This document shows, piece after piece, positions 1 to 54,862 of a stretch of DNA of 54,862 bases. The stretch comes from a bacterium (GTDB taxonomy: Bacteria > Hydrothermota > DG-26 > JAUXAN01): positions 1 to 54,862 of the forward strand of contig JAUXAN010000012.1 in assembly GCA_030619885.1 (NCBI GenBank). Reading direction: 5' to 3'. The position numbers were made by a program, and so were the translations under genes. Position 1 is the stretch's first letter. The number at the start of each line of letters is the position of its first letter. The notes beneath the pieces were generated by a model. That model had not been told where the DNA came from. It made no database searches and was given only the letters and a program-made list of their open reading frames with translations.

Positions 1-72
1 ATGAGGTGTAAGCGAGGGGAAGAGTTTGATTTTTCAATAATGATAGTATAAACACGAGTGTTCATTCACCAC

Positions 73-90
73 GCACTTATGCATAAGTGG
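73..90. repeat. 16-bp perfect palindrome
   Basis: A perfect inverted repeat, cacttatgcataagtg (74-89). The same palindrome is the core of the hairpin in the repeat copies at 9803 and 11552, so this is probably a fragment or isolated core of that family. Confidence 0.6.
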
Positions 91-150
91 GTGGCAGGTT
101 GGACAAATTGCACGAATTTCTTTTATTCTTCTTTTTGAGAAGTTTCTATG

Positions 151-237
151 TTATTCGTGTGCATTCGATTAATCTGTCCCGTTAGATGCTTGCTATCTAA
201 CGGGGTAAATGTGATTCGTGGGTATTTTTGCTTGACA
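151..237 (+). repeat. Hairpin-promoter repeat, copy 1
   Basis: About 85 bp with flanks shared with 9803-9876 and 11552-11625: a left arm like ttcgattaatctgtccc, a hairpin, a right arm like aaatgtgattcgtgg, then a T-rich tract and a TTGACA-like hexamer. The hairpin here (ccgttagat and its complement around a six-base loop) differs from the ATGCAT-centred palindrome of the other copies, yet pairing is kept. This suggests the structure matters more than the primary sequence. Confidence 0.65.
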
Positions 238-260
238 AAAAATTTTATTTATTGTAATAT
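232..260 (+). promoter_or_regulatory. Sigma-70-type promoter of the polysaccharide operon
   Basis: TTGACA at 232-237, a 17-bp spacer and TAATAT at 255-260. Only 8 nt separate the -10 from the ATG at 269 and there is no Shine-Dalgarno sequence, so the transcript should be leaderless or almost so. Confidence 0.75.
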
Positions 261-268
261 AGTAGAAA

Positions 269-727
269 ATGAAAAGGATTGCTTTGGCCGTCGCTGGCAT
301 ATTCATAGCAAGTGCAATCTTTGCACAGGAAATAAGGAGGGAAAGGGGTGAGAGTTATACATATTTAGATAAGGGCAAGGAACTGCATATAAGGGTCCAG
401 ATCTGGGGAGAAGTACATAGCCCTGGCATATACTCGGTGCCAAATGGGACAGATTTGATAGCTTTGATTTCGCTCGCAGGCGGACCTTCTGATGAAGCGA
501 ATCTTTCGGATGTGAAGATAGCGAGGTCTACTGAGAGCGCAAAAGTATTGAAGGTTAATGTGACCAAATATTTAAAAACAGGAAATAGGGAAGATGTGCC
601 GATACTTCAGCCCGGCGATACTGTGGTAGTCTCAGGAAACCTTTTTCACTTTCTATCGAAAATAGTGCGATTTCTCTCACAGGTCGCCATTGTGGCCTCG
701 ACCTATAACCTGTTTTTTGGAGAATGA
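269..727 (+). CDS. SLBB-domain polysaccharide export-type protein
   Basis: A 152-residue secreted protein with a signal peptide (about residues 1-19, cleavage after IFAQ). One SLBB/beta-grasp domain (about 40-125) shows the family motif GEVHSPGIYSVPNGTDLIA and ends in a ligand-exit motif, LQPGDTVVVSG. Full Wza-type exporters also carry an N-terminal poly-export domain, which is absent here, so this is a minimal SLBB protein. It ends in a hydrophobic stretch (about 130-150) that may be membrane-associated. It is the first gene of a tight operon with a Wzz/tyrosine kinase, which supports a role in exopolysaccharide export. Translation probably starts on a leaderless transcript. Confidence 0.8.
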   Translation: MKRIALAVAGIFIASAIFAQEIRRERGESYTYLDKGKELHIRVQIWGEVHSPGIYSVPNGTDLIALISLAGGPSDEANLSDVKIARSTESAKVLKVNVTKYLKTGNREDVPILQPGDTVVVSGNLFHFLSKIVRFLSQVAIVASTYNLFFGE

Positions 728-737
728 AGTAGGTAAT

Positions 738-1781
738 ATGAAAAATTTCATGTTTGTTTTTTTAACTTTTACAATGGTTGGGCCCTTATATGGAGAGTTC
801 AATCGGACAACGGGGTTGATAGATATACCCACAGCGTATATTCTTCCGCATATGATTTACCGTGGAAATATATACGGCTCTTTTGCTATGGGAGACGATC
901 CAAACTCTGTTGATTTCGATTTTACAGTTGCGCTTGGGCTCTACGACAAAGTCGAGGTGGCGGTATCGATATTTACAACGCAGGAATTCGCCTTCCATGG
1001 TGTCTACCAGATATTGAAGGAATCTGCTGCAACCCCTGCAGTAGCCTTTGGCATACACGATATAGCGAATAAAAGGTATGTATCATCTGTCGGAAGCGAC
1101 TCTACATGGGCAGATGACATGACCTATCTGAGAAGATGCAGTGAACAGTTCTCACTCTTTTTAATAACGAGTAAAGATTTCAAAAAATTGGGTACCTATC
1201 ATCTGGGTTTCGGCAGAGGAAAGTTTGTCGGTTACGGACCGAGGAGCAAGCTATTCAACACAGATATATTCTCTGATGATATTCATAATGAGGCATTTGG
1301 ATTCTTCTGGGGCGTTCAGATTGATTTTTCCCCCAATTTTGAACAGCTCTTCGATTTCGACGGTAGAGATTTCAATATAGGATGGAGATACATACACGAC
1401 TATTTTGACCTCTCCATCGCCATTACGAAACTTGAACACAAACTGGGTAGAGAAGAACATCTTGCCAACAGATTCTCGTTCGGAGCATCGGTCAATTCAG
1501 GAGTTCTCAAAGGTGCACCCATTTCTTCTATTTCAGGGACTGTCAAAGACAAAAAAACAGGAACCCCCCTGAAAGCTATCATCTCCTTTCCTGGAACAAA
1601 AATCGCCAGCATAATGACGGCCCCGAATACAGGGAGATTTACTGTTTCAAATCTACCTGCAGGAAAGTTGATTATGCTCGTATACGCTCCAGGATATTTT
1701 TTACAGGCAAAGACCATTATCTTGAAAAAGAAAGAGAAGAAACTCGACTTTTTACTCTGTCCCAAAGAAGGAGAAAAGTGA
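738..1781 (+). CDS. YjbH-like outer-membrane protein with carboxypeptidase-regulatory-like domain
   Basis: 347 residues from the ATG at 738; an in-frame start at 690 exists but would put the signal peptide internally. The signal peptide is about residues 1-19. The mature end, EFNRTTGLIDIPTAY, is typical of YjbH/YmcA-like proteins of exopolysaccharide operons, followed by a beta-rich barrel region (about 20-260) and a C-terminal CarboxypepD_reg-like beta-sandwich (about 265-345). The protein is a clear paralogue of the N-terminal 320 residues of the product of 3925-5529: both have GTYHLGFGRG and FDFDGRDFNIG. It probably sits in the outer membrane with the polysaccharide export machinery. It overlaps the next gene's upstream GTG. 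Confidence 0.75.
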   Translation: MKNFMFVFLTFTMVGPLYGEFNRTTGLIDIPTAYILPHMIYRGNIYGSFAMGDDPNSVDFDFTVALGLYDKVEVAVSIFTTQEFAFHGVYQILKESAATPAVAFGIHDIANKRYVSSVGSDSTWADDMTYLRRCSEQFSLFLITSKDFKKLGTYHLGFGRGKFVGYGPRSKLFNTDIFSDDIHNEAFGFFWGVQIDFSPNFEQLFDFDGRDFNIGWRYIHDYFDLSIAITKLEHKLGREEHLANRFSFGASVNSGVLKGAPISSISGTVKDKKTGTPLKAIISFPGTKIASIMTAPNTGRFTVSNLPAGKLIMLVYAPGYFLQAKTIILKKKEKKLDFLLCPKEGEK

Positions 1782-1783
1782 CA

Positions 1784-3928
1784 ATGGAAAAAGAGACGCA
1801 GATAGATGTCAAGAATTATCTCAATATCCTGCTTCGGAGGAAATGGATAATTCTTGTATCTTTTGCTTCGATTCTCATTTTTACCTTCGTATTGACCGAG
1901 CACAAGACACCCACCTATCAAGCGACAGCGACTGTTATGCTCTCCCAAAAAGGTGGTTTACCAGAATTCAGTTATATGGGTTATGTTGATAGAAGAAATA
2001 TCATAAACAATCAGATTGAGATTATAAAGAGCTCAGCGGTCATGAACAAGGCTGTAGAGAAGATTAAAGAAAAAGAACCCGAGTCTCCCCTTCTCAGTAA
2101 TCCAGCACTGTGGAGTATGATCGCAGGGGTCTCTGTTGCTACATACAAGAATACCGATATAATCAAAATCTCAGCCACAGCTTCTTCTGGAAAAGATGCT
2201 GCCACTGTCGCGAATGCGGTTGCAGACGCCTTTAAAGAATATAATCTACAGTACATAAAGGGAGAGATCAACGAGGTGCGTTCATTCTTAGAAGAACAGC
2301 TGCCGCAGGTGAAAGAAAGATTAAAAAAAACGGAAGAGAGATTAAGAAAGTTCAAAGAAGAAAACAGAATAGTCTCCCTTACAGCTGAGACAAGCGAGTT
2401 GACTTCAAAGTTATCAGAATTTGACAGATTTTACAACGAAACTGAAACCGAACTCCTCTCTTCTAAAAAACGACTTGACTATCTGAGAGAACAACTAAAA
2501 AAATCACAGAGTACCCTTATAGAGGATATAACCGAAGTCTCGAGTCCATACATACAACAACTTCGCATGGAATTAGTCTCTTTGCAAACGGATTACTCCA
2601 GATTCCTTGTTCAGGGTTTAACCGAGGACCATCCTGCCATGGTTGAAATGAACGAAAGAATAGAAGAGACAAAGAAAAAATTGAGGGAGGAGACCCAGAA
2701 ACTTCTCAAAGATGAACTGTCTATTTCAGACCCACTAAAGTTCTCTCAAAATTTGATTGAAAACATATTGTCGTTAGAGGTAGATATAGCATCGCTTGAG
2801 GCAAAGAAGAATGCTCTATCGAAACTGATAAAAGAGTATACAAAAAGTTTGCTCACTCTACCAGAGAAAGAACTGGATCTTGCAAGATTGAAAAGGGAGT
2901 ATGATGTGAATGAGAATATCTACAAAATGCTTACTCAGAAATACGAAGAGATCAAGATATCAGAAGCTGGAAAAGTATCCGAGGTGAATATAATAGACTA
3001 CGCTACACCCCCTTCATTTCCCATCTCTCCCAAAAAGAAGCAGAATATTGCTTTTGGATTTGTAATCGGGATAGGTCTTGGACTGTCTTTTGCTTTCCTG
3101 TTGGAATTTTTAGATACCTCGATAAAGAATGCTGAAGACCTTGAGAGATATGTAAAACTTCCTCTATTAGGCTCACTGCCGAGTATGAATGTCAACAAAA
3201 AACATCACAACCCGATCAGCGAGGCAGATGCCTTGAAAAATACAATCATAACTCACTCTTCCCCAAAGTCTCCAGCCTCGGAGTCTTATCGGACGCTGCG
3301 GACGAACTTGAGATTTTCAAAGCCTGATTATCCAATAAAGACTTTATTAATAACGAGTGCAGCACCCAAGGAGGGAAAATCCACTGTTTCATCTAATTTG
3401 GCAATTACGATAGCGCAAGCAGGGTTTAAAACACTGCTCGCCGAATCCGATTTGAGACGTCCTGTGCTTCATACGATTTTTGATATTAAATCCAAGCCTG
3501 GATTGACAGAGTTCGTTGTAGGTAAAAGTAGACTGGATGAGGTCGTTAAACCGACTAATATAGAAAATCTCTATGTATTACCATCTGGCTCTCTTCCACC
3601 GAACCCTTCCGAGCTGCTCGGGTCTTCAAAAATGAACAGAACGATTAAGAAATTGAAGGATAAATTTCAATTTTTGGTCTTCGATTCTCCTCCGATTCTT
3701 GCAGTTACAGATGCATCCGTATTATCATCTGAAATGGATGGTGTTTTAATGGTTATTAAGGCGGGTAAGACTGACAGGAGCGCGGTGGTACGCTCAAAGG
3801 AACTTTTGAAAAATGTAAAGGCAAATCTCCTTGGCGCAGTCTTAAATGTCATACCTCAGAAAGGATTTTATAGCACCTATGAATATTATTACTATTATAG
3901 CGAAGATAAGAAAGGAAGGAGGGCATGA
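1784..3928 (+). CDS. Wzz/GumC chain-length protein fused to BY-kinase (CpsD-like)
   Basis: About 714 residues. Order: cytoplasmic tail, first TM (about 22-38), Wzz domain and long periplasmic coiled coil (about 45-400), second TM (about 415-440), then a cytoplasmic P-loop tyrosine kinase. Kinase motifs seen: Walker A APKEGKSTVSS (near residue 527), Walker A' AESDLRRPVLH, and Walker B FLVFDSPPI. The C-terminus is a tyrosine cluster, YSTYEYYYYYSEDK, the usual autophosphorylation tail. Such proteins set polymer length by cycles of oligomerisation and phosphorylation. Start: AAGGAG at 1768-1773 is 10 nt before ATG 1784; GTG 1778, overlapping the upstream stop, is the alternative. The stop overlaps the next ATG (ATGA). 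Confidence 0.92.
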   Translation: MEKETQIDVKNYLNILLRRKWIILVSFASILIFTFVLTEHKTPTYQATATVMLSQKGGLPEFSYMGYVDRRNIINNQIEIIKSSAVMNKAVEKIKEKEPESPLLSNPALWSMIAGVSVATYKNTDIIKISATASSGKDAATVANAVADAFKEYNLQYIKGEINEVRSFLEEQLPQVKERLKKTEERLRKFKEENRIVSLTAETSELTSKLSEFDRFYNETETELLSSKKRLDYLREQLKKSQSTLIEDITEVSSPYIQQLRMELVSLQTDYSRFLVQGLTEDHPAMVEMNERIEETKKKLREETQKLLKDELSISDPLKFSQNLIENILSLEVDIASLEAKKNALSKLIKEYTKSLLTLPEKELDLARLKREYDVNENIYKMLTQKYEEIKISEAGKVSEVNIIDYATPPSFPISPKKKQNIAFGFVIGIGLGLSFAFLLEFLDTSIKNAEDLERYVKLPLLGSLPSMNVNKKHHNPISEADALKNTIITHSSPKSPASESYRTLRTNLRFSKPDYPIKTLLITSAAPKEGKSTVSSNLAITIAQAGFKTLLAESDLRRPVLHTIFDIKSKPGLTEFVVGKSRLDEVVKPTNIENLYVLPSGSLPPNPSELLGSSKMNRTIKKLKDKFQFLVFDSPPILAVTDASVLSSEMDGVLMVIKAGKTDRSAVVRSKELLKNVKANLLGAVLNVIPQKGFYSTYEYYYYYSEDKKGRRA

Positions 3929-5529
3929 AAAAGTTAATTTTTTCTATTTTATTCATCATTCCATCTATCTGTGCAGCAGAGTTCAACAGAACGACAGGGG
4001 TCATTGATATTCCTACCGCTTATGTAATTCCTAAAGGTGTGATAAAGGTAGCGATGACGGGTTCATTTACAAATCTTGGGGCACTCAACCCTGGGGATGC
4101 AGACTTCACAATAAGTTATGGGCTATTTGATAGGGCGGAACTTGCACTTACATCCTATACATTCAGCGATTATTCTCTGAATGCGATCTTCCAGATACTT
4201 AAAGACGAAGGCAGACCCCCTGGAGTAGCTTTTGGTATAGACGATTTGACCTATCGCAGACATATATCTTCATTAGGTGGAGAAGACGATGAGTGGGAAG
4301 ACGATGCTTTGTACCCTTTGAGATGTTCTGAACAGTTCTCTGTTTTTCTGATAATGAGCAAGAACTTTGGCAAGTGGGGAACATACCATTTAGGTTTTGG
4401 AAGGGGAAGATTCATAGGGTATGGACCAAGAAGCAGTCTGTTCAACTCGGATATCTTTTCTGATGTAGAACATAACGATGCTGTTGGGACCTTCTGGGGC
4501 GGAGAGATAGAATTCATGCCCGGTTTGTGGTCTATGTTCGATTTTGATGGGAGAGATTTCAACATTGGAATGAAATTCAAACATCCATATTTTGATATTG
4601 GACTCTCTGCTGTAAAGATCGAACACAGACTACCGAATACCCAAAAACTTTTCACCAGAGTAGCATTCGGCATTTCAGTGAATAGCACATGGATGATGCC
4701 AAGAGAACCTGTATTGGCAACGATAAGAGGTGTTATAAAAGATAGAGTAACAAAAGAGCCAATAGATGCAATCATTTCCTTCCCTGCAACGGACATTCCC
4801 AGTGTAAAGACCACTGATGGGGAATATACCGTCACCCTGCCTCCAGGGAAATACACAATTCGAATATCTAAAAAAGACTATATTGGAAAAGGAGAAATGA
4901 TTGATATAAAGGAAGTGGAAGAGTATGTATATAATTTTAGTTTAAAGAAAAGTAGGGCAGCTATAGAGCGTGAAGAACTTGAGAAGAAGAGGATTGTCGA
5001 GATTGAACAACATATGGATAAGGGTGTTTTCTATTTCATATCGAATAAATTAAAGGAAGCGACCAGCGAATTTCAAACTATCCTCGTATTGGATCCTACA
5101 AATCAGAAAGCGCTCAACTATCTGGGACTTTTAAGGGAGAAGAGAGAGAGCGCAATTTCGTTACATAAGGAAAAGGCATACGACTATGAGGCTGAAGGTA
5201 AATATAGCAAGGCAATGAGTGAGTGGGAGGCTGTTCTGGAGTATGACTCTTCTGATATGGAGTCGCTGAAAGCTATTTCTAATTTAAAGGCAAAACTTGC
5301 TGCTGCTCGCAAACCAAAGCCTCCTCCAAGGCCCACAAGACCTACTCCTAAAAAACCAACACTTTCCAAAGCAGAGATAGATAAACTCGTCAAAGAAGGG
5401 ATTGGGGCTTATATGAGCGAAAACTATAAAGAGGCTATCAGTATATTTAAAAAAGTGCTCGCCGTTGACCCTGGCAATGCCAAGGCAAAGAAATATCTTG
5501 GCAAGACACAGAAGCGGTTGGAGGGATAG
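3925..5529 (+). CDS. YjbH-like outer-membrane protein with CarboxypepD_reg and TPR domains
   Basis: 534 residues: signal peptide (1-18), YjbH-like barrel region beginning EFNRTTGVIDIPTAY, a carboxypeptidase-regulatory-like beta-sandwich (about 265-345), then TPR repeats (about 365-535) interrupted by a proline/lysine-rich linker (about 455-475). The first 320 residues are paralogous to the product of 738-1781, so a duplication flanks the kinase gene. The added TPRs could recruit periplasmic partners of the polysaccharide machinery. The start overlaps the kinase stop (ATGA), with GGAGG upstream. Confidence 0.75.
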   Translation: MKKLIFSILFIIPSICAAEFNRTTGVIDIPTAYVIPKGVIKVAMTGSFTNLGALNPGDADFTISYGLFDRAELALTSYTFSDYSLNAIFQILKDEGRPPGVAFGIDDLTYRRHISSLGGEDDEWEDDALYPLRCSEQFSVFLIMSKNFGKWGTYHLGFGRGRFIGYGPRSSLFNSDIFSDVEHNDAVGTFWGGEIEFMPGLWSMFDFDGRDFNIGMKFKHPYFDIGLSAVKIEHRLPNTQKLFTRVAFGISVNSTWMMPREPVLATIRGVIKDRVTKEPIDAIISFPATDIPSVKTTDGEYTVTLPPGKYTIRISKKDYIGKGEMIDIKEVEEYVYNFSLKKSRAAIEREELEKKRIVEIEQHMDKGVFYFISNKLKEATSEFQTILVLDPTNQKALNYLGLLREKRESAISLHKEKAYDYEAEGKYSKAMSEWEAVLEYDSSDMESLKAISNLKAKLAAARKPKPPPRPTRPTPKKPTLSKAEIDKLVKEGIGAYMSENYKEAISIFKKVLAVDPGNAKAKKYLGKTQKRLEG

Positions 5530-5530
5530 G

Positions 5531-6481
5531 GTGGAAAAGAAATTTCTTACAAGACTTGGTTTAACATCATTGGTTCTTTTGATGGTGCTTCTCGCAACGG
5601 GCGTCTTCTATCTATATCGTTCTTTACCGAAAGGACCATCGGCTCCAACTCGTGAGAATATGCAAAAAGAGGCGAACTCAGTTTTAACATCCCTTGCATC
5701 ATCTATCAGTAATATGACATACGATGCAATAGATGAAGATGAGTACGACCCACTAACAGCAGCGGTTAATACCGCTAAATCAATTCGTAAGGCAATTGAC
5801 CATATAGTCATAACGAACAACGATGAAGAGATAATAACTTCGACAGATATTAAAACTTTCGGATTTTTCCAAAAATATGATCCTCCCAAAAACGACACTA
5901 CTTTAGTCTTCGCATCATCTCCAATTGAATATAGGAAAAAAAAGATAGCGACTGCATACATCGGTTTAAAAATAGAGACGCCAGAGAGTGAAGCTCTACC
6001 TGTTAAAAAAACCGTGGTGAACTTCGCTATCGTCTTTGTAATACTTGGTATCGTCTATGTTTTCTTTCTGGTTTTACTCTCTTTGAAACCACTCGCTGAG
6101 TTCAAGATGGCTCTTGCTGACAAGGCGAGTGAAGGACTCGGCGAGTTGATAAAGGAGAAAAAAAGAGAAGATGAGGCGGTGACAAAGAGGTTGACAGAGC
6201 ACAAAAGGGAAGAGAACGAGATTAGACGAAGGATAGAGAGTTTAAAAGAGGAGGGGTCCAAATTGAAGGAGAGGGTGGAACCAGCTAAAGTTAAATCTCC
6301 ACCTATTTTCGCACAACCTACTGGAGCACAGAAGATAGTTAGACCAACTGAAAAGGAAGTTAAAGGGCCACCTCCAGAGGTTAAAAGAATATCCAAACCT
6401 GCTCCTGAAAAGGAGAAGATAGAATCGATAAGGGAACGCATAAAGAAACTCGAGAAAAGGATTGACAGAGAACCTCGATAA
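5531..6481 (+). CDS. Two-TM sensor-like protein with cytoplasmic coiled coil
   Basis: 316 residues from GTG 5531, placed 1 nt after the preceding TAG with GGAGG at 5520-5524; the longer in-frame reading from 5465 lies inside the upstream gene. TM1 is about residues 9-30, then a 130-residue extracytoplasmic domain resembling a single Cache/PAS-like sensor, TM2 about 168-192, and a charged cytoplasmic coiled coil with a proline-rich segment. No kinase, cyclase or HAMP catalytic part is present. As the last gene of the polysaccharide operon it may sense or scaffold. Its specific function is unknown. Confidence 0.6.
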   Translation: MEKKFLTRLGLTSLVLLMVLLATGVFYLYRSLPKGPSAPTRENMQKEANSVLTSLASSISNMTYDAIDEDEYDPLTAAVNTAKSIRKAIDHIVITNNDEEIITSTDIKTFGFFQKYDPPKNDTTLVFASSPIEYRKKKIATAYIGLKIETPESEALPVKKTVVNFAIVFVILGIVYVFFLVLLSLKPLAEFKMALADKASEGLGELIKEKKREDEAVTKRLTEHKREENEIRRRIESLKEEGSKLKERVEPAKVKSPPIFAQPTGAQKIVRPTEKEVKGPPPEVKRISKPAPEKEKIESIRERIKKLEKRIDREPR

Positions 6482-6591
6482 CACCTATACCTATCAGGAC
6501 GAAAAAGTAGTGCACGCTTTCTGAATTAACCCATAACTGTTATTTTTAACACACAGTATTTGAATTGCAAAGTCCATAATATGTGTATTCT

Positions 6592-7758
6592 ATGCGAGTC
6601 AATATAATAATACTCGATGGTGTTGGTGTCGGCAGTCTACCAGATGCGAAATCTTACAATGATGAAGGGAGTAATACAATTGGAAACCTTGCAAAAAAGG
6701 TGGGAGGACTCTCTCTTCCAAATTTGCAAAAATTAGGGCTTGGGAATATCATTGAAATTAAAGGGATTCCACCTGCAAGTACACCTGTTGCTTCCTACGC
6801 TAAACTCGCTGAGGTGTCTTATGGCAAAGACAGTACATCAGGACACTGGGAACTATGCGGGGTTATACTGAATAGACCATTCCCTGTCTATTCTAAATTT
6901 CCTCCTGAGATAATATCTAAATTTGAAAAGAAGATAAAAAGGAAAACTATAGGGAATTTGCGGGCATCCGGAACAGAAATCATAAAGGAACTCGGGGAAG
7001 AACACATCAAAACAGGATACCCAATTGTCTATACTTCAGCCGATTCAGTCTTCCAACTTGCCGCTCACGAAGATATAATTCCTGTGAATCAACTCTATGA
7101 TTACTGTTTGATTGCGAGAGAGATATTAAAGGGGAAATGGAGTGTAGCAAGGGTTATAGCGAGACCATTCACAGGTGAAGTTGGAGATTTCAAAAGGACG
7201 GAACGAAGAAAGGATTTCTCGCTACCACCTCCATCTGCTACGCTGTTGGATGTGTTAAATAGAGCAAAGGTTCCTGTCATTGGGCTTGGAAAGATAGACG
7301 ATATTTTCGCAAACAGAGGGCTTACTGAGAGTTACCATACTGTGGATAATCTTAAATGTATGGATTATATAATTGAGATGATGGGTAGATTAAAATCAGG
7401 GCTTGTGATTTCCAATTTGGTCGAGTTCGATATGGTATGGGGACACAGAAATAATTCTAATGGATTTTATAAAGGACTCAAGGATTTCGACAATTGGCTT
7501 GCAAAATTGGAAACGAAGATTGAGGAAGAAGACATAGTGATAATCACTGCAGACCATGGATGTGACCCCACCACCCCAAGCACAGATCATTCGAGAGAAT
7601 ATGCGCCTCTTTTAATGTTTGGAGAAAAGGTATCTGAAGGGGTGAATTTGGGTATAAGAAATTCTTTTGCTGATGTGGGTAAGACAGTGGGCGAAATCTT
7701 TCGAGTTAAAAATAATCTATGTGGAGAAAGTTTCTTATGCAAGATATGGAAAAATTGA
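6592..7758 (+). CDS. deoB: Phosphopentomutase
   Basis: 388 residues from ATG 6592; an in-frame GTG at 6583 is less likely because the family starts right at the MRVNIIILDGVGVG strand. It is an alkaline-phosphatase-superfamily metalloenzyme interconverting ribose/deoxyribose 1- and 5-phosphate. Visible motifs: metal-binding DGVGVG, the phospho-acceptor region KDSTSGHWE, and ITADHGCDPTTPSTDHSREY, carrying the C-terminal metal ligands. Length is normal. It overlaps cdd by 22 nt, forming a nucleoside-salvage pair. Confidence 0.95.
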   Translation: MRVNIIILDGVGVGSLPDAKSYNDEGSNTIGNLAKKVGGLSLPNLQKLGLGNIIEIKGIPPASTPVASYAKLAEVSYGKDSTSGHWELCGVILNRPFPVYSKFPPEIISKFEKKIKRKTIGNLRASGTEIIKELGEEHIKTGYPIVYTSADSVFQLAAHEDIIPVNQLYDYCLIAREILKGKWSVARVIARPFTGEVGDFKRTERRKDFSLPPPSATLLDVLNRAKVPVIGLGKIDDIFANRGLTESYHTVDNLKCMDYIIEMMGRLKSGLVISNLVEFDMVWGHRNNSNGFYKGLKDFDNWLAKLETKIEEEDIVIITADHGCDPTTPSTDHSREYAPLLMFGEKVSEGVNLGIRNSFADVGKTVGEIFRVKNNLCGESFLCKIWKN

Positions 7759-8123
7759 TAAGACTTGCCAAAAAGGCGCATCAGAATGCATATGCACCAT
7801 ATTCTAAATTCAAAGTGGGTGCCGTTCTTTTAACAAAAGCTGGAAATATATATTCTGGATGCAATGTTGAAAATGCATCTTATGGGTTGAGTATATGTGC
7901 AGAAAGGGTGGCAATGAGTAACGCAATAACAAATGGCGAAAAGGAATTCGAGAATTTGGTGGTCTATACAGATAGAAAAGAATTTTTCCTTCCATGCGGT
8001 GCCTGCCGCCAATTCATATCAGAATTCACTGATGAATTGAAAATAATTATCGTTAATGGAATGGATAAGATAAAAATAACAAATATAAAAGAACTACTGC
8101 CCGAGAAATTCAAATTAAGCTAA
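7737..8123 (+). CDS. cdd: Cytidine deaminase
   Basis: 128 residues, the short homotetrameric type. It deaminates cytidine and deoxycytidine to the uridine forms using zinc bound by the cysteine of CAERVA (with the catalytic Glu) and the two cysteines of PCGAC. The substrate-site motif PYSKFKVGAVL is also present. ATG 7737 is chosen because GGAG lies 10 nt upstream; ATG 7746 is the alternative. It overlaps the end of deoB, so the two are probably cotranscribed and translationally coupled. Confidence 0.95.
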   Translation: MQDMEKLIRLAKKAHQNAYAPYSKFKVGAVLLTKAGNIYSGCNVENASYGLSICAERVAMSNAITNGEKEFENLVVYTDRKEFFLPCGACRQFISEFTDELKIIIVNGMDKIKITNIKELLPEKFKLS

Positions 8124-8140
8124 CCCCCAATAATTCATTA

Positions 8141-8296
8141 ATAAACCACGAGATTACACAAGATTATCACAAGATGTTAAAAAACAAAGAGATTGCAAGA
8201 AAAAACTGAGAAAATTTTTTACCCAGAAGATGCAAAGAAAAATTCTTTCAATTTTTATCTAATCTGTGCAAATCTGTGTTAATCTGTGGTTACTGT
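8141..8296. repeat. Intergenic repeats of the 'cacagattaacacag' family
   Basis: Two opposed arms: accacgagattacacaag (8144 onward) and atctgtgttaatctgtgg (8272 onward). Related arms occur at 9127-9158, 11004-11012, 11126-11147, 23173-23188, 48838-48851 and 51540-51557. The opposed arms between convergent genes could form a weak long-range stem. Confidence 0.6.
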
Positions 8297-8307
8297 ATTG
8301 TCTCAGT

Positions 8308-9183
8308 TTATTGAGGATAGAATATTTTATATACTTCCACTTTACTGTCTTCGTTGTTAACAATATAGAGTTGGTCATATCTATCGGTTACGATACCTGT
8401 GGGAGAATTTACTTTCACTGATTTCAGCCATTCGCATTCAGAAGAGAAAATGGAAATTTTGTTACTCTGAACATCAGTTACAAATATATTTCCATACCTG
8501 TCGGTACAGATATCCTTTGGTTTGTACAAAGAGTCGTCTATCGCAAATATGAAATTTCCAAATCTGTCATAAACTGCAACTCTGGAATTTCCTGAATCGC
8601 ATATCAATAAATTTCCACTTCGTGTGAAAAACAGTCCATTAGGCTCTTCAAGTTCCCCCTTTCCAATGATATGAGATTGTAACCTGTTTGCACGGATAGT
8701 AACTATTCTATCGTTTCCCACATCGGATACATAAATATCGCCAGCGGACGAGATGGCAATACCTGATGGTTTAGTCTTTGAGTCTATCGGTATAGTTTCG
8801 ATAAAATTTCCTCTGCGGTCAAATTTTTCAATACTCCTATTTTCATAATCAACCACATAAAGAGTCAGTCCTGTATACCTTATGTACTTTGGTTTTTTAA
8901 AAATAGGCTGTCCACCGAAATCGGACAGAACTTTACCATCCTTGCTAAATTTGACTATTCTTCTATTGCCTGTATCCGATACGAGTATCTCTTCCCTCTC
9001 ATTCACACAGATCCCGGTGGGATTTGTTAAGTCATCTGTGATTGAGTAGAGCCACTCAATTCTGGACGGAATTTTGTGCGGTTGAGAATAGTAGGTTGCA
9101 CAACCTGATATGAAGAAAAAAAGAAACCACAGATTACACAGCTTAACACAGATTTTAACCCTCTCCTGCCTCCCGGTAGACAT
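8308..9183 (-). CDS. NHL-repeat beta-propeller lipoprotein
   Basis: 291 residues from ATG 9183. A hydrophobic segment followed by lipobox ISGC (cysteine near residue 28) marks a lipoprotein. The rest is a series of NHL blades with recurrent motifs such as ILVSDTGNRRIVKFS, DIYVSDVGNDRIV and LLICDSGNSRVAVYD, giving a six-bladed propeller, probably periplasmic and for binding rather than catalysis. The signal-peptide codons for ICVKLCNLW lie inside a copy of the dispersed 'cacagattaacacag' repeat. No canonical start exists between the repeat and the lipobox, so the repeat is part of the gene or the true start is non-canonical. The Shine-Dalgarno is weak. Confidence 0.75.
   Translation of the reverse strand: MSTGRQERVKICVKLCNLWFLFFFISGCATYYSQPHKIPSRIEWLYSITDDLTNPTGICVNEREEILVSDTGNRRIVKFSKDGKVLSDFGGQPIFKKPKYIRYTGLTLYVVDYENRSIEKFDRRGNFIETIPIDSKTKPSGIAISSAGDIYVSDVGNDRIVTIRANRLQSHIIGKGELEEPNGLFFTRSGNLLICDSGNSRVAVYDRFGNFIFAIDDSLYKPKDICTDRYGNIFVTDVQSNKISIFSSECEWLKSVKVNSPTGIVTDRYDQLYIVNNEDSKVEVYKIFYPQ
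9127..9158 (-). repeat. Dispersed repeat copy inside the NHL lipoprotein signal peptide
   Basis: The + strand reads accacagattacacagc then ttaacacagattt, matching the intergenic repeat at 8141-8296 and 51540-51557. On the minus strand it is read in frame as part of the signal peptide of the lipoprotein at 8308-9183. Confidence 0.7.
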
Positions 9184-9247
9184 TATAAACCAGCAGAAAT
9201 TGTTTATACTTTCATCATAGATCAAAGAAAAAATTAACCACGGAAAC

Positions 9248-9721
9248 CTATAATTCATATTTGAGTTTCTTGTAAGTCTCTGACAGTGCTTGTGGAAGAA
9301 CGGCAGTATCCGCCAATATCGGCATAAAATTTGTATCACCTTTCCATCTCGGAACTATGTGTATATGAAGATGGTCTTTTACGCCTGCCCCTGCAATATC
9401 TCCGAAATTAGCCCCTATATTAAATCCTTCAGGACTCATTGCCCTCTTCAATGCCTTGACAGATTTTTCAACGAGATTAAAGATATCGAGTCTCTCTTTT
9501 TCGTTCAACTTTTCTATTTCTGAAATATGGCGAAAAGGTGCTATCATGAGATGACCATTATTATAAGGGTATTTATTCAACATAACGAATGAATGGGAGG
9601 ACCTGTATACTATCAAATTCCTTTCATCCTGTTTTTCTTTTAACGTCTTGCAGAATATACAACCAGATTTTTTACTTTCTAAAATATACTCCATCCTCCA
9701 CGGTGCCCATAGTTTCTTCAT
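9248..9721 (-). CDS. HIT-family nucleotide hydrolase/transferase (Ap4A phosphorylase-like)
   Basis: 157 residues. The N-terminus KLWAPWRMEYI, a CIFC metal-binding pair and the histidine triad HLHIHIVPRW are diagnostic of the HIT branch often annotated as diadenosine tetraphosphate phosphorylase or AMP-forming hydrolase. The triad's middle His forms the nucleotidyl intermediate. GGAGG lies 6 nt before the ATG. A TTGACA at 9766-9771 (minus strand), preceded by a T-rich tract, is the likely promoter -35. The gene is upstream of and in the same direction as the NHL lipoprotein, but 64 nt separate them. Confidence 0.9.
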   Translation of the reverse strand: MKKLWAPWRMEYILESKKSGCIFCKTLKEKQDERNLIVYRSSHSFVMLNKYPYNNGHLMIAPFRHISEIEKLNEKERLDIFNLVEKSVKALKRAMSPEGFNIGANFGDIAGAGVKDHLHIHIVPRWKGDTNFMPILADTAVLPQALSETYKKLKYEL

Positions 9722-9802
9722 CGTTCCTCCATTGTTTTATAAACTCTATAAGTTAAAACTATCAATGTCAATAAAAAACACGGAGCGCCAAACTTTTTTA
9801 TA

Positions 9803-9876
9803 TTATTCGTGTAACCTGCCCCGCATTTATGCATAAGTGCGGGGTGAATGTGATTCATGGTTGTTTTTACTTGACT
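9803..9876 (+). repeat. Hairpin-promoter repeat, copy 2
   Basis: Same family as 151-237 and 11552-11625. The palindrome is centred on ATGCAT with GC-rich outer arms (one mismatch), then gaatgtgattcatgg, a T-tract and TTGACT at 9871-9876. A TATTAT at 9893-9898 with 16-bp spacing would make this the promoter of the DUF763 gene. Confidence 0.65.
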
Positions 9877-9921
9877 CAGAAAATTATTGTTATATTATTT
9901 GTATGAGGCGAAATTTTCAAG

Positions 9922-10992
9922 ATGAGAACAGGAATTGCAAATTTACCACTCCATTATGGAAAGACCCCTCGCTGGCTATTTGAAAGGATGAAACTACTCG
10001 CAAGAGAGATAGCTACCTTTATTGTAATTGAATTTGGGTGCGAAGACTTTTTAAGGAAAATTTCTGACCCCTTTTGGTTTCAATCATTTGGATGTGCTCT
10101 TGGATTCGACTGGCATTCGAGCGGACTTACAACAACAGTATGTGGCGCATTGAAGGAAGGATTGAAGGGAAGAGAAAAAGAGCTTGGGCTGTTTGTTGCA
10201 GGGGGAAAGGGTGGAAGATCCAGAAAGACACCCGATGAGATAGACTCTTTTTCAAAATATCTGTTGTGTAATCCAGGGAATTTGATATATGCAAGTAAAA
10301 TTACAGCAAAGGTTGATACTTCAGCAGTCCAGGATGGTTATCAACTTTACCATCATAACTTTATATGGACGAAAGATGGCTCGTGGTGTGTGATTCAGCA
10401 GGGGATGAATTCAACTACAAGATATGCGAGAAGATACCACTGGCTATCTGAAGATGTAAATGACTTCGTCTGTGAACCACACCATGCAATCTGTTGCGAT
10501 GGAAGGGGTAGCGTTCTGAATATGGTGGCAAAAGAGAGCGAAGATGCCAGAGAAATTATGACATCTCTGTCAAAGGAGAGACCTGATAAGTTAATCTTGG
10601 AATTACATAAACTAAAATCGCTTCACCTCCCCTCACACCATCATATCTCATTGAGTGAGATAAACCCTGAAAGAATTGATAAGATATTTTTAAAAACCTA
10701 CGAGCGGCAATGTGAAGATTTTGAAACCTTACTTGGTATGAAAGGGGTGGGTCCGAAGAGTATACGGGCACTTTCTTTAATATCAGAACTCGTATATGGC
10801 AAATCTCCTTCTTACAAGGACCCTACAAAATTCAGTTTCGCACATGGTGGGAAAGATGGTTACCCCTATCCTGTGGACCGTTCAACTTATGACAGGACTA
10901 TAGATACATTGAAACGCTCGATATTGGAGACAAAAATTGGTAACAGAGAGAAAATGGATGCTGTGAAGAGATTAGAAAAAATGGGTTACTGA
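9922..10992 (+). CDS. DUF763-family protein
   Basis: 356 residues and near full length for DUF763, a family of archaea and some bacteria with no settled function. The N-terminal motif MRTGIANLPLHYGKTPRWLF and the block WHSSGLTTTVCGALKEGLK are diagnostic. A helix-hairpin-helix-like segment, LLGMKGVGPKSIRALSLISE, near residues 271-290 suggests nucleic-acid contact. There is no convincing Shine-Dalgarno before ATG 9922. An ATG at 9903 would start a short overlapping ORF right behind the -10, so a coupled uORF is possible. It stands alone in its transcription unit. Confidence 0.85.
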   Translation: MRTGIANLPLHYGKTPRWLFERMKLLAREIATFIVIEFGCEDFLRKISDPFWFQSFGCALGFDWHSSGLTTTVCGALKEGLKGREKELGLFVAGGKGGRSRKTPDEIDSFSKYLLCNPGNLIYASKITAKVDTSAVQDGYQLYHHNFIWTKDGSWCVIQQGMNSTTRYARRYHWLSEDVNDFVCEPHHAICCDGRGSVLNMVAKESEDAREIMTSLSKERPDKLILELHKLKSLHLPSHHHISLSEINPERIDKIFLKTYERQCEDFETLLGMKGVGPKSIRALSLISELVYGKSPSYKDPTKFSFAHGGKDGYPYPVDRSTYDRTIDTLKRSILETKIGNREKMDAVKRLEKMGY

Positions 10993-11161
10993 ATATTTTA
11001 AAACCACAGATCGAGTGTAAATTCAAGGGGAAAGGGAAAAAGTCCTCAGGATCCGTATGGAAAAGAAATGGAGAAAAGAAAAAAATAATTCCCCCTTTCC
11101 TAACTTCTCCCTTTCTCCTTGGTTTAATCTGTGAAATCTGTGGCTAAAAAAGGGATGGAGT
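10993..11161. repeat. Intergenic repeat fragments between DUF763 and Mth938-like genes
   Basis: Holds a 'ccacagat' arm (11004), attcaaggggaaag (11022; also near 53914 downstream of bamA), a BamHI-like ggatccgtatgg element (11048; relatives near 11720, 17828 and 23132), and taatctgtgaaatctgtgg (11128). No ORF seen. Confidence 0.5.
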
Positions 11162-11503
11162 ATGAAGATTGATTCTTATCGATTTGGCAGGATTGTGATT
11201 GACGGGAAGGTACACACCTCCGATGTGATAATATATCCTGAAGATGTGAATTCAGGCTGGTGGAGGAGAGAAGGGCACAGGTTATACATTGATGATATAA
11301 AAGAGATACTTGATGGAGACTTTGATGTTTTGGTTGTAGGCACTGGTGATCCTGGATTGTTGACAGTTTCTGATGAAGCAAAACAGGAGATAAAGAACAA
11401 GAATATGGAACTGATTATCGAACCTACGGAGAAGGCGTGTAGAATCTACAACGATTTATCTAAGGAGAAAAAAGTTGTGGCTGCTTTACACCTTACCTGT
11501 TAA
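11162..11503 (+). CDS. Mth938-like (DUF498/AAMDC) domain protein
   Basis: 113 residues. The sequence matches the Mth938 fold family (DUF498, related to mitochondrial NDUFAF3): FGRIVIDGKVHTSDVIIYP, then WWRREGHRLYIDDI, the conserved VVGTGDPGLL and a final CRIYNDL segment. It is a small single-domain cytoplasmic protein whose bacterial role is unknown. GGAG lies about 5 nt upstream of the ATG. It is isolated, flanked by repeat-rich intergenic DNA on both sides. Confidence 0.85.
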   Translation: MKIDSYRFGRIVIDGKVHTSDVIIYPEDVNSGWWRREGHRLYIDDIKEILDGDFDVLVVGTGDPGLLTVSDEAKQEIKNKNMELIIEPTEKACRIYNDLSKEKKVVAALHLTC

Positions 11504-11551
11504 ACAGTAACACGTATGGAGACGGGTCTCAAAAGTAAAAATAAAGGTTTG

Positions 11552-11625
11552 AATTCGATTAACCTGCCCCGCACTTATGCATAAGTGCGGGGTGAATGTG
11601 ATTCGTGGTTCTTTTTCTCTTGACC
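11552..11625 (+). repeat. Hairpin-promoter repeat, copy 3
   Basis: Contains a perfect 26-bp palindrome (11567-11592) centred on ATGCAT with four-base GC clamps, then aatgtgattcgtggtt, a T-tract and TTGACC. The following 'cccttgaaggaggtataagg' also occurs, with small changes, at 51590-51612 upstream of bamA. Confidence 0.7.
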
Positions 11626-11669
11626 CCTTGAAGGAGGTATAAGGCGTGGGGTCTGGAAAATCTGACCAT

Positions 11670-11717
11670 TAGCACCTCGTTTTACTCGGTACATAGCACC
11701 TCGTTTTACTCGGTGCA
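11670..11717 (+). repeat. Tandem 24-bp direct repeat
   Basis: Two adjacent 24-bp copies of tagcacctcgttttactcgg plus four bases, differing at one position. They lie inside an approximately 80-bp segment that is absent from the otherwise parallel region upstream of bamA (51588-51640), so they look like an insertion into a shared promoter module. Confidence 0.75.
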
Positions 11718-11750
11718 TTCCGTACGGATCCAGAGATAGGTCGATTTTTC

Positions 11751-11779
11751 TTGACAGTCTGCCATATAAGTATTATATT
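11751..11779 (+). promoter_or_regulatory. Promoter of the lptA-lptB-rpoN-lipA operon
   Basis: TTGACA (11751-11756), a 17-bp spacer and TATATT (11774-11779), with 6 nt to ATG 11786. The upstream ggtcgatttttcttgaca is identical to that before bamA (51621-51638). No Shine-Dalgarno is present, so a leaderless transcript is predicted. Confidence 0.8.
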
Positions 11780-11785
11780 ATAAGT

Positions 11786-12688
11786 ATGAGTTCGCTGTTG
11801 GTTTTTCTGCTGATTTTTTCACAGACAGAACCCTACTTCCTGAGTGCGGATTCTATGGAGGTCATAACAAAAGAAGGCAGAGTCTCCTATCTTAGAGGCA
11901 ATGTTACACTTACCCATGGAAATACAGTGATAACCGGAGAAACGGGTATAGTTTACGAAAAAGAGGAACGAGCGATTCTGAAAGGCGGGGTCAAAATTGT
12001 AGATGACTCCACTGAAATTTTTGCAGAGAGTGCGACCTACTATAAAAACGAGTCTAAAGCAGTCTTAAAAGATAATGTCGCTGTAAAAACCCCGAATGAA
12101 ACTATCTTCGCCGATTCAATGGTCTATTTCAGAATTTCTGAAAAGACCTATGGGTTTGGAAATATAAGGATATTAAATAAAGAAGAAGACTTGCTAATAG
12201 AAGGAGAGGAAGGATATTATGACTTGAAGAATGAATATGGAAGATTGTATAAAAAGCCTGTTTTGAAACTCAAGGGTGAAGAGGAGATAGAAGTTAGAAG
12301 TGGATGTATGGAGTTGTTTCAAAATTTGAGTAAAGTCGTGGCTACACATAATGTCTCTATTAAGACAGAAAGGATGGATGCGAGATGTGACTCTCTGGTC
12401 TACTTTATAAAAGATGAGACCGCATCCTTGTTGGGAAATCCAATTATGAGTGAGAAAGAGAACAGTATTGAAGGCGAAGTTATAACCATATATTTTACAG
12501 ATGAAGAGGTAAAGGAAGCACTCGTATGTGGTTCTGCATACGGTGAGTACAAACTTGAAGATGGAATAAATCGCACATACGGAGATACTATACGGATTGA
12601 ATTCAAGGAAAGTAAGATGCACTTGATATCAGTCGAAGGGAATGCGCGAGGGGAGTATGAAAGAATTGAGCACAAAGAAGTTAATTAA
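11786..12688 (+). CDS. lptA: OstA/LptA-like LPS-transport protein
   Basis: 300 residues, longer than E. coli LptA (about 185) and of the OstA-like type. It has a short signal peptide, [14 protein letters not shown], then repeated beta-jellyroll strands (for example [18 protein letters not shown] and [20 protein letters not shown]) across the whole length. It probably forms the periplasmic bridge carrying lipopolysaccharide to the outer membrane. It sits directly upstream of lptB with a 32-nt overlap, the classical partner. A fused LptC-like part is possible because no separate lptC is seen. It is predicted to be translated from a leaderless mRNA. Confidence 0.82.
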
Positions 12689-13379
12689 AACTTACAGAGC
12701 AAGAAGGGTAGTTAACGAAGTGACTCTGAATGTTGCAGAAGGAGAAGTAGTAGGACTTTTGGGACCAAATGGTGCTGGCAAGACTACCACCTTCAATATG
12801 ATAGTGGGAGTTATCCAACCACAGCAGGGCTCAATACATCTCAATGGTGAAGAGATCACACGACACCCTATGCATGAGAGGGCGAGGAAGGGAATTGGTT
12901 ACCTCTGCCAGGAGGCTTCTGCATTTAGAAAACTCACAGTTTGGGAAAATGTTTACGCAATCTTAGAGACTTTGAAAATTTCGAAAGAAGAGAGAAATGA
13001 GAGGCTGGAAACTCTATTGCAGGATTTGAATATCTCTCATCTGCGAAACCGTAAAGCGAACACACTTTCAGGTGGGGAGAGAAGAAGGGTGGAAATTTCT
13101 CGGTCGCTTGTAACTCAACCATCCTTCATTCTTTTAGATGAACCATTTACAGGTATAGACCCGATAGCACGAGAAGACATTCAACAGATAATTAAGAAAC
13201 TGAAGAAAAAAGGGCTCGGGGTATTAATTACAGACCATAATGTGAGAGAAACTCTTGAAATAACCGACCGTGCATATATTATGTACGATGGTAAGATACT
13301 CTTCTCCGGTGATGCCATGCGAATGGCAAACGACCCGCAGGTAAAAAAGGTGTATCTTGGAGAGAAATTCAGACTATGA
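12657..13379 (+). CDS. lptB: LPS export ABC transporter ATPase LptB
   Basis: 240 residues from ATG 12657, with GAGGGGAG just upstream; the longer reading from 12642 is unnecessary. Walker A is [14 protein letters not shown], the Q-loop [12 protein letters not shown] is typical of LptB (LxQExSxFRKL), the signature is [11 protein letters not shown], Walker B is [13 protein letters not shown] and the switch His is in ITDHNVRE. It powers extraction of LPS from the inner membrane with LptFG, which are not in this window. It overlaps both neighbours, and its stop overlaps the rpoN start (ATGA). Confidence 0.95.
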
Positions 13380-14722
13380 AGATTGAACTAAGGACAGAGT
13401 TAAAACACGTTCTTCTGCCTCAGATGATTGAAATGTTGAACCTGCTGCAGTTACCAAAACTTGAACTTGAGATATTGGTGAAACAGGAGTTGGAAGAAAA
13501 TCCATTTCTGGAGACCGAGGAGGAGGAAGGTGAAGAAAAAACTGAAGAAAGGGAGGAAGAGGAAGAGTTCAAATGGGAAGATTTTTTGCAGCCAGATATT
13601 GAACCTTACAGTTCTGTTATAACTACCGGTGAATTTAGAGGCTCGGTCCCCGTTTCTGTGCCGGACATAAGAAATGAGCTTCTCCTTCAATTACATGTAT
13701 CGACTTCGGAAAAGAAACAATTACAAATTGGAGAATACATAATCGGTTCATTGAATAATGATGGGTATTTGAAATTACCACTCGAAGAGATTGCCCAGAC
13801 ACTCGATTGTGAAGTAAGCGATGTCGAAGAGGCGCTGAAACTCGTCCAAAGTTTTCAACCTTCAGGGATAGGGGCAAGAGATCTTAAAGAATGTCTGCTT
13901 ATTCAGATATTTGAACATAAAAGTAAAAATTGTCTCGAAGCCAAAATCGTCGAAAACAATCTTAAAGAACTCGAGCTAAAAAAATATGACTATATTGCAA
14001 AAAAAAATGGTATAACAGAAAAACGGGTAAAGAGGGCGATCTCTTTCATCTCGTCACTCGACCCGAGGCCTCTCAATTCATATCTGAGGGGAGAAATTAG
14101 ATATATCACCCCTGACATAACCATCGTGAAGAAAGAGAATGATTTCATCTGTATGTTGAATGAACCCGATTTCCCTAGATTACGAATTGCAAAGTCATAC
14201 AAAAATATCCTATCTTCGCCAAAAAACTTCTCGAAACAGGAGAGAGAATTCGTCGAGGAAAAAGTGAGGAAAGCAAGGTTTCTACTTACAGGGATTGAAC
14301 ACCGTAGAATGATTATTTTAGAGATTGCAAATTTGATAAAAGACTATCAGAGGGAATTTCTTGAACACGGCACAGACCATATTAAACCGATGAATCAAAA
14401 ATTTGTTGCAGAGAGATTGGGGATTCACGAATCCACCGTTTCGAGGGCGATTCATAATAAATATGTCCAGACGTCACATGGAGCCTTCGCATTGAAGTAT
14501 CTTTTTGGTGGAGCAACCAAGGGTAAATTTGCAGAACTTTCTACTGTCAGTATCAAAAGTATACTAGCAAAAATCATAGAAGGAGAAAATAAAAAGAAAC
14601 CGCTCTCTGATGAGCAGATTGTTCAAAGACTAAAAAAAATCGGTTTTAACATTGCAAGGAGAACTGTCGCAAAGTATAGAGAGCAACTCAAAATACTTCC
14701 ACGCCGATTGAGAAAGAAATGA
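13376..14722 (+). CDS. rpoN: RNA polymerase sigma-54 factor
   Basis: 448 residues. Region I is glutamine/leucine-rich (about 1-45) and contacts activators; an acidic glutamate stretch follows (about 45-65). The core-binding domain spans about 90-250 and contains the SLNNDGYL motif, then a DNA-binding HTH. The C-terminal RpoN box, [18 protein letters not shown], is intact. The lptB-rpoN order is a widespread arrangement. Sigma-54 genes need AAA+ activators, none of which is encoded in this window. The stop overlaps the lipA start (ATGA). Confidence 0.96.
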
Positions 14723-15570
14723 GACTTCCTCTATGGTTAAAAAAAGAGATTCGCGGTGGTGAAAAAAGCTTAGAGGTTACCCGAGTTATATCTGAATTAA
14801 AGTTCAACACCATCTGCCAGTCTGCAAAGTGTCCTAATATTGGAGAGTGCTTCTCAAAACATACACTCACATTTATGATATTGGGTCGAGAATGCACCAG
14901 GTCTTGTGCATTTTGTGGTGTTTTAAAAAGACCTCCGTTTCCTGTAGATGTTCGTGAACCACAGAGAGTAGCACAGGGGGTAAAAAAGTTGGGACTCGAC
15001 TATGTCGTAGTCACTTCTGTAACGAGAGACGACTTGCAAGATGGTGGTGCGGAACATTTCGTCAAAGTTGTGAATGAATTGCGAGCTACTGTCAATGATG
15101 TGATGATAGAGATATTAACTCCAGATTTCGGACGTAATGAAGATGTACTGAAAGTGGTGTTAAACTCGAAAATTGATGTCTTCGCACACAATATTGAGAC
15201 GGTCAAGAGATTGTATCCGAAAACACGTCCTCATTTCGACTATGAATTTTCAGTGAACATTTTAAAATTTGCAAAGAACAAGGGACTGATAACCAAATCG
15301 AGTATGATCCTTGGATTGGGAGAGACCGAGGAAGAAGTCTTTGACGCTATGCAAGATTTAAGGGGTGTTGGGTGTGATATACTAGCACTCGGACAGTATC
15401 TGCCACCAAGTAGAAAGCATATTACACCCGTTGAATTTATACCACCTTCAAAATTTGAAGAATACAGAGAAAAGGGGATTGAACTCGGCTTCTCTCATGT
15501 TAACTCTGCTCCTTTTGTTAGAAGTTCTTACAGAGCAAAAGAAGCATTCAACGCTGTAAGAGAGAAGTAA
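14719..15570 (+). CDS. lipA: Lipoyl synthase
   Basis: 283 residues, a radical-SAM enzyme inserting two sulfurs into octanoyl groups of lipoyl-dependent complexes. The auxiliary-cluster motif CQSAKCPNIGEC, the radical-SAM motif CTRSCAFC and the C-terminal RSSYRAKE (serine ligand of the auxiliary cluster) are all intact. It is the last gene of the lpt-rpoN operon, with a 4-nt overlap. No lipoate-protein octanoyltransferase is visible nearby. Confidence 0.96.
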   Translation: MRLPLWLKKEIRGGEKSLEVTRVISELKFNTICQSAKCPNIGECFSKHTLTFMILGRECTRSCAFCGVLKRPPFPVDVREPQRVAQGVKKLGLDYVVVTSVTRDDLQDGGAEHFVKVVNELRATVNDVMIEILTPDFGRNEDVLKVVLNSKIDVFAHNIETVKRLYPKTRPHFDYEFSVNILKFAKNKGLITKSSMILGLGETEEEVFDAMQDLRGVGCDILALGQYLPPSRKHITPVEFIPPSKFEEYREKGIELGFSHVNSAPFVRSSYRAKEAFNAVREK

Positions 15571-15588
15571 GGAACCCCTACGGGTTCC
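15571..15588. terminator. Hairpin between convergent lipA and SHOCT-like gene
   Basis: ggaaccc and gggttcc form a 7-bp stem with a 4-nt loop, immediately after the lipA stop and abutting the opposing gene's stop. There is no U-run on either side, so it may act only as a weak bidirectional terminator. Confidence 0.45.
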
Positions 15589-15987
15589 CTACTCTATGTA
15601 AACCTCCACCCTCTGCCCCTCCTTTTCATCAACCACATCAACGATATTGAACCTCCCTTCACCGGCAAATCCATCGATGAATTTTTCAATCTCTGCAAAC
15701 CCCTCTTCATCAATATTTATCCCTTTACTTTTTAACTCTTCCTTTGCTTTTTTTGGCATGAATTTACTCGAGAGTTTGGATGCAAGTTTAGCAACGGATA
15801 GTGGAACATTCACCTTAACAGTAGGAGAGTCTTTCTCTTTTTCATAGACCCTTACTTTAAGAAAGTGTCCTTTTCCATAACTCTTTTTTTCACCCGATTC
15901 GAGGGCATCCAGCAGCCGCAATGCCTCTTCAGATTTTATCTTGCCATCTTCTAAAAGTTTTAAAACCTTCAGCCTCTCTTCTTTCAT
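15589..15987 (-). CDS. SHOCT-like/YvlB-type small protein
   Basis: 132 residues. An N-terminal helical module, RLKVLKLLEDGKIKSEEALR (residues 5-24), is shared by all four proteins of this operon. The following 90 residues hold a lysine-rich region (KLASKLSSKFMPKKAKEEL) and a beta-strand end. No TM or signal peptide is present. GGAGGC precedes the ATG. It probably acts with the neighbouring DUF2089 regulator and DUF4097 protein in an envelope-stress type response, by analogy with yvlB/liaX-like operons. No biochemical role is known. Confidence 0.65.
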   Translation of the reverse strand: MKEERLKVLKLLEDGKIKSEEALRLLDALESGEKKSYGKGHFLKVRVYEKEKDSPTVKVNVPLSVAKLASKLSSKFMPKKAKEELKSKGINIDEEGFAEIEKFIDGFAGEGRFNIVDVVDEKEGQRVEVYIE

Positions 15988-16002
15988 CTTGCCTCCTTAA
16001 GT

Positions 16003-16254
16003 TTACTTTTTCAATTTTTTTGTTGCTTCTTTCACACTGATTTTGCCTTTCCCCAACTCGTTCAAGATTTCGAGCTTCTCACTTCTGTTTTTTCTTCTCC
16101 TCCTTCTCCTTACAAATCCTTTCACCACATAATAAACACCTATTGCCACTATTATGAGCGGCCAGTCTCTTGCAAATCTAAATACAAACCACCCCATATT
16201 CCCCATCCACCAGAATGCACCAACGAGGATAAAAAACACTGCCCAGAAAATCAT
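16003..16254 (-). CDS. Small membrane protein (DUF5668/LiaF TM-like) with shared helical tail
   Basis: 83 residues. Two hydrophobic helices (about 1-19 and 31-46, with a DWPLIIVAIGVYYV motif typical of LiaF/DUF5668 membrane hairpins), an arginine/lysine patch (about 50-57), then the shared module KLEILNELGKGKISVKEATKK at the C-terminus. It is an inner-membrane protein with a cytoplasmic tail. The tail probably interacts with the other three proteins carrying this module. Confidence 0.65.
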   Translation of the reverse strand: MIFWAVFFILVGAFWWMGNMGWFVFRFARDWPLIIVAIGVYYVVKGFVRRRRRRKNRSEKLEILNELGKGKISVKEATKKLKK

Positions 16255-16428
16255 CTTTACCTCCTTTCCATTCTAATTTAGAAAGACGGTTTTTACCGAA
16301 CGCAGGCTTGTCGACAACTCGGCGGAAAATTCACATTCCTGCATGTACCTGAATTTAAGAGAATTACTTAATTTTTCAAAGTCAAAGCCAAGTGAGGTAA
16401 ATTCCGTCTTGATCTCATTTCAAAATCC

Positions 16429-17325
16429 TCATTCTAATACTATGTCACCATACGAGGTAACAAGTTTTATCTCACCGTCAGGGGTATTTAGTATTCCTTT
16501 AAGATATCCGTCACCTTCTTTTTTCGACTTCAACTTCAGTTTGCAGTCTATATCACCATAAGAAGTGTTCAAATTAACTTTCGCACTGGTCTTCTCTTTT
16601 AGTTTTACTTTAATATCACCATAGTCGGTAGTGGCTTTCAGTATTTTCAAATCACCGGCATGGATATTCATGTCCCCATAGGAAGTTGAGACATAGACCT
16701 CACCACAAATATCTCTCATCTCCAAATCACCGTTAGCCAACTTGACACGCATCTTCTCTTTGCAGTTCTCTACGCGGACATCTCCATTTGCAGACTTTAT
16801 CTCCACACCCCCTTCCATACCCTTCACATCAAGGTCTCCCTGTGCGAGATGCACATCCAGTGCTGTGGTTTTTGGTATCGTAAGTTTGCAATCCACCCCT
16901 GGGTAGGGTCTAAGGTGAATATCCGAGTTCTTCGTTTCAAATTTTACATAACCGTTCGCTGTGACCTTGAGTGAATTTTTAGAATTCGATTCGATGCGAA
17001 CATCCCCGGCTATGCCAGAAACGATTACATGGCTTCCCTTTTCAATATCGATCTCTCTTTCAAACTCTTCCTTACCTTTTTCATCCACCACCACCGCAAC
17101 ATATCTCCGTACATCATCTTTTACCTTTTCACTTATAGATTTCGACAACTTCATACCAAAATTAACCCAGTCCTTATGTCTGCCAAATTTACGCCATTTT
17201 ACACCAGTAAAATCATTGCCTCTTACTGCTCCACCTCTTCCTATAGCCTCAAGGAGTTTCGTCGCTTCTTCTGCTGTAAGCTTTCCTTCCTCGAGCATCT
17301 TTAAAATTTTTAGCCTTTCATTCAT
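16429..17325 (-). CDS. DUF4097-family beta-helical protein with SHOCT-like N-terminus
   Basis: 298 residues: N-terminal module RLKILKMLEEGKLTAEEATK (4-23), a linker with an amphipathic segment, then a DUF4097 right-handed beta-helix-like repeat (about 100-298) with recurring turns ending in GDV, GDL, GDM or GDI (for example TSYGDMNIHAGDLKI and TTDYGDIKVKLK). No signal peptide, so it is probably cytoplasmic or membrane-attached through partners. It lies 4 nt downstream of the DUF2089 gene. DUF4097/LiaX-like proteins act in cell-envelope stress signalling in Firmicutes; transfer of that role here is an inference. Confidence 0.75.
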   Translation of the reverse strand: MNERLKILKMLEEGKLTAEEATKLLEAIGRGGAVRGNDFTGVKWRKFGRHKDWVNFGMKLSKSISEKVKDDVRRYVAVVVDEKGKEEFEREIDIEKGSHVIVSGIAGDVRIESNSKNSLKVTANGYVKFETKNSDIHLRPYPGVDCKLTIPKTTALDVHLAQGDLDVKGMEGGVEIKSANGDVRVENCKEKMRVKLANGDLEMRDICGEVYVSTSYGDMNIHAGDLKILKATTDYGDIKVKLKEKTSAKVNLNTSYGDIDCKLKLKSKKEGDGYLKGILNTPDGEIKLVTSYGDIVLE

Positions 17326-17329
17326 CGCT

Positions 17330-17692
17330 TTACACCCCTTTTGAAAGTTTTATAAACTTCACCGCTTCATCAACAGTAAGTTCACCATTTTCTAACTGTT
17401 CGATTACAGAAGCGATAGATTGACCTACTTCGTATCCCAATGTTCTCACTATCTCATTGAGTCTGTTTTTGACAGTGGGGTAAGATATGCCTAACTCCTT
17501 TTCCACCTCCTTTATGTTTCCTCTGCACTTGATAAAAATTTTTGTAAATTCCAACTCCTCATCTGAAAATCTACAGAATTCGCAACTCTCGAAATTTCCA
17601 ACAAGCCTCAAACCACAATCAGAACACCTCAATTCCACAACCTCCACCCTACCCCCACAAGAAGGACATTTATGTATGGTTCTTCTTTTCAT
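17330..17692 (-). CDS. DUF2089-type zinc-ribbon/HTH regulator
   Basis: 120 residues. An N-terminal zinc ribbon (CPSCGG and CSDCGL), a second cysteine pair (CEFC), then a helix-turn-helix, EKELGISYPTVKNRLNEIVR (about 64-83), and a C-terminal copy of the operon-wide helical module, IEQLENGELTVDEAVKFI. It is the first gene of the four-gene operon and probably its autoregulator. A strong promoter ends 7 nt before its ATG, so it should be translated from a leaderless transcript, consistent with the absence of a Shine-Dalgarno. Confidence 0.82.
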   Translation of the reverse strand: MKRRTIHKCPSCGGRVEVVELRCSDCGLRLVGNFESCEFCRFSDEELEFTKIFIKCRGNIKEVEKELGISYPTVKNRLNEIVRTLGYEVGQSIASVIEQLENGELTVDEAVKFIKLSKGV

Positions 17693-17699
17693 ATTAATA

Positions 17700-17727
17700 A
17701 TTTTAATATATAAATAAATTTTGTCAA
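17700..17727 (-). promoter_or_regulatory. Promoter of the DUF2089-DUF4097 operon
   Basis: On the minus strand, TTGACA (17727-17722), a 16-bp spacer and TAAAAT (17705-17700), with 7 nt to ATG 17692. AT-rich and without a Shine-Dalgarno; leaderless. Confidence 0.7.
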
Positions 17728-18164
17728 GTAAAAAATGTAATTTTTCAAAAAAAATTAACCTAAAAATTAACTTTTATAAATAATGTAATATGGGAAAAAT
17801 AGGGGTACAGATGAACGCCCATACGGGTCCATACGGATCCGTAGGGATCGTATGACAGATTTGCAGGGAATGTCATTGCGAGGACGAAGTCCGTGGCAAT
17901 CTGTTACTGTTATGTAAAGTGTCAATCTTTTTTTACTCATTTAAGCATCTTTCTTCTCCTTTGATAAAAAGATACACAGGAATCAGAACTATCTGTTATG
18001 TAAAGTGTCAAGCTTTTTTTGTTGAAAATGTGATTTTTTACTTGTTTTTTTCCGAGTTGGACCGTATATATATAGGAAGGGGCGCAAGAATATGCTTTTC
18101 GAGACACTGCAGCCCCCTTCCCCCCAAAAATCTAAAAAGGAGGTAATTTAAAGTAAAAGTAAAA
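17728..18164. other. Gene-free region with repeats
   Basis: No credible gene. It holds a 'gtccatacggatccgtaggg' element (about 17826), a 'gtcattgcgaggacgaag' element (17869; relative on the opposite strand at 23195-23240), and a 19-bp direct repeat ctgttatgtaaagtgtcaa at 17907-17925 and 17993-18011, each followed by a T-run. A long-loop inverted repeat, ggaagggg (18075) with ccccttcc (18114), lies before the next gene. AAGGAGG at 18137-18143 is 20 nt from the only canonical start, TTG 18165. Confidence 0.6.
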
Positions 18165-19211
18165 TTGTTTGAAGCACCACAGGATATAGAGAAACAATGG
18201 GAGGAAACCGGCGGTTTTGGTCCGTGGAATGCCAAGGATTATCGCGAAATTTCTCCCAAAGAGGCTGCTGTGAAAAAATGCTTAAAGGCTTACATCGGCA
18301 GAGATGGAAAAATATATAAAATGAGATTTTATGAAAGCGGGTTTCCCAGGTTCGAATTTAGATATTCAAAAACTATGAAAAAATGCGGGAAGATGGAAAT
18401 CCTTACTCCTGAAAAGTCCCGTGTATATGTTACCAAGTACGATGTGAACTACCCAGACGAAGATCCAAATCTTGATTTAGAATTGGAGTATTCAAAAGAC
18501 AGCGATACAGTTGCGAGTAAAAGCAAAGATAAGTACAGAGATTCGTTATTTATCTACAAGAAAAAACCAATCCCTTTGATGAACGCCTATCGCATTATGG
18601 AAGAACCAGAGTGGGATATTACGAATTACTTTTCTGTAGAGAAATACCTGCATGAAAAGGGTTACCAAAAGGTTAAAATTATTCACTATGAAAAGGATGG
18701 AACTATAGAAAGTATAAGCAAGTATGTTCATAATGATGACTGTTACCTTGTGAGAGAAGAGACTTATCAGGGAAGCCTGTTAGGAGACCTTTTCCCTCTG
18801 CTCCGTCATACTTACTACTACGATATAAAACGATGTATTGCTAAAAAAATCTATTACTGTTACTGGATAGACAAATCCGGGGGGAAAATATCCGAAGATA
18901 GATTCAAATTCAACTCAGATGGACTTCTAACAGAAAAGCGGGAAGGTTCCTTCGAACCAGGAGGTAAATATTTAGAGAAAAAAAGGGTCAAATACATTTA
19001 TAATGATGCTTTTTTACTCGTTAAGAAAAAAACATTTTTGCAGGGAAATCTTGATAATTGGAAAATTCTTGCTTACAACGATAAAGGGAAAGTTATACTT
19101 GAACAGGAATTTGACAAGGATGGGACAGAAACCTTACATTATGAGTTCACTTATTACCCCTCCGGACGGATAAAAAGAATAAAGAGATGGTATAGTTACT
19201 GGCATCCATAA
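18165..19211 (+). CDS. Uncharacterised protein with YD/MORN-like beta-hairpin repeats
   Basis: 348 residues, unrecognised. Many strand-turn-strand units of the form Y-x-x-D-G-x-I/K (AYIGRDGKIYKMRFY, IIHYEKDGTIESISKY, YYPSGRIKRIKRW) resemble Rhs/YD or MORN-type repeats. No signal peptide or TM. A block PLMNAYRIMEEPEWDITNYF (about 140-159) matches a block in the product of 19715-20929, so the two are distant paralogues. The start is uncertain: the only canonical in-frame start after the upstream stop is TTG 18165, which lies 20 nt from AAGGAGG; ATG-less initiation closer to it is possible. It is the first of a run of plus-strand accessory genes. Confidence 0.6.
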   Translation: MFEAPQDIEKQWEETGGFGPWNAKDYREISPKEAAVKKCLKAYIGRDGKIYKMRFYESGFPRFEFRYSKTMKKCGKMEILTPEKSRVYVTKYDVNYPDEDPNLDLELEYSKDSDTVASKSKDKYRDSLFIYKKKPIPLMNAYRIMEEPEWDITNYFSVEKYLHEKGYQKVKIIHYEKDGTIESISKYVHNDDCYLVREETYQGSLLGDLFPLLRHTYYYDIKRCIAKKIYYCYWIDKSGGKISEDRFKFNSDGLLTEKREGSFEPGGKYLEKKRVKYIYNDAFLLVKKKTFLQGNLDNWKILAYNDKGKVILEQEFDKDGTETLHYEFTYYPSGRIKRIKRWYSYWHP

Positions 19212-19221
19212 AGGGGGAAAG

Positions 19222-19524
19222 ATGATTGACATCAACGATAGGGTAGAACTTGTAAAACCCATCGAGTTAAAAGATAAAGAAGGAAGAAAGATGGCATTCT
19301 ATTCAAAAGGAGAGACAGGAACTGTTACTGATACAGAAATAGAAGACGGAGAAAAAGGATATTATGTGGAATTTGATAAAGGCAGGGATGTTATACTCTG
19401 TGCTCAAGTATGTCTAAAGAAAACTGACAAACCGCTGGTGAAATTCATAACACAGGGTTTCAAAGAAGGTTATAGGGTTGAAGTTAAAAGAATGTTCTGT
19501 GAAACGGAAACCAATGGATGTTGA
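19222..19524 (+). CDS. Small SH3-like hypothetical protein, possibly truncated by an in-frame TGA
   Basis: 100 residues. Strand-rich, with two KOW/SH3-like hairpins: INDRVELVKPIEL and GETGTVTDTEIEDGEKGYYV, then GYRVEVKRMFCETETNGC at the end. GGGGGAAAG precedes the ATG. The reading frame continues open for 50 more codons after the TGA (19522-19524) to TAG 19675, with coding-like composition. The gene may therefore be an interrupted longer gene, or the TGA may be read through. Function unknown. Confidence 0.6.
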   Translation: MIDINDRVELVKPIELKDKEGRKMAFYSKGETGTVTDTEIEDGEKGYYVEFDKGRDVILCAQVCLKKTDKPLVKFITQGFKEGYRVEVKRMFCETETNGC

Positions 19525-19677
19525 GACTCGATTGATGGGGATGCTGAGACCGAGAACTTTCTCTATATCTGCAGGCAAATCTTTAATACTAAATATGATT
19601 GGAAAATAAAAAATGCACCAATCTTGATAAAGCATCTCAGGAGGCCGAGCAGATTGTTAAAATCAATTGCTTCATAG
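19525..19677 (+). pseudogene. Open continuation of the preceding gene after an in-frame TGA
   Basis: 50 codons in the same frame as 19222-19521, encoding DSIDGDAETENFLYICRQIF and a basic end (KHLRRPSRLLK), then TAG. It has no start codon or Shine-Dalgarno of its own. The simplest reading is a nonsense mutation; recoding of UGA cannot be excluded from sequence alone. Confidence 0.45.
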
Positions 19678-19714
19678 CAGAAGTTTTTAAAGAGCAACGC
19701 AAAAGGAGGGTGAC

Positions 19715-20929
19715 ATGATCAAAGAGATCAGGCACTTTGAGATAGTTGGAGATATCGAAAGGTTCAAGGATGAGTGGTTCAGACAAGACCAAGGACCGAT
19801 TATGAAAGTTAGCCATCGAGACCTCATCAAAACTTATCTCCTGCCGAATTTGGGTCGTGAGTTGAAAAGAAAAGAGACGAGGAAAGTTCCTTGTGCGAGA
19901 ATCTATTATGATGAGAACGACAAAATGGCTGGTATAAATATATACTACCAGGAGGATTTACTTTGTTCTTTCAAATACTATCATGGACTCCCGATAAAAA
20001 AGGAAGACAATGAAATTCGTGAAAACCAAAAATTGTTGAATACTAATAGATTTCTGAGCGAGCGTTTCGATGTAAAGTCTGTTCTTCTTCAAACTTCGGG
20101 TCGTCTCGTGAAATTAAAAGAGAAGTCGAGTCTTGACCGGGATAGAATCAGAGTCTTTAGTAAAGTTCCGGTGTTGCCTTTTGACATTTACATGCTTGAT
20201 CTTGAGGAGAACTTCCGCGACATGGAATATTTTTGCAAGCCTGAGTATGTTCTTTATGAAGCAGGATACAAAGAGATCGAAGAAAAATATATTGATATTG
20301 ATAGATTGGCAGTTCAGAAAATCCGTATGATCTATGACGAGGAAGGTTTTCTTATAAGAAAGGATATCTTCATTGAAACCCCATGGGGAGAATTTATCAA
20401 TCGTAAGACTACCAAGTGGTTCTACAATCTCAAAAATCACCTCATTTTCTGTAAAGAATTCTGGCATAGGAAAACTGAAAAATTTGAAGGTTCTGAGTAC
20501 ATAGGTTACTACGAGCTGGATGAGAGGAATTGTTTACTTCAACATCGCTTGTATGAAAGAAGTTCTGGAGATGACATTGAGGAAATCACAGACGAACATA
20601 CACCTGAAGGTATGGTTCCTTTCTGGAAGGTCTATTATAAGAGTGACGATGCTGGCAGAATCATAGAATACACCGTGGAGAATCTGGATGAAGTTTCGCA
20701 TCTATTCATCGCCTTAAAAAAGACATTTGAATATGATTCGCAGGGTCGATTTTACAGGGTCAAGGCATATAACGAAGACGACAAAATAGTAAGCATCACT
20801 ACTTATAAATATCCGAATCAAAGGCAGGTAGAAAGAATCTGCTGGTGTGCTGAGGATGATGTTCCATTTGTTGAGAAAATTAGTGCTATCAGTCAATGTA
20901 TTAAGGAAGACGAACTTACTGGAATTTAG
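19715..20929 (+). CDS. Uncharacterised protein, distant paralogue of the 18165-19211 product
   Basis: 404 residues, unrecognised. AAAGGAGGGTG precedes ATG 19715. Contains beta-hairpin units like IYYDENDKMAGINIYYQ, MIYDEEGFLIRKDIF and FEYDSQGRFYRVKAYNEDDK, typical of YD/Rhs-like or MORN-like repeats. The block VLPFDIYMLDLEENFRDMEY (about 151-170) aligns with PLMNAYRIMEEPEWDITNYF of the earlier gene. No signal peptide or TM. Rhs-like repeats can form toxin-encapsulating shells, but these proteins are far too short for that, so no function is assigned. Confidence 0.6.
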   Translation: MIKEIRHFEIVGDIERFKDEWFRQDQGPIMKVSHRDLIKTYLLPNLGRELKRKETRKVPCARIYYDENDKMAGINIYYQEDLLCSFKYYHGLPIKKEDNEIRENQKLLNTNRFLSERFDVKSVLLQTSGRLVKLKEKSSLDRDRIRVFSKVPVLPFDIYMLDLEENFRDMEYFCKPEYVLYEAGYKEIEEKYIDIDRLAVQKIRMIYDEEGFLIRKDIFIETPWGEFINRKTTKWFYNLKNHLIFCKEFWHRKTEKFEGSEYIGYYELDERNCLLQHRLYERSSGDDIEEITDEHTPEGMVPFWKVYYKSDDAGRIIEYTVENLDEVSHLFIALKKTFEYDSQGRFYRVKAYNEDDKIVSITTYKYPNQRQVERICWCAEDDVPFVEKISAISQCIKEDELTGI

Positions 20930-20969
20930 CAGATATCGAAGTTGAATAGCACAGAAGACAGGAGGGAAT

Positions 20970-21149
20970 ATGAAAAAGAAATCTAAATCTGAAATCCGCG
21001 AAGAGGAATTTAAGAAGATGAAGAAGAAATTAAAAATATATGAAAACCCAACCCCATTTTTCAAAAAGGATATTGAGCAGATGCTGAAGGAGGTGCCTCT
21101 GAAGAAGGTGAGGAAGGCTAAAAAATTGTGGAACGAACATTGCAAATGA
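20970..21149 (+). CDS. Small highly charged hypothetical protein
   Basis: 59 residues, about a third lysine (MKKKSKSEIREEEFKKMKKK at the start, then a PTPFFKKDIEQMLKEVPLKK segment). AGGAGGG lies 5 nt before the ATG, good support for a real gene despite its size. It lies between two accessory genes in the same direction and is probably cotranscribed. A helical, basic protein of this size could be an antitoxin-like or nucleic-acid-binding protein, but nothing specific is recognised. Confidence 0.6.
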   Translation: MKKKSKSEIREEEFKKMKKKLKIYENPTPFFKKDIEQMLKEVPLKKVRKAKKLWNEHCK

Positions 21150-21233
21150 ATTATAAAAAAGGAGAGAAGATAAGAACAGATTTATCGCTCTTTTGATGGT
21201 AGTTATAAGATAAGATATTCTATTTACACATTT

Positions 21234-21620
21234 GTGGATGCATCAATTATCCTTCTTTATCTTTACGGGTATATCACTGATGAGGAGATTGAGACAATAA
21301 GGAATGAGGAAAATTCTATGAAGATATTAGATAAGCACAAAGAGGATATTCTTGAAATCAAAGAGATTTATGAAAAATTGAAAGATGAAGGCATTTTGGG
21401 TAAAATACCAATGGATGTCAGGATACTCTCGTTTGGAGCAGGTCAGGTATTTACTTGTGCTGTAAGATCCGTCATTGATACATTGGAAAGATTGCATAAG
21501 GATATGAAATACATGAAAAGACGCTATTATGGTGGAGTTTTTGACTGGAATGAGGCAGTGCTTTTCAATGCCTTAATTTATAAATATTATAAAAAAGGAG
21601 GGAAAAGATGGCAAATTTAA
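21234..21620 (+). CDS. Hypothetical helical protein, N-terminus uncertain
   Basis: 128 residues from GTG 21234; unrecognised. Mainly helical, with a charged segment (EEIETIRNEENSMKILDKHK) and a conserved-looking centre, DVRILSFGAGQVFTCAVRSV. The frame is open and coding-like upstream to the TAA at 21171 (SFDGSYKIRYSIYTF precedes the GTG), with GGAGAG at 21161, but no canonical start lies there. The 5' end may be truncated or start at a rare codon. The 3' end overlaps the next gene by 13 nt. Confidence 0.5.
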   Translation: MDASIILLYLYGYITDEEIETIRNEENSMKILDKHKEDILEIKEIYEKLKDEGILGKIPMDVRILSFGAGQVFTCAVRSVIDTLERLHKDMKYMKRRYYGGVFDWNEAVLFNALIYKYYKKGGKRWQI

Positions 21621-22384
21621 TAAAGCAAGTTAAAAGAGCGGCAAGTCAAGTTTACAAGATACTGGGTTCAGGATATAAGGAAAAAGTTTATGAGGAAGCG
21701 TTGGCGTACGAATTCAGATTAAGAAATATACCTTATGACCGTCAGAGACATTGCGAACTTATTTATAAGAAACACAATGTTGGAACTACACTAATTGATT
21801 TGGTTGTTAATACTACTCTTATAGTTGAGACAAAAGCGGTTAAGAAATTTGCTGAAAGTCATAGAAATCAAGTTCGTGCCTATTATATATCATCAGGACT
21901 CGCGAAAGGGATATTACTCAATTTTCCTAAAGAAGGTGAAAATATTGTAATTGAGGAAATAGAACCTGTGAAAATAAAGCGTCCCAAGCCAAGAAGATAT
22001 GCGAAAAAAGGACAAGATACACTGAGCAAAATAAAGAACGCCGCTAATGAGGTATGCAGTATTCTTGGTACAGAATTTGTTTATCAGAATCTTGGACTTG
22101 ACATATATAAAAAGGCACTCGGTGTGGAGTTTAGATTGAATAAGATACCTTATACATATAGACCGCTTGAAGTATTTTATAAGGACCATGTAGTAGACTC
22201 TTATGAACCAGGTTTTGTGGTCGAAGACAAATGGCTCGTTAATTTGACTTCTAATGCTCAAATAGATGAGGGATCTATAGCAGATATGCAATATGCACTT
22301 GACTTGAGCGGTCTCAAAGAAGGTATAATTATAAACTTTCCACCCGCATCAGTTATAGCAGAAGTAAAAAATGTAAAAGTATAA
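21608..22384 (+). CDS. Tandem GxxExxY-family protein (PD-(D/E)xK nuclease-like), second copy degenerate
   Basis: 258 residues. The first half (about 1-125) is a GxxExxY protein: ILGSGYKEKVYEEALAYEF, then LIDLVV and IVETKAV, giving the D...E-x-K catalytic set, and a final GILLNFPKEG. The second half (about 137-258) repeats the fold: IKNAANEVCSILGTEFVYQN, EFRLNKIPY, and GIIINFPPAS. In copy two the E-x-K position reads VNLTS and the preceding Asp is lost, so it should be catalytically dead. AAGGAGGG precedes the ATG. GxxExxY proteins are widespread and of unknown substrate. Confidence 0.82.
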   Translation: MANLIKQVKRAASQVYKILGSGYKEKVYEEALAYEFRLRNIPYDRQRHCELIYKKHNVGTTLIDLVVNTTLIVETKAVKKFAESHRNQVRAYYISSGLAKGILLNFPKEGENIVIEEIEPVKIKRPKPRRYAKKGQDTLSKIKNAANEVCSILGTEFVYQNLGLDIYKKALGVEFRLNKIPYTYRPLEVFYKDHVVDSYEPGFVVEDKWLVNLTSNAQIDEGSIADMQYALDLSGLKEGIIINFPPASVIAEVKNVKV

Positions 22385-22563
22385 AAAAGATATGGAATGA
22401 AGCAAACAATGCCAGATTTTGAGAAACTGGAAAATCGGTGTCAGGTCCCATTTACTTGTATTTTTGTTTTACATATTTTGCTCATCATTTTGAAATCTCT
22501 TCCTTAAAAATAGGAAAAAATAGGGACAGCGCCCATTTATTTGTCTTCATTTGTATTTTAAAT
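22385..22563. other. Short intergenic region with mosaic repeats
   Basis: Contains tcggtgtcaggtcccattta and aaatagggacagcgcccatt, sequence phrases of the kind scattered between genes here ('agaaccgtccc' near 37580 and 39399). No ORF of note. It separates plus- and minus-strand genes converging here. Confidence 0.4.
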
Positions 22564-23058
22564 TTATTTCCATACTTTTGGCTTGAAATCTTTTGGGACA
22601 TCAAGTATCATTGTATCACCCAATGGGCTAAATACATAGAGTCCATTCTTTATTGCAAATTTAGATGCACCTTTATCATAATTGATTCCTGCTACAAATC
22701 CTATTATATCATAATTTTTATATTCCTTAAAATATTTTCCCGCCTCTTGTAAGGTCTCGATAAAATCTTTTATATCATCCGAAGAGCAGTGTGTCTTTGC
22801 TTCGCCTATTATTAGAGCCCTTTTACCGTCTTTTTCTGCAACCAATAATGTGTCAAATTCTGCAACAACCTTGCTGTTTTTCCAAACTTTTCTGCGATGG
22901 TAATTATCAGATACTTTATACCCCATTCTATTAAATATCTTGACTGCAGAAGGTGCGACTATACCCTCAACAAACCTTCCCCATTCATCAGTCAGATGTC
23001 TTATCTCTTTGTTTGAACTTTCCAGTGCTTTCCAGAATCTTTCTTCTGCATTATTCAT
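22564..23058 (-). CDS. PD-(D/E)xK nuclease-like protein (DUF3782-type)
   Basis: 164 residues from ATG 23058; the longer reading from 23175 runs through promoter and repeat sequence. Helical start (NNAEERFWKALESSNKEIRH), then VVAEFDTLLVAEKDGKRALI and IGEAKTH, which give the E/D...E-x-K metal-binding core of a restriction-endonuclease-like fold. The end, GVDKGAS-type FVAGINYDKGASKFA and GLYVFSPLGDTM, matches DUF3782/coiled-coil nuclease families. Function is unknown in these families. It is possibly related in role to the neighbouring GxxExxY gene. A promoter ends 6 nt before the ATG. Confidence 0.7.
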   Translation of the reverse strand: MNNAEERFWKALESSNKEIRHLTDEWGRFVEGIVAPSAVKIFNRMGYKVSDNYHRRKVWKNSKVVAEFDTLLVAEKDGKRALIIGEAKTHCSSDDIKDFIETLQEAGKYFKEYKNYDIIGFVAGINYDKGASKFAIKNGLYVFSPLGDTMILDVPKDFKPKVWK

Positions 23059-23064
23059 AATTAA

Positions 23065-23093
23065 TAAATATCGCAGATTTGACATTTTGTCAA
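23065..23093 (-). promoter_or_regulatory. Promoter of the PD-(D/E)xK gene
   Basis: Minus strand: TTGACA (23093-23088), 17-bp spacer, TATTTA (23070-23065), ATG 6 nt later. The upstream ggcgctccgtgttttttatt is shared with the region upstream of the HIT gene (9770-9789). Confidence 0.65.
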
Positions 23094-23190
23094 TAAAAAA
23101 CACGGAGCGCCAGAGATACTGACATCTCTGGATCCGTATGGACGGATAAACACGGAAAGGGAGAAAAAATTGCACAGATTAACAGAGTAA

Positions 23191-23245
23191 TGAGATTGTT
23201 TTGTCAGTCGCTTTGCTCCTTCCTCGCAATGACATTCTCGGTCAT
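23191..23245 (-). repeat. Dispersed 'gtcattgcgagg' repeat
   Basis: On the minus strand, gaatgtcattgcgaggaagg, the same core as on the plus strand at 17866-17885. It is part of a 280-bp gene-free stretch (23059-23338) that also holds a ggatccgtatgg element (23132) and a 'cacagattaacag' arm (23173). Confidence 0.6.
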
Positions 23246-23254
23246 CCTGTTGAC

Positions 23255-23275
23255 ATATGACTTTTTGGATTTAAA
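23255..23275 (+). repeat. 21-bp direct repeat, copy 1 (flanks the M50 gene)
   Basis: atatgactttttggatttaa plus one a, identical to 24044-24064. The pair brackets the M50 protease gene. Confidence 0.7.
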
Positions 23276-23338
23276 TCTTGTGGTTTCATTTTTAGAATTA
23301 CTTACATATTACGATTTTGTGTTGATAGGATAGTCCTA

Positions 23339-23998
23339 TTAAATCAAATGTAACAAGTCCTTCCCTGTAAATACCCATGAGAAAAAACGGATGAATGGAG
23401 ATATTACCCCCCAGATGAGTGAGATACCTGTTGCACGCTCTATCATTAAAGAAACGAAAATAAGACCTATTAAAAGAAAGGAACCGAACTGTTCAATTAT
23501 CGAATACCAACTCGCATAATTGGCAGGAAGAATTCCTTTCAATATCTTCGAGCCATCGAGTGGTGGAATTGGTATGAAATTGAAGAAGGCAAGGATGAGG
23601 TTTATCAAAACTGAATAGATGACCATAATATAGATAGGTTGCAAGAATCTTATTTCCTCAACAGGGATAAGGTTAAATATTCTGTAGACGATACCAAACC
23701 CTAGTGCACCCAGTATATTCGCTCCTGGTCCTGCCAGTCCAACCCATAACATATCCTTTCTTGGATTTGTGAAATTATATGGGTTCACAGGGACGGGTTT
23801 TGCCCATCCAAAATGGAATAAAAAGAGTGCAATCGTTCCTATAGGGTCTAAATGTTTTATCGGATTCAATGTGAGTCTACCGGCAAGTTTTGCGGTTGGG
23901 TCCTTTAATTTATAAGCAACCCAACCGTGTGAATATTCGTGGATTGTGAGTGCAAATAGAATGGGGAGTACCCACAGAAGAAAGCCAATTGCATTCAT
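23339..23998 (-). CDS. Site-2-protease-like M50 family membrane metalloprotease
   Basis: 219 residues with about five TM helices. HEYSH (residues 20-24) in the first TM supplies the zinc histidines and catalytic Glu; the third ligand is in FNFIPIPPLDGSKIL (about 138-152). DPTAKLAGRLTLNPIKHLDP is the family's conserved loop. It is the short rhomboid-sized S2P branch without PDZ domains. The substrate is unknown; such proteases often release membrane-bound regulators or clear signal-peptide remnants. It is 61 nt downstream of queE and flanked by 21-bp direct repeats, so it may not belong to that operon. Confidence 0.88.
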   Translation of the reverse strand: MNAIGFLLWVLPILFALTIHEYSHGWVAYKLKDPTAKLAGRLTLNPIKHLDPIGTIALFLFHFGWAKPVPVNPYNFTNPRKDMLWVGLAGPGANILGALGFGIVYRIFNLIPVEEIRFLQPIYIMVIYSVLINLILAFFNFIPIPPLDGSKILKGILPANYASWYSIIEQFGSFLLIGLIFVSLMIERATGISLIWGVISPFIRFFSWVFTGKDLLHLI

Positions 23999-24043
23999 CT
24001 TTACTTCATCAACCTCATTGCTTTTGGAGTCTCAGGTCTTGAT

Positions 24044-24064
24044 ATATGACTTTTTGGATTTAAA
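24044..24064 (+). repeat. 21-bp direct repeat, copy 2 (flanks the M50 gene)
   Basis: Identical to 23255-23275. Its last five bases overlap the 3' end of queE. Confidence 0.7.
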
Positions 24065-24695
24065 CACCCCTCTTTTGTGGTCCCCAGATGTATTTGTGGA
24101 GTTGTATGTTGAATATTACAGGAAGGTTGTCTTTAAATATCCACTCTGCAATGGCTTTCGGCTCAATTTTTCCAAAAACAGCAGAGAACAATACTTTGCA
24201 CTTTTCTGTAAGTGAATATTTCTTAATGATCTCCTTTGACCATTCGTAATCTCCCCTGGATGAAAGGACAAATTTTATCTCATCACTACTTCGCAGATTC
24301 TTTAAATTAGCCCATCGCATCTTTTCAGACTCTCCACTCGAAGGACATTTTATATCTATTATTCTGATGACCCTCGGGTCAAGTCCAGAGCAATCTAAAC
24401 TTCCATTGGTCTCAATGAGGACTTTGTAACCCTCATCGAGAAGTCTTTCAGCCAATAGATAGACTTCTTTCTGCATAAGCGGTTCTCCACCAGTAATTTC
24501 TACCAGCGGACACCTATAATTTCTTACCTTTGCAAGAACTTCATCTACAGCCATCTCACAGCCCTCCTCGTATGCATAAGTAGTGTCACAATAGGAACAT
24601 CTGAGATTACATCCTGTCAGTCTGATGAAGACGCACTGCAACCCTGCAAAAGAAGATTCTCCCTGTATGCTTTTGAAGATTTCACATACCTTCAT
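24060..24695 (-). CDS. queE: 7-carboxy-7-deazaguanine synthase
   Basis: 211 residues, a radical-SAM enzyme turning 6-carboxytetrahydropterin into the 7-deazaguanine base of queuosine. Motifs: FKSIQGESSFAGLQCVFIRL (substrate site), the cluster motif CNLRCSYC, and EITGGEPLMQ. The start overlaps the queD stop by 14 nt, and the preceding enzyme is QueD, so the substrate flows directly between them. The 3' end touches the direct repeat at 24044-24064. Confidence 0.93.
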   Translation of the reverse strand: MKVCEIFKSIQGESSFAGLQCVFIRLTGCNLRCSYCDTTYAYEEGCEMAVDEVLAKVRNYRCPLVEITGGEPLMQKEVYLLAERLLDEGYKVLIETNGSLDCSGLDPRVIRIIDIKCPSSGESEKMRWANLKNLRSSDEIKFVLSSRGDYEWSKEIIKKYSLTEKCKVLFSAVFGKIEPKAIAEWIFKDNLPVIFNIQLHKYIWGPQKRGV

Positions 24696-25053
24696 AAAAG
24701 ACGACTGAACACCCTTCCGATTCCCACACCCTTACAGATTTGATCGAAATAGGTCTCTTGACGAGTCTCTTCATTTCTGTATATATAAATTTTGCTATAT
24801 TTTCAGTAGAAGGGTTCGAAGAACGAAACTGTGGAAGATTGTTCAAATTTTTGTGGTCTAAAGTTCTTATCACCTTCCCAAGTAACTTTTTGAGTTTTCT
24901 GAAATCAATGCTAATTTCAAGTTTATCAAGGGCATCGGTTACGACAGCCACCTCGACTTTGAATGTGTGTCCATGAATGTCTGCACAGTCTCCTTCGTAT
25001 CCTATGATCTGGTGTGCAGATGAGAAGTGAGACTCGATTCTTACTTCATACAT
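24682..25053 (-). CDS. queD: 6-carboxytetrahydropterin synthase
   Basis: 123 residues of the PTPS/QueD family. Zinc histidines are in FSSAHQ and in IHGHTF; the catalytic cysteine is in GDCADIHGH (C-x3-H-x-H, QueD type). The C-terminal VWESEGCSVVFYE carries the pterin-anchoring Glu. It converts dihydroneopterin triphosphate to 6-carboxytetrahydropterin for queuosine. ATG 25053 shares one base with the rph stop (TGATG); TTG 25056 is the alternative. Confidence 0.93.
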   Translation of the reverse strand: MYEVRIESHFSSAHQIIGYEGDCADIHGHTFKVEVAVVTDALDKLEISIDFRKLKKLLGKVIRTLDHKNLNNLPQFRSSNPSTENIAKFIYTEMKRLVKRPISIKSVRVWESEGCSVVFYEGM

Positions 25054-25781
25054 CAAAAAATTGTGGTTATCCCAAGGGTTTCCTTCTGTATTTCTATGAT
25101 TTCTGATATACCCTTCTGGGCAAGTTCAATCATCTCATTCAGTTTCTCTTTTGGAAGAGGACGTCCTTCAGCAGTACCTTGAATTTCGACCAATTCAAAC
25201 CTATCTGTCATACATACATTCATATCTACATCGGCACGAAAATCCTCCTCATAAGTCAAATCTAAAATTAAATCATTACCCAACATTCCTACCGATATGG
25301 CTGCTATCACATTTTTAATCGGGTTCACTCCAATAATCCTCTTTTTGAATAGAGAGTTGACCGCATCGTAGAGGGCGCAGAAAGCCCCGCTTATTGCAAG
25401 CGTTCGAGTCCCTCCATCAGCCTGAATCACATCACAGTCAATTATTATTGTGCGAGATCCAATGGCATCCAGATCGATTCCTGCTCGTAGTGCCCTTCCT
25501 ATCATCCTTTGAATTTCCAGACTCCTTCCTGCAACTCTCATAGTGGGTCTAACTATTCTTTCTTTTGAAGACCTCGGAATCATTCCATACTCGGCGGTCA
25601 GCCACCCCTGTTTTGTATCACGAAGGAAAGACGGAACCTTATCCTCTACAGTTGCTGATATTACTAATTTCGTATTCCCTGCCTCTATGAGGCAAGAACC
25701 TTCTGCATATTTCAGAAGATTTCTCTCTATCTTTATCAGGCGGAGCTGGTCGAATTTTCTCTTATCTTCTCTTTTAAACAT
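25053..25781 (-). CDS. rph: Ribonuclease PH
   Basis: 242 residues, a phosphorolytic 3'-5' exoribonuclease trimming tRNA 3' ends. Conserved blocks: GWLTAEYGMIPRSS, RSLEIQRMIGRALRAGIDL, DCDVIQADGGTRTLAISGA, DMNVCMTD and EIQGTAEGRPL. ATG 25781 is chosen because the family begins close to the DQLRLIKIE strand; a TTG at 25796 would add five residues. It overlaps murI by 8 nt and is cotranscribed with queD and queE, so the operon combines tRNA processing and modification. Confidence 0.95.
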   Translation of the reverse strand: MFKREDKRKFDQLRLIKIERNLLKYAEGSCLIEAGNTKLVISATVEDKVPSFLRDTKQGWLTAEYGMIPRSSKERIVRPTMRVAGRSLEIQRMIGRALRAGIDLDAIGSRTIIIDCDVIQADGGTRTLAISGAFCALYDAVNSLFKKRIIGVNPIKNVIAAISVGMLGNDLILDLTYEEDFRADVDMNVCMTDRFELVEIQGTAEGRPLPKEKLNEMIELAQKGISEIIEIQKETLGITTIF

Positions 25782-26565
25782 ATCGCTCAATCTCAATCAT
25801 TTTCACTCTGTTCACTCTCTTACCCAAAAATTTCTTACTCAAATGAATAAAATTTGGTGAGAGATCGGACAGAAAGATCTCAAGGTTTGCAGATTTACTT
25901 TTTGAGTTTTTGAGTACAGACTCAAGTTCTTCGGCTACACAGCTTCCACTATCAATAAGTTTCACTTCACTACCGATGATTTTTCTTATTACAGGTTTTA
26001 GAAGTGGATAGTGTGTGCATCCCAATACCACTGTGTCTACTCTTGCTCTTAAGATGGGAGTAAGATATTCACTTACTATCGTATGGGTAGCATCCTTTTC
26101 GATATACCCCTCTTCTGCCAGTGGAACGAAGAGTGGACATGCACGGGAGAATACCCTGATTCCATTATTTAGCGATTTAATAGTCTTCTCATAAGCCCTG
26201 CTTTTTATAGTAGCCACAGTTCCTATTATCCCCACTCTATTATTTTTTGAAACAGATACCGCCTTTCTACAGGCGGGTCCAATCACACCAATTATTGGCA
26301 CCTTGAATGTTGCTTTCAATTTATCGAGGCAGACCGAAGAGACGGTATTGCATGCAGCTACTATAAATTCTACTCCCTTTGAGAGGAGAAATATCGTGTC
26401 TTGAATCGCATACTTCGTTATTATCTCTTTCGATTTACTTCCATAGGGCACCCTCGCTGTATCACCAAAATAGATGATAGGGAGATTTGGAAACCTTCTC
26501 ACAAGTTCTTTTACGACTGTGAGCCCGCCTATCCCTGAATCGAAGACACCGATTGTTCTTTTCAT
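25774..26565 (-). CDS. murI: Glutamate racemase
   Basis: 263 residues. It makes D-glutamate for peptidoglycan. The two catalytic cysteines lie in AACNTVSS and LGCTHYPLL; the aspartate is in GVFDSGIGGLTV. Length and motif order are normal. It overlaps the amidase gene by 4 nt and rph by 8 nt. With the amidase, DivIVA-domain protein and SmpB it forms a growth/envelope-linked operon. Confidence 0.95.
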   Translation of the reverse strand: MKRTIGVFDSGIGGLTVVKELVRRFPNLPIIYFGDTARVPYGSKSKEIITKYAIQDTIFLLSKGVEFIVAACNTVSSVCLDKLKATFKVPIIGVIGPACRKAVSVSKNNRVGIIGTVATIKSRAYEKTIKSLNNGIRVFSRACPLFVPLAEEGYIEKDATHTIVSEYLTPILRARVDTVVLGCTHYPLLKPVIRKIIGSEVKLIDSGSCVAEELESVLKNSKSKSANLEIFLSDLSPNFIHLSKKFLGKRVNRVKMIEIERYV

Positions 26566-28028
26566 GAAGATAATCTTGTCTCGTATTTCTCTTTAAATCT
26601 CTTAATCCCTTTGAAGATACCTTCTGCAATTTTTTGTTTGAATCTTTTCGTGCGAAGTAGTCTCTCCTCCTCCCTATGTGAAATAAAGGCACACTCTACC
26701 AGCACACTTGGCATATACGCTCCATTTAAGACGAAGAATCCTGCCTGGTTCATTCCACGATTTAGAATTCTCAATCTTTTTACAAGTTCTTCCTGTATCA
26801 TTTCTGCCAGTTCACTCGACTCGGTCAAAAATTCGTTCTGTGCAAGGTCCCATAGAATTAACGAAACATCATCGAAGTTTTCGGTTTCTTCCATATCGAA
26901 TTTTATTGAGGCGTTTTCACGTGCTGCAACAGCCCTCGCCTCATCTGTCTTCGCTGTTGATAGAAAGTAGGTCTCTACCCCCCTCGAGTTCCTTTGCCAC
27001 CTTGGAGAAGCATTGCAGTGGATCGATATAAATAGATCAGCGTAATTCTCGTTGGCAATCTCCGTCCGTTGTTGAAGGGCGATGAGGGTATCTGTTTCTC
27101 TCGTCATAATCACTTCTACACCCAATTTTCCTTCCAGGAGTTTCTTTAAAATTTTTGATATGGTAAGGTTCGCATCCTTTTCGTAATATCCTCGTGGTCC
27201 CACCGCTCCAGGGTCTATACCTCCATGTCCAGGATCAATGACTATCTTGTGTATCTTACCAAAATCAGTTTTAACGATAGCTGGTCTCTTTGGTCTTAAC
27301 GGCTCAAGTTTAACTTCTTTTGAAAGGGTGAGATGTATAATGGGAGGGTCTTTATAGAGATATGCGCGGAATGCCCTGGTCTTTTTATTCAGGGTAAACC
27401 AGAGTTTAACGGCATTTTCAAGTTGTTCAAACTCTACACCTTCTATCATACCCACAGGTTCTGCCCCAGAAATCCGCTCTGGAGCTACTGCACCATATAT
27501 TTTCAATCCAAGTTTACCCGGCTTTGTTGGGTCCGTCATAAATCTGAGTGGCGAGTCGAGGTATATCTTGACTTTAGTCTCTTCGTCTAACTCGAATATC
27601 GTAATCTTCTTAAGATTTGAGGTCTTTTTCTGTATCAAAAGTTCCTGTTTTTCCCTATCCCATAAGAAACTAAATTTAAGGAGGGTAAAAATTTTATTCA
27701 TAAATTGAATAGGTAAAAACGGCTGCTGATTAAGAAATAGAACCTCACAGGGAAGGTTTATGAATGAACTGTCAAATTTTACGAAGGGATTGTCTGGAAA
27801 AAAGACAAGAGTATGGGTTTTACACAAAAATTCTACTCTTTCAACTTCTTTTTGATATGTAAGGTCTGCACCAACTATTTTTGCAAGGTCATCTATACCT
27901 ATACACTGGTATCCATCAATCGTTACACTCCCAATCTCGTATCTATTTTTATCGTATGTAACCCATACGGTTGATGCCTCTGCTTTTAATAATGTAAGGA
28001 ATAAGAGCAAAAATTTCAGATACCTCAC
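26562..28028 (-). CDS. N-acetylmuramoyl-L-alanine amidase (Amidase_3/AmiC type)
   Basis: 488 residues: signal peptide (1-18, ends LLKAEAS), an N-terminal copper-amine-oxidase-like/AMIN-type beta region (about 20-240), then a zinc-dependent Amidase_3 domain (about 258-480). Zinc ligands are in VIDPGHGGIDPGAVG, with the Glu in YEKDANL, and in FISIHCNAS; the catalytic Glu is in PSVLVECAFIS. It cleaves peptide stems from glycan in the periplasm during cell division. It overlaps both smpB and murI by 4 nt. Confidence 0.92.
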   Translation of the reverse strand: MRYLKFLLLFLTLLKAEASTVWVTYDKNRYEIGSVTIDGYQCIGIDDLAKIVGADLTYQKEVERVEFLCKTHTLVFFPDNPFVKFDSSFINLPCEVLFLNQQPFLPIQFMNKIFTLLKFSFLWDREKQELLIQKKTSNLKKITIFELDEETKVKIYLDSPLRFMTDPTKPGKLGLKIYGAVAPERISGAEPVGMIEGVEFEQLENAVKLWFTLNKKTRAFRAYLYKDPPIIHLTLSKEVKLEPLRPKRPAIVKTDFGKIHKIVIDPGHGGIDPGAVGPRGYYEKDANLTISKILKKLLEGKLGVEVIMTRETDTLIALQQRTEIANENYADLFISIHCNASPRWQRNSRGVETYFLSTAKTDEARAVAARENASIKFDMEETENFDDVSLILWDLAQNEFLTESSELAEMIQEELVKRLRILNRGMNQAGFFVLNGAYMPSVLVECAFISHREEERLLRTKRFKQKIAEGIFKGIKRFKEKYETRLSS

Positions 28029-28486
28029 CAGCGTTCCTTTCTTCTCCTTTTAGTGCGCTCTTCTATTTCCCGCATCTGAATCCTTTTTTTAATCGTCTCC
28101 CTTTTATCTCTCTGTCTTTTCCCACGAGCAATGGCGAGTTCTACCTTTGCTATACCTCTACGATTAAAATATATGGACAGCGGGATTAAGGTCAGTCCCC
28201 TCTCTTTTGTCTTTCCATAAAGTTTTTTAATCTCTGAGCGATGAATTAGTAATTTTTTTGCTCTTTTGGGGTCATGGGTTATATATCCGCTATGTTCATA
28301 CCGGGGTATATGTACATCGTGCAGCCATAACTCGCTATTTTCGATACTGCTGTATCCACCTTCAAGACTCACCCTACCTTCCCTCAGAGATTTAACCTCT
28401 GTTCCTTTTAACTCAATCCCTGTCTCAAGTTTTTCAATAATGAAGTAATTATATAAAGCCTTCCTGTTTGTTGCAACGGTTTTCAT
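28025..28486 (-). CDS. smpB: SsrA-binding protein
   Basis: 153 residues. It binds tmRNA and brings it to stalled ribosomes. The OB-fold signature LKGTEVKSLREGRVSLEG, the HDPKRAKKLLIHRSEI block and a basic C-terminal tail (ERTKRRRKERW) that enters the mRNA channel are all present. No tmRNA gene is apparent in this window. It overlaps divIVA and the amidase by 4 nt each. Confidence 0.96.
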   Translation of the reverse strand: MKTVATNRKALYNYFIIEKLETGIELKGTEVKSLREGRVSLEGGYSSIENSELWLHDVHIPRYEHSGYITHDPKRAKKLLIHRSEIKKLYGKTKERGLTLIPLSIYFNRRGIAKVELAIARGKRQRDKRETIKKRIQMREIEERTKRRRKERW

Positions 28487-29037
28487 TTATCGAAGAGCGA
28501 GGCAAGTCCCTTCGCATCTTCTTCTACTTTAGGAGGTTCTACAATACGGACTCTCTTTGGTTTTTTTTCTGCACGCTCTTCCTTTAGCAGTGGTTTTTCT
28601 TCTGATTCCAGTATCTTCAATTGAGATTCAAGAAGGCTCTTAAAACGCGCCACAAAACTCATTTTTGCATTTTCAAGAGCGGCTATTTCAGATTTCAAAG
28701 ACGACAGTTTCATCCTCGCCTCTTCAAGCATTGCTTCCGATTTCATACTGGCATTCATCAAAGCAAGTTCTGCCTCTTTTTCAGCATTCCGTCTCAACTC
28801 ATCGGTAGTGCGCTGTGCACTGGTAAGGGTATCCTGCAAGGTCTTCTCCATCCTTCGATAGTCATCTACCTTGGTATCCAAATCTCTCATCTTCTCTGTC
28901 AATCCTGTGTTCTCTTTTATCAACTCTTCCATCTCTTCAGCAACCATATCTAAGAAGGCTTGAATTTCATGGGGATCGAACCCCCTCATTACTTTTTTAA
29001 ACTCCTGCTTTCTTACATCTAAAGGTGTTATCTTCAA
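28483..29037 (-). CDS. divIVA: DivIVA-domain protein
   Basis: 184 residues. The N-terminal DivIVA domain begins ITPLDVRKQEFKKVMRGFDP, with the characteristic FDPHEIQAFLD segment, then a coiled coil (about 30-150) and a charged tail. Such proteins mark curved membrane or division sites, or act like GpsB. The first gene of a seven-gene chain. The start codon is TTG 29037, 4 nt after AAGGAGGTG, the best Shine-Dalgarno in the window. Confidence 0.88.
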   Translation of the reverse strand: MKITPLDVRKQEFKKVMRGFDPHEIQAFLDMVAEEMEELIKENTGLTEKMRDLDTKVDDYRRMEKTLQDTLTSAQRTTDELRRNAEKEAELALMNASMKSEAMLEEARMKLSSLKSEIAALENAKMSFVARFKSLLESQLKILESEEKPLLKEERAEKKPKRVRIVEPPKVEEDAKGLASLFDK

Positions 29038-29065
29038 TTAGCACCTCCTTAACGATTATATTAAC

Positions 29066-29093
29066 ATATTACAATTAAAAATAATATTGTCAA
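29066..29093 (-). promoter_or_regulatory. Promoter of the divIVA-smpB-...-queE operon
   Basis: Minus strand: TTGACA (29093-29088), 16-bp spacer, TAATAT (29071-29066). Unlike several others here, it leaves a leader of about 22 nt carrying AAGGAGGTG. Confidence 0.75.
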
Positions 29094-29112
29094 GGGTTTA
29101 GAGCGGTCTTTA

Positions 29113-29886
29113 TCACTCACCTAAGAATGATCTCCTGACTTCATCATTCCCAAGTAGATTTTTTCCGGTATCCTCCAGGGCAATTTCACCGATTTTGAAA
29201 ACATATCCTCGATCAGCGTATTCCAATGCCATCCTTGCATTCTGTTCCACTAATAAAACAGTAGTTCCATTTTTGTTTATCTCTTTTATCTTTTCAAATA
29301 CATCCTCTACATAATTGGGAGAAAGTCCCAGAGAAGGCTCATCAAGTAACAGCAGTTTAGGTTTGAGCATAAGAGCCCTTCCAATAGCTAACATCTGCTG
29401 TTCTCCGCTTGATAGTGTTCCAGCCCTCTGTTTTCGCCTCTGCTTAAGCACAGGAAACAGGTCGAACACTTTATTTAATCTGTCTGACAATTGACTACTA
29501 TCAACTGAAAATTGTGTATAAAAGCCCATCTCCAGATTCTCCAAAACGGTCATCGTTGGAAAAACCCTTCTTCCTTCAGGGACAAGAGAAATTCCTTTTT
29601 TAACCAAATCATGGGGAGGCACATTCTTTATAGATTTTCCTCTGAAGGTCACATCCCCAGTTTTTATCTCACCCTCGGTTGCTTTGAGCAAACCACAGAT
29701 TGCTTTTAATGCTGTAGACTTTCCCGCTCCATTAGGTCCAATCAAAGCTACAATCTCTCCTTCGTTGACTACAAGAGAGATATTATTTAGAGCCTGAACC
29801 ATTCCGTAATACACCGTCAAATCCTGCACCTGTAAAAGAGTCATTGGTAATTGGTTATTAGTTATTTGTAATTGGTTATCAGTCAT
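29113..29886 (-). CDS. livF: Branched-chain amino-acid ABC transporter ATPase LivF
   Basis: 257 residues from 29886 (243 from ATG 29844). Walker [13 protein letters not shown], signature [11 protein letters not shown], Walker [14 protein letters not shown], and the LivF-typical [18 protein letters not shown]. The first 14 residues ([14 protein letters not shown]) and an internal stretch ([14 protein letters not shown], about 123-136) are encoded by the dispersed 'ttggttattagt/cagttgtcag' repeats and are not typical of LivF, whose homologues have a shorter loop there. It is the last gene of livHMGF. AGGGA before 29886 supports the repeat-encoded start; 29844 fits the family better. Confidence 0.93.
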
Positions 29887-30751
29887 TTGTGTTTTCCCTA
29901 TCGACCATTGACGATTGATTATTAACCCTTTTTCCCAGATATGCTTCGATTACCTTTTCATTTCTTACTATCTTATTAGGTGTTCCCTCGGCGATTTTCT
30001 GTCCGTAATTTAATACAATAACCTTATCTGAAATACCCATTACTACTTTCATATCGTGCTCGATAAAAAGAATAGTTTTGCCTTCATCTCTTAACTTCTG
30101 GAGTATATCAAGTATCTTCATCCTCATTTCAGGAAAGACACCAGCAGTAGGTTCATCCAGGAGTAGAAGTTCTGCTCCAGTTGCCAGTGCTCTTGCAAGT
30201 TCCAAGAGTCTTCTTTGCCCGTGAGAGAGATTCTCCGCCAAATCGTCTTTCTTGTCTTCAATACCCACCAGTCCAAGATATTCCAATGCTCTATTCCTAT
30301 TTTCTACCTCCTCATTTTTCATAGTTTTTGACTGGAGTAATGCCAAGAAAAGGCTTTCCCCTTTCTTATATTTGGTGGCAAGTAACATATTTTCCATAAC
30401 GGTAATTTGTGGAAACAGTCTGATATTTTGGAATGTCCGCGAGATGCCCATTCTTGCTATTTTGTGAGGAGACAGATAGGTAATATTAGTATCTTTGAAA
30501 TTCACTTCTCCATGCATTGGTCTTAAGAATCCAGACACTATGTTGAAAACCGTAGTCTTCCCTGCTCCATTAGGACCTACCAAAGCATTTATAGTACTTC
30601 TCTCGACAGAGAAGGATAGGTCATCAACAGCCACAAGACCGTCAAACTCCTTGGTCAGATTCTGCGTTTGCAGAATAGTGTTTAGTTGTCGGTATTCAGT
30701 GTTCAGTTCTTGTCTTCCCTGATCACTGTCTACTGATTTCTGACCACTCAT
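29879..30751 (-). CDS. livG: Branched-chain amino-acid ABC transporter ATPase LivG
   Basis: 290 residues. Walker [17 protein letters not shown], the LivG motif [20 protein letters not shown], signature [15 protein letters not shown], Walker [11 protein letters not shown]. The first 28 residues ([20 protein letters not shown] and on) and the last 13 ([12 protein letters not shown]) are encoded by the dispersed 'cagttgtcag' repeat. The ATG overlaps the livM stop (ATGA), with GGGGAGG upstream, so translation really seems to begin in the repeat-derived part. Confidence 0.94.
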
Positions 30752-31617
30752 TTAAAACGATACCTCCCCATTATACCTTGTGGTCTTTTTATCATAAGGA
30801 CTATTAATAAAAGCCCATATATCATCTGTCTTGTTTGGGCAGCAATGGAACTCGGCATCCCCAAAAACCTCAAAAGTTCGGGAAAGACTACAAGGATTGT
30901 TGCTCCAACTATTGAACCGGTAATACTTCCCATTCCTCCAAAGATGACCATCAAGAGAATTGTTATTGACTCCATTACTGTAAAACTTGAAGGGTCGATA
31001 AATGTGATGTAATGGGCATAAAGAGAGCCAGCAATGGCGGCAAAGAAAGCACCGATTATGAAGACCAGTAATTTGTGCTTTGCAGTATCCTTGCCCATTG
31101 CCTCCGATGCGATTTCATCTTCCCTTATAGACCTTAAGATTCTTCCAAACGGTGAATTTACAATCCTCCTCATAACAAATATGGTGACCCATACAAACAC
31201 TCCAACTAAAATCAGATAAAGCCATATTTCTGACAACTGGACACCAAACACTGAAAACTGTGGAATTCCCGGGAGTCCCATTGGTCCCCTTGTAACAGAA
31301 ACCCAATTTTTTGCAATAGAATAGACAATGACTCCCAGCCCAAATGTTGTTAACGCAAGATAATCCCCTTTCAACCTGAGTGATGGGTAACCTATTACCA
31401 CTCCTAAAAGTGCTCCAGCACAAGCCCCTATTATTAATCCTATCCAGGGTGAAACGCCAAAATTCAAGGCAAGCAAACTTGAGACATACGCTCCAATACA
31501 CGAAAAAGCCGCATGCCCAAGAGTAGGGAGCCCAGTATAGCCGACTATTAGATTAAGGCTCAATGTTAATATAATATAGATACCAGATATGACAAGAATA
31601 TGCAGTAAATATTCCAT
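30748..31617 (-). CDS. livM: Branched-chain amino-acid ABC transporter permease LivM
   Basis: 289 residues, about eight TM helices. The diagnostic loop [20 protein letters not shown] and the ATPase-coupling region [16 protein letters not shown] are present, as is [15 protein letters not shown] periplasmic loop, [15 protein letters not shown] (about 118-132), has nucleotides resembling the 'cagttttcag/cagttgtcag' repeats seen in livF, but this loop is naturally variable. It overlaps livG by 4 nt. Confidence 0.94.
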
Positions 31618-31621
31618 GATT

Positions 31622-31702
31622 TTAGGTAGCAGTTATCAGTAATTGGTTATTAGTCATTCATCCCCCATCTACTGGTTATTGGAAAGTAATTATTAGTCAT
31701 CC
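31622..31702 (+). repeat. Cluster of 'ttggttattagt' dispersed repeats
   Basis: The + strand reads cagttatcagtaattggtta then tattagtcattc, a gap, and ctggttattggaaag and on. The family recurs at 29838-29927 (livF start and livG end), 31997-32025, 46738-46775, 47241-47265 and 47306-47328, and inside livF, livG and livH. Confidence 0.75.
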
Positions 31703-31993
31703 GTTTACTTCAAAGTCTTCGCTATCTTCAAGTATTTCCTTAATTTTTTCCTTCAGCATCTCCGTTTCTTGCTCACTTTTTACTTCATCAATCCTTGAAT
31801 TGAGATTAAGGTCTTGAAAAGTTTTCTTGATTTTTCTTAAAAAGAAACCCGATCCGCCCTTTTGTACTTTTCCATATGCATTACCATCTTTGTATAAATG
31901 TGCATATCCTCTGTAATCTACTAAAGTAGCAACATAACGTTCTTTTGAAGGCACTTCATCTTTCAAAAGGTTTTTATATCTTACCCATTTCAT
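31697..31993 (-). CDS. Hypothetical protein inside the liv operon
   Basis: 98 residues from ATG 31993 (GGGAGG 5 nt upstream). Unrecognised: WVRYKNLLKDEVPSKERYVA, a glycine-containing turn (YAHLYKDGNAYGKVQKGGSG) and a coiled C-terminus. No TM or signal peptide. It sits between livH and livM in the same direction, bounded by dispersed repeats on both sides, and has no known Liv transporter role. It is probably a late insertion. Confidence 0.6.
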   Translation of the reverse strand: MKWVRYKNLLKDEVPSKERYVATLVDYRGYAHLYKDGNAYGKVQKGGSGFFLRKIKKTFQDLNLNSRIDEVKSEQETEMLKEKIKEILEDSEDFEVNG

Positions 31994-32027
31994 ATTACCT
32001 CCCAATTACTGACTATTGACCATTTTT

Positions 32028-32915
32028 TTACTTCGTTCCCAAAATCCCTCTTGGTCTTACTAAGAGAAAGATTATCAGTATAGCAAAGGCGATACTATCT
32101 TTCCATCCAGCCGAGATCTTCCAAATACCAAGATTTTCAGCCAATCCCAGAAAAAATCCACCGAACATTGCTCCTGGGATACTGCCAATCCCACCAATTA
32201 TGGATGCTATTATTCCTTTCAAGAGAACACTAAAGCCCATTGTTGGCTCTATATTTGTCTCTAATGAAATAAGGATGCCTGCTGCACCAGCAAGAACAGA
32301 GCCTATGACAAAAGATGCGAGTATAGTCTTTTCAGGATTTATCCCCACAACTGATGCCGCAATAGGGTCATCTGAAACTGCCCTCATCGCCTTTCCCAAT
32401 TTAGTCCTCTGAATAAAGAGCCATAGTATAACTAATAACAAACCGCTAACAACTAATATTAGAATTTGAATATCAGTAATTACCGCTCCAAGGAAGTGAT
32501 GCCCTTCTTTAATTGGGCCGGTTCTTAAGGTAAGAATCTGATTTCCATAGATGAGAGCGATAAGGTTCTGGATAAAGATAAAAACCCCAAAAGAGGCTAA
32601 TAAAAATATCAGATTCGATGCTTTCCTTTGTCTCAAAGGATAATAGACCAACTTATTGATCACTACTCCCAATGCTCCAGCCCCAACTACTCCTACAAAA
32701 ACTGCAAAAATCCATACGAATATTGACACCTGACCACTGACATCTGACAATTGTTCTCTGGCAACTGTATACGCCAGATACGCCCCTGCCGTATAGACAA
32801 CCCCATGGGCAAAATGGAAGAACTTGACGGTCCGATAGATAACCGTAAAGCCTAAAGCAACAAGGGCATAAATGCTTCCTGCGATAATACCATTAACAAT
32901 TAGTTGTGGAATCAT
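32028..32915 (-). CDS. livH: Branched-chain amino-acid ABC transporter permease LivH
   Basis: 295 residues from ATG 32915 (GAGAGG upstream), the usual start at MIPQLIVNGIIAGSIYALVA. About eight TM helices; the motif RAVSDDPIAASVVGINPEKT contacts the ATPases, and GGIGSIPGAMFGG is conserved. A loop, AREQLSDVSGQVSIFVW (about 61-77), corresponds to 'tgaccactgacatctgacaa' on the plus strand, a dispersed-repeat phrase, and is longer than usual for LivH. The livK gene is 12.7 kb upstream. Confidence 0.94.
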   Translation of the reverse strand: MIPQLIVNGIIAGSIYALVALGFTVIYRTVKFFHFAHGVVYTAGAYLAYTVAREQLSDVSGQVSIFVWIFAVFVGVVGAGALGVVINKLVYYPLRQRKASNLIFLLASFGVFIFIQNLIALIYGNQILTLRTGPIKEGHHFLGAVITDIQILILVVSGLLLVILWLFIQRTKLGKAMRAVSDDPIAASVVGINPEKTILASFVIGSVLAGAAGILISLETNIEPTMGFSVLLKGIIASIIGGIGSIPGAMFGGFFLGLAENLGIWKISAGWKDSIAFAILIIFLLVRPRGILGTK

Positions 32916-33040
32916 CCTCTCACCTCTGACAACCAAAAACTAACAGATAACATCCCTACTTTGATTATTTTAGAAAAAGGCTTTGATGATTTAGGCAAAT
33001 AGTTGAGCCTTGCCATACATTCTATCTAACTATGCAATAT

Positions 33041-33874
33041 TTATGTCACGGATATTCCAAGCTTTAGTTCAATTTTTCCCTTCAAAACATCAATAAAATC
33101 GTTGATATCAGGCATTGGTTGTTTTGTAAAGGCAGTTAGCAAATTCTTAATTGTTGATGACCTCTTGTAAACTCTCTTCAACTTATAAATACTCCCTTCC
33201 TTGAACAAATTGTAAACAAAAAATATAGTTGCATTATTTTGGGAGTAACCAAGGTTAGATAAATTAAATCTGTTTACCATATTTTCAAAAACATACCTTT
33301 GAGATATCCAAAATATCTTTTTATTCCACTTTTGTATAACCTGTCCTTTATATAACATTTGGATATATGCTAATTTGATAGTGTTATATGTGTTCATTCC
33401 ATAGTTATATCTATTCTTTGAGACATCAGCTCCATTTAAAAAATCTTTTAGAGCTTCAACCAATTTTCCCGTCTGGGTGGTTGAATCGGTTTGAAACTCA
33501 ACGACACAGAAATCTTCTATTTCACTGCTAATAGGCTTGTGTTTTACCAGAACAAAATCAAAATTTCCAACCTTGAATAATCCAACTTCCTTAAATAATA
33601 GAACATTGTCAGTAGAGCCAAAATATTCATTACATACATCTGTAAAGACTTTGTTACCCTGTAAGAATCTATTTGGGCAGATTGCGATTTTACTTCCTTT
33701 GTGTAAAACCGAGCATACTCCCATTGGAAAAGAAATGGTTCGACTTTGTTTATCACATTTTTTATTCATAAATGGACACCAGAATTTAGTTCTATTTCGC
33801 AGTACCTTTCTGTTTTTGTTTTCAATAGGATATCCAAATATTTCAATCGGATAATGAGAATTATTGCTTGTCAT
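33041..33874 (-). CDS. NotI-like type II restriction endonuclease
   Basis: 277 residues. The N-terminus has a four-cysteine site, C33, C40, C54 and C66 (WCPFMNKKC...GVCSV...CPNRF), and the opening PIEIFGYPI typical of the NotI family, whose cysteines hold an iron atom. The probable catalytic core is D106 (NFDFVLV) and E126-x-Q128 (VVEFQTD), an E-x-Q variant of PD-(D/E)xK. Paired 4 nt downstream of a SAM DNA methyltransferase, as in type II restriction-modification systems. Its target site cannot be inferred reliably; NotI itself cuts an eight-base GC site. Confidence 0.82.
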   Translation of the reverse strand: MTSNNSHYPIEIFGYPIENKNRKVLRNRTKFWCPFMNKKCDKQSRTISFPMGVCSVLHKGSKIAICPNRFLQGNKVFTDVCNEYFGSTDNVLLFKEVGLFKVGNFDFVLVKHKPISSEIEDFCVVEFQTDSTTQTGKLVEALKDFLNGADVSKNRYNYGMNTYNTIKLAYIQMLYKGQVIQKWNKKIFWISQRYVFENMVNRFNLSNLGYSQNNATIFFVYNLFKEGSIYKLKRVYKRSSTIKNLLTAFTKQPMPDINDFIDVLKGKIELKLGISVT

Positions 33875-33878
33875 AATT

Positions 33879-35453
33879 CTATATCTTTCCTTTCTCTAAA
33901 ATTACAATTTCTTCAGGTAAGGGAATATTGTGACCGGTGCTTCTCCGCATCCTGAATAATTCCTTTCTGCAGTTATTATAGCCTATACTCTTAGCCATGT
34001 TTATGAGAATGTCTCCAACAGGAATCAGAACTCCCTTAACAGTTTGGTCACCGACTACAAGTAAGAAATGAGAACCATCTCTTAAAAGCGGATATATTTC
34101 TTTCAAGCATAAATACATATCACCAAAGTATTCTCTAACCATTCGTGGATAATCAAAGCCCCACTTTTTATCTTTAGTTTGTTGGTAAATCTTATTTGAT
34201 ATTTCAATGACATATTGAAAATTATGTATATATTGCTCTGAATTACTTTCTTTGAATATAAGTTTGGTGCTTCCTTTAGCCATCGTTCTTTTTATCTGTT
34301 GAATATCCTCCATGCTTCTCACAAAATCTAACAAGTACAATTCTAATCTTGTCTGCCTTGTATATTCCAGATCATTTGGATAGGGAGGAGAAGTAATAAT
34401 AAAATCTATAGAATCTTTATCAACATATTTCTGTGCGTTTAAGCAGGTATCGTTAATGATTTTTGATTTCCCAAAGTTATTATGTTCCTGTGAGAGTTTT
34501 AAATCATTATACATTTGAACAGTTTTTTTAGAAAATAAATCCCAAAATTCTTCTTTATCACGGAAGGGGTAGAAGGTAGTTCCAGGACATAATGAAACAT
34601 AAGAGGCATCAAAACAGGATTTTGACATAGCCACTAAAAGTAAATTTTTAATTTCTTCATTTTTAACTTGATTTATAATGTCTTTCAATAAGGAAACTTC
34701 TTTTTGTAGAACAGGGCTTAACCATTGGTTGATTTCTTTCTTGGGCATTACTGACATAAAATCGTTTTTGAATTTTATCTTATCTATATCTTTGACACGA
34801 TTCAAAAAAGTCTCGGCTACATTTATGATTGTTTTTTTTAATTTAAGCAAGTCTATATCCCAGGTTGTCTTTACTCTTGAAATAAACGCCATAAGAGGAT
34901 TGGTATCAAAACCAATCGCATCAAGATTAAACAGATTAGCCGAAACCAAGGTGGTTCCACTTCCACAAAAAGGGTCAACGACTAAAGCGTCTGAATTCAA
35001 TCTGTATTCGTTTATTTTTTTTTCAATTAAAGAATACGGGAATTCTTCAAGATAATTATACCACTTGTGTATTATCCCATATTGGTTCAGTTCACTAACA
35101 GTTTGTTTCTTAAAGAATAATGTTAACTGAGCCTTATTATTGTTAAAACTATCGAGAATCCATCTTGAGTAATGTTTATGTTTATAATCGTTTCTTTTTA
35201 TAACTTCCTTGAAAAACTCAATTCTTTCTTCTGGGACAGAGAAAATAAAAGAACCACCCGAAGAATTTGTAATGAATCCCTTTTTTAACAATGAATTTAT
35301 AGCATCTGATAATATTTTGCTCTGCACAGGATAATCGGTGAGCAAAGATAACTCTTCTAAAGTTGTCTGTTTTGCTCTGGCTATGTTTATATAAATCCTT
35401 TCCAGTATTTGAGCCTGTAAGAATGGCAGGTTATTAGGTTTATAAGTTTTCAC
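33879..35453 (-). CDS. DNA methyltransferase (N4-cytosine/N6-adenine) of a type II R-M system
   Basis: 524 residues. An N-terminal winged-helix-like segment (about 30-60, TTLEELSLLTDYPVQSKILS), SAM motif I DPFCGSGTT (160-168), and catalytic motif TSPPYPN (354-360), so motif I precedes IV with a long intervening region that may include target recognition. SPPY suggests N4-cytosine, but N6-adenine cannot be excluded. It lies immediately upstream of the NotI-like nuclease, which it should protect against. Confidence 0.88.
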   Translation of the reverse strand: MKTYKPNNLPFLQAQILERIYINIARAKQTTLEELSLLTDYPVQSKILSDAINSLLKKGFITNSSGGSFIFSVPEERIEFFKEVIKRNDYKHKHYSRWILDSFNNNKAQLTLFFKKQTVSELNQYGIIHKWYNYLEEFPYSLIEKKINEYRLNSDALVVDPFCGSGTTLVSANLFNLDAIGFDTNPLMAFISRVKTTWDIDLLKLKKTIINVAETFLNRVKDIDKIKFKNDFMSVMPKKEINQWLSPVLQKEVSLLKDIINQVKNEEIKNLLLVAMSKSCFDASYVSLCPGTTFYPFRDKEEFWDLFSKKTVQMYNDLKLSQEHNNFGKSKIINDTCLNAQKYVDKDSIDFIITSPPYPNDLEYTRQTRLELYLLDFVRSMEDIQQIKRTMAKGSTKLIFKESNSEQYIHNFQYVIEISNKIYQQTKDKKWGFDYPRMVREYFGDMYLCLKEIYPLLRDGSHFLLVVGDQTVKGVLIPVGDILINMAKSIGYNNCRKELFRMRRSTGHNIPLPEEIVILEKGKI

Positions 35454-35484
35454 GATTTCTTTCGTCCTCTGTTTGCTTTAAATT

Positions 35485-36015
35485 TCAAATTCTATCCCGC
35501 AGATAAGATTCTTCTTGATGTTTTCTAATATATTCTTTAATTTCTTTTGTTGAAAGCTCTCTGGTTACCTTCTGATTGCCAAAAGTTATTGTTGCCTTTA
35601 CTGGAGGTGCTTTTTCAATAAATTCACCAACGGAAAGCGATTGTGTGCCGATAGCATTTCCTGAATATGAAAATGCTGCCACCAAATGTATCTTATCTGT
35701 GGGAAGAATATCGAAAGTATCATTAAATACCATTTCGCCACCTTTTGTAGGATAGAGTGGTAAAGCATCCAGTTTTGAAAAACTAACGACACCTGCACAT
35801 CGCAGTGCTGGTCTCCTTCCTGTATTAACAACATCAACACTTATTGAAGAGACTTTGTGTTCCCACCGTTTAGGATCCCGAGTGTGACCTGTACCTGATA
35901 ATCCGACATGAATAGAAACAATTCGAATTCTTGGAACATCTCGCAATTGCAGATATAAAGCAAAGCTTCCTGCAACAAGTGCTATAAAGCTTACTATAAG
36001 CGAAATTATTAACAC
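35485..36015 (-). CDS. Membrane-anchored hypothetical protein
   Basis: 176 residues from GTG 36015. One N-terminal TM (about 3-23), then an extramembrane beta-sandwich-like domain: IRIVSIHVGLSG, ISVDVVNTGRRPALRCAGVV and LVAAFSYSGNAIG. Unrecognised. A TTGACT-16-CATAAT promoter (36070-36043) within the 150-bp repeat drives it and probably the R-M pair behind it. It may be an accessory membrane component of this defence cassette, but nothing in its sequence shows that. Confidence 0.55.
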   Translation of the reverse strand: MLIISLIVSFIALVAGSFALYLQLRDVPRIRIVSIHVGLSGTGHTRDPKRWEHKVSSISVDVVNTGRRPALRCAGVVSFSKLDALPLYPTKGGEMVFNDTFDILPTDKIHLVAAFSYSGNAIGTQSLSVGEFIEKAPPVKATITFGNQKVTRELSTKEIKEYIRKHQEESYLRDRI

Positions 36016-36040
36016 TTTTTAACTTCCACAATTATAGTTG

Positions 36041-36190
36041 AAATTATGTATACAATGAAACAAAAGTCAATAAAAAAAGCAAAAAAGCTTTCTTTCTCGC
36101 TTTCGCATGAAAGCGAGAAAATTATATTTCTGCTAATGTGGATTTGTGCTCTTTTGTAGTGCTCGATGGGACCTACATACTAAATTCCAG
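36041..36190 (-). repeat. 150-bp hairpin-terminator/promoter repeat, copy A
   Basis: Nearly the same 150 bp as 39198-39347. In the minus-strand (gene) direction: ctggaatttagtatgtaggt, a 12-bp perfect stem with a 4-nt loop (36093-36120, arm tttctcgctttc), a T-rich tract and the promoter TTGACT-16-CATAAT. It lies just downstream of the Pycsar pair and just upstream of the next cassette, so it can end one unit and start another. Confidence 0.8.
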
Positions 36191-36220
36191 CCCCACTCCT
36201 ATCTTGACGATTCAAAAATG

Positions 36221-36952
36221 TCAATCTACCTCCACATACCAATCTGTAGAATAAATAGTATAATAACTACCTGCAAATTTAAAATTATTTTCCTTCTCCC
36301 ACATGTCAACTTGTTCATTCTGCCCCCAAAGGTTCTGTTTGTTTCCATATTTAGCAAATTCTTCGAGATTATCATATACATCCTCCGATATCTTAATATG
36401 ATTTGGAGAAGAAGCAGAATCTCCTAATTTAACTGCAAAATTCACTGGCGTGCCAATCCATAGTAAATCATTATTATTAGGATCTCTTTTCAATCCACTC
36501 TTGACAACCAGAATTTCTCCCCAATCAATACCAATTCCAAAATCTATTTTGTCATATTTACGGAATCTTCCACCTAAGACGTTTGAGAGCATGTATTCCA
36601 TCTGCATAGCAGATATAACTGCCTGACTAACCTCGTTCTTATAATTTCCACCCCAGAAGGCCAATATACTGTCTCCACCAAAACTCCTTATATAACCGTC
36701 ATTTGTTACAGCTATTTTTGAAGCTGTATATAGAAATGACTTGTGGATTTTTGCAACTGTCTGTCTTCTATGAACGTCTAAAATTTCCGTTGACCTCCGA
36801 ATATCAATATACAAAACTGTAGCTTCAATCTTTAACCCTGTATTACCAAAAGTAACGTCCACAACTTCAGGGATATAATCTACCTCGTCAATATCATAAT
36901 CTCCCAATAAATATTCGTCGACCTGCTGTGTTATATCATCTTTTAATCCCAT
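36221..36952 (-). CDS. pycC: Pycsar-type class III nucleotidyl cyclase
   Basis: 243 residues. Class III cyclase core: metal-binding D50 in VLYIDIRRSTE and D94 in SFGGDSILAFW, then DFGIGIDWGEILV and IGTPVNFAVKLGDSA. No membrane, PAS or HAMP part. A cyclase of this type adjacent to the DUF5706-like TM protein is the layout of Pycsar, where PycC makes cCMP or cUMP on phage infection to trigger the effector. Whether this one makes a cyclic pyrimidine needs measurement. It begins 4 nt after the effector stop. Confidence 0.85.
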   Translation of the reverse strand: MGLKDDITQQVDEYLLGDYDIDEVDYIPEVVDVTFGNTGLKIEATVLYIDIRRSTEILDVHRRQTVAKIHKSFLYTASKIAVTNDGYIRSFGGDSILAFWGGNYKNEVSQAVISAMQMEYMLSNVLGGRFRKYDKIDFGIGIDWGEILVVKSGLKRDPNNNDLLWIGTPVNFAVKLGDSASSPNHIKISEDVYDNLEEFAKYGNKQNLWGQNEQVDMWEKENNFKFAGSYYTIYSTDWYVEVD

Positions 36953-36956
36953 AGAA

Positions 36957-37532
36957 TTAACTTCTTACATGAATTCCATCGTAAATAGCAATAATAATTA
37001 ATAGCAACAACCATAGTACTAAGCTACAAAAAAGCCATTTAATGCTTGTTTGGATTTCATCAAATTTTTTTCCTACAATAACTGCATTATTGTAGGTCTG
37101 GTCTGAAAGTTCTTCTATTATTTCTTCCTCAGAGATATTTTTTACCTTATTTTTAAACTCGTTGGGGTTCATTTTAGTGATGGTTTGGAAATAAAACAAA
37201 GATTTTTTACCGGTTTCTACTTTTCTTTTTGGAATAATAACCTTTATAAGATTTACAATGGATATAATCGCAAAGAAAATATAAAGCGCAAACACAATTA
37301 AAACTCCACCTCCACAAACTTTTAGGAATCCATTCCACTTCCAACACAAAGCGATTATTCTAAAAACAATTTTCGCCTGCGTCATCAAAAATCCTAAAAT
37401 TACTAACTCAATAGAGAGAATAAATTTTGCTTTATTATCCGCAACAGAAACAAATCCTATAACTCGTTCGAGATTCTTATAATTCGCCTCAATTTTATAT
37501 TTTAAAGATTTATTATTGTCTGAATTACTCAT
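36957..37532 (-). CDS. pycTM: Pycsar effector TM protein (DUF5706-like)
   Basis: 191 residues. The N-terminal helix carries ADNKAKFILSIELVILGF (about 32-49), a signature of Pycsar effectors of the TM class, then TM helices at about 72-98 and 165-185, with a cytoplasmic linker between. Pycsar TM effectors permeabilise the inner membrane when cCMP or cUMP binds, aborting infection. It is the first gene of a two-gene operon with the cyclase. A consensus promoter lies upstream at 37640-37612. Confidence 0.82.
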   Translation of the reverse strand: MSNSDNNKSLKYKIEANYKNLERVIGFVSVADNKAKFILSIELVILGFLMTQAKIVFRIIALCWKWNGFLKVCGGGVLIVFALYIFFAIISIVNLIKVIIPKRKVETGKKSLFYFQTITKMNPNEFKNKVKNISEEEIIEELSDQTYNNAVIVGKKFDEIQTSIKWLFCSLVLWLLLLIIIAIYDGIHVRS

Positions 37533-37611
37533 TTTACACTCATTCTTTCATCTTAATTTCATATAATGCTGCAGAAAAGAGAACCGTCCCCTTTTTACCT
37601 TGTTATGCTGG

Positions 37612-37640
37612 ATTATACCCCAAATTAGGCTAGATGTCAA
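37612..37640 (-). promoter_or_regulatory. Consensus sigma-70 promoter of the Pycsar operon
   Basis: Minus strand: TTGACA (37640-37635), 17-bp spacer, TATAAT (37617-37612), a perfect match. The leader is about 75 nt and contains 'ggggacggttctctttt', a phrase also in the leader region at 39398-39415. Confidence 0.85.
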
Positions 37641-37730
37641 TAAAAAAACGCTTCTCGCTTTCGTGCGAAAGAAGATTATATTTCTTCCAATACGGATTTG
37701 GGCTCTTTTTGTAGTAGTCGATGGTAGAAA
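37631..37730 (-). repeat. Hairpin/promoter repeat, diverged copy B
   Basis: Shares tgtcaataaaaaa, ttctcgctttcgtgcgaaag (shorter stem), atatttctt and ggctctttttgtagt with copies A and C but lacks the 3' tail ctacatactaaattccag. The rest of the 37533-37849 gap holds the Pycsar leader and no ORF of note. Confidence 0.65.
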
Positions 37731-37849
37731 TAAGTGAGGAGGGAAAAGTGGTAATGGAGTGTTTCTCTATTACTGGAGTCTTCTGGTAGAAGCATCGGCA
37801 AATTCTTTGATAATGGAAAGAACAAGGTTAAACATCTGGTTGGAATAAT

Positions 37850-38809
37850 TTAAGCGATTTTCTCTTTGGAAACAAACTTGTAATACCAGACCACTGGATA
37901 TCCTCGGTACGGCTTCTGGTATACAATGTCAGTTGCATGGAATTTTACACCCCACCGGCTTTGTGGAATTTCACATGCTCTATTCCATAATTCCAACAGG
38001 TAGCGAACATTTCCTCCTCTTGCCGCAAGCATTACACCTTTTGAGAATTTACGAACACTCTGGTTGAAAAAAGACATGTATTCGTCGATGGTCAATTTTC
38101 CTATGAATAGTATACACCATGTTCTATGGCATAACCCCTTTGTGTTTTCCATAAATAGGGACTTGAAGCGCTCCTTTTCAGCATGAGTGGCGTTCCTGCC
38201 TTTTAACTCTTCTGACCATTCGGTAACTATCGGTAATACTATTTCTTCTAATAAAGATTTAATTTCTGGAGGTGGATTTAACACAACTTTTTCACTATAC
38301 TTGGGATCCATTAACTTTGCGATACAATTTCGATTTGATGTTTTTTCAAAGTCCTTTCTCAGTAGGAATTTGACATCTTTATCTACCGATTTCGTTTCCG
38401 ACGCATACCTAAAGGCATAATACTTTGCCAAGTCTTCAATAAAATCTGCATCTAAAAGTTCAATATGGAAGAAGGTTCCTTTGATAGCTTCAAAAATAAG
38501 AAAAGCCCTTTGCTCGGTTGAATTCCTATTAAAAACAAGCAGTGTATCAAGAATTTTATGCCCTCGGATCCGAGATATAACTTTTTTAATAGCAGTTCGC
38601 AAGCGTGAGTAATTGTGACCACTATCTATAATCACATCAGTCTTAAAAGAAACTCCTATTTTTGAAATAGCTTCCGTTTTCCCTATGTCTTTTGCCGTGA
38701 GTTTGTAATATTTCTCTAATCGGCTATCTTCACTCCAAAAAAGAATGAAAAGAAAAGCCGATAGAACAAAGACGACGATAGCGATGAGACTTGCAATAAG
38801 AGCAATCAT
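37850..38809 (-). CDS. Membrane-anchored hypothetical protein of a two-gene unit
   Basis: 319 residues. One N-terminal TM (about 4-27), then a mixed domain: IIDSGHNYSRLRTAIKKVIS, LIFEAIKGTFFHIELLDADF, and a C-terminal helical/aromatic part ending KPYRGYPVVWYYKFVSK. Unrecognised. It starts 6 nt after the zinc-ribbon gene at 38816, so the two are cotranscribed. Their position between a Pycsar and a HEPN gene, each flanked by the same repeat, suggests defence, but no catalytic motif supports a specific role. Confidence 0.55.
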   Translation of the reverse strand: MIALIASLIAIVVFVLSAFLFILFWSEDSRLEKYYKLTAKDIGKTEAISKIGVSFKTDVIIDSGHNYSRLRTAIKKVISRIRGHKILDTLLVFNRNSTEQRAFLIFEAIKGTFFHIELLDADFIEDLAKYYAFRYASETKSVDKDVKFLLRKDFEKTSNRNCIAKLMDPKYSEKVVLNPPPEIKSLLEEIVLPIVTEWSEELKGRNATHAEKERFKSLFMENTKGLCHRTWCILFIGKLTIDEYMSFFNQSVRKFSKGVMLAARGGNVRYLLELWNRACEIPQSRWGVKFHATDIVYQKPYRGYPVVWYYKFVSKEKIA

Positions 38810-38815
38810 AGATAA

Positions 38816-39106
38816 CTACAAAGATATGATTAAGCTTGCGTTCACACAATCAGATTTTGAACAGATGAAGATGGTTTCTGATGGGGTACTTCTTACTGCA
38901 CCTAAATTCTCAAGGGTAACTGTTTCACCACAGACCGAGCACTTTGTGTTTTCATCTAATTTCAAACCGTTGGCCTCTAAAATCTTCTTTTTATCCTCTT
39001 CATCTACAAATCGTATAGGGAGAACTACTTTCTTCCTGCTTAGCTTATATCCGGCAGTAATTCCCGCTATCGCTACCAATGGAAAGATTGCAAATAAAAT
39101 CCACAT
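38816..39106 (-). CDS. Membrane-anchored zinc-ribbon protein
   Basis: 96 residues. An N-terminal TM (about 2-19), then basic residues and a small domain with CSVC (56-59) and a distal pair in FICSKSDC, a likely four-cysteine zinc site. AGGAGGT upstream of the ATG. First gene of a two-gene unit with the 319-residue protein; both put a domain on the cytoplasmic face of the membrane if the N-terminal helix is a simple anchor. Promoter TTGACT-16-CATAAT at 39227-39200 within repeat copy C. Confidence 0.55.
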   Translation of the reverse strand: MWILFAIFPLVAIAGITAGYKLSRKKVVLPIRFVDEEDKKKILEANGLKLDENTKCSVCGETVTLENLGAVRSTPSETIFICSKSDCVNASLIISL

Positions 39107-39197
39107 TTATAACCTCCTTTCTCTTTTAAAATAGCTAATTTATACGAAAAGTCAAGGACTTTGTTTACCTTTAAATCTTGTTTTCACCATTACACTA

Positions 39198-39347
39198 AAA
39201 TTATGTATAGAACGAAACAAAAGTCAATAAAAAAAGCGACAAACCCTCTTTCTCGCTTTCCTGCGAAAGCGAGAAATCCACATTTCTTCTGATGTGGACT
39301 TGGGCTATTTTTGTAGTGCTCAATGGGACCTACATACTAAATTCCAG
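39198..39347 (-). repeat. 150-bp hairpin-terminator/promoter repeat, copy C
   Basis: Closely matches 36041-36190 over its full length. The 12-bp stem (39249-39276) has the same arms and a different loop (ctgc versus gcat). A second small stem, tccacat...atgtgga (39277-39298), is better formed here. The promoter hexamers are identical to copy A. The remainder of the 39107-39425 gap carries 'gaaccgtccccattttact' but no gene. Confidence 0.8.
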
Positions 39348-39425
39348 ATTCCCCTACGGGTCTGCGATCAGTTCAATCCCATCTTAACCATGAGAAAGAG
39401 AACCGTCCCCATTTTACTTTCTATT

Positions 39426-40643
39426 CTATGAAATTTTCTTTCGCTTCCAAGTACCAAATTCTATATAATACCCATCATATCTTAGTATCTTCATGAAAGT
39501 CTCATCCGCTAACCTAATTAACTTTTGATACTCCTCCCAGAAATCTTTCAGCGATATATTCAGCAATCCTTCATGCACAACTACATTTCTGAGGTCAATA
39601 AAGTCAAGGTTATAATCCACGATGCCATATTCGTTAAACAATTTTTCTAACACGTGCCGGAAATCCATTCGTTTTGCAAGTCTTCGTATGTTCTTATAAT
39701 TGCTCTTTAGAGTCTCCATCATTATGGAGGCTAGAAGAAATTTGATTTCCTTGGCAGGATGCCTCTTTGACTCCAAGTAATAACTAATTGCAGTATCGAG
39801 TCCCATCCGCCTTTTCTCCACTTTAAGTTGATCATAACATTTCTCAACGAAATACTTCAAATCTTCTTTATAGCGTGCTCTTGTATCGATCATGCCGAAT
39901 CCCGATTGAAATTCCGTTGTGTAAGCTCTACGAGCGAAGATTTCTAAGAAATTGTTGTTAGAATCATAGGATGTACAATAAACCCAATTTATAATAGTTC
40001 CCTTTGCTAAAGATAACAGCAGACATAGATTCTCTAATATTGATTCTTGCACATTATAATCTATGTCAGTCCTTTCCTCAAATATCACTTCTGCAGTTAC
40101 ATCTACCCCTCCTCTATCTCTGAGGCGCTTCATCACTTCCTTATAGTTCTGAACTTGTGTAATCATAAGACCCCCATCACTCAACTTTGTAGGTATGTCG
40201 CTAAGGCGATACTCTTTCCCACGATATTCTCTAACTTGATAACCATTGTATTCTAGATTTACCAAAGAATAAACTACTTTTGATGTTTTAGATTTATCTT
40301 TTGAGGCAACACTAATCCTAAAGTTCTCAGGATAAATTTTGACTTCAGCTGGACCATCAAAATTTGCTTTTAATCCACCGCATGTGGCGTCATCGATTTC
40401 GAATAAATAACCTTCATCGGTATAACCCTTAACAGTACAGGAAAGTAATGTGGGACTCCCAAAAGAGTTCATAACTTTCTTAAAGATTTCACCAGTTTTT
40501 TGAATCCAACATGAGGCTTCGATGTCTCCTGTGCTATATTGGGTACACTGAAATGTACAATCCTCTTCAATACCTTCTGAGTTAATTTTTCCGCTTCCTC
40601 TGTAAGTATGTAAAATCAAGACAGATTCCGATAGATTTCCCAT
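39426..40643 (-). CDS. HEPN-motif protein, ApeA-like architecture
   Basis: 405 residues from ATG 40643, with GAGGAGG upstream; 40682 is an unsupported longer start. A beta-rich N-terminal half (about 1-195), then a helical C-terminal domain with LRNVVVHEGLL (R352-x4-H357), the HEPN RNase motif. A large N-terminal sensor domain with a C-terminal HEPN domain is the layout of ApeA-type single-gene abortive-infection proteins. The family match is by architecture and motif only. It is a stand-alone gene between copies of the cassette repeat. Confidence 0.65.
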   Translation of the reverse strand: MGNLSESVLILHTYRGSGKINSEGIEEDCTFQCTQYSTGDIEASCWIQKTGEIFKKVMNSFGSPTLLSCTVKGYTDEGYLFEIDDATCGGLKANFDGPAEVKIYPENFRISVASKDKSKTSKVVYSLVNLEYNGYQVREYRGKEYRLSDIPTKLSDGGLMITQVQNYKEVMKRLRDRGGVDVTAEVIFEERTDIDYNVQESILENLCLLLSLAKGTIINWVYCTSYDSNNNFLEIFARRAYTTEFQSGFGMIDTRARYKEDLKYFVEKCYDQLKVEKRRMGLDTAISYYLESKRHPAKEIKFLLASIMMETLKSNYKNIRRLAKRMDFRHVLEKLFNEYGIVDYNLDFIDLRNVVVHEGLLNISLKDFWEEYQKLIRLADETFMKILRYDGYYIEFGTWKRKKIS

Positions 40644-40810
40644 GTTTTCCTCCTCTTTCTTAAAGCAAGTTGCTCGAGTCAATATTTCTCAGCAATGAAG
40701 ATTATTGTTCTACCTTCTGTAATATTATTATCAAATATAGCCAATTGCCCACACTTATTACTTTTGGCTTGTTTTAAATTTCTCGTAATTTCTATTATAA
40801 CTCTTTTTGC

Positions 40811-40860
40811 TTAAATTCCAGATTCCCATACGAGTCGTATGACCAACACGACCCCAAAAT
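40811..40860 (-). repeat. Cassette-repeat tail ('taaattccagattcc')
   Basis: taaattccagattcc followed by a small palindrome, catacgagtcgtatg, and cacgacccc. The same tail is at 36182, 39338 and 41591, giving four copies at cassette boundaries. Confidence 0.6.
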
Positions 40861-40889
40861 CACCTATAATATTGACGATCTTATCTAAA

Positions 40890-41153
40890 TTATTCTAATG
40901 CTTGTATTTCTACAAGTGAAACATTCTTTATCGCATCGTGTGTAATTTTGGTAGCATATCCGTCTGTTAACCTTTTAATTTCCTTATCTTCCTCATCGTA
41001 GACTTCTACAATAACATTTGAAAGTTGTTCTATAGTAATAATCCCTGCATAGAAGCCTGTAACACGATAAGCATTGCTTTCTATATGGCTAATACTTGCA
41101 TTCTCAAGGATACATATTATCTTCTCATTTGCACCATATACTTTTGCCTTCAT
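40890..41153 (-). CDS. Small hypothetical protein
   Basis: 87 residues, unrecognised and strand-rich: MKAKVYGANEKIICIL, YRVTGFYAGIITIEQL, VIVEVYDEEDKEIK. No TM, signal peptide or cysteine motif. A weak Shine-Dalgarno (agggaga) lies upstream. It lies 43 nt downstream of the 125-residue gene in the same direction and probably forms a two-gene cassette with it. Confidence 0.5.
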   Translation of the reverse strand: MKAKVYGANEKIICILENASISHIESNAYRVTGFYAGIITIEQLSNVIVEVYDEEDKEIKRLTDGYATKITHDAIKNVSLVEIQALE

Positions 41154-41196
41154 AAAAATCTCCCTATAAAGATTTTTAAAGACTCATCTGCAAGGA

Positions 41197-41574
41197 TTAC
41201 AAGTTTTCTAACTTTCGTTTTGCCTCTTCTACAATCCTTTTTTCTTCTTCCATCTGTCTGGATTCTTCTGCTTTGGTTTTTGAAATGATTTTCTCATACA
41301 TCTGGTTAGTTTCTGTGACCGCTTTCTCCAATTCTTCTTTATGCTGACGCATATTATCTGAACTTGCAACAACCATCCGAATGTATTTTCCCTCACAGAA
41401 CGCTTTTCTTTTCATTGAATACAGGTGCTCCTTCCAGAATTGCTCAAAGCATTGAATCCATTGAGAATCAGGCTCTTCAGAAAGATCAAAGTAAATTGAA
41501 ACCGCCGATGGAAATGAATCATCCCTTTCTGTTTTTTCCTTATTTACTCCTACAATTTTTATTTCTTTAGCCAT
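41197..41574 (-). CDS. Small hypothetical protein with C-terminal coiled coil
   Basis: 125 residues, unrecognised. A beta-rich first half (VSIYFDLSEEPDSQWIQCFE) and a charged coiled-coil second half ending EKRIVEEAKRKLENL. GGAGGTCC precedes the ATG. Bounded upstream by the 'taaattccagattcc' repeat tail, so it opens a cassette with 40890-41153. Confidence 0.5.
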   Translation of the reverse strand: MAKEIKIVGVNKEKTERDDSFPSAVSIYFDLSEEPDSQWIQCFEQFWKEHLYSMKRKAFCEGKYIRMVVASSDNMRQHKEELEKAVTETNQMYEKIISKTKAEESRQMEEEKRIVEEAKRKLENL

Positions 41575-41590
41575 TTGGACCTCCTTCGCT

Positions 41591-41645
41591 TAAATTCCAG
41601 ATTCCAGCACGACCCCATCTTGACGACCCCATCTTGAGACCCCAG
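41591..41645 (-). repeat. Cassette-repeat tail with tandem 'gaccccatcttga'
   Basis: taaattccagattccagcac followed by two copies of gaccccatcttga. Related to the tails at 36182 (tcctatcttgacga), 39338 and 40811. Confidence 0.6.
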
Positions 41646-41669
41646 GATTTTCTGCCTACGATAACTTTA

Positions 41670-42830
41670 TTAGTAACGAATCGTAGGAATATGATTTTTT
41701 TCAAAATTCCAGTTAAATATTGGTGTCAGACCTTTCGACTGCAATTTGGGCAAATATTCATTAACATCGAAATCATAAGTAGGAAACTGATATCCATCTT
41801 CTCCGAGGACATAGCCGCCAGGGATCGTGCTACAATTAAAAGTGAATAAAGCGCCACCTCCTTTTGCAAGATGGATGCATAAATCAAATTTTTCTCTTGT
41901 ATTAATGAATGGTAAAGTTCTGGGCGAGAAAATGTTATGCACTGCAACTGCGAGTAGAAATTCTTTATCTGACGGAACGAAAGGTGTAGATTGGATTAAG
42001 GCTCCTGCAGCAGGTTTCAGTCGAAGTATACCGACTATAGAAGTTCGAATCTCATAATTATCAAATAAATATCTTTCGTGTTCCATAAGAGATAACCAAT
42101 CTTTCCTCCAAGGTGCTAATCCTGAAAGTACTCCTAAACCAAGATTTTTTATTCCTGCTTCTATCATTCTTTCGAAATCGTCAACACGATAGTTAAAGTT
42201 TGCTTTTGGGGTTTCATCTGGATGCAATTGCTTGTAATATTCTTGTTGATATGTCTCTTGCCATAAAACTACAAAATCTAAGCCAGTTGCTTTTAAAATG
42301 CGGTATTCTTCTACTGTAAAAGGTTCTACATTTATTGCAACCATTCCACCGCCTACTTTATCTAAAATTTTATGAGCAAGTCTGATATGATCGGGTATTT
42401 CAGGAATTATCTTGGGATCACTTCCATACACAAGTTCAACTACTTTTAATCCTTTCTTCATAACCAAATATTCTATTTCTTTTTGAAGTTGATCAAAGGT
42501 TAAACGTATTCTTTTTATCATTTTGTCTTTGTTTTCGATTCTATAGTTACAGTACTTACAATGCTCCCTACAAAAACTTGAGACATAAACAGGAACAATA
42601 GGAAAAACTTTATCCTTGAAAATCTTTTCCTTCATTTGTCTGCTTGTATTTAAAATCTCAGTAAAAAGGTCAACTTCTTTCTCAGGGTCAACGCTGAGCA
42701 AGTTTCCTAATTCCTCAAAGGATAATTTTTCTCCAAACTTGGCCTTTTCAAGAATTTTCTCGACACTCGCTGTATTAAAATTAAGAGACGAAATTCTTTC
42801 TTCCATTTTTCTGACATATTCACTGAACAT
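41670..42830 (-). CDS. Radical-SAM protein of the ThiH/HydG family
   Basis: 386 residues. The radical-SAM cluster motif CREHCKYCNY is near residue 86, followed by the ThiH/HydG-like segments GLKVVELVYGSDPK, INVEPFTVEEY and VVLWQETYQQEYY, and the C-terminal BATS-like region. The second Fe-S motif of HydG is absent, so it resembles ThiH-type tyrosine lyases or tryptophan-lyase-like relatives. No thiamine or hydrogenase-maturation gene is nearby. It is the last gene of a four-gene run behind livK that includes two methyltransferases, suggesting modification of a small molecule. Confidence 0.82.
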   Translation of the reverse strand: MFSEYVRKMEERISSLNFNTASVEKILEKAKFGEKLSFEELGNLLSVDPEKEVDLFTEILNTSRQMKEKIFKDKVFPIVPVYVSSFCREHCKYCNYRIENKDKMIKRIRLTFDQLQKEIEYLVMKKGLKVVELVYGSDPKIIPEIPDHIRLAHKILDKVGGGMVAINVEPFTVEEYRILKATGLDFVVLWQETYQQEYYKQLHPDETPKANFNYRVDDFERMIEAGIKNLGLGVLSGLAPWRKDWLSLMEHERYLFDNYEIRTSIVGILRLKPAAGALIQSTPFVPSDKEFLLAVAVHNIFSPRTLPFINTREKFDLCIHLAKGGGALFTFNCSTIPGGYVLGEDGYQFPTYDFDVNEYLPKLQSKGLTPIFNWNFEKNHIPTIRY

Positions 42831-42869
42831 TCTAACCCTTTAAATTTTGCACGATAAAATTATCTAAAA

Positions 42870-43823
42870 CTATACTGTACATAGACAACCACAGCATTGT
42901 TCTTTTTCAAAAAAGTGAAAATTTGTAATTCTAAATCCATTATTAATTAAAAACTTTCTCAATTTAGACGGAGTAGGTCTAAAGGAAGAAAAAACCTTAA
43001 TTCTTTCTGGAAGCTGTATTTCCAAATTAAGATCTGCATTGGGATGTAATTTAAGCCATTTCTTTACAAGAAAATATACTTCTATCATTGAATGTTTTTT
43101 ATTGTATAAAAATTCAAATTGTTCAGGTCTGGGGTCATAAATCCCGATTAAAGCAAGGCTTTTGGCAAAAAGTTCTAAGATGCAAGGTAATTTATATTGT
43201 TCAATAATCTGCTTTTCTCGGTTTGTTGAATAGACTTCAAGAGTTATAAAAAGTCTATCCTCTGATATCATCGATTTCCTGATATAAGTTAAGACAGAAG
43301 AATTAGAAAGAATTGCTCCATTTGCTATTAATAGAATTATGTTTCTACTTGCACCATTTCGACGAAGATTTTCAATGATCTTAGAAATGTCCGGTTTAGT
43401 TACATCACACACAAAAGACAAAAATTCTAAATTTCTGAAGCATTTTTCCCCATAAGACCTTGTTGTTTTTAACAGTCCCCGACTTATATCTATGAGTGCA
43501 TAATGTGCAATTCGCTGAATACCTAATGTATTTATGATTATTGGAACCTCTATTCCATTACCCGGACCTACGTGTAAAATATTGAAAGGTTTTTTCTCCA
43601 AATTAGCGGATGCAAGGTCCAAAAACCGCTTAAGAGTGGATAATTCTCGTTTTCCCAAGTCATAGTGACCATCTTTAGATATTGCATCCCATGCATTAGC
43701 TCCAGTATCGAGATAAGCAAACTTATGCGGAATTTCGTGCTTTCGTTCAATAGCTTCAATTAACTCGTGCCGCTGAGAAAAAACACCCCGCTCACGCTGT
43801 TTTTCGATCTTGTTATTTTTCAT
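42870..43823 (-). CDS. EgtD-like SAM methyltransferase with cysteine-rich tail
   Basis: 317 residues. A SAM motif I, ILHVGPGNGIEVPIII (near 86), a motif around ALIDISRGLL, and a C-terminal region (IEVYFLVKKWLK, then KVFSSFRPTPSKLRKFLINN) resembling histidine-specific methyltransferase EgtD (Methyltransf_33). EgtD makes hercynine in ergothioneine synthesis; no EgtB is seen. The protein ends EKEQCCGCLCTV, four cysteines in its last eight residues, which could bind metal and is not an EgtD feature. It lies 39 nt upstream of the radical-SAM gene. Confidence 0.6.
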   Translation of the reverse strand: MKNNKIEKQRERGVFSQRHELIEAIERKHEIPHKFAYLDTGANAWDAISKDGHYDLGKRELSTLKRFLDLASANLEKKPFNILHVGPGNGIEVPIIINTLGIQRIAHYALIDISRGLLKTTRSYGEKCFRNLEFLSFVCDVTKPDISKIIENLRRNGASRNIILLIANGAILSNSSVLTYIRKSMISEDRLFITLEVYSTNREKQIIEQYKLPCILELFAKSLALIGIYDPRPEQFEFLYNKKHSMIEVYFLVKKWLKLHPNADLNLEIQLPERIKVFSSFRPTPSKLRKFLINNGFRITNFHFFEKEQCCGCLCTV

Positions 43824-43868
43824 GACAGGACGAAATTTGTAAAATGCAAATTCCTATCTTCTTTATGT

Positions 43869-44864
43869 CTATGCTCTGGATTCGTTCATCTCAGCAATAA
43901 CAGTTTCATGCGTCTCATAGAAAGTAATGTCTTTAAAATTAAACAAGTTAAGCAAACGTTCAGTAGGTGGAAATTTTAAATGTAAATCTCCAATTTTCGC
44001 TGTTTTCTTCTTCCATTCAAGAAGTACCTTTCTATCATATATTGCAATATCAGTTGTATTGAACTGGTAGTCATTTAATTGAGGAATTTCTTTTTTAAGT
44101 TTACTCTGCTTTACGAAACGCAGTTCTATTTTCTTCCCATTTATGCGACAAAACTCATCTAAAAAACGTCTGTTTTCAGGCGTATTTTTGAAACTGATCT
44201 TCCACTGACGATCTTTTAGTATTACAAGTCTTTTTCTTTCAGCAGAACTTTGTAACAGTGATTTTATATGCGGAGGAAATTTTTCGTATGGCAATTGTTT
44301 CCCATTTTTAACCTGATTAAAATCAACCTTGTTCAACAATATTTTGAACCACTCTTCAGGAGTAAATGGCGAAGTTAAAAAAATACAATTCTCACTTTCA
44401 GGATAGAGACCCATCGTAAATTCAGAATATTCTTGACTATTGAAGTCTTTCAACACTATTTCGTTGATACATTCTGGATAGCCAAATTCCGCACCTATCT
44501 TTTTTGAAATAAATTTCGAAATTACCCATTTAACTTTTCCAAAATGCTCATTGCTAAGCGGTTCGATTATTCCCTCAAATGAGCCATTTTTCGTATATAA
44601 AGCCGTATATTGACATATATTCTCCATCCGTTTATCAATATTTTCGTCGACTCTTTTAAGAAATTCTGTTCTTTCTTTTTTTCGTTTCCTTATATCTTTG
44701 TAATACTCAACAGCGATAAAACCAAAAAATCCCCATAATATCGCCGAAGATATAGCTACCTTTAGACTTATCTCAGATACGAGCCAACCGCCTACCCCAG
44801 CTGCAATAAACCCTACAATAATACTCACTGCCAATTCTTTTATATCAAATTTCTCATCAGCCAT
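43869..44864 (-). CDS. Two-TM membrane protein, function unknown
   Basis: 331 residues from ATG 44864 (GGAGG 5 nt upstream). Two TM helices (about 10-30 and 36-53), then a cytoplasmic domain of about 275 residues with a coiled start (RKRKKERTEFLKRVDENIDK) and mixed strands (CIFLTSPFTPEEWFKILL, KRLVILKDRQWKISFK). Unrecognised; a distant phospholipase-D-like fold cannot be excluded but no HKD motif is present. It starts 2 nt after the methyltransferase stop, so the two are coupled. Confidence 0.6.
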   Translation of the reverse strand: MADEKFDIKELAVSIIVGFIAAGVGGWLVSEISLKVAISSAILWGFFGFIAVEYYKDIRKRKKERTEFLKRVDENIDKRMENICQYTALYTKNGSFEGIIEPLSNEHFGKVKWVISKFISKKIGAEFGYPECINEIVLKDFNSQEYSEFTMGLYPESENCIFLTSPFTPEEWFKILLNKVDFNQVKNGKQLPYEKFPPHIKSLLQSSAERKRLVILKDRQWKISFKNTPENRRFLDEFCRINGKKIELRFVKQSKLKKEIPQLNDYQFNTTDIAIYDRKVLLEWKKKTAKIGDLHLKFPPTERLLNLFNFKDITFYETHETVIAEMNESRA

Positions 44865-44866
44865 TT

Positions 44867-45622
44867 TTACCTCCATTTCTTTGAAATTATTTCCACAATT
44901 CGGTACAACATGATATATCGATCTCCCTCTTTGTAGAGCCGTAATTCTTTATGAACTTTTTCACTCAAATTAAGAAAAGCGTTAATAATCCGTTCTTGGA
45001 TATTTTCAGGTGCAATAGCAGCCCATTCCTGAATGACACGAGGCAGTGTGTATGTGTAAATAACTTCCATTAAAAAACTGTTACTTTCTAAAAGGTCACA
45101 ATAATCATGAAAAGTGTAATAACCTCTAAAGTCGCTCTCTCTTATCCTACTTAGGGGAGCTAACTCGCGTATTGCTGTTTCAGAAAAACAAAAATCCATA
45201 AGAACAAAGAATCCTTCCTTTTTAAGCACACGATGAACTTCACCTAAAACCTTGATAGGGTCATCAAAATGGTGAATTGCTGCTCGGCAAGTTACAACAT
45301 CGAATGATTCGTCAGGAAATTTGAGTTTATGGGCGTCCATTTGGAAAAACTGAATATTTTTTATGTTTTCTCTTGCTGCTTTAATTTCCGCAGTCTTCAA
45401 GCATTTTGGCTCACTGTCAATTGAGACAACCTTTTTAAAATGTTTGGCGAGTGTAAAAGCAGTGTATCCACTACCCGTCCCAATATCTAATGATTCATTT
45501 AAATTATTGAAATATGGAATCACCTTTTGTTCAAAAATCTCAGATGCCTTCCGAAGCGATTTTTCTCTTTCTCGGAACATCTTTTCTATATGTTTCTGCC
45601 TCTTTGATTCTTTTTGGCACAT
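44867..45622 (-). CDS. Class I SAM-dependent methyltransferase
   Basis: 251 residues. Motif I LDIGTGSGYTAFTLA (about 45-59), the acidic-loop motif VVSIDSEPKCL, motif II FDVVTCRAAIHHFDD and post-II VLKKEGFFVLMDF make a Methyltransf_11/UbiE-like enzyme. The C-terminal third is variable and probably sets substrate. It begins 3 nt after the livK stop, so it is tightly linked to the binding-protein gene rather than to a separate promoter. Substrate unknown. Confidence 0.85.
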   Translation of the reverse strand: MCQKESKRQKHIEKMFREREKSLRKASEIFEQKVIPYFNNLNESLDIGTGSGYTAFTLAKHFKKVVSIDSEPKCLKTAEIKAARENIKNIQFFQMDAHKLKFPDESFDVVTCRAAIHHFDDPIKVLGEVHRVLKKEGFFVLMDFCFSETAIRELAPLSRIRESDFRGYYTFHDYCDLLESNSFLMEVIYTYTLPRVIQEWAAIAPENIQERIINAFLNLSEKVHKELRLYKEGDRYIMLYRIVEIISKKWR

Positions 45623-45625
45623 TAT

Positions 45626-46777
45626 CTACTTACCTGAACTATAATCTACAAATACACCATTCCTAACTGTCATAAACCTCAAGGGTTTTACTACATCGCC
45701 TTTTTCATCGAATGAGGTTAGCCCGGACACACCTTCAAAATTTTTCACTTTAGCTATCTCAGCTTGTATCTCAGAACCAGTTTTTGCACCTTTCTTAAGG
45801 GCCAGAGCAACAACATTCATAACATCATACGCTTGAGCTGACCAAATATCCGGTTTCACTCCATATTTGGCTTCGTATTCCTTAACATATGTTTCTACGA
45901 TCTTGGTTGGACTTCCAGGATCAAAAATTGGTGCAGTAAAGATTGCATCCTCAGCTGCTTTCCCAATCTCTTGAAGTATCTGAGGGTCATAAAAACCGTA
46001 AGTGCTTAGAAGTTGTATTTTTATTCCCATTTCCTCTTTTTGCCTTAGTAAAATTAATAGTTCTTTAAGATACCCAATTATGTATATTGCTTGAGGTTTG
46101 GCTTTTAAGATTTTGGTTAATTGCGTTCGGAAGTCAGATGCGCCTTGGTCAAAACTTTCTTTTACAACTATAGAACCGCCTCCTCTTGTAAACGACTTCT
46201 CGAACTCTTTTGAAAGTCCTACTCCCCAATCATTGTTCACATAGAGAATAGCTACCTTACTTAGTTCTAAAGTGTCCGCAGCGAATCTCCCCATTACTAA
46301 ACCCTCATAAACATCAGAAGGCCAATTTCTAAAGAAGTATTCACTGATACCGGTAAGTTTTGGAGAGGTGGCAGCCGGTGAAAATAGTACTACTTTTTCT
46401 TTGTCAGCGATGGGAGCTACTGATAAAGCACATGCACTGATAGCACCTCCAATAATAGCAGGGACTTTTTCTGTAGTTATTAGTTTTCTGAAAGCCGCTA
46501 CAGAACTTTTGGGGTCTCCCTGATCATCTTCGTAAAGCACGACTAATTTCTTGGTTTTGATACCTCCGCTTTTATTTATTTCTTCTACTGCGAGGTCAAT
46601 GCCGTTTTTCATTTTTTGTCCATATACGGCAATGTCCCCCGTCAATGGCAATATTACTCCAATCTTTATCTCCTCTGACTGTTTTTTGCAGCCGATAAGG
46701 GTTGCTCCTGTGACAAAAAACACTGCAATAAGCAGTGCAGTTGTCAGTTGTTTGATATTAGTTGTTAGATGCTTCAT
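45626..46777 (-). CDS. livK: Branched-chain amino-acid ABC transporter binding lipoprotein LivK
   Basis: 383 residues. A hydrophobic segment and lipobox LIGC (cysteine near residue 30) precede a Peripla_BP_6-type domain: IKIGVILPLTGDIAVYGQKM, IIGGAISACALSVAPIADKE and SPAATSPKLTG. The first residues, HLTTNIKQLTTA, come from a 'gttgtcagttgtttgatatt' stretch belonging to the dispersed-repeat family. Other Liv genes are 12.7 kb downstream. A hairpin followed by AAGGAGG lies right before the ATG. The ligand may be a branched-chain amino acid or another amino-acid-like compound. Confidence 0.92.
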   Translation of the reverse strand: MKHLTTNIKQLTTALLIAVFFVTGATLIGCKKQSEEIKIGVILPLTGDIAVYGQKMKNGIDLAVEEINKSGGIKTKKLVVLYEDDQGDPKSSVAAFRKLITTEKVPAIIGGAISACALSVAPIADKEKVVLFSPAATSPKLTGISEYFFRNWPSDVYEGLVMGRFAADTLELSKVAILYVNNDWGVGLSKEFEKSFTRGGGSIVVKESFDQGASDFRTQLTKILKAKPQAIYIIGYLKELLILLRQKEEMGIKIQLLSTYGFYDPQILQEIGKAAEDAIFTAPIFDPGSPTKIVETYVKEYEAKYGVKPDIWSAQAYDVMNVVALALKKGAKTGSEIQAEIAKVKNFEGVSGLTSFDEKGDVVKPLRFMTVRNGVFVDYSSGK

Positions 46778-46779
46778 TG

Positions 46780-46812
46780 TTCCTCCTTTGCCCCAGAGGG
46801 ACAGTTATTAAC
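46780..46812 (-). promoter_or_regulatory. Hairpin abutting the livK Shine-Dalgarno
   Basis: In gene direction, aataactgtccctctggggc then aaaggagg. The stem tccc/gggg is immediately followed by the SD. The same arrangement is at 47217-47245 and 47277-47310. It could tune translation, or be a mobile repeat that carries an SD. Confidence 0.5.
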
Positions 46813-46816
46813 CTCT

Positions 46817-47212
46817 TCATCTCGATCTTTCTTTTACGGTCATTCGTTTGTGCATTTCTATTAACTCTTTGCAAACTTTTCTGCTAATTTGTCCGATCAT
46901 ATAAAGAAAAAGTGTATGAATAATAGACCCCTTCTCTCCGCCATATTTTTCGTAAAAATAAAACGCAATTTTAGCAAAAATCGTATCAGGATTGATTGTA
47001 ATAGTTTCTCCCGTATCCTCTAAATAAAGGGAGCCAAATTTTGGCTTAATATAGGATGGGTTGTCTTTTAGCCTATTCAACTCAGCAAAATCATTCTTTT
47101 GATCCTCAACGGACCACTTGAAAGGACACCCTACCAAATCGGTAATAATTTCATTGTCTAATAACTTGATCATTGTCTCTTTTTCTCCTTTAACTACTCG
47201 CCTTCTCTTCAT
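46817..47212 (-). CDS. Hypothetical protein upstream of livK
   Basis: 131 residues from ATG 47212 (GAGGAGG with 6-nt spacing, next to a stable hairpin); ATG 47173 with AAGGAG is a second possible start. Unrecognised: LVGCPFKWSVEDQKNDFAEL, FGSLYLEDTGETITINPDTI and a helical end. No TM or signal peptide. It is 39 nt upstream of livK, in the same direction, and bounded by the same hairpin repeats, so probably cotranscribed. Confidence 0.55.
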   Translation of the reverse strand: MKRRRVVKGEKETMIKLLDNEIITDLVGCPFKWSVEDQKNDFAELNRLKDNPSYIKPKFGSLYLEDTGETITINPDTIFAKIAFYFYEKYGGEKGSIIHTLFLYMIGQISRKVCKELIEMHKRMTVKERSR

Positions 47213-47216
47213 CTGA

Positions 47217-47310
47217 TACCTCCTCTGCCCATATGGGCAGTTATTGACAAATAGTTATTGGTCATTCGTCCCCTCGTCTGACACCTCCTTTGCCCCGAAG
47301 GGTGGTTATT
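47217..47310 (-). repeat. Two further hairpin-SD repeat copies
   Basis: Gene direction: aactgcccatatgggcagag plus gaggtatcag before the gene at 47212, and aaccacccttcggggcaaag plus gaggtgtcag at 47277-47310, which has no start codon right behind it. 'ttattgacaaatagttattg' family repeats separate them. Confidence 0.6.
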
Positions 47311-47331
47311 TGTGATTGGTAATTGGATACT

Positions 47332-47688
47332 TCATATCTCAATCTCCAGTGTGAAAAGCAAGGTCCTTTCAACCTCGGATATTTTTTCTTCAGAGAGATC
47401 TCCTATCCTTTTTGTCAGTCTTGCATTGTCTAACGCCCTTATTTGATGACATAATAATACCGAGTCTTCTTCTAATCCATTATCTTTATTTTTCTCAACG
47501 AATACAGTAAAAGGCCACCTTTTCCTTTTAACAGTTTTTGTGAAAGGGATAGCTACTACACTTCGTACACGGTCTGTCACAGTATTATTCTGAATTATTA
47601 AAACAGGACGAAATACTCCTTTAATTTCACTTCCTTTCACAGGTTCGAGATTTGCTCTGTATATCTCGCCTCTTTTAGGTCTCTTCAC
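47332..47688 (-). CDS. MazF/PemK-family endoribonuclease toxin
   Basis: 118 residues. The fold signature KRGEIYRANLEPVKGSEIKG, RPVLIIQNNTV, VVAIPFTKTV and the catalytic-loop VLLCHQIRALDNARL (with the Arg/Ser/Thr residues of the active site) are present. MazF cleaves mRNA at short motifs. It overlaps the upstream 271-residue gene by 14 nt. No MazE AbrB-type gene is adjacent; the antitoxin would be one of the two upstream genes. Confidence 0.92.
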   Translation of the reverse strand: MKRPKRGEIYRANLEPVKGSEIKGVFRPVLIIQNNTVTDRVRSVVAIPFTKTVKRKRWPFTVFVEKNKDNGLEEDSVLLCHQIRALDNARLTKRIGDLSEEKISEVERTLLFTLEIEI

Positions 47689-48490
47689 TATCTTCTCTCT
47701 CCAACAAATGGATATAATCTTGAAGCCCTGCTTCGGTTAATTCTCTGTCTTCCTTCAGATCTTCCTCAGATAGCTTTTCAGGGAAAGAGATTTTCATCCT
47801 TTTCGGTGGAGCAAGTATTCCAATCTTTTTTGCATAGTAAAAATATTTATTAGCATGACTGTTGGCTTCATTGAGAGATATTTTTACTAAATGCGTTCTT
47901 ATTGGCTTTATCTCTCCTTCAAATACTGAGAAAATAAAAATCAAGAAAAGTTCTAACTGGGTAGCGGTATTGAAAAGATTGAGAAAATCTTCGGATCCTT
48001 CTATCTTCCCTGTATTTTCTGACGATGCTTGGCTAATAAGCCATTGGATGACCCGTCTTGAAACGCCTGATGCTGTATAAAGGATTGATTTTAAGCATAA
48101 CTGGTCTGCGACTTCTATATACTTTTTCCCTCTCTTTTCGACATCCTTTTCAAGTTGGAAAAAGACTTTGGTCATTTCGTCCTGAAGTTTTCCAAGATTT
48201 TCACCGTAATGACTGAGGAAAAGTCCAATCATTGCAATCCTTAGATGAGAGAATTGAGGTAGAACTTTCTTTGCCCTTTCCAAAAAATCCTTTTCATTTT
48301 TCGCAAGAGAAAGAGGACTGAAAACTTCTGTTTTCATTATATCCCATATATCTTCAAGAGAACGGTAGAAAGGGGGAGACACTTCTTCCTTTAATAATCG
48401 GATAGAACCACGAGTCAGGAACAAAGGATACTGAATATTACCTATGGATGGTACAGCTACGACATTCATGCTAAATTCCTCATTGCTCAT
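47675..48490 (-). CDS. Hypothetical middle gene of a MazF-containing unit
   Basis: 271 residues, mostly helical, unrecognised: VVAVPSIGNIQYPLFLTRGS at the start and DLKEDRELTEAGLQDYIHLL at the end. The start overlaps the 67-residue gene stop (ATGA), and its 3' end overlaps mazF by 14 nt, so all three are coupled. It may be a large antitoxin or accessory regulator, or sense a trigger. Nothing recognisable decides between these. Confidence 0.6.
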   Translation of the reverse strand: MSNEEFSMNVVAVPSIGNIQYPLFLTRGSIRLLKEEVSPPFYRSLEDIWDIMKTEVFSPLSLAKNEKDFLERAKKVLPQFSHLRIAMIGLFLSHYGENLGKLQDEMTKVFFQLEKDVEKRGKKYIEVADQLCLKSILYTASGVSRRVIQWLISQASSENTGKIEGSEDFLNLFNTATQLELFLIFIFSVFEGEIKPIRTHLVKISLNEANSHANKYFYYAKKIGILAPPKRMKISFPEKLSEEDLKEDRELTEAGLQDYIHLLEREDSEET

Positions 48491-48690
48491 ACATTACTCC
48501 AGATATCGTCTATTTTATTATTCCAGAATCTGAAGGACCTCTCGGCGATCTTTAGCCAATTAAGAGATTTCTCATCCACTGTAGACATCGGAAGCGCTGG
48601 ATGGACACCTTCTGTCACAGCAATTTCTACACTCTCTGCCTTCTGCTTAATTAAGTCGATCCGCTTCTTTCTTGCTGTATTTTTACTCAT
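48487..48690 (-). CDS. Small putative antitoxin-like first gene of the MazF unit
   Basis: 67 residues from ATG 48690: a basic start (SKNTARKKRIDLIKQKAESV) and an acidic/aromatic C-terminus (ERSFRFWNNKIDDIW). The longer reading from 48717 would lie in the promoter. Not an AbrB, RHH or Phd fold by eye. Size and position (first gene, coupled) fit an antitoxin. A promoter ends 6 nt before the ATG, so it is predicted leaderless. Confidence 0.55.
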   Translation of the reverse strand: MSKNTARKKRIDLIKQKAESVEIAVTEGVHPALPMSTVDEKSLNWLKIAERSFRFWNNKIDDIWSNV

Positions 48691-48696
48691 ATTATA

Positions 48697-48724
48697 AAAA
48701 TATACCTGAGATAACAAATGTCAA
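48697..48724 (-). promoter_or_regulatory. Promoter of the MazF three-gene unit
   Basis: Minus strand: TTGACA (48724-48719), 16-bp spacer, TATTTT (48702-48697), 6 nt to ATG 48690. No Shine-Dalgarno. Confidence 0.7.
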
Positions 48725-48863
48725 TACCCTCTCCCTCCTCTTCATCATGACTCTTTCTCACTTTTTCCATTTTATAAACAACTGTTCCTTTGTCAAGTCA
48801 TTAGTCGATCTGAGAAATGGGGGAAAGTCCTCCTATGTTTTAATCTGTGGCTTTTCATAACTA

Positions 48864-49253
48864 TCAGAGCAATCTACATTTATATCCGTAGCAGAGGATT
48901 CCCCCTTTTCCTTCTTTTTGAATCTTACGAAATACAATCTGAACTTTCTTGCCAATCTCTATGTCTCCAATCTTACAGTCTACTACCTGAGCAGTAACAC
49001 GAATACCATCATCTAATTCAACTATTGCCACATGGTATGGGGTTTCGACGGCAAATTCGGCAGGTGCAACGCGAATTGTTGTGAAAGTGACTATTTTACC
49101 CTTATCTTTCAGTCTGAGAAGTCCAAACTCTTTACCCTTACAGTTCGAACATATGAGTCTGGGTGGAAACCATACCTTTCCACAGTTTTTACATTTTGAT
49201 GCCTCCAGTCTGTACCTTTGTGGGATCTCCCTCCAGTATCTTGATGATGGTAT
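48864..49253 (-). CDS. DUF35 OB-fold/zinc-ribbon protein of the HMG-CoA synthase complex
   Basis: 129 residues, with an apparent ATA start at 49253. The family start PSSRYWREIPQRYRLEASKC follows it directly, and AGGAGG lies 4 nt upstream. No ATG, GTG or TTG is in frame between the upstream in-frame TAA and this point. Zinc ribbon cysteines 21, 24, 35 and 38 (CKNCGKVWFPPRLICSNC), then an OB fold (LDDGIRVTAQVVDCKIGDIE). In archaea this family bridges acetoacetyl-CoA thiolase and HMG-CoA synthase so that the intermediate is channelled; both partners are the next genes upstream, so the same role is inferred here. Confidence 0.88.
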   Translation of the reverse strand: MPSSRYWREIPQRYRLEASKCKNCGKVWFPPRLICSNCKGKEFGLLRLKDKGKIVTFTTIRVAPAEFAVETPYHVAIVELDDGIRVTAQVVDCKIGDIEIGKKVQIVFRKIQKEGKGGILCYGYKCRLL

Positions 49254-49269
49254 ATTCCCTCCTAATAAT

Positions 49270-50415
49270 CTATAGACTTAAAATATGAACCACAGATGAG
49301 CCGCCAGAGCCGCCCATATTCTGGGCGAGTCCAATCTTGGCATCTTTCACCTGTCTTTTTTCTCCACTGCCACGCAGTTGTTCAAATATCTCTACGATCT
49401 GTGCGATGCCTGTCGCCCCTACTGGATGCCCTTTAGATTTCAATCCGCCACTCGTATTCACAGGGAGTTCTCCATCAAGAGCAGTTTTACCTTCCTCAAC
49501 GAACTTTCCGCCCTTTCCCTTCTCAACAAATCCGAGGTCTTCAGTCACACAAATTTCGGCGATGGTAAAGCAGTCGTGTACCTCTGCAAGGTCTACCTTA
49601 TCCGGAGTAAGCCCTGCCATTTTGAAAGCTGCCTCTGAAGATTTTACAACCGCATTCAATCGAGTAATATCCTCCCTCTGGTGGAGTGCAATCGTGTCAG
49701 TAGCAACCCCGGACCCGACAATTCTAACAGGGGTATCGGTATAATTCTTTGCAAGTTCCAATGGGCAAAGCACTGCACAGGCAGCACCATCTGAGATGGG
49801 TGAACAGTCCATAAGTGTGAGTGGGTCTGCGACCAATGTTGCGTTTAAAACCGTATCAACTGTTATCTCTTTTTGAAATTGTGCGTTTGGATTGAGTGAA
49901 CCATTTTTATGATTCTTTACTGCTACGAGTGCTAACTGTTCTCTTGCCGTTCCGTATCTATGCATATGTGCCCTTGCAATCATTGCGTAGAGTCCTGGGA
50001 AGGTGACACCGTTATATGCCTCATACTCTCTGTCTGCTGCGGCTGCGAGTCCGTATATCGCATCACTACTATCCGTCATCTTTTCCACACCCCCTACGAG
50101 TACTATATCGCTCATCCCAGATGCAACCTCTATAAATCCCTGGCGGAATGCCAGTCCACCTGATGCACAGGCAGACTCAACCCGTACAGCAGGGACAGGT
50201 GATATACCCAAATAATCAGCCATAATACAGCCAATATGTTCCTGTCCTACAAAAATCCCTGGTGTCATACTCCCAACATACATAGAATCTATATGGTCAA
50301 CGCCCGCATCATCCATAGCCTTGAGTGCTGCTTCGACAAAGATATCTCTCAGAGATTTTTCCCATAGTTCACCAAATCTGGTCATTCCACAACCAATAAC
50401 TACTACTTCACGCAT
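49270..50415 (-). CDS. Archaeal-type acetyl-CoA acetyltransferase (thiolase)
   Basis: 381 residues from ATG 50415, preceded by AAGGGGG; the GTG at 50430 is less likely. Thiolase fold of the SCP2/archaeal branch: nucleophile Cys in [21 protein letters not shown], and [17 protein letters not shown] with the catalytic His. It lacks the second Cys (CGGG) loop of classical thiolases; the end [14 protein letters not shown] is typical of this branch. It condenses two acetyl-CoA for the HMG-CoA synthase encoded just upstream. Operon of three, with a 12-nt gap from the synthase. Confidence 0.92.
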
Positions 50416-50426
50416 AACAACCCCCT

Positions 50427-51473
50427 TCACTCATTCATAATTATCTTCTCTCTAAATTTGGCATAGGTGCCGTAGTCGATATATATACGGTTATTCTCGA
50501 GCATTTCCCTCACCTTCACCGCCTTATCCCTGACTTCATCAATTTTGTCTGTGACTTTAAAAATAAACGCATCGCTTCCTGCCCCAGAACCAAAGGAGAC
50601 TATTAGAATTGAATCTCCTGGCTTCGCTATATCGAAAGTTGCTGAAAGTCCTGTTGGTGATGAACCGGAATAGGTATTTCCCATAAGTGGCACTATCCAT
50701 CCAGGTTCTATCTGTTCTTTGGAAAAACCAAGTTTCTTGCCTACGGTCAGGGGAAATTTTCCATTGGGCATATGAAAAACGGCATAAGTAATTTCTTTTG
50801 CACTGAGACCCGATTTTTGAAAAATGCCTTTTCCTGCATTGATAATATGTTTAAAATAGGCGGGTTCACCTGTAAATCTACCACCGTGTTTCGGGTAGAA
50901 TGCACCTTCTCTTCTCCAGAAATCAGGCGTATCGGTGGTGTAAGAATAAGTTTCAATAACCTCTGCAACCACATTTTCACTGCCGAAAATATAGGCAGTT
51001 CCTCCGGCAGAAGCGGAATACTCGAGGGCATCGCCTGGTGCCCCCTGAGAGGTATCTGCACCAACAGCAAGGGCATACCTAACCGTTTCTGCCTTCACAA
51101 GGTTATATGCGACGAACATCGCTTCTGTTCCTGCCTTACAGGCAAATTCGTAGTCTGCTGTATGAAACTCCGGGACTATGCCCAATGCTTCTCCCACCAA
51201 AGTCCCGGTAGGTTTCACCGCATAGGGGTGTGATTCAGAACCCACATAGACTGCACCAATCTCACTCGGGTCAATCTCTGCCCTCTTTAAAGCATTCTTA
51301 GATGCTTCTACAGAGATGGTTATCGTATCCTCATCCGGTGCAGGTACAGTCTTTTCCTGCAATAAAAGTCCTCTTTTTATACTCTCAGGGTTCATACCCC
51401 ACTGCGCAGCAATGATCTCTGCCTTAATTCTATATCTCGGTAAGTAAGAACCATAGCCAACGATACCAACCAT
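50427..51473 (-). CDS. Hydroxymethylglutaryl-CoA synthase (archaeal type)
   Basis: 348 residues, the archaeal/bacterial short type. The nucleophilic cysteine is in [23 protein letters not shown] has the catalytic His, and [13 protein letters not shown] is conserved. It joins acetyl-CoA to acetoacetyl-CoA to give HMG-CoA, entry point of the mevalonate pathway. GGAGGAGA precedes the ATG. The order synthase-thiolase-DUF35 matches archaeal operons. HMG-CoA reductase and later mevalonate genes are not in this window. Confidence 0.94.
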
Positions 51474-51589
51474 TCTCTCCTCCTTTCCGTATAAACTTGC
51501 AAAAATTCAACCCCGTTGTCAATAAGAAAAACAACCCTAGATTACACAGATTAACACAAGGGACTATAAGGTAGTTTCTTTTTGCTTAA

Positions 51590-51638
51590 CCCCTTGAAGG
51601 AAGCATAAGGTGTGGGGATAGGTCGATTTTTCTTGACA
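51590..51638 (+). repeat. Promoter-associated repeat shared with lptA
   Basis: ccccttgaaggaagcataag, gtgtggggat and ggtcgatttttcttgaca parallel 11623-11756, except that the lptA copy carries an extra 80 bp with a tandem 24-bp repeat. Confidence 0.75.
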
Positions 51639-51660
51639 ATAGGAAAATTTTTTTTATATT
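51633..51660 (+). promoter_or_regulatory. Promoter of bamA
   Basis: TTGACA (51633-51638), 16-bp spacer, TATATT (51655-51660), 6 nt to ATG 51667. No Shine-Dalgarno; leaderless transcript predicted. Confidence 0.8.
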
Positions 51661-51666
51661 CTTTGT

Positions 51667-53895
51667 ATGCGTAAATATTGGTTAACGCTCATTTTTCTTT
51701 TAGTGTTTACAACCTCCTTCGCACAAAAGGTGATGAAAGAGATCTCTGTTTCAGGCAACAGGGATGTTGATTCTGAACTCATCATCAATATCAGTGGACT
51801 AAAACAGGGGGAACCTGTTTCAAGAGAAACTTTAAAGTCTGCTATCAAAAAGATATATTCTTTAGGACTTTTTAAGGATGTGAAGATAGACCTTGAAGAT
51901 ACAGAAGACGGGGTTGCGATCAAGATTTTGGTTGCTGAAAATCCGACCGTATCCTCCATCATTATGGAAGGAAATCGTAAGATCAAAGAGAAAGATATAC
52001 TTGAAAAGATACATTTTAAAAAGGGCAGTATCTTTACAGATAAGAAACTCTTCGATTCAAAAGTAGAGATAAAGGGTATGTATGAGGAGAAAGGGTATTA
52101 CCATGTAGAAATTGAAGATGAATTATCTGAACCTGATAGCAATAACAGGATTAAGATAAAATTGGTAGTGAAGGAAGGTAAAAAACTTAAAATTAGAGAA
52201 ATAGAGATAGAGGGTAATGTTGCTTATAAAGATAAGACCATAGAGAAACAGATGCGCAACCGTGAGAAAAAATGGTATCGGAAGGCATTGTTCAGGCCCG
52301 ACCTTTTTGAGGCTGACCTCGATTCAATAAGATTCTTTTACCTCAAAAAAGGTCATCTAGAAGCAGAAGTTTTAGACTATGATATGACCTATGATGACAA
52401 GAAGGAATGGGTGACTATTACTATCCGTGTCTTTGAAGGGAAGAAATATCATGTTGGCAAAATTGATTTTGAAGGTAACTATTCATTTACGAGTGAAAAT
52501 TTAAAAAAAGAATTGAAGATCAAGACAGGCGATGTATACAGTATGTCAAAGGCTAACGAGTCGGTCCAGAACCTGCATGCACTCTATTATGAGGAGGGTT
52601 ACATCTATACCCAACTACTTCCCGAAGAATCATCCCGTGCGGATAGTATAGACATACTTTACAGAATAACCGAGAATAATCCTGCAAAGGTGAGGAAGGT
52701 AAACATATTCGGGAATGATAGAACGCGGGAGAAGGTCATCCGTCGTGAATTCGTCCTATTCCCTGGAGAACTCTTTAAGCGTTCAAAGGTTGCAAGGTCA
52801 CAGAGAGAAGTCTTCAATCTTGGCTTCTTTCAAGATATTACCTTAGATTACAAAAGAATAAACGAAGATGGCGATATAGACCTCACATTCAATGTAGAAG
52901 AGAAACCAGGCGGTCGTGCCTCCGCTGGTGCATCTTACAGTACAGATGGTTTTGGATATAATTTCAACATAGCCCACCCTAACCTCTTCGGAAGGGGATG
53001 GAGGATAAATCTCCTTGCCGAACGATTTGGAAAGAGACGGCAGAACTATAGTCTTGGATTTACAGAACCCTGGTTTTTTGACCGACCAACATCTGTCGGA
53101 TTCGATGCATTCTATCTGACCAGACACTTAAATTATTACAAAGTTAGGGAAGCAGGTGGAGATGTAAGACTCGTTAAGGAATTTCCATATCTCGATTACA
53201 CTACATTTCACTGGATGTATAAGTTGCAGAATGTCTATACATACGACATCACTTCAGGATATAGGACATCTTATGGTACAGAATTAAAAGAAGGCAGCGA
53301 GTTGGAAAGTTCTGTAAGGTTGGGTTTGGATAGGGATTCGAGGGATAATATCTTCAATGCAACAACTGGTTCAAAAACTACCTATATGGTTAAATTTGCA
53401 GGGGGATTACTTGCTGGTGATGCAGACTATCATAGACATATATTCGAGACGAAATGGTATTCCAAGACATTCTGGAAGTTCGTTCTTATGACGAAGTTCA
53501 GGTGTGGATTTGTAGATGGATATGTCTCTCCAAAGGAAGTTCCTGATAGAGAGCGATTCAAACTTGGTGGTATAGGTAATGATGCCGTACGGGGATACCC
53601 TAACGATTGGATCAGCCCTGCCAGGGATTGGTATAAGATAGGTGGAAGATTTTCTCTCATAATCAGTGCAGAATACAAGTTAATCGCATCTGAGCAGATC
53701 TTTCCGCTAATCTTCTTCGATGCAGGAAATACCTGGAGTGAATTGAACGAATGCAGTCCGACGAATTTGTATAAGGGTGCTGGTGTGGGCATCAGAATAG
53801 ATATACCAGGGATGTTCCCGATGGGGTTCGATTTTGGATACGGATTTGCAAGAGAGAAATGGGAACCCCACTTCCAACTCGGCACAATATTTTAA
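51667..53895 (+). CDS. bamA: Outer-membrane protein assembly factor BamA
   Basis: 742 residues: signal peptide (1-19, ends SFAQ), five POTRA domains (about 22-400; hallmarks ISVSGNRDVDSELI, IIMEGNRKIKEKDI, IEIEGNVAYKDKTI, IDFEGNYSFTSENL, VNIFGNDRTREKVI), then a 16-strand barrel (about 410-742) ending in an aromatic-rich strand (FQLGTIF). The lid/loop-6 region has the conserved VRGY (in DAVRGYPNDW). It inserts barrel proteins in the outer membrane. It stands alone after its own promoter. Confidence 0.95.
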   Translation: MRKYWLTLIFLLVFTTSFAQKVMKEISVSGNRDVDSELIINISGLKQGEPVSRETLKSAIKKIYSLGLFKDVKIDLEDTEDGVAIKILVAENPTVSSIIMEGNRKIKEKDILEKIHFKKGSIFTDKKLFDSKVEIKGMYEEKGYYHVEIEDELSEPDSNNRIKIKLVVKEGKKLKIREIEIEGNVAYKDKTIEKQMRNREKKWYRKALFRPDLFEADLDSIRFFYLKKGHLEAEVLDYDMTYDDKKEWVTITIRVFEGKKYHVGKIDFEGNYSFTSENLKKELKIKTGDVYSMSKANESVQNLHALYYEEGYIYTQLLPEESSRADSIDILYRITENNPAKVRKVNIFGNDRTREKVIRREFVLFPGELFKRSKVARSQREVFNLGFFQDITLDYKRINEDGDIDLTFNVEEKPGGRASAGASYSTDGFGYNFNIAHPNLFGRGWRINLLAERFGKRRQNYSLGFTEPWFFDRPTSVGFDAFYLTRHLNYYKVREAGGDVRLVKEFPYLDYTTFHWMYKLQNVYTYDITSGYRTSYGTELKEGSELESSVRLGLDRDSRDNIFNATTGSKTTYMVKFAGGLLAGDADYHRHIFETKWYSKTFWKFVLMTKFRCGFVDGYVSPKEVPDRERFKLGGIGNDAVRGYPNDWISPARDWYKIGGRFSLIISAEYKLIASEQIFPLIFFDAGNTWSELNECSPTNLYKGAGVGIRIDIPGMFPMGFDFGYGFAREKWEPHFQLGTIF

Positions 53896-54033
53896 ATTAC
53901 ATCCAGAAACTAAATTCAAGGGGAAAGAAGGAAATGGAGAAAATATTTTCCTCTTGTTTTACTCTGAGTTCTCTGCGAATTCTGTGGTTGCTTTTCTCTT
54001 GACAGATTGAAAAATTTGTTATATTGTAAGTAT

Positions 54034-54090
54034 ATGACAATTTTTGGTAATGTCAGCAAGACATATTATGTATTTAAGGAGGTGATATAA
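54034..54090 (+). CDS. 18-residue upstream ORF before the antitoxin
   Basis: MTIFGNVSKTYYVFKEVI, starting 6 nt after a TATTGT -10 (54022-54027; TTGACA at 53999-54004, 17-bp spacer) and stopping 1 nt before the antitoxin ATG at 54092. The antitoxin's AAGGAGG lies inside it. It may be a leaderless, coupling leader peptide, or chance. Confidence 0.35.
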   Translation: MTIFGNVSKTYYVFKEVI

Positions 54091-54091
54091 T

Positions 54092-54313
54092 ATGCCGAAG
54101 GCACTTAAAGGAATATATGAAAACGGCAGAGTTAAACTCCTTGAGCCTTCTCCTGTAAAAAGGAAGACAAAAGTTATTGTAATTTTTCAAGAAGAGGAAC
54201 GTCCAAAGCACAGGGTAACCGAGTTTGAGGGGTTGGGTAAAGAGATATGGGAAGGAATAGACGCTCAGAAGTATGTAGATGAGGAAAGGAAGACATGGGA
54301 AAGAAATTTTTAG
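54092..54313 (+). CDS. AF2212-like antitoxin (DUF104)
   Basis: 73 residues. The N-terminus KALKGIYENGRVKLLEPSPV is typical of the DUF104/AF2212 family, short beta-barrel antitoxins for PIN-domain (VapC) toxins, followed by a KVIVIFQ strand and a charged tail that would occupy the toxin. AAGGAGGTG lies 7 nt before the ATG. The downstream partner is only a 34-residue remnant, so this looks like an orphaned antitoxin. Confidence 0.82.
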   Translation: MPKALKGIYENGRVKLLEPSPVKRKTKVIVIFQEEERPKHRVTEFEGLGKEIWEGIDAQKYVDEERKTWERNF

Positions 54314-54399
54314 CTGATGCCTTTATTACTAATGACGAGGTAATAAGGAAGGTAAAAGAAATCAAAGTACTTGTGCTTAAAGATCTTGTTGATAAATAG
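54295..54399 (+). pseudogene. Decayed PIN-domain toxin remnant
   Basis: 34 codons overlapping the antitoxin end by 19 nt: KKFLADAFITNDEVIRKVKE then IKVLVLKDLVDK. The two halves resemble the ADAFI motif near the third acidic residue of PIN toxins and the ITND...KVL C-terminus, joined with about 15-20 residues missing, and everything N-terminal of ADAF is absent. It cannot form an active PIN fold. Confidence 0.6.
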
Positions 54400-54442
54400 A
54401 AAAAATGTTTAAGAAGGGTGCTGTAAGATAAAGGAGGTCAAG

Positions 54443-54862
54443 ATGCTAAGACAATTTACGAATCTTTTTATCGGAATGGTGATGCTCCTATGGGCAAGCA
54501 ACCTCTTTGCCCAGGGTCCTGACACCCTCTGGACAAAGACATTTGGAGGAGACAGTGCTGATGTGGGCAGTTCAGTTCAGCAGACCTCAGATGGTGGATA
54601 CATTATCGCAGGATATACATATTCGTTCGGCGTAGACAGTAATGATGTTTATCTTATAAAAACAGATGCAAGTGGCGATATACTCTGGACAAGGACATAC
54701 GGTGGGGCGCTTATAGATCGTGGTCTTTCAGTTCAACAGACCACTGATGAAGGATACATCATTGCAGGAAATACATATTCGTTCGGTGCAGGTGGGAATG
54801 ATGTTTGGCTTATAAAAACAGATTCATTAGGTGATACCCTGTGGACAAAGACTTATGGAGGA
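54443..54862 (+). CDS. Secreted repeat protein (partial, 3' truncated by window)
   Basis: 140 codons without stop. AAGGAGG 5 nt before the ATG. Signal peptide (about 1-24, ends NLFAQ), then about 54-residue repeats: LWTKTFGGDSADVGSSVQQT, DGGYIIAGYTYSFG and DVYLIKTDASGD, repeated with small changes. These FGG...GYI-type repeats form beta-propeller-like surface proteins common in Bacteroidetes and candidate phyla, which often end in a C-terminal secretion domain. The end is outside the window. Confidence 0.85.
   Translation, partial: MLRQFTNLFIGMVMLLWASNLFAQGPDTLWTKTFGGDSADVGSSVQQTSDGGYIIAGYTYSFGVDSNDVYLIKTDASGDILWTRTYGGALIDRGLSVQQTTDEGYIIAGNTYSFGAGGNDVWLIKTDSLGDTLWTKTYGG

Follow-up and report, generated by a model that had tools for sequence, protein, structure and literature searches.

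Degenerate seven-nucleotide repeats in the liv genes of a WOR-3 bacterium and their recurrence in a loop of LivF

The repeats found among the liv genes in the window analysed here (a whole stretch of 54,862 nucleotides, contig JAUXAN010000012.1) are dispersed degenerate heptanucleotide repeats of the STRR/TAACTGA kind, a known kind that is not specific to liv genes. What is new is that the helical-subdomain loop of LivF is a repeated target of such arrays, with many unrelated heptamers. Each genome tested has a heptamer wording of its own, present at many sites, the arrays occupy intergenic gaps, gene ends and protein loops tolerant of extra residues, and sister species differ in how long the array at a given site is and in its composition. 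In our judgement it is probable that genome-specific heptamer repeats were seeded genome-wide, turned over in place and were kept where reading frame and protein structure tolerate them.

A heptad family within and between the liv genes

The original prediction had described copies of two fixed phrases invading coding sequence. All of the stretches that it listed are present and translate into the peptides given for them, and a period of exactly 7 is common to each (self-identity of 0.47-0.59 at lag 7 vs 0.00-0.36 at lags 5, 6, 8 and 9). However, the two phrases reduce to a single heptad family in two registers and two orientations, and in place of copies of a fixed phrase there are degenerate seven-periodic arrays of the unit TNACNRA (reverse GTNATYN), ~20-160 nt long with no fixed element and no shared borders (Table 1). 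The longest reads TGACTGA TAACCAA TTACAAA TAACTAA TAACCAA TTACCAA (29839..29894), and no exact TAACTGA doublet occurs among the window arrays. Positions 2 and 5 of the heptad are nearly free (0.07-0.63 bits), while in arrays located through protein homology the other five are kept at 95-98%. When no sequence was assumed, four locus sets gave 5, 27, 15 and 18 tandem sites at lag 7 and 0-4 at other lags.

Table 1. Genes and heptad arrays in the window, with strand and supporting scores.
Feature	Position	Strand	Evidence
livF	29113..29886	-	PRK11614 LivF 272 bits, under curated cut-off 441
LivF helical-subdomain loop array, reverse sense to gene	29484..29520	+	14.4 bits; lag-7 0.47 vs 0.19-0.25
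Longest array; livF N-terminal extension (residues 1-14) and livG stop overlap	29839..29894	-	55.4 bits
livG	29879..30751	-	PRK11300 LivG 264 bits, under curated cut-off 362; BCA_ABC_TP_C
Degenerate heptads, livG C-terminal tail	29895..29930	-	lag-7 of 29830-29930 = 0.59
livG N-terminal extension heptads, residues 1-23	30672..30751	-	27.9 and 15.6 bits
livM	30748..31617	-	PF02653
livM heptad-like coding stretch, not insertion	31230..31260	+	21.5 bits; peptide conserved in homologues
Intergenic arrays, livM / 102-aa ORF gap	31622..31705	-	34.3, 14.4, 18.9 bits
Weak heptad stretch upstream of 102-aa ORF	31997..32025	+	12.7 bits, lag-7 0.59
livH	32028..32936	-	PF02653
livH transmembrane helix ILVVSGLLLVI, heptad-like, no insertion seen	32428..32458	+	26.0 bits
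LivH loop EQLSDVSGQVS, seven-periodic	32718..32758	+	lag-7 0.56 vs 0.17-0.24
Short heptad stretch, livH start region	32926..32945	+	20.1 bits
livK	45626..46777	-	PF13458
LivK signal-peptide n-region HLTTNIKQLTT heptads	46738..46768	-	24.1 bits
Intergenic heptads upstream of 131-aa ORF	47252..47269	-	22.5 bits
Intergenic heptads downstream of MazF-like gene	47303..47326	-	25.7 bits

A cyclic heptad profile built from this genome and scored in bits picked out 9 segments at or above 20 bits in the window vs a mean of 0.2 in 20 dinucleotide shuffles and 1 in the reversed window, so the similarity is better than chance; these segments are confined to 29484-33123 and 46738-47326. An explanation by chance or codon bias, in which AT-rich coding DNA imitates heptads, has next to no credibility in our view and, for the set taken together, is refuted, since codon bias cannot account for intergenic arrays, the lag-7 excess is specific to long LivF loops and the genome-wide control gave 0. 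Single stretches do fit it, such as the T9SS motif VIRYSL, which is readable as GTTATTC repeats, and two strong matches that the original prediction had not listed, both in conserved peptides without insertion. The livM match (31230-31260) was rejected as an insertion because peptide and length are identical in genome G036 and other homologues in alignment, and the livH match (32428-32458) because it aligns without length change. Thus, some heptad-like coding stretches are not insertions.

The claim that repeats encode the livF N-terminus, both ends of livG, a livF loop, a livH loop and the start of the livK signal peptide was borne out, and alignment showed most of these parts to be lineage-specific relative to homologues. 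The curated LivF and LivG models leave out exactly the repeat-encoded ends: the LivF family model begins at residue 16 (and the structure 1JI0 at residue 17), and the LivG model spans residue 24 to residue 274 of 290. The LivF N-terminal extension may be untranslated if Met15, which matches the starts of homologues, is the true start. The LivF loop, in which the array was placed by match to 1JI0, has been largely replaced and not simply extended, with a net gain of 2 aa relative to 1JI0. At the livG N-terminal end the array runs in gene sense (30676-30712) and then in the opposite sense (30719-30748), and loci L052 and L053 bear their own heptads there too. The LivH loop of L053 is of equal length and carries its own heptads (a 29-bit array), which makes this loop a recurrent site as well.

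The coding copies were also said to stay in frame and stop-free, and this holds: TNA codons carry T or C in 29/29 cases in the coding frame vs 27/57 in other phases and 78/239 in non-coding arrays, in a sample for which open frames were a condition of inclusion. The assignment of 29838-29927 to intergenic DNA does not stand, as 29838-29894 belongs to livF (its N-terminus) and 29879-29927 to livG (its C-terminus), and the last array of 31622..31705 overlaps the end of the 102-aa ORF. The stretch at 31997-32025 is real but weak.

Dispersal through genomes and recurrence in the LivF loop

Concentration around one operon is true of the window only. In genome-wide pattern searches, strict heptad matches number 14 at ~10 sites (control 0) and looser matches 41 (control 15), and heptads are dispersed in this genome (G000) and 38 relatives, with controls mostly 0. 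The proposed count and orientation check therefore places the arrays well beyond the liv genes; simple ORF-based gene calls in G000 and G036 show arrays running in either direction with respect to the genes beside them, and many arrays within genes. In these two genomes, further tolerant sites are found in both loops of the C-terminal domains of T9SS/FlgD-Ig type. In genus g69, one convergent intergenic site carries heptads over 24-161 nt in six species, in differing orders.

A regulatory role, in which the heptads are binding sites of an RNA- or DNA-binding protein, five positions are under selection and the coding copies are by-products, is possible but unlikely. It agrees with the five kept and two nearly free positions of arrays found by protein homology, and with the shared operon sense of all window intergenic arrays of at least 18 bits. 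Most TAACTGA repeats lie just upstream of start codons, and translation control has been proposed for those of Beggiatoaceae (MacGregor 2015, PMC4679880). The g69 arrays, however, come after stop codons and not start codons; the mixed orientation and the many arrays inside genes of G000 and G036 also speak against this role, and one binding code fails at the LivF loop, which is filled elsewhere by unrelated heptamers.

Among LivF loops 20 aa or longer, 23/27 are seven-periodic, vs 0/50 canonical loops (p = 7e-16), and unrelated heptamers occupy the loop in Nitrospirota, WOR-3 and a deltaproteobacterium. In the two types tested, the loop heptamer is the host genome's own dispersed type (a third, GTCAGTT, is too rare). 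The GTCAGCG type has 33 and 41 matches in its host genomes G147 and G148, and the GGCAAAG type 17, 28 and 13 in G149, G150 and G153, with none or one match in canonical-loop genomes and 0-1 in controls.

This pattern bears on the idea that the liv operon brought the repeats along, either ancestral and inherited or transferred together with the genes. Operon identity stays at 70-90% between families and even between phyla, and G036, G053 and L053 have heptads at some shared positions. Yet same-position heptads differ in sequence, length and unit, the L055 loop is canonical though its LivF is 78% identical, the liv contig of G007 has no array and L051 only one. As the heptamer in the loop tracks the host genome for both testable types, we rejected inheritance with the operon and regard it as quite improbable.

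Turnover, copying and mobilisation of the arrays

Adjacent identical heptads number 19/311 vs 23.2 ± 4.0 in shuffles. Pure local slippage should give identical neighbours, so this count speaks against it, and simple recent slippage was rejected for lack of such an excess. In long arrays, heptad likeness does not decay over distance. The two nearly free positions and the missing signature of neighbour duplication both speak against simple recent slippage as the only process, and two nearly free and five kept positions are not predicted by neutral repeat decay. Opposite-sense neighbours stand in reverse-then-forward order in 28 cases vs 3, although 16 of the 28 belong to one paralogous domain family; by eye, in the few pairs viewed, the arms differ at the variable positions. 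The free positions, the non-identity of neighbours and the palindromic order suggest constraint or a templated process beyond the seeding and turnover that we favour.

Such a process could be one by which bacteria write seven-nucleotide repeats, using a genome-specific template or a mobilising enzyme with two positions loosely specified. Arrays would then not be copied from neighbouring units, and the same tolerant sites would receive different heptamers from one genome to another; we hold this to be improbable. Templating of a reverse-transcriptase or telomerase-like kind was rejected, as RVT_1 was not found in the most heptad-rich genomes and showed no association with heptads (3/39 vs 9/108 genomes), though a highly divergent enzyme would escape this count. 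Only 12/147 genomes have RVT_1, and G000, G002, G007, G036, G046 and G053 are not among them.

Copying by a Y1/HUH transposase of the RAYT kind, especially of the palindromic reverse-forward pairs, is rather unlikely, even though the genome-level association is strong. Y1_Tnp is present in 37/39 heptad-bearing genomes of the phylum vs 50/108 others (p = 3e-8), in 13/13 vs 12/24 at family level (p = 0.002) and in 22/22 when size-matched, whereas the rve integrase has no such association; the 28:3 order fits, and a REP-like palindrome adjoins the heptads in two Nitrospirota LivF loops. RAYTs are usually located among their REPs. Here, 18/20 Y1_Tnp neighbourhoods (up to ~1.5 kb each side) lacked an 18-bit heptad array, and one of the two with heptad matches was at background level. 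In addition, Y1 copy number rises with genome size (rho 0.54), and numerous Y1-positive genomes have no heptads. Given association without physical linkage, RAYT mobilisation is kept only as a rival.

Under the favoured explanation of seeding and tolerance, some copying process would seed new arrays out of the heptamer pool of the genome itself, and these would then expand, contract and mutate in place. Selection would purge arrays that break a frame or fold, leaving reverse-sense or stop-free arrays within genes and stop-rich forward arrays between genes and at gene ends. What exposes the liv genes would be tolerance at the helical-subdomain loop of LivF, at the termini of LivG and LivF and at one loop of LivH, places where relatives also bear heptads. 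The added peptides would have no dedicated function.

Known repeat systems and significance

Reports of heptamer repeats go back to the cyanobacterial STRR work, and such repeats are over-represented in bacteria. The arrays here share the features of the TAACTGA/STRR class, 7-nt tandem units dispersed through the genome. TAACTGA direct repeats are known from Beggiatoaceae, Cyanobacteria and Bacteroidetes, and like them our arrays are of that wording class and mostly intergenic, with forward copies terminating ORFs and reverse copies at protein ends (MacGregor 2015, PMC4679880). In the strict sense of that study (TAACTGA with little variation) they fall outside, as the unit here is the degenerate TNACNRA whereas direct repeats of TAACTGA variants are rare in BOGUAY (PMC4679880). 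The host phylum, WOR-3, and the striking of one protein loop by unrelated heptamers in several phyla also set them apart.

STRR heptanucleotide repeats occur in heterocystous cyanobacteria, and heptamer SSRs are over-represented in Xanthomonas and Nostoc (PMC4692102 and references there). Period 7, dispersal, lineage-specific wording and the sharing of sites by related species with strong length and sequence variation are common to these and our arrays (PMC4692102). However, the Xanthomonas and Nostoc SSRs are G-rich, quadruplex-forming and studied as intergenic (PMC4692102), while those described here are rich in AT and frequently lie in coding loops. Rickettsia palindromic elements likewise place tolerated repeat DNA in frame within conserved protein genes, but are stem-loop elements of 105-146 nt (PMC2229807), whereas a heptad array has neither a set length or border nor a fixed element. 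REP/REPIN elements, which RAYTs are proposed to move (PMC3116915, PMC3733652), resemble the arrays as short dispersed palindromic repeats, and nearly all heptad-bearing genomes of this phylum carry a Y1 transposase. They differ in being tagged palindromes with a transposase close by: the arrays are seven-base tandems and nearly all Y1 genes examined have no adjoining heptads, though there was no systematic scan for the tag.

One LivF loop struck by differing heptamers offers a natural marker for counting insertion events, and such recurrent hits make the spread of heptamer repeats directly testable. Gene starts that adjoin such arrays may be miscalled. The arrays also show a route by which conserved enzymes acquire variable loops and ends.

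Degenerate heptad arrays in the window and in the host genome

The repeat phrases that the original prediction placed in and around the liv genes are genuine, as three checks bear out. Local self-identity at a lag of seven nucleotides is 0.47–0.59 in all stretches that had been listed, against no more than 0.36 at lags 5, 6, 8 and 9; a cyclic heptad profile, trained on the host genome's own arrays, finds nine segments that score 20 bits or more across the window, compared with 0.2 in dinucleotide shuffles and one in the reversed window; and a strict 25-base pattern (3.5 units of TNACNRA) matches the 2.46 Mb draft host genome 14 times and the reversed control never. The predicted concentration around one operon holds within the window, where arrays cluster at the liv genes, but not genome-wide, where they are scattered over about ten sites, two of these in the window.

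Interior heptads from several genomes carry low information at positions 2 and 5 and more at positions 1, 3, 4, 6 and 7, a contrast that is inflated because most loci were retrieved by a pattern fixing those same positions. The same contrast is seen in two long liv arrays of genome G053 found through protein homology, and in the whole G053 set the kept positions are held at 95–98%. Neighboring heptads showed no excess likeness relative to shuffled ones, and likeness did not decay with distance in long arrays. Since units of short arrays are somewhat more similar within an array than between arrays, some local copying may occur. Where neighboring arrays have opposite sense, the reverse array comes first in 28 cases and the forward array in three; the 28 are not independent, because 16 of them sit in T9SS/FlgD-Ig C-terminal domains. 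In six loci with such domains (L038, L041, L043, L189, L200 and L207) heptads occupy both loops, and the domains' VIRYSL motif itself reads as GTTATTC repeats. Among the matches listed, the viral contigs L260, L288, L306, L316 and L318 have several matches of four heptads, spaced over a few kilobases.

The window also contains other features (see table). Two of the three copies of the small hairpin with AGGAGG lie directly upstream of start codons, and the unit is a putative hairpin plus ribosome-site cassette.

Coordinates of features in the window
Feature	Position	Strand	Remark
livF to livH	29113-32936	-	proteins compared across families and phyla
Heptad array of the LivF loop	29484-29520	+	loop of helical subdomain
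Heptad-like stretch in livM	31230-31260	+	conserved peptide
Heptad-like stretch in livH	32428-32458	+	transmembrane helix, conserved peptide
Small hairpin then AGGAGG, three copies (e.g. GCCCATATGGGCAGAGGAGG)	46782-46800, 47219-47237, 47284-47302	-	
MazF/ChpB-like toxin gene, under curated cut-offs	47332-47688		heptads directly downstream
Putative restriction endonuclease and DNA methyltransferase genes (TSPPY motif)	33041-35453		between livH and livK; read from sequence
Second repeat family, palindrome like TTTCTCGCTTTCNNNNGAAAGCGAGAAA	36041-36193, 37652-37724, 39198-39347		common flanks, up to 97% alike

Repeat-encoded peptides and the LivF loop

The repeats had been described as insertions that extend the Liv proteins. 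Judged against homologues and curated models, this is true of the repeat-encoded ends of LivF and LivG, which are extra because family matches omit them: LivF matches start at residue 16 (that of 1JI0, a solved LivF-like ATPase, at residue 17) and LivG model matches span residues 24 to 274 of 290. The internal LivF loop, on the other hand, is mostly a replacement and is two residues longer on balance. Translation of LivF residues 1–14 would depend on which of two in-frame ATGs serves as the start. Seven-base periodicity also marks the LivH loop, both in the window and, with different wording, in locus L053. The heptad-like stretches in livM and livH contain no insertion when aligned with homologues. 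The Liv proteins share 70–90% identity with counterparts outside their own family and even their phylum; for LivM and its G036 counterpart the figure is 90%. This suggests that the operon moved by horizontal transfer.

The LivF loop was compared among the window, its relatives and 30 further loci from the class of genome G147, the query for which had the heptad loop itself and may enrich similar relatives. Among 27 loops with 20 or more residues, 23 had a lag-7 score of at least 14 of 21, as against 0 of 50 canonical loops (Fisher p = 7e-16, which exaggerates independence as the sequences share kinship); the threshold was set after the first loop set had been viewed, while the second set was new. 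None of the 27 long loops scores 14 at any other lag. The window's own loop, at 12, is one of the four below threshold, and its case is made by a 14.4-bit profile score together with lag-7 identity. Heptamers in these loops are diverse, including GGCAAAG, GTCAGCG, GTCAGTT, AAAGTTC, AAATTTC and AGAAGTC, among others. In two Nitrospirota loci (L056 and L057) an in-frame REP-like palindrome (GTAGGGGCGAGGC...GCCTCGCCC) adjoins the heptads of the loop.

Genome-specific wording and probable turnover in place

Two heptamers of the LivF loop recur elsewhere in their host genomes, with 33 and 41 matches for GTCAGCG and 17, 28 and 13 for GGCAAAG, compared with 0–1 in canonical-loop genomes and 0–1 for controls. 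Some GTCAGCG also occurs in genomes G149 (10) and G150 (4). GTCAGTT is almost missing from all genomes examined, including G151, whose own LivF loop has it; for this type, either the heptamer is too rare to judge the rule that loops use their genome's own wording, or the rule fails at this stringency.

In one genus (g69), heptads occupy a single convergent intergenic gap in all six species with both flanks found, between a putative oxidoreductase-like gene and a putative HU-like gene. The intervals measure 24, 70, 97, 100, 101 and 161 nt, unit order varies, and each arm begins at or near its own gene's stop codon. Xanthomonas heptamers are reported to show comparable variation among related species (PMC4692102). 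Within coding arrays, all 29 TNA codons have T or C at their free position, compared with 27/57 cases in the other two phases and 78/239 cases in non-coding arrays; because coding arrays were called on condition of open frames, this count reflects stop avoidance at free positions and is no independent proof of translation.

Known repeats and possible routes of spread

The present arrays are of the same kind as the TAACTGA repeats described by MacGregor (2015; PMC4679880), some of which lie in reverse orientation within ORFs, close to the ends of the proteins; that study found no mechanism. What sets the present arrays apart is that their unit is more degenerate, that they occur in another host group and that one protein loop is hit again and again. 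Rickettsia palindromic elements are a precedent for in-frame toleration of repeat DNA (PMC2229807).

Reverse transcriptases (RVT_1) were not found in the genomes richest in heptads and are not associated with heptads (3/39 heptad-bearing vs. 9/108 other genomes), nor are rve integrases in the same comparison. Y1/HUH transposases (Y1_Tnp) occur in 37/39 heptad-bearing genomes vs. 50/108 others, an association that persists when collapsed to families or size-matched, though it emerged from trying three protein families with ancestry controlled by genus/family collapse only. Heptads were absent from 18 of 20 Y1_Tnp neighborhoods fetched, and one of the 20 has a weak single match ~1.5 kb away; the remaining one, on contig C67 of the host genome, lies ~200 nt from a T9SS-domain array. 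Because mobile-element load or ancestry could underlie the Y1_Tnp association, we limit our proposal to three steps: arrays would be seeded from genome-specific heptamers, would then turn over in place, and would be kept by selection at tolerant sites.

Follow-up and report, generated by a model that had tools for sequence, protein, structure and literature searches.

A methyltransferase and radical SAM gene module inside a split liv operon: a possible amino-acid tailoring system

Directly behind livK, the gene of an amino-acid binding protein, four genes raise the question of whether an imported amino acid is modified by enzymes encoded next to its transporter, and if so, which amino acid; two of them encode relatives of the tyrosine lyases ThiH and HydG and of the histidine methyltransferase EgtD. 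They lie in a stretch of DNA of 54,862 nucleotides, referred to here as the window.

Layout of the module and of its host operon

According to the initial annotation, a class I methyltransferase, a protein with two transmembrane segments (2TM protein), an EgtD-like methyltransferase with a cysteine-rich tail and a ThiH/HydG-family radical SAM enzyme are encoded from 3 nt after livK; the arrangement is borne out by the positions of the open reading frames and the labels by profile matches and hydropathy (Table 1). The minus-strand order is livK–methyltransferase–2TM–EgtD-like–radical SAM, with computed gaps of 3, −10, 45 and 39 nt, and a consensus scan found no terminator-like sites in the gaps between livK and the module genes; the arrangement is consistent with a single transcript covering livK and the four genes. 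The solved relatives of the livK product in a PDB sequence search are LivJ/LivK-type proteins (best 3td9, E 5e-52). The permease genes livH-M-G-F resume about 8.7 kb after the radical SAM gene, and the four module genes therefore sit inside a split liv operon. The livK-to-livH interval, or slot, spans 12.7 kb and holds, after the module, further cargo that is not judged part of it.

Table 1. Features of the window discussed in the text.
Feature	Position	Strand	Remarks
livK	45626-46777	-	lipoprotein-type periplasmic amino-acid binding protein, Peripla_BP_6; PF13458 229 bits
Class I SAM methyltransferase (Methyltransf_11)	44867-45622	-	251 aa; Methyltransf_11 96 bits
2TM protein	43869-44876	-	335 aa; hydrophobic segments 10-28 and 38-56
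EgtD-like (PF10017) methyltransferase	42870-43823	-	PF10017 58.3 bits; ends CCGCLC
ThiH/HydG-family radical SAM enzyme	41670-42830	-	386 aa; CREHCKYC motif
Further slot cargo	33041-41574	-	125-aa and 418-aa proteins, o96/o319, Pycsar cyclase and PycTM, o176, type II methyltransferase, NotI-like restriction endonuclease
o319	37850-38809		319-aa protein
Pycsar cyclase (PycC) and PycTM effector	36221-37532		pair within the livK-livH slot
NotI-like restriction endonuclease and type II DNA methyltransferase	33041-35453		directly before livH
livH	32028-32936	-	permease; BLAST to livH of L071, L074, L075, L077 and L021: 43-84% identity
livM, livG, livF	29113-31617	-	livM shares 87-90% identity with its counterparts in two further families of the phylum
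PemK/MazF-like toxin gene	47332-47688		upstream of livK

Within the further cargo, the Pycsar genes form a cyclase-effector pair and the NotI-like gene stands beside that of the DNA methyltransferase. The o319 protein has one N-terminal transmembrane segment and no Pfam family; its relative in genome G036 (contig L071, 5320-6294) is 76% identical and is also encoded in the livK-livH slot. Upstream of livK, the toxin gene overlaps that of a 271-aa protein assigned to no Pfam family.

The 2TM protein combines two transmembrane segments (by hydropathy), a coiled coil and a soluble domain with the conserved pattern EYSEF..LYPE....I.LTSPFTP.EW. It has no Pfam match above the cut-off, a PDB sequence search gave chance matches only, and its AlphaFold model, built from a two-sequence alignment, reached a pLDDT of 47, too low to be of use.

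A second copy in Cloacimonadota

In a scan of species genomes the sole relative of the radical SAM protein beyond the HydG/ThiH level was found on L021, a contig of 7.3 kb that was binned as Cloacimonadota. Its gene order is methyltransferase, 2TM-EgtD fusion, radical SAM, livH, an AbiE-type pair and livM, and the four genes that the initial annotation expected to co-occur elsewhere are thus together in a second phylum. The contig begins inside the methyltransferase gene, which is truncated and 61% identical to that of the window. The fusion protein of 713 aa is 28% identical in its 2TM part (BLASTP) and 35% in its EgtD-like part; it implies that the 2TM protein may act as the membrane partner of the EgtD-like enzyme. 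The radical SAM gene (2715-3728; 38% identical by tblastn) is broken by frameshifts, which reflect either low-coverage assembly or sequencing error, or decay. The pair between livH and livM (4984-6811) is of the AbiEi/AbiEii toxin-antitoxin type. L021 was considered as a possible contaminant of its bin: its tetranucleotide correlation is 0.89-0.97 with the other contigs there and 0.90 with the window, values compatible with either view, and its GC content of 0.286 is slightly under the 0.31-0.34 of those contigs.

Among 147 genomes from the window's phylum and 125 Cloacimonadota genomes, no further copy of the EgtD-like gene was found; weak PF10017 matches in G002 and G068 were not counted as members, the G002 frame reading as an ordinary methyltransferase. 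The 2TM protein was not found in the other genomes of the window's phylum, save for one short marginal match. Viral contigs yielded no relatives and plasmids no EgtD-like ones; what the radical SAM protein matches in phages and plasmids is HydG, ThiH or unannotated proteins related to it at about 25-33% identity. The module, known from two instances only, is rare, but its presence in the same order in a second phylum is more than chance; since the EgtD-like and 2TM genes are missing from nearly all genomes scanned, it is sporadic and was probably transferred.

Substrate pockets of the two putative amino-acid enzymes

The best NCBIfam matches of the radical SAM protein, ThiH (TIGR02351, 195.6 bits) and HydG (TIGR03955, 158.9 bits), stay well under the equivalog cut-off of 380 and the cut-off of 312, respectively, and the NosL model (TIGR04158) gives 38.9 bits against 400. 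In a maximum-likelihood tree the window and L021 proteins, the latter as a row assembled from its reading frames for this purpose only, form a clade of their own with support 100/99, and the ThiH group (99/99) and the HydG group stand separately; the program warns of long branches, and the tree does not fix the exact neighbour of the clade. No match to ThiG and no second ThiH/HydG were found in the window's genome (G000, 97% complete). The tight grouping with ThiH beside a thiamine pathway that the initial annotation had considered is therefore not what tree and genome contain.

In ThiH the amine and carboxylate of tyrosine are bound by R300 and E158, and the phenolate site consists of T299, S318, S321 and R306 (PMC9046217). 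In the window protein the radical SAM cysteine ligands C87, C91 and C94 (CX3CX2C) are present and R300 is kept as R312, while by alignment the phenolate site is changed: R306 is replaced by C318, S321 by C333 and S318 by T330. T299 corresponds to T311 (Ile in L021). Both pocket cysteines also occur in L021; together with the three cluster ligands they account for all five cysteines of the window protein. The position of E158 is occupied by N167, an asparagine as in HydG, and in the alignments the compensating position 128 carries no acidic residue. Because R312 is kept, the enzyme probably acts on an amino acid; because of the changed phenolate-site residues, the separate clade and the lack of ThiG and of a second ThiH/HydG, it is most likely not a tyrosine lyase.

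With ThiH the protein shares the radical SAM fold family, its length, the CX3CX2C and QETY motifs and the Arg300 equivalent, but the identity is 24-29%, the equivalents of Arg306, Ser321 and Glu158 are Cys, Cys and Asn, and there is no thiazole pathway. The HydG sequences are its best database matches (about 30% identity) and share the Asn at the Glu158 position; they are, however, longer (about 470 aa) through a C-terminal extension that the module protein lacks, and separated from it by the phenolate-site changes and in the tree. NosL belongs to the same lyase superfamily and likewise lacks the Arg306 of ThiH, but no thiopeptide cluster surrounds the module.

The EgtD-like protein exceeds the PF10017 gathering cut-off of 23 bits and falls far short of the EgtD equivalog model (TIGR03438, 39.5 bits against 290.9). 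It was aligned by MAFFT with 4uy6, an EgtD of known structure, and six EgtDs encoded on plasmids, and residue roles other than that of Glu282 were taken from PMC8593015. Tyr39, Tyr56 and Tyr206 of EgtD are kept in both copies (Y37, Y54 and Y210), and Ser284 corresponds to S280 and Asn166 to N168 by MAFFT or N174 by profile alignment, the equivalents of Ser284 and Asn166 being alignment-dependent. In established EgtD structures Glu282 is located on the imidazole side of the histidine pocket. It is present in every EgtD of the alignment (4uy6 and the six from plasmids); in the module protein it is replaced by F278 by MAFFT, or by Lys/Arg if the segment is shifted by two to match FRP, and is lost either way. 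The amino-acid backbone site thus seems preserved, in contrast to the histidine site. PDB sequence searches gave chance matches only and the AlphaFold model from a two-sequence alignment had a pLDDT of 36, and the pocket assignments in both enzymes are read from low-identity sequence alignments. EgtD and EanA, its counterpart in anaerobic ergothioneine synthesis, share with the module protein PF10017, the SAM motif and the backbone-binding residues; it differs from them in the lost Glu282, the CCGxLC tail conserved in the window and L021, the link or fusion to the 2TM protein and the absence of an EgtB/EanB gene from the cluster.

The suggestion that the known substrates could be carried over, histidine from EgtD and an aromatic amino acid (tyrosine) from ThiH, does not hold, as both copies carry altered residues at the imidazole- and phenolate-binding positions. 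An ordinary thiamine ThiH and an ergothioneine EgtD that are neighbours by chance would explain the superfamily matches, but scores far under the curated cut-offs, the lack of ThiG, the altered specificity residues and the separate clade of the radical SAM protein make this extremely improbable, and both readings were rejected. The altered pockets suggest instead that the product would be an undescribed amino-acid derivative, neither vitamin B1 nor ergothioneine.

Variable slot cargo and the possible role of the module

The liv operon of the window has relatives in other families of its phylum. Compared with G036, livH, livM, livG and livF are 75, 90, 72 and 73% identical and livK only 38%, and the slot genes differ except for o319. 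In G081 the slot holds genes of a SPASM radical SAM enzyme with weak matches to viperin models and of a multi-transmembrane protein (L075, 2643-4537), and in G138 it encodes a 518-aa protein that matches no Pfam family. Across families of the phylum livM is 65-90% identical (L071, L074, L075, L076 and L077, from G036, G007, G081, G138 and G072), and the genes preceding livH differ among these five loci. In G142 a gene of a lysine-2,3-aminomutase-like radical SAM protein adjoins livK (L078, 2853-4103), and a 1080-aa tubulin-like protein is encoded near the same liv operon (10036-13278).

The liv operon of these loci seems to be horizontally mobile and its cargo interchangeable. Two descriptions fit: a constant permease before which livK and cargo are swapped as a cassette, or a slot that is an insertion hot spot. 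Identities of 72-90% for livHMGF against 38% for livK, together with differing cargo, are expected if the ligand specificity of livK travels with the cargo. Binding-protein genes are often fast-evolving, and this alone could explain the divergence of livK. Since sister operons hold unrelated genes in the same slot, the adjacency to livK is weaker evidence than it looked, and the tie of the module to the transporter may be merely positional; the arguments for and against are finely balanced. Uptake and modification of an amino acid, as initially proposed, is still the best reading, though an inferred one.

The reading preferred here, held tentatively and at somewhat less than even probability, is a transport-coupled module in which an amino acid other than histidine or tyrosine undergoes N-methylation and a radical transformation. 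LivK and LivHMGF would import an amino acid. With the 2TM protein as its membrane anchor, the EgtD-like enzyme would methylate an alpha-amino group of a substrate whose side chain is non-imidazole and probably hydrophobic or aromatic. The radical SAM enzyme would form an amine-centred radical on an amino acid, so that a C-C bond is broken or rearranged, with the two pocket cysteines predicted to occupy the phenolate-binding place of ThiH. An intermediate would be methylated by the Methyltransf_11 enzyme.

If the slot is an insertion hot spot in which accessory genes, often of a defence type, accumulate, the module would be a passenger unrelated to uptake; it may serve in defence or signalling, with its effector being the 2TM protein. 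The Pycsar genes, the NotI-like endonuclease and the type II methyltransferase in the same slot, the AbiE-type pair in L021 and the different slot genes of G036, G081 and G138 argue for it. PADLOC, however, gave no match for the 2TM, EgtD-like and radical SAM proteins, its sole module match being to a generic methyltransferase; the module directly abuts livK or livH in two separate liv lineages, and small-molecule enzymes of such a kind are unusual for defence, so that this explanation, though a serious one, is rather unlikely. The operon might also be a sensing device whose slot takes up varied signal-processing units, here one that makes an amino-acid-derived signal for which the 2TM protein would be the sensor. 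The genes of response regulators that lie close to livH in G009 and, judged by sequence, at related liv loci, the SPASM enzyme and multi-transmembrane protein of G081 and the conserved 2TM soluble domain, which is not an obvious enzyme, are in keeping with this, but that domain has no Pfam match above the cut-off and only chance matches in the PDB, and the liv genes of the G009-type loci are more distant, which leaves it improbable.

The tailoring reading can be extended to a mobile cassette of a solute-binding protein and tailoring enzymes, exchanged before a constant livHMGF and making, in this case, a new metabolite from an amino acid by alpha-N-methylation and radical C-C cleavage with two pocket cysteines that the known tyrosine lyases ThiH and HydG lack; this is an unlikely proposal, if slightly less so than the sensing device. 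Literature searches, which covered open-licence papers, found no matching cluster, in agreement with the initial annotation. As the enzymes belong to known superfamilies, the novelty rests in their combination and altered pockets. Two purified proteins would suffice to test what the altered pockets predict, namely an enzyme of the EgtD type whose substrate is an amino acid other than histidine and one of the ThiH type with cysteines replacing the phenolate site. If livK and cargo are indeed swapped together, one locus would reveal both the identity of a ligand and the chemistry that tailors it, which would aid the assignment of both in uncultured phyla.
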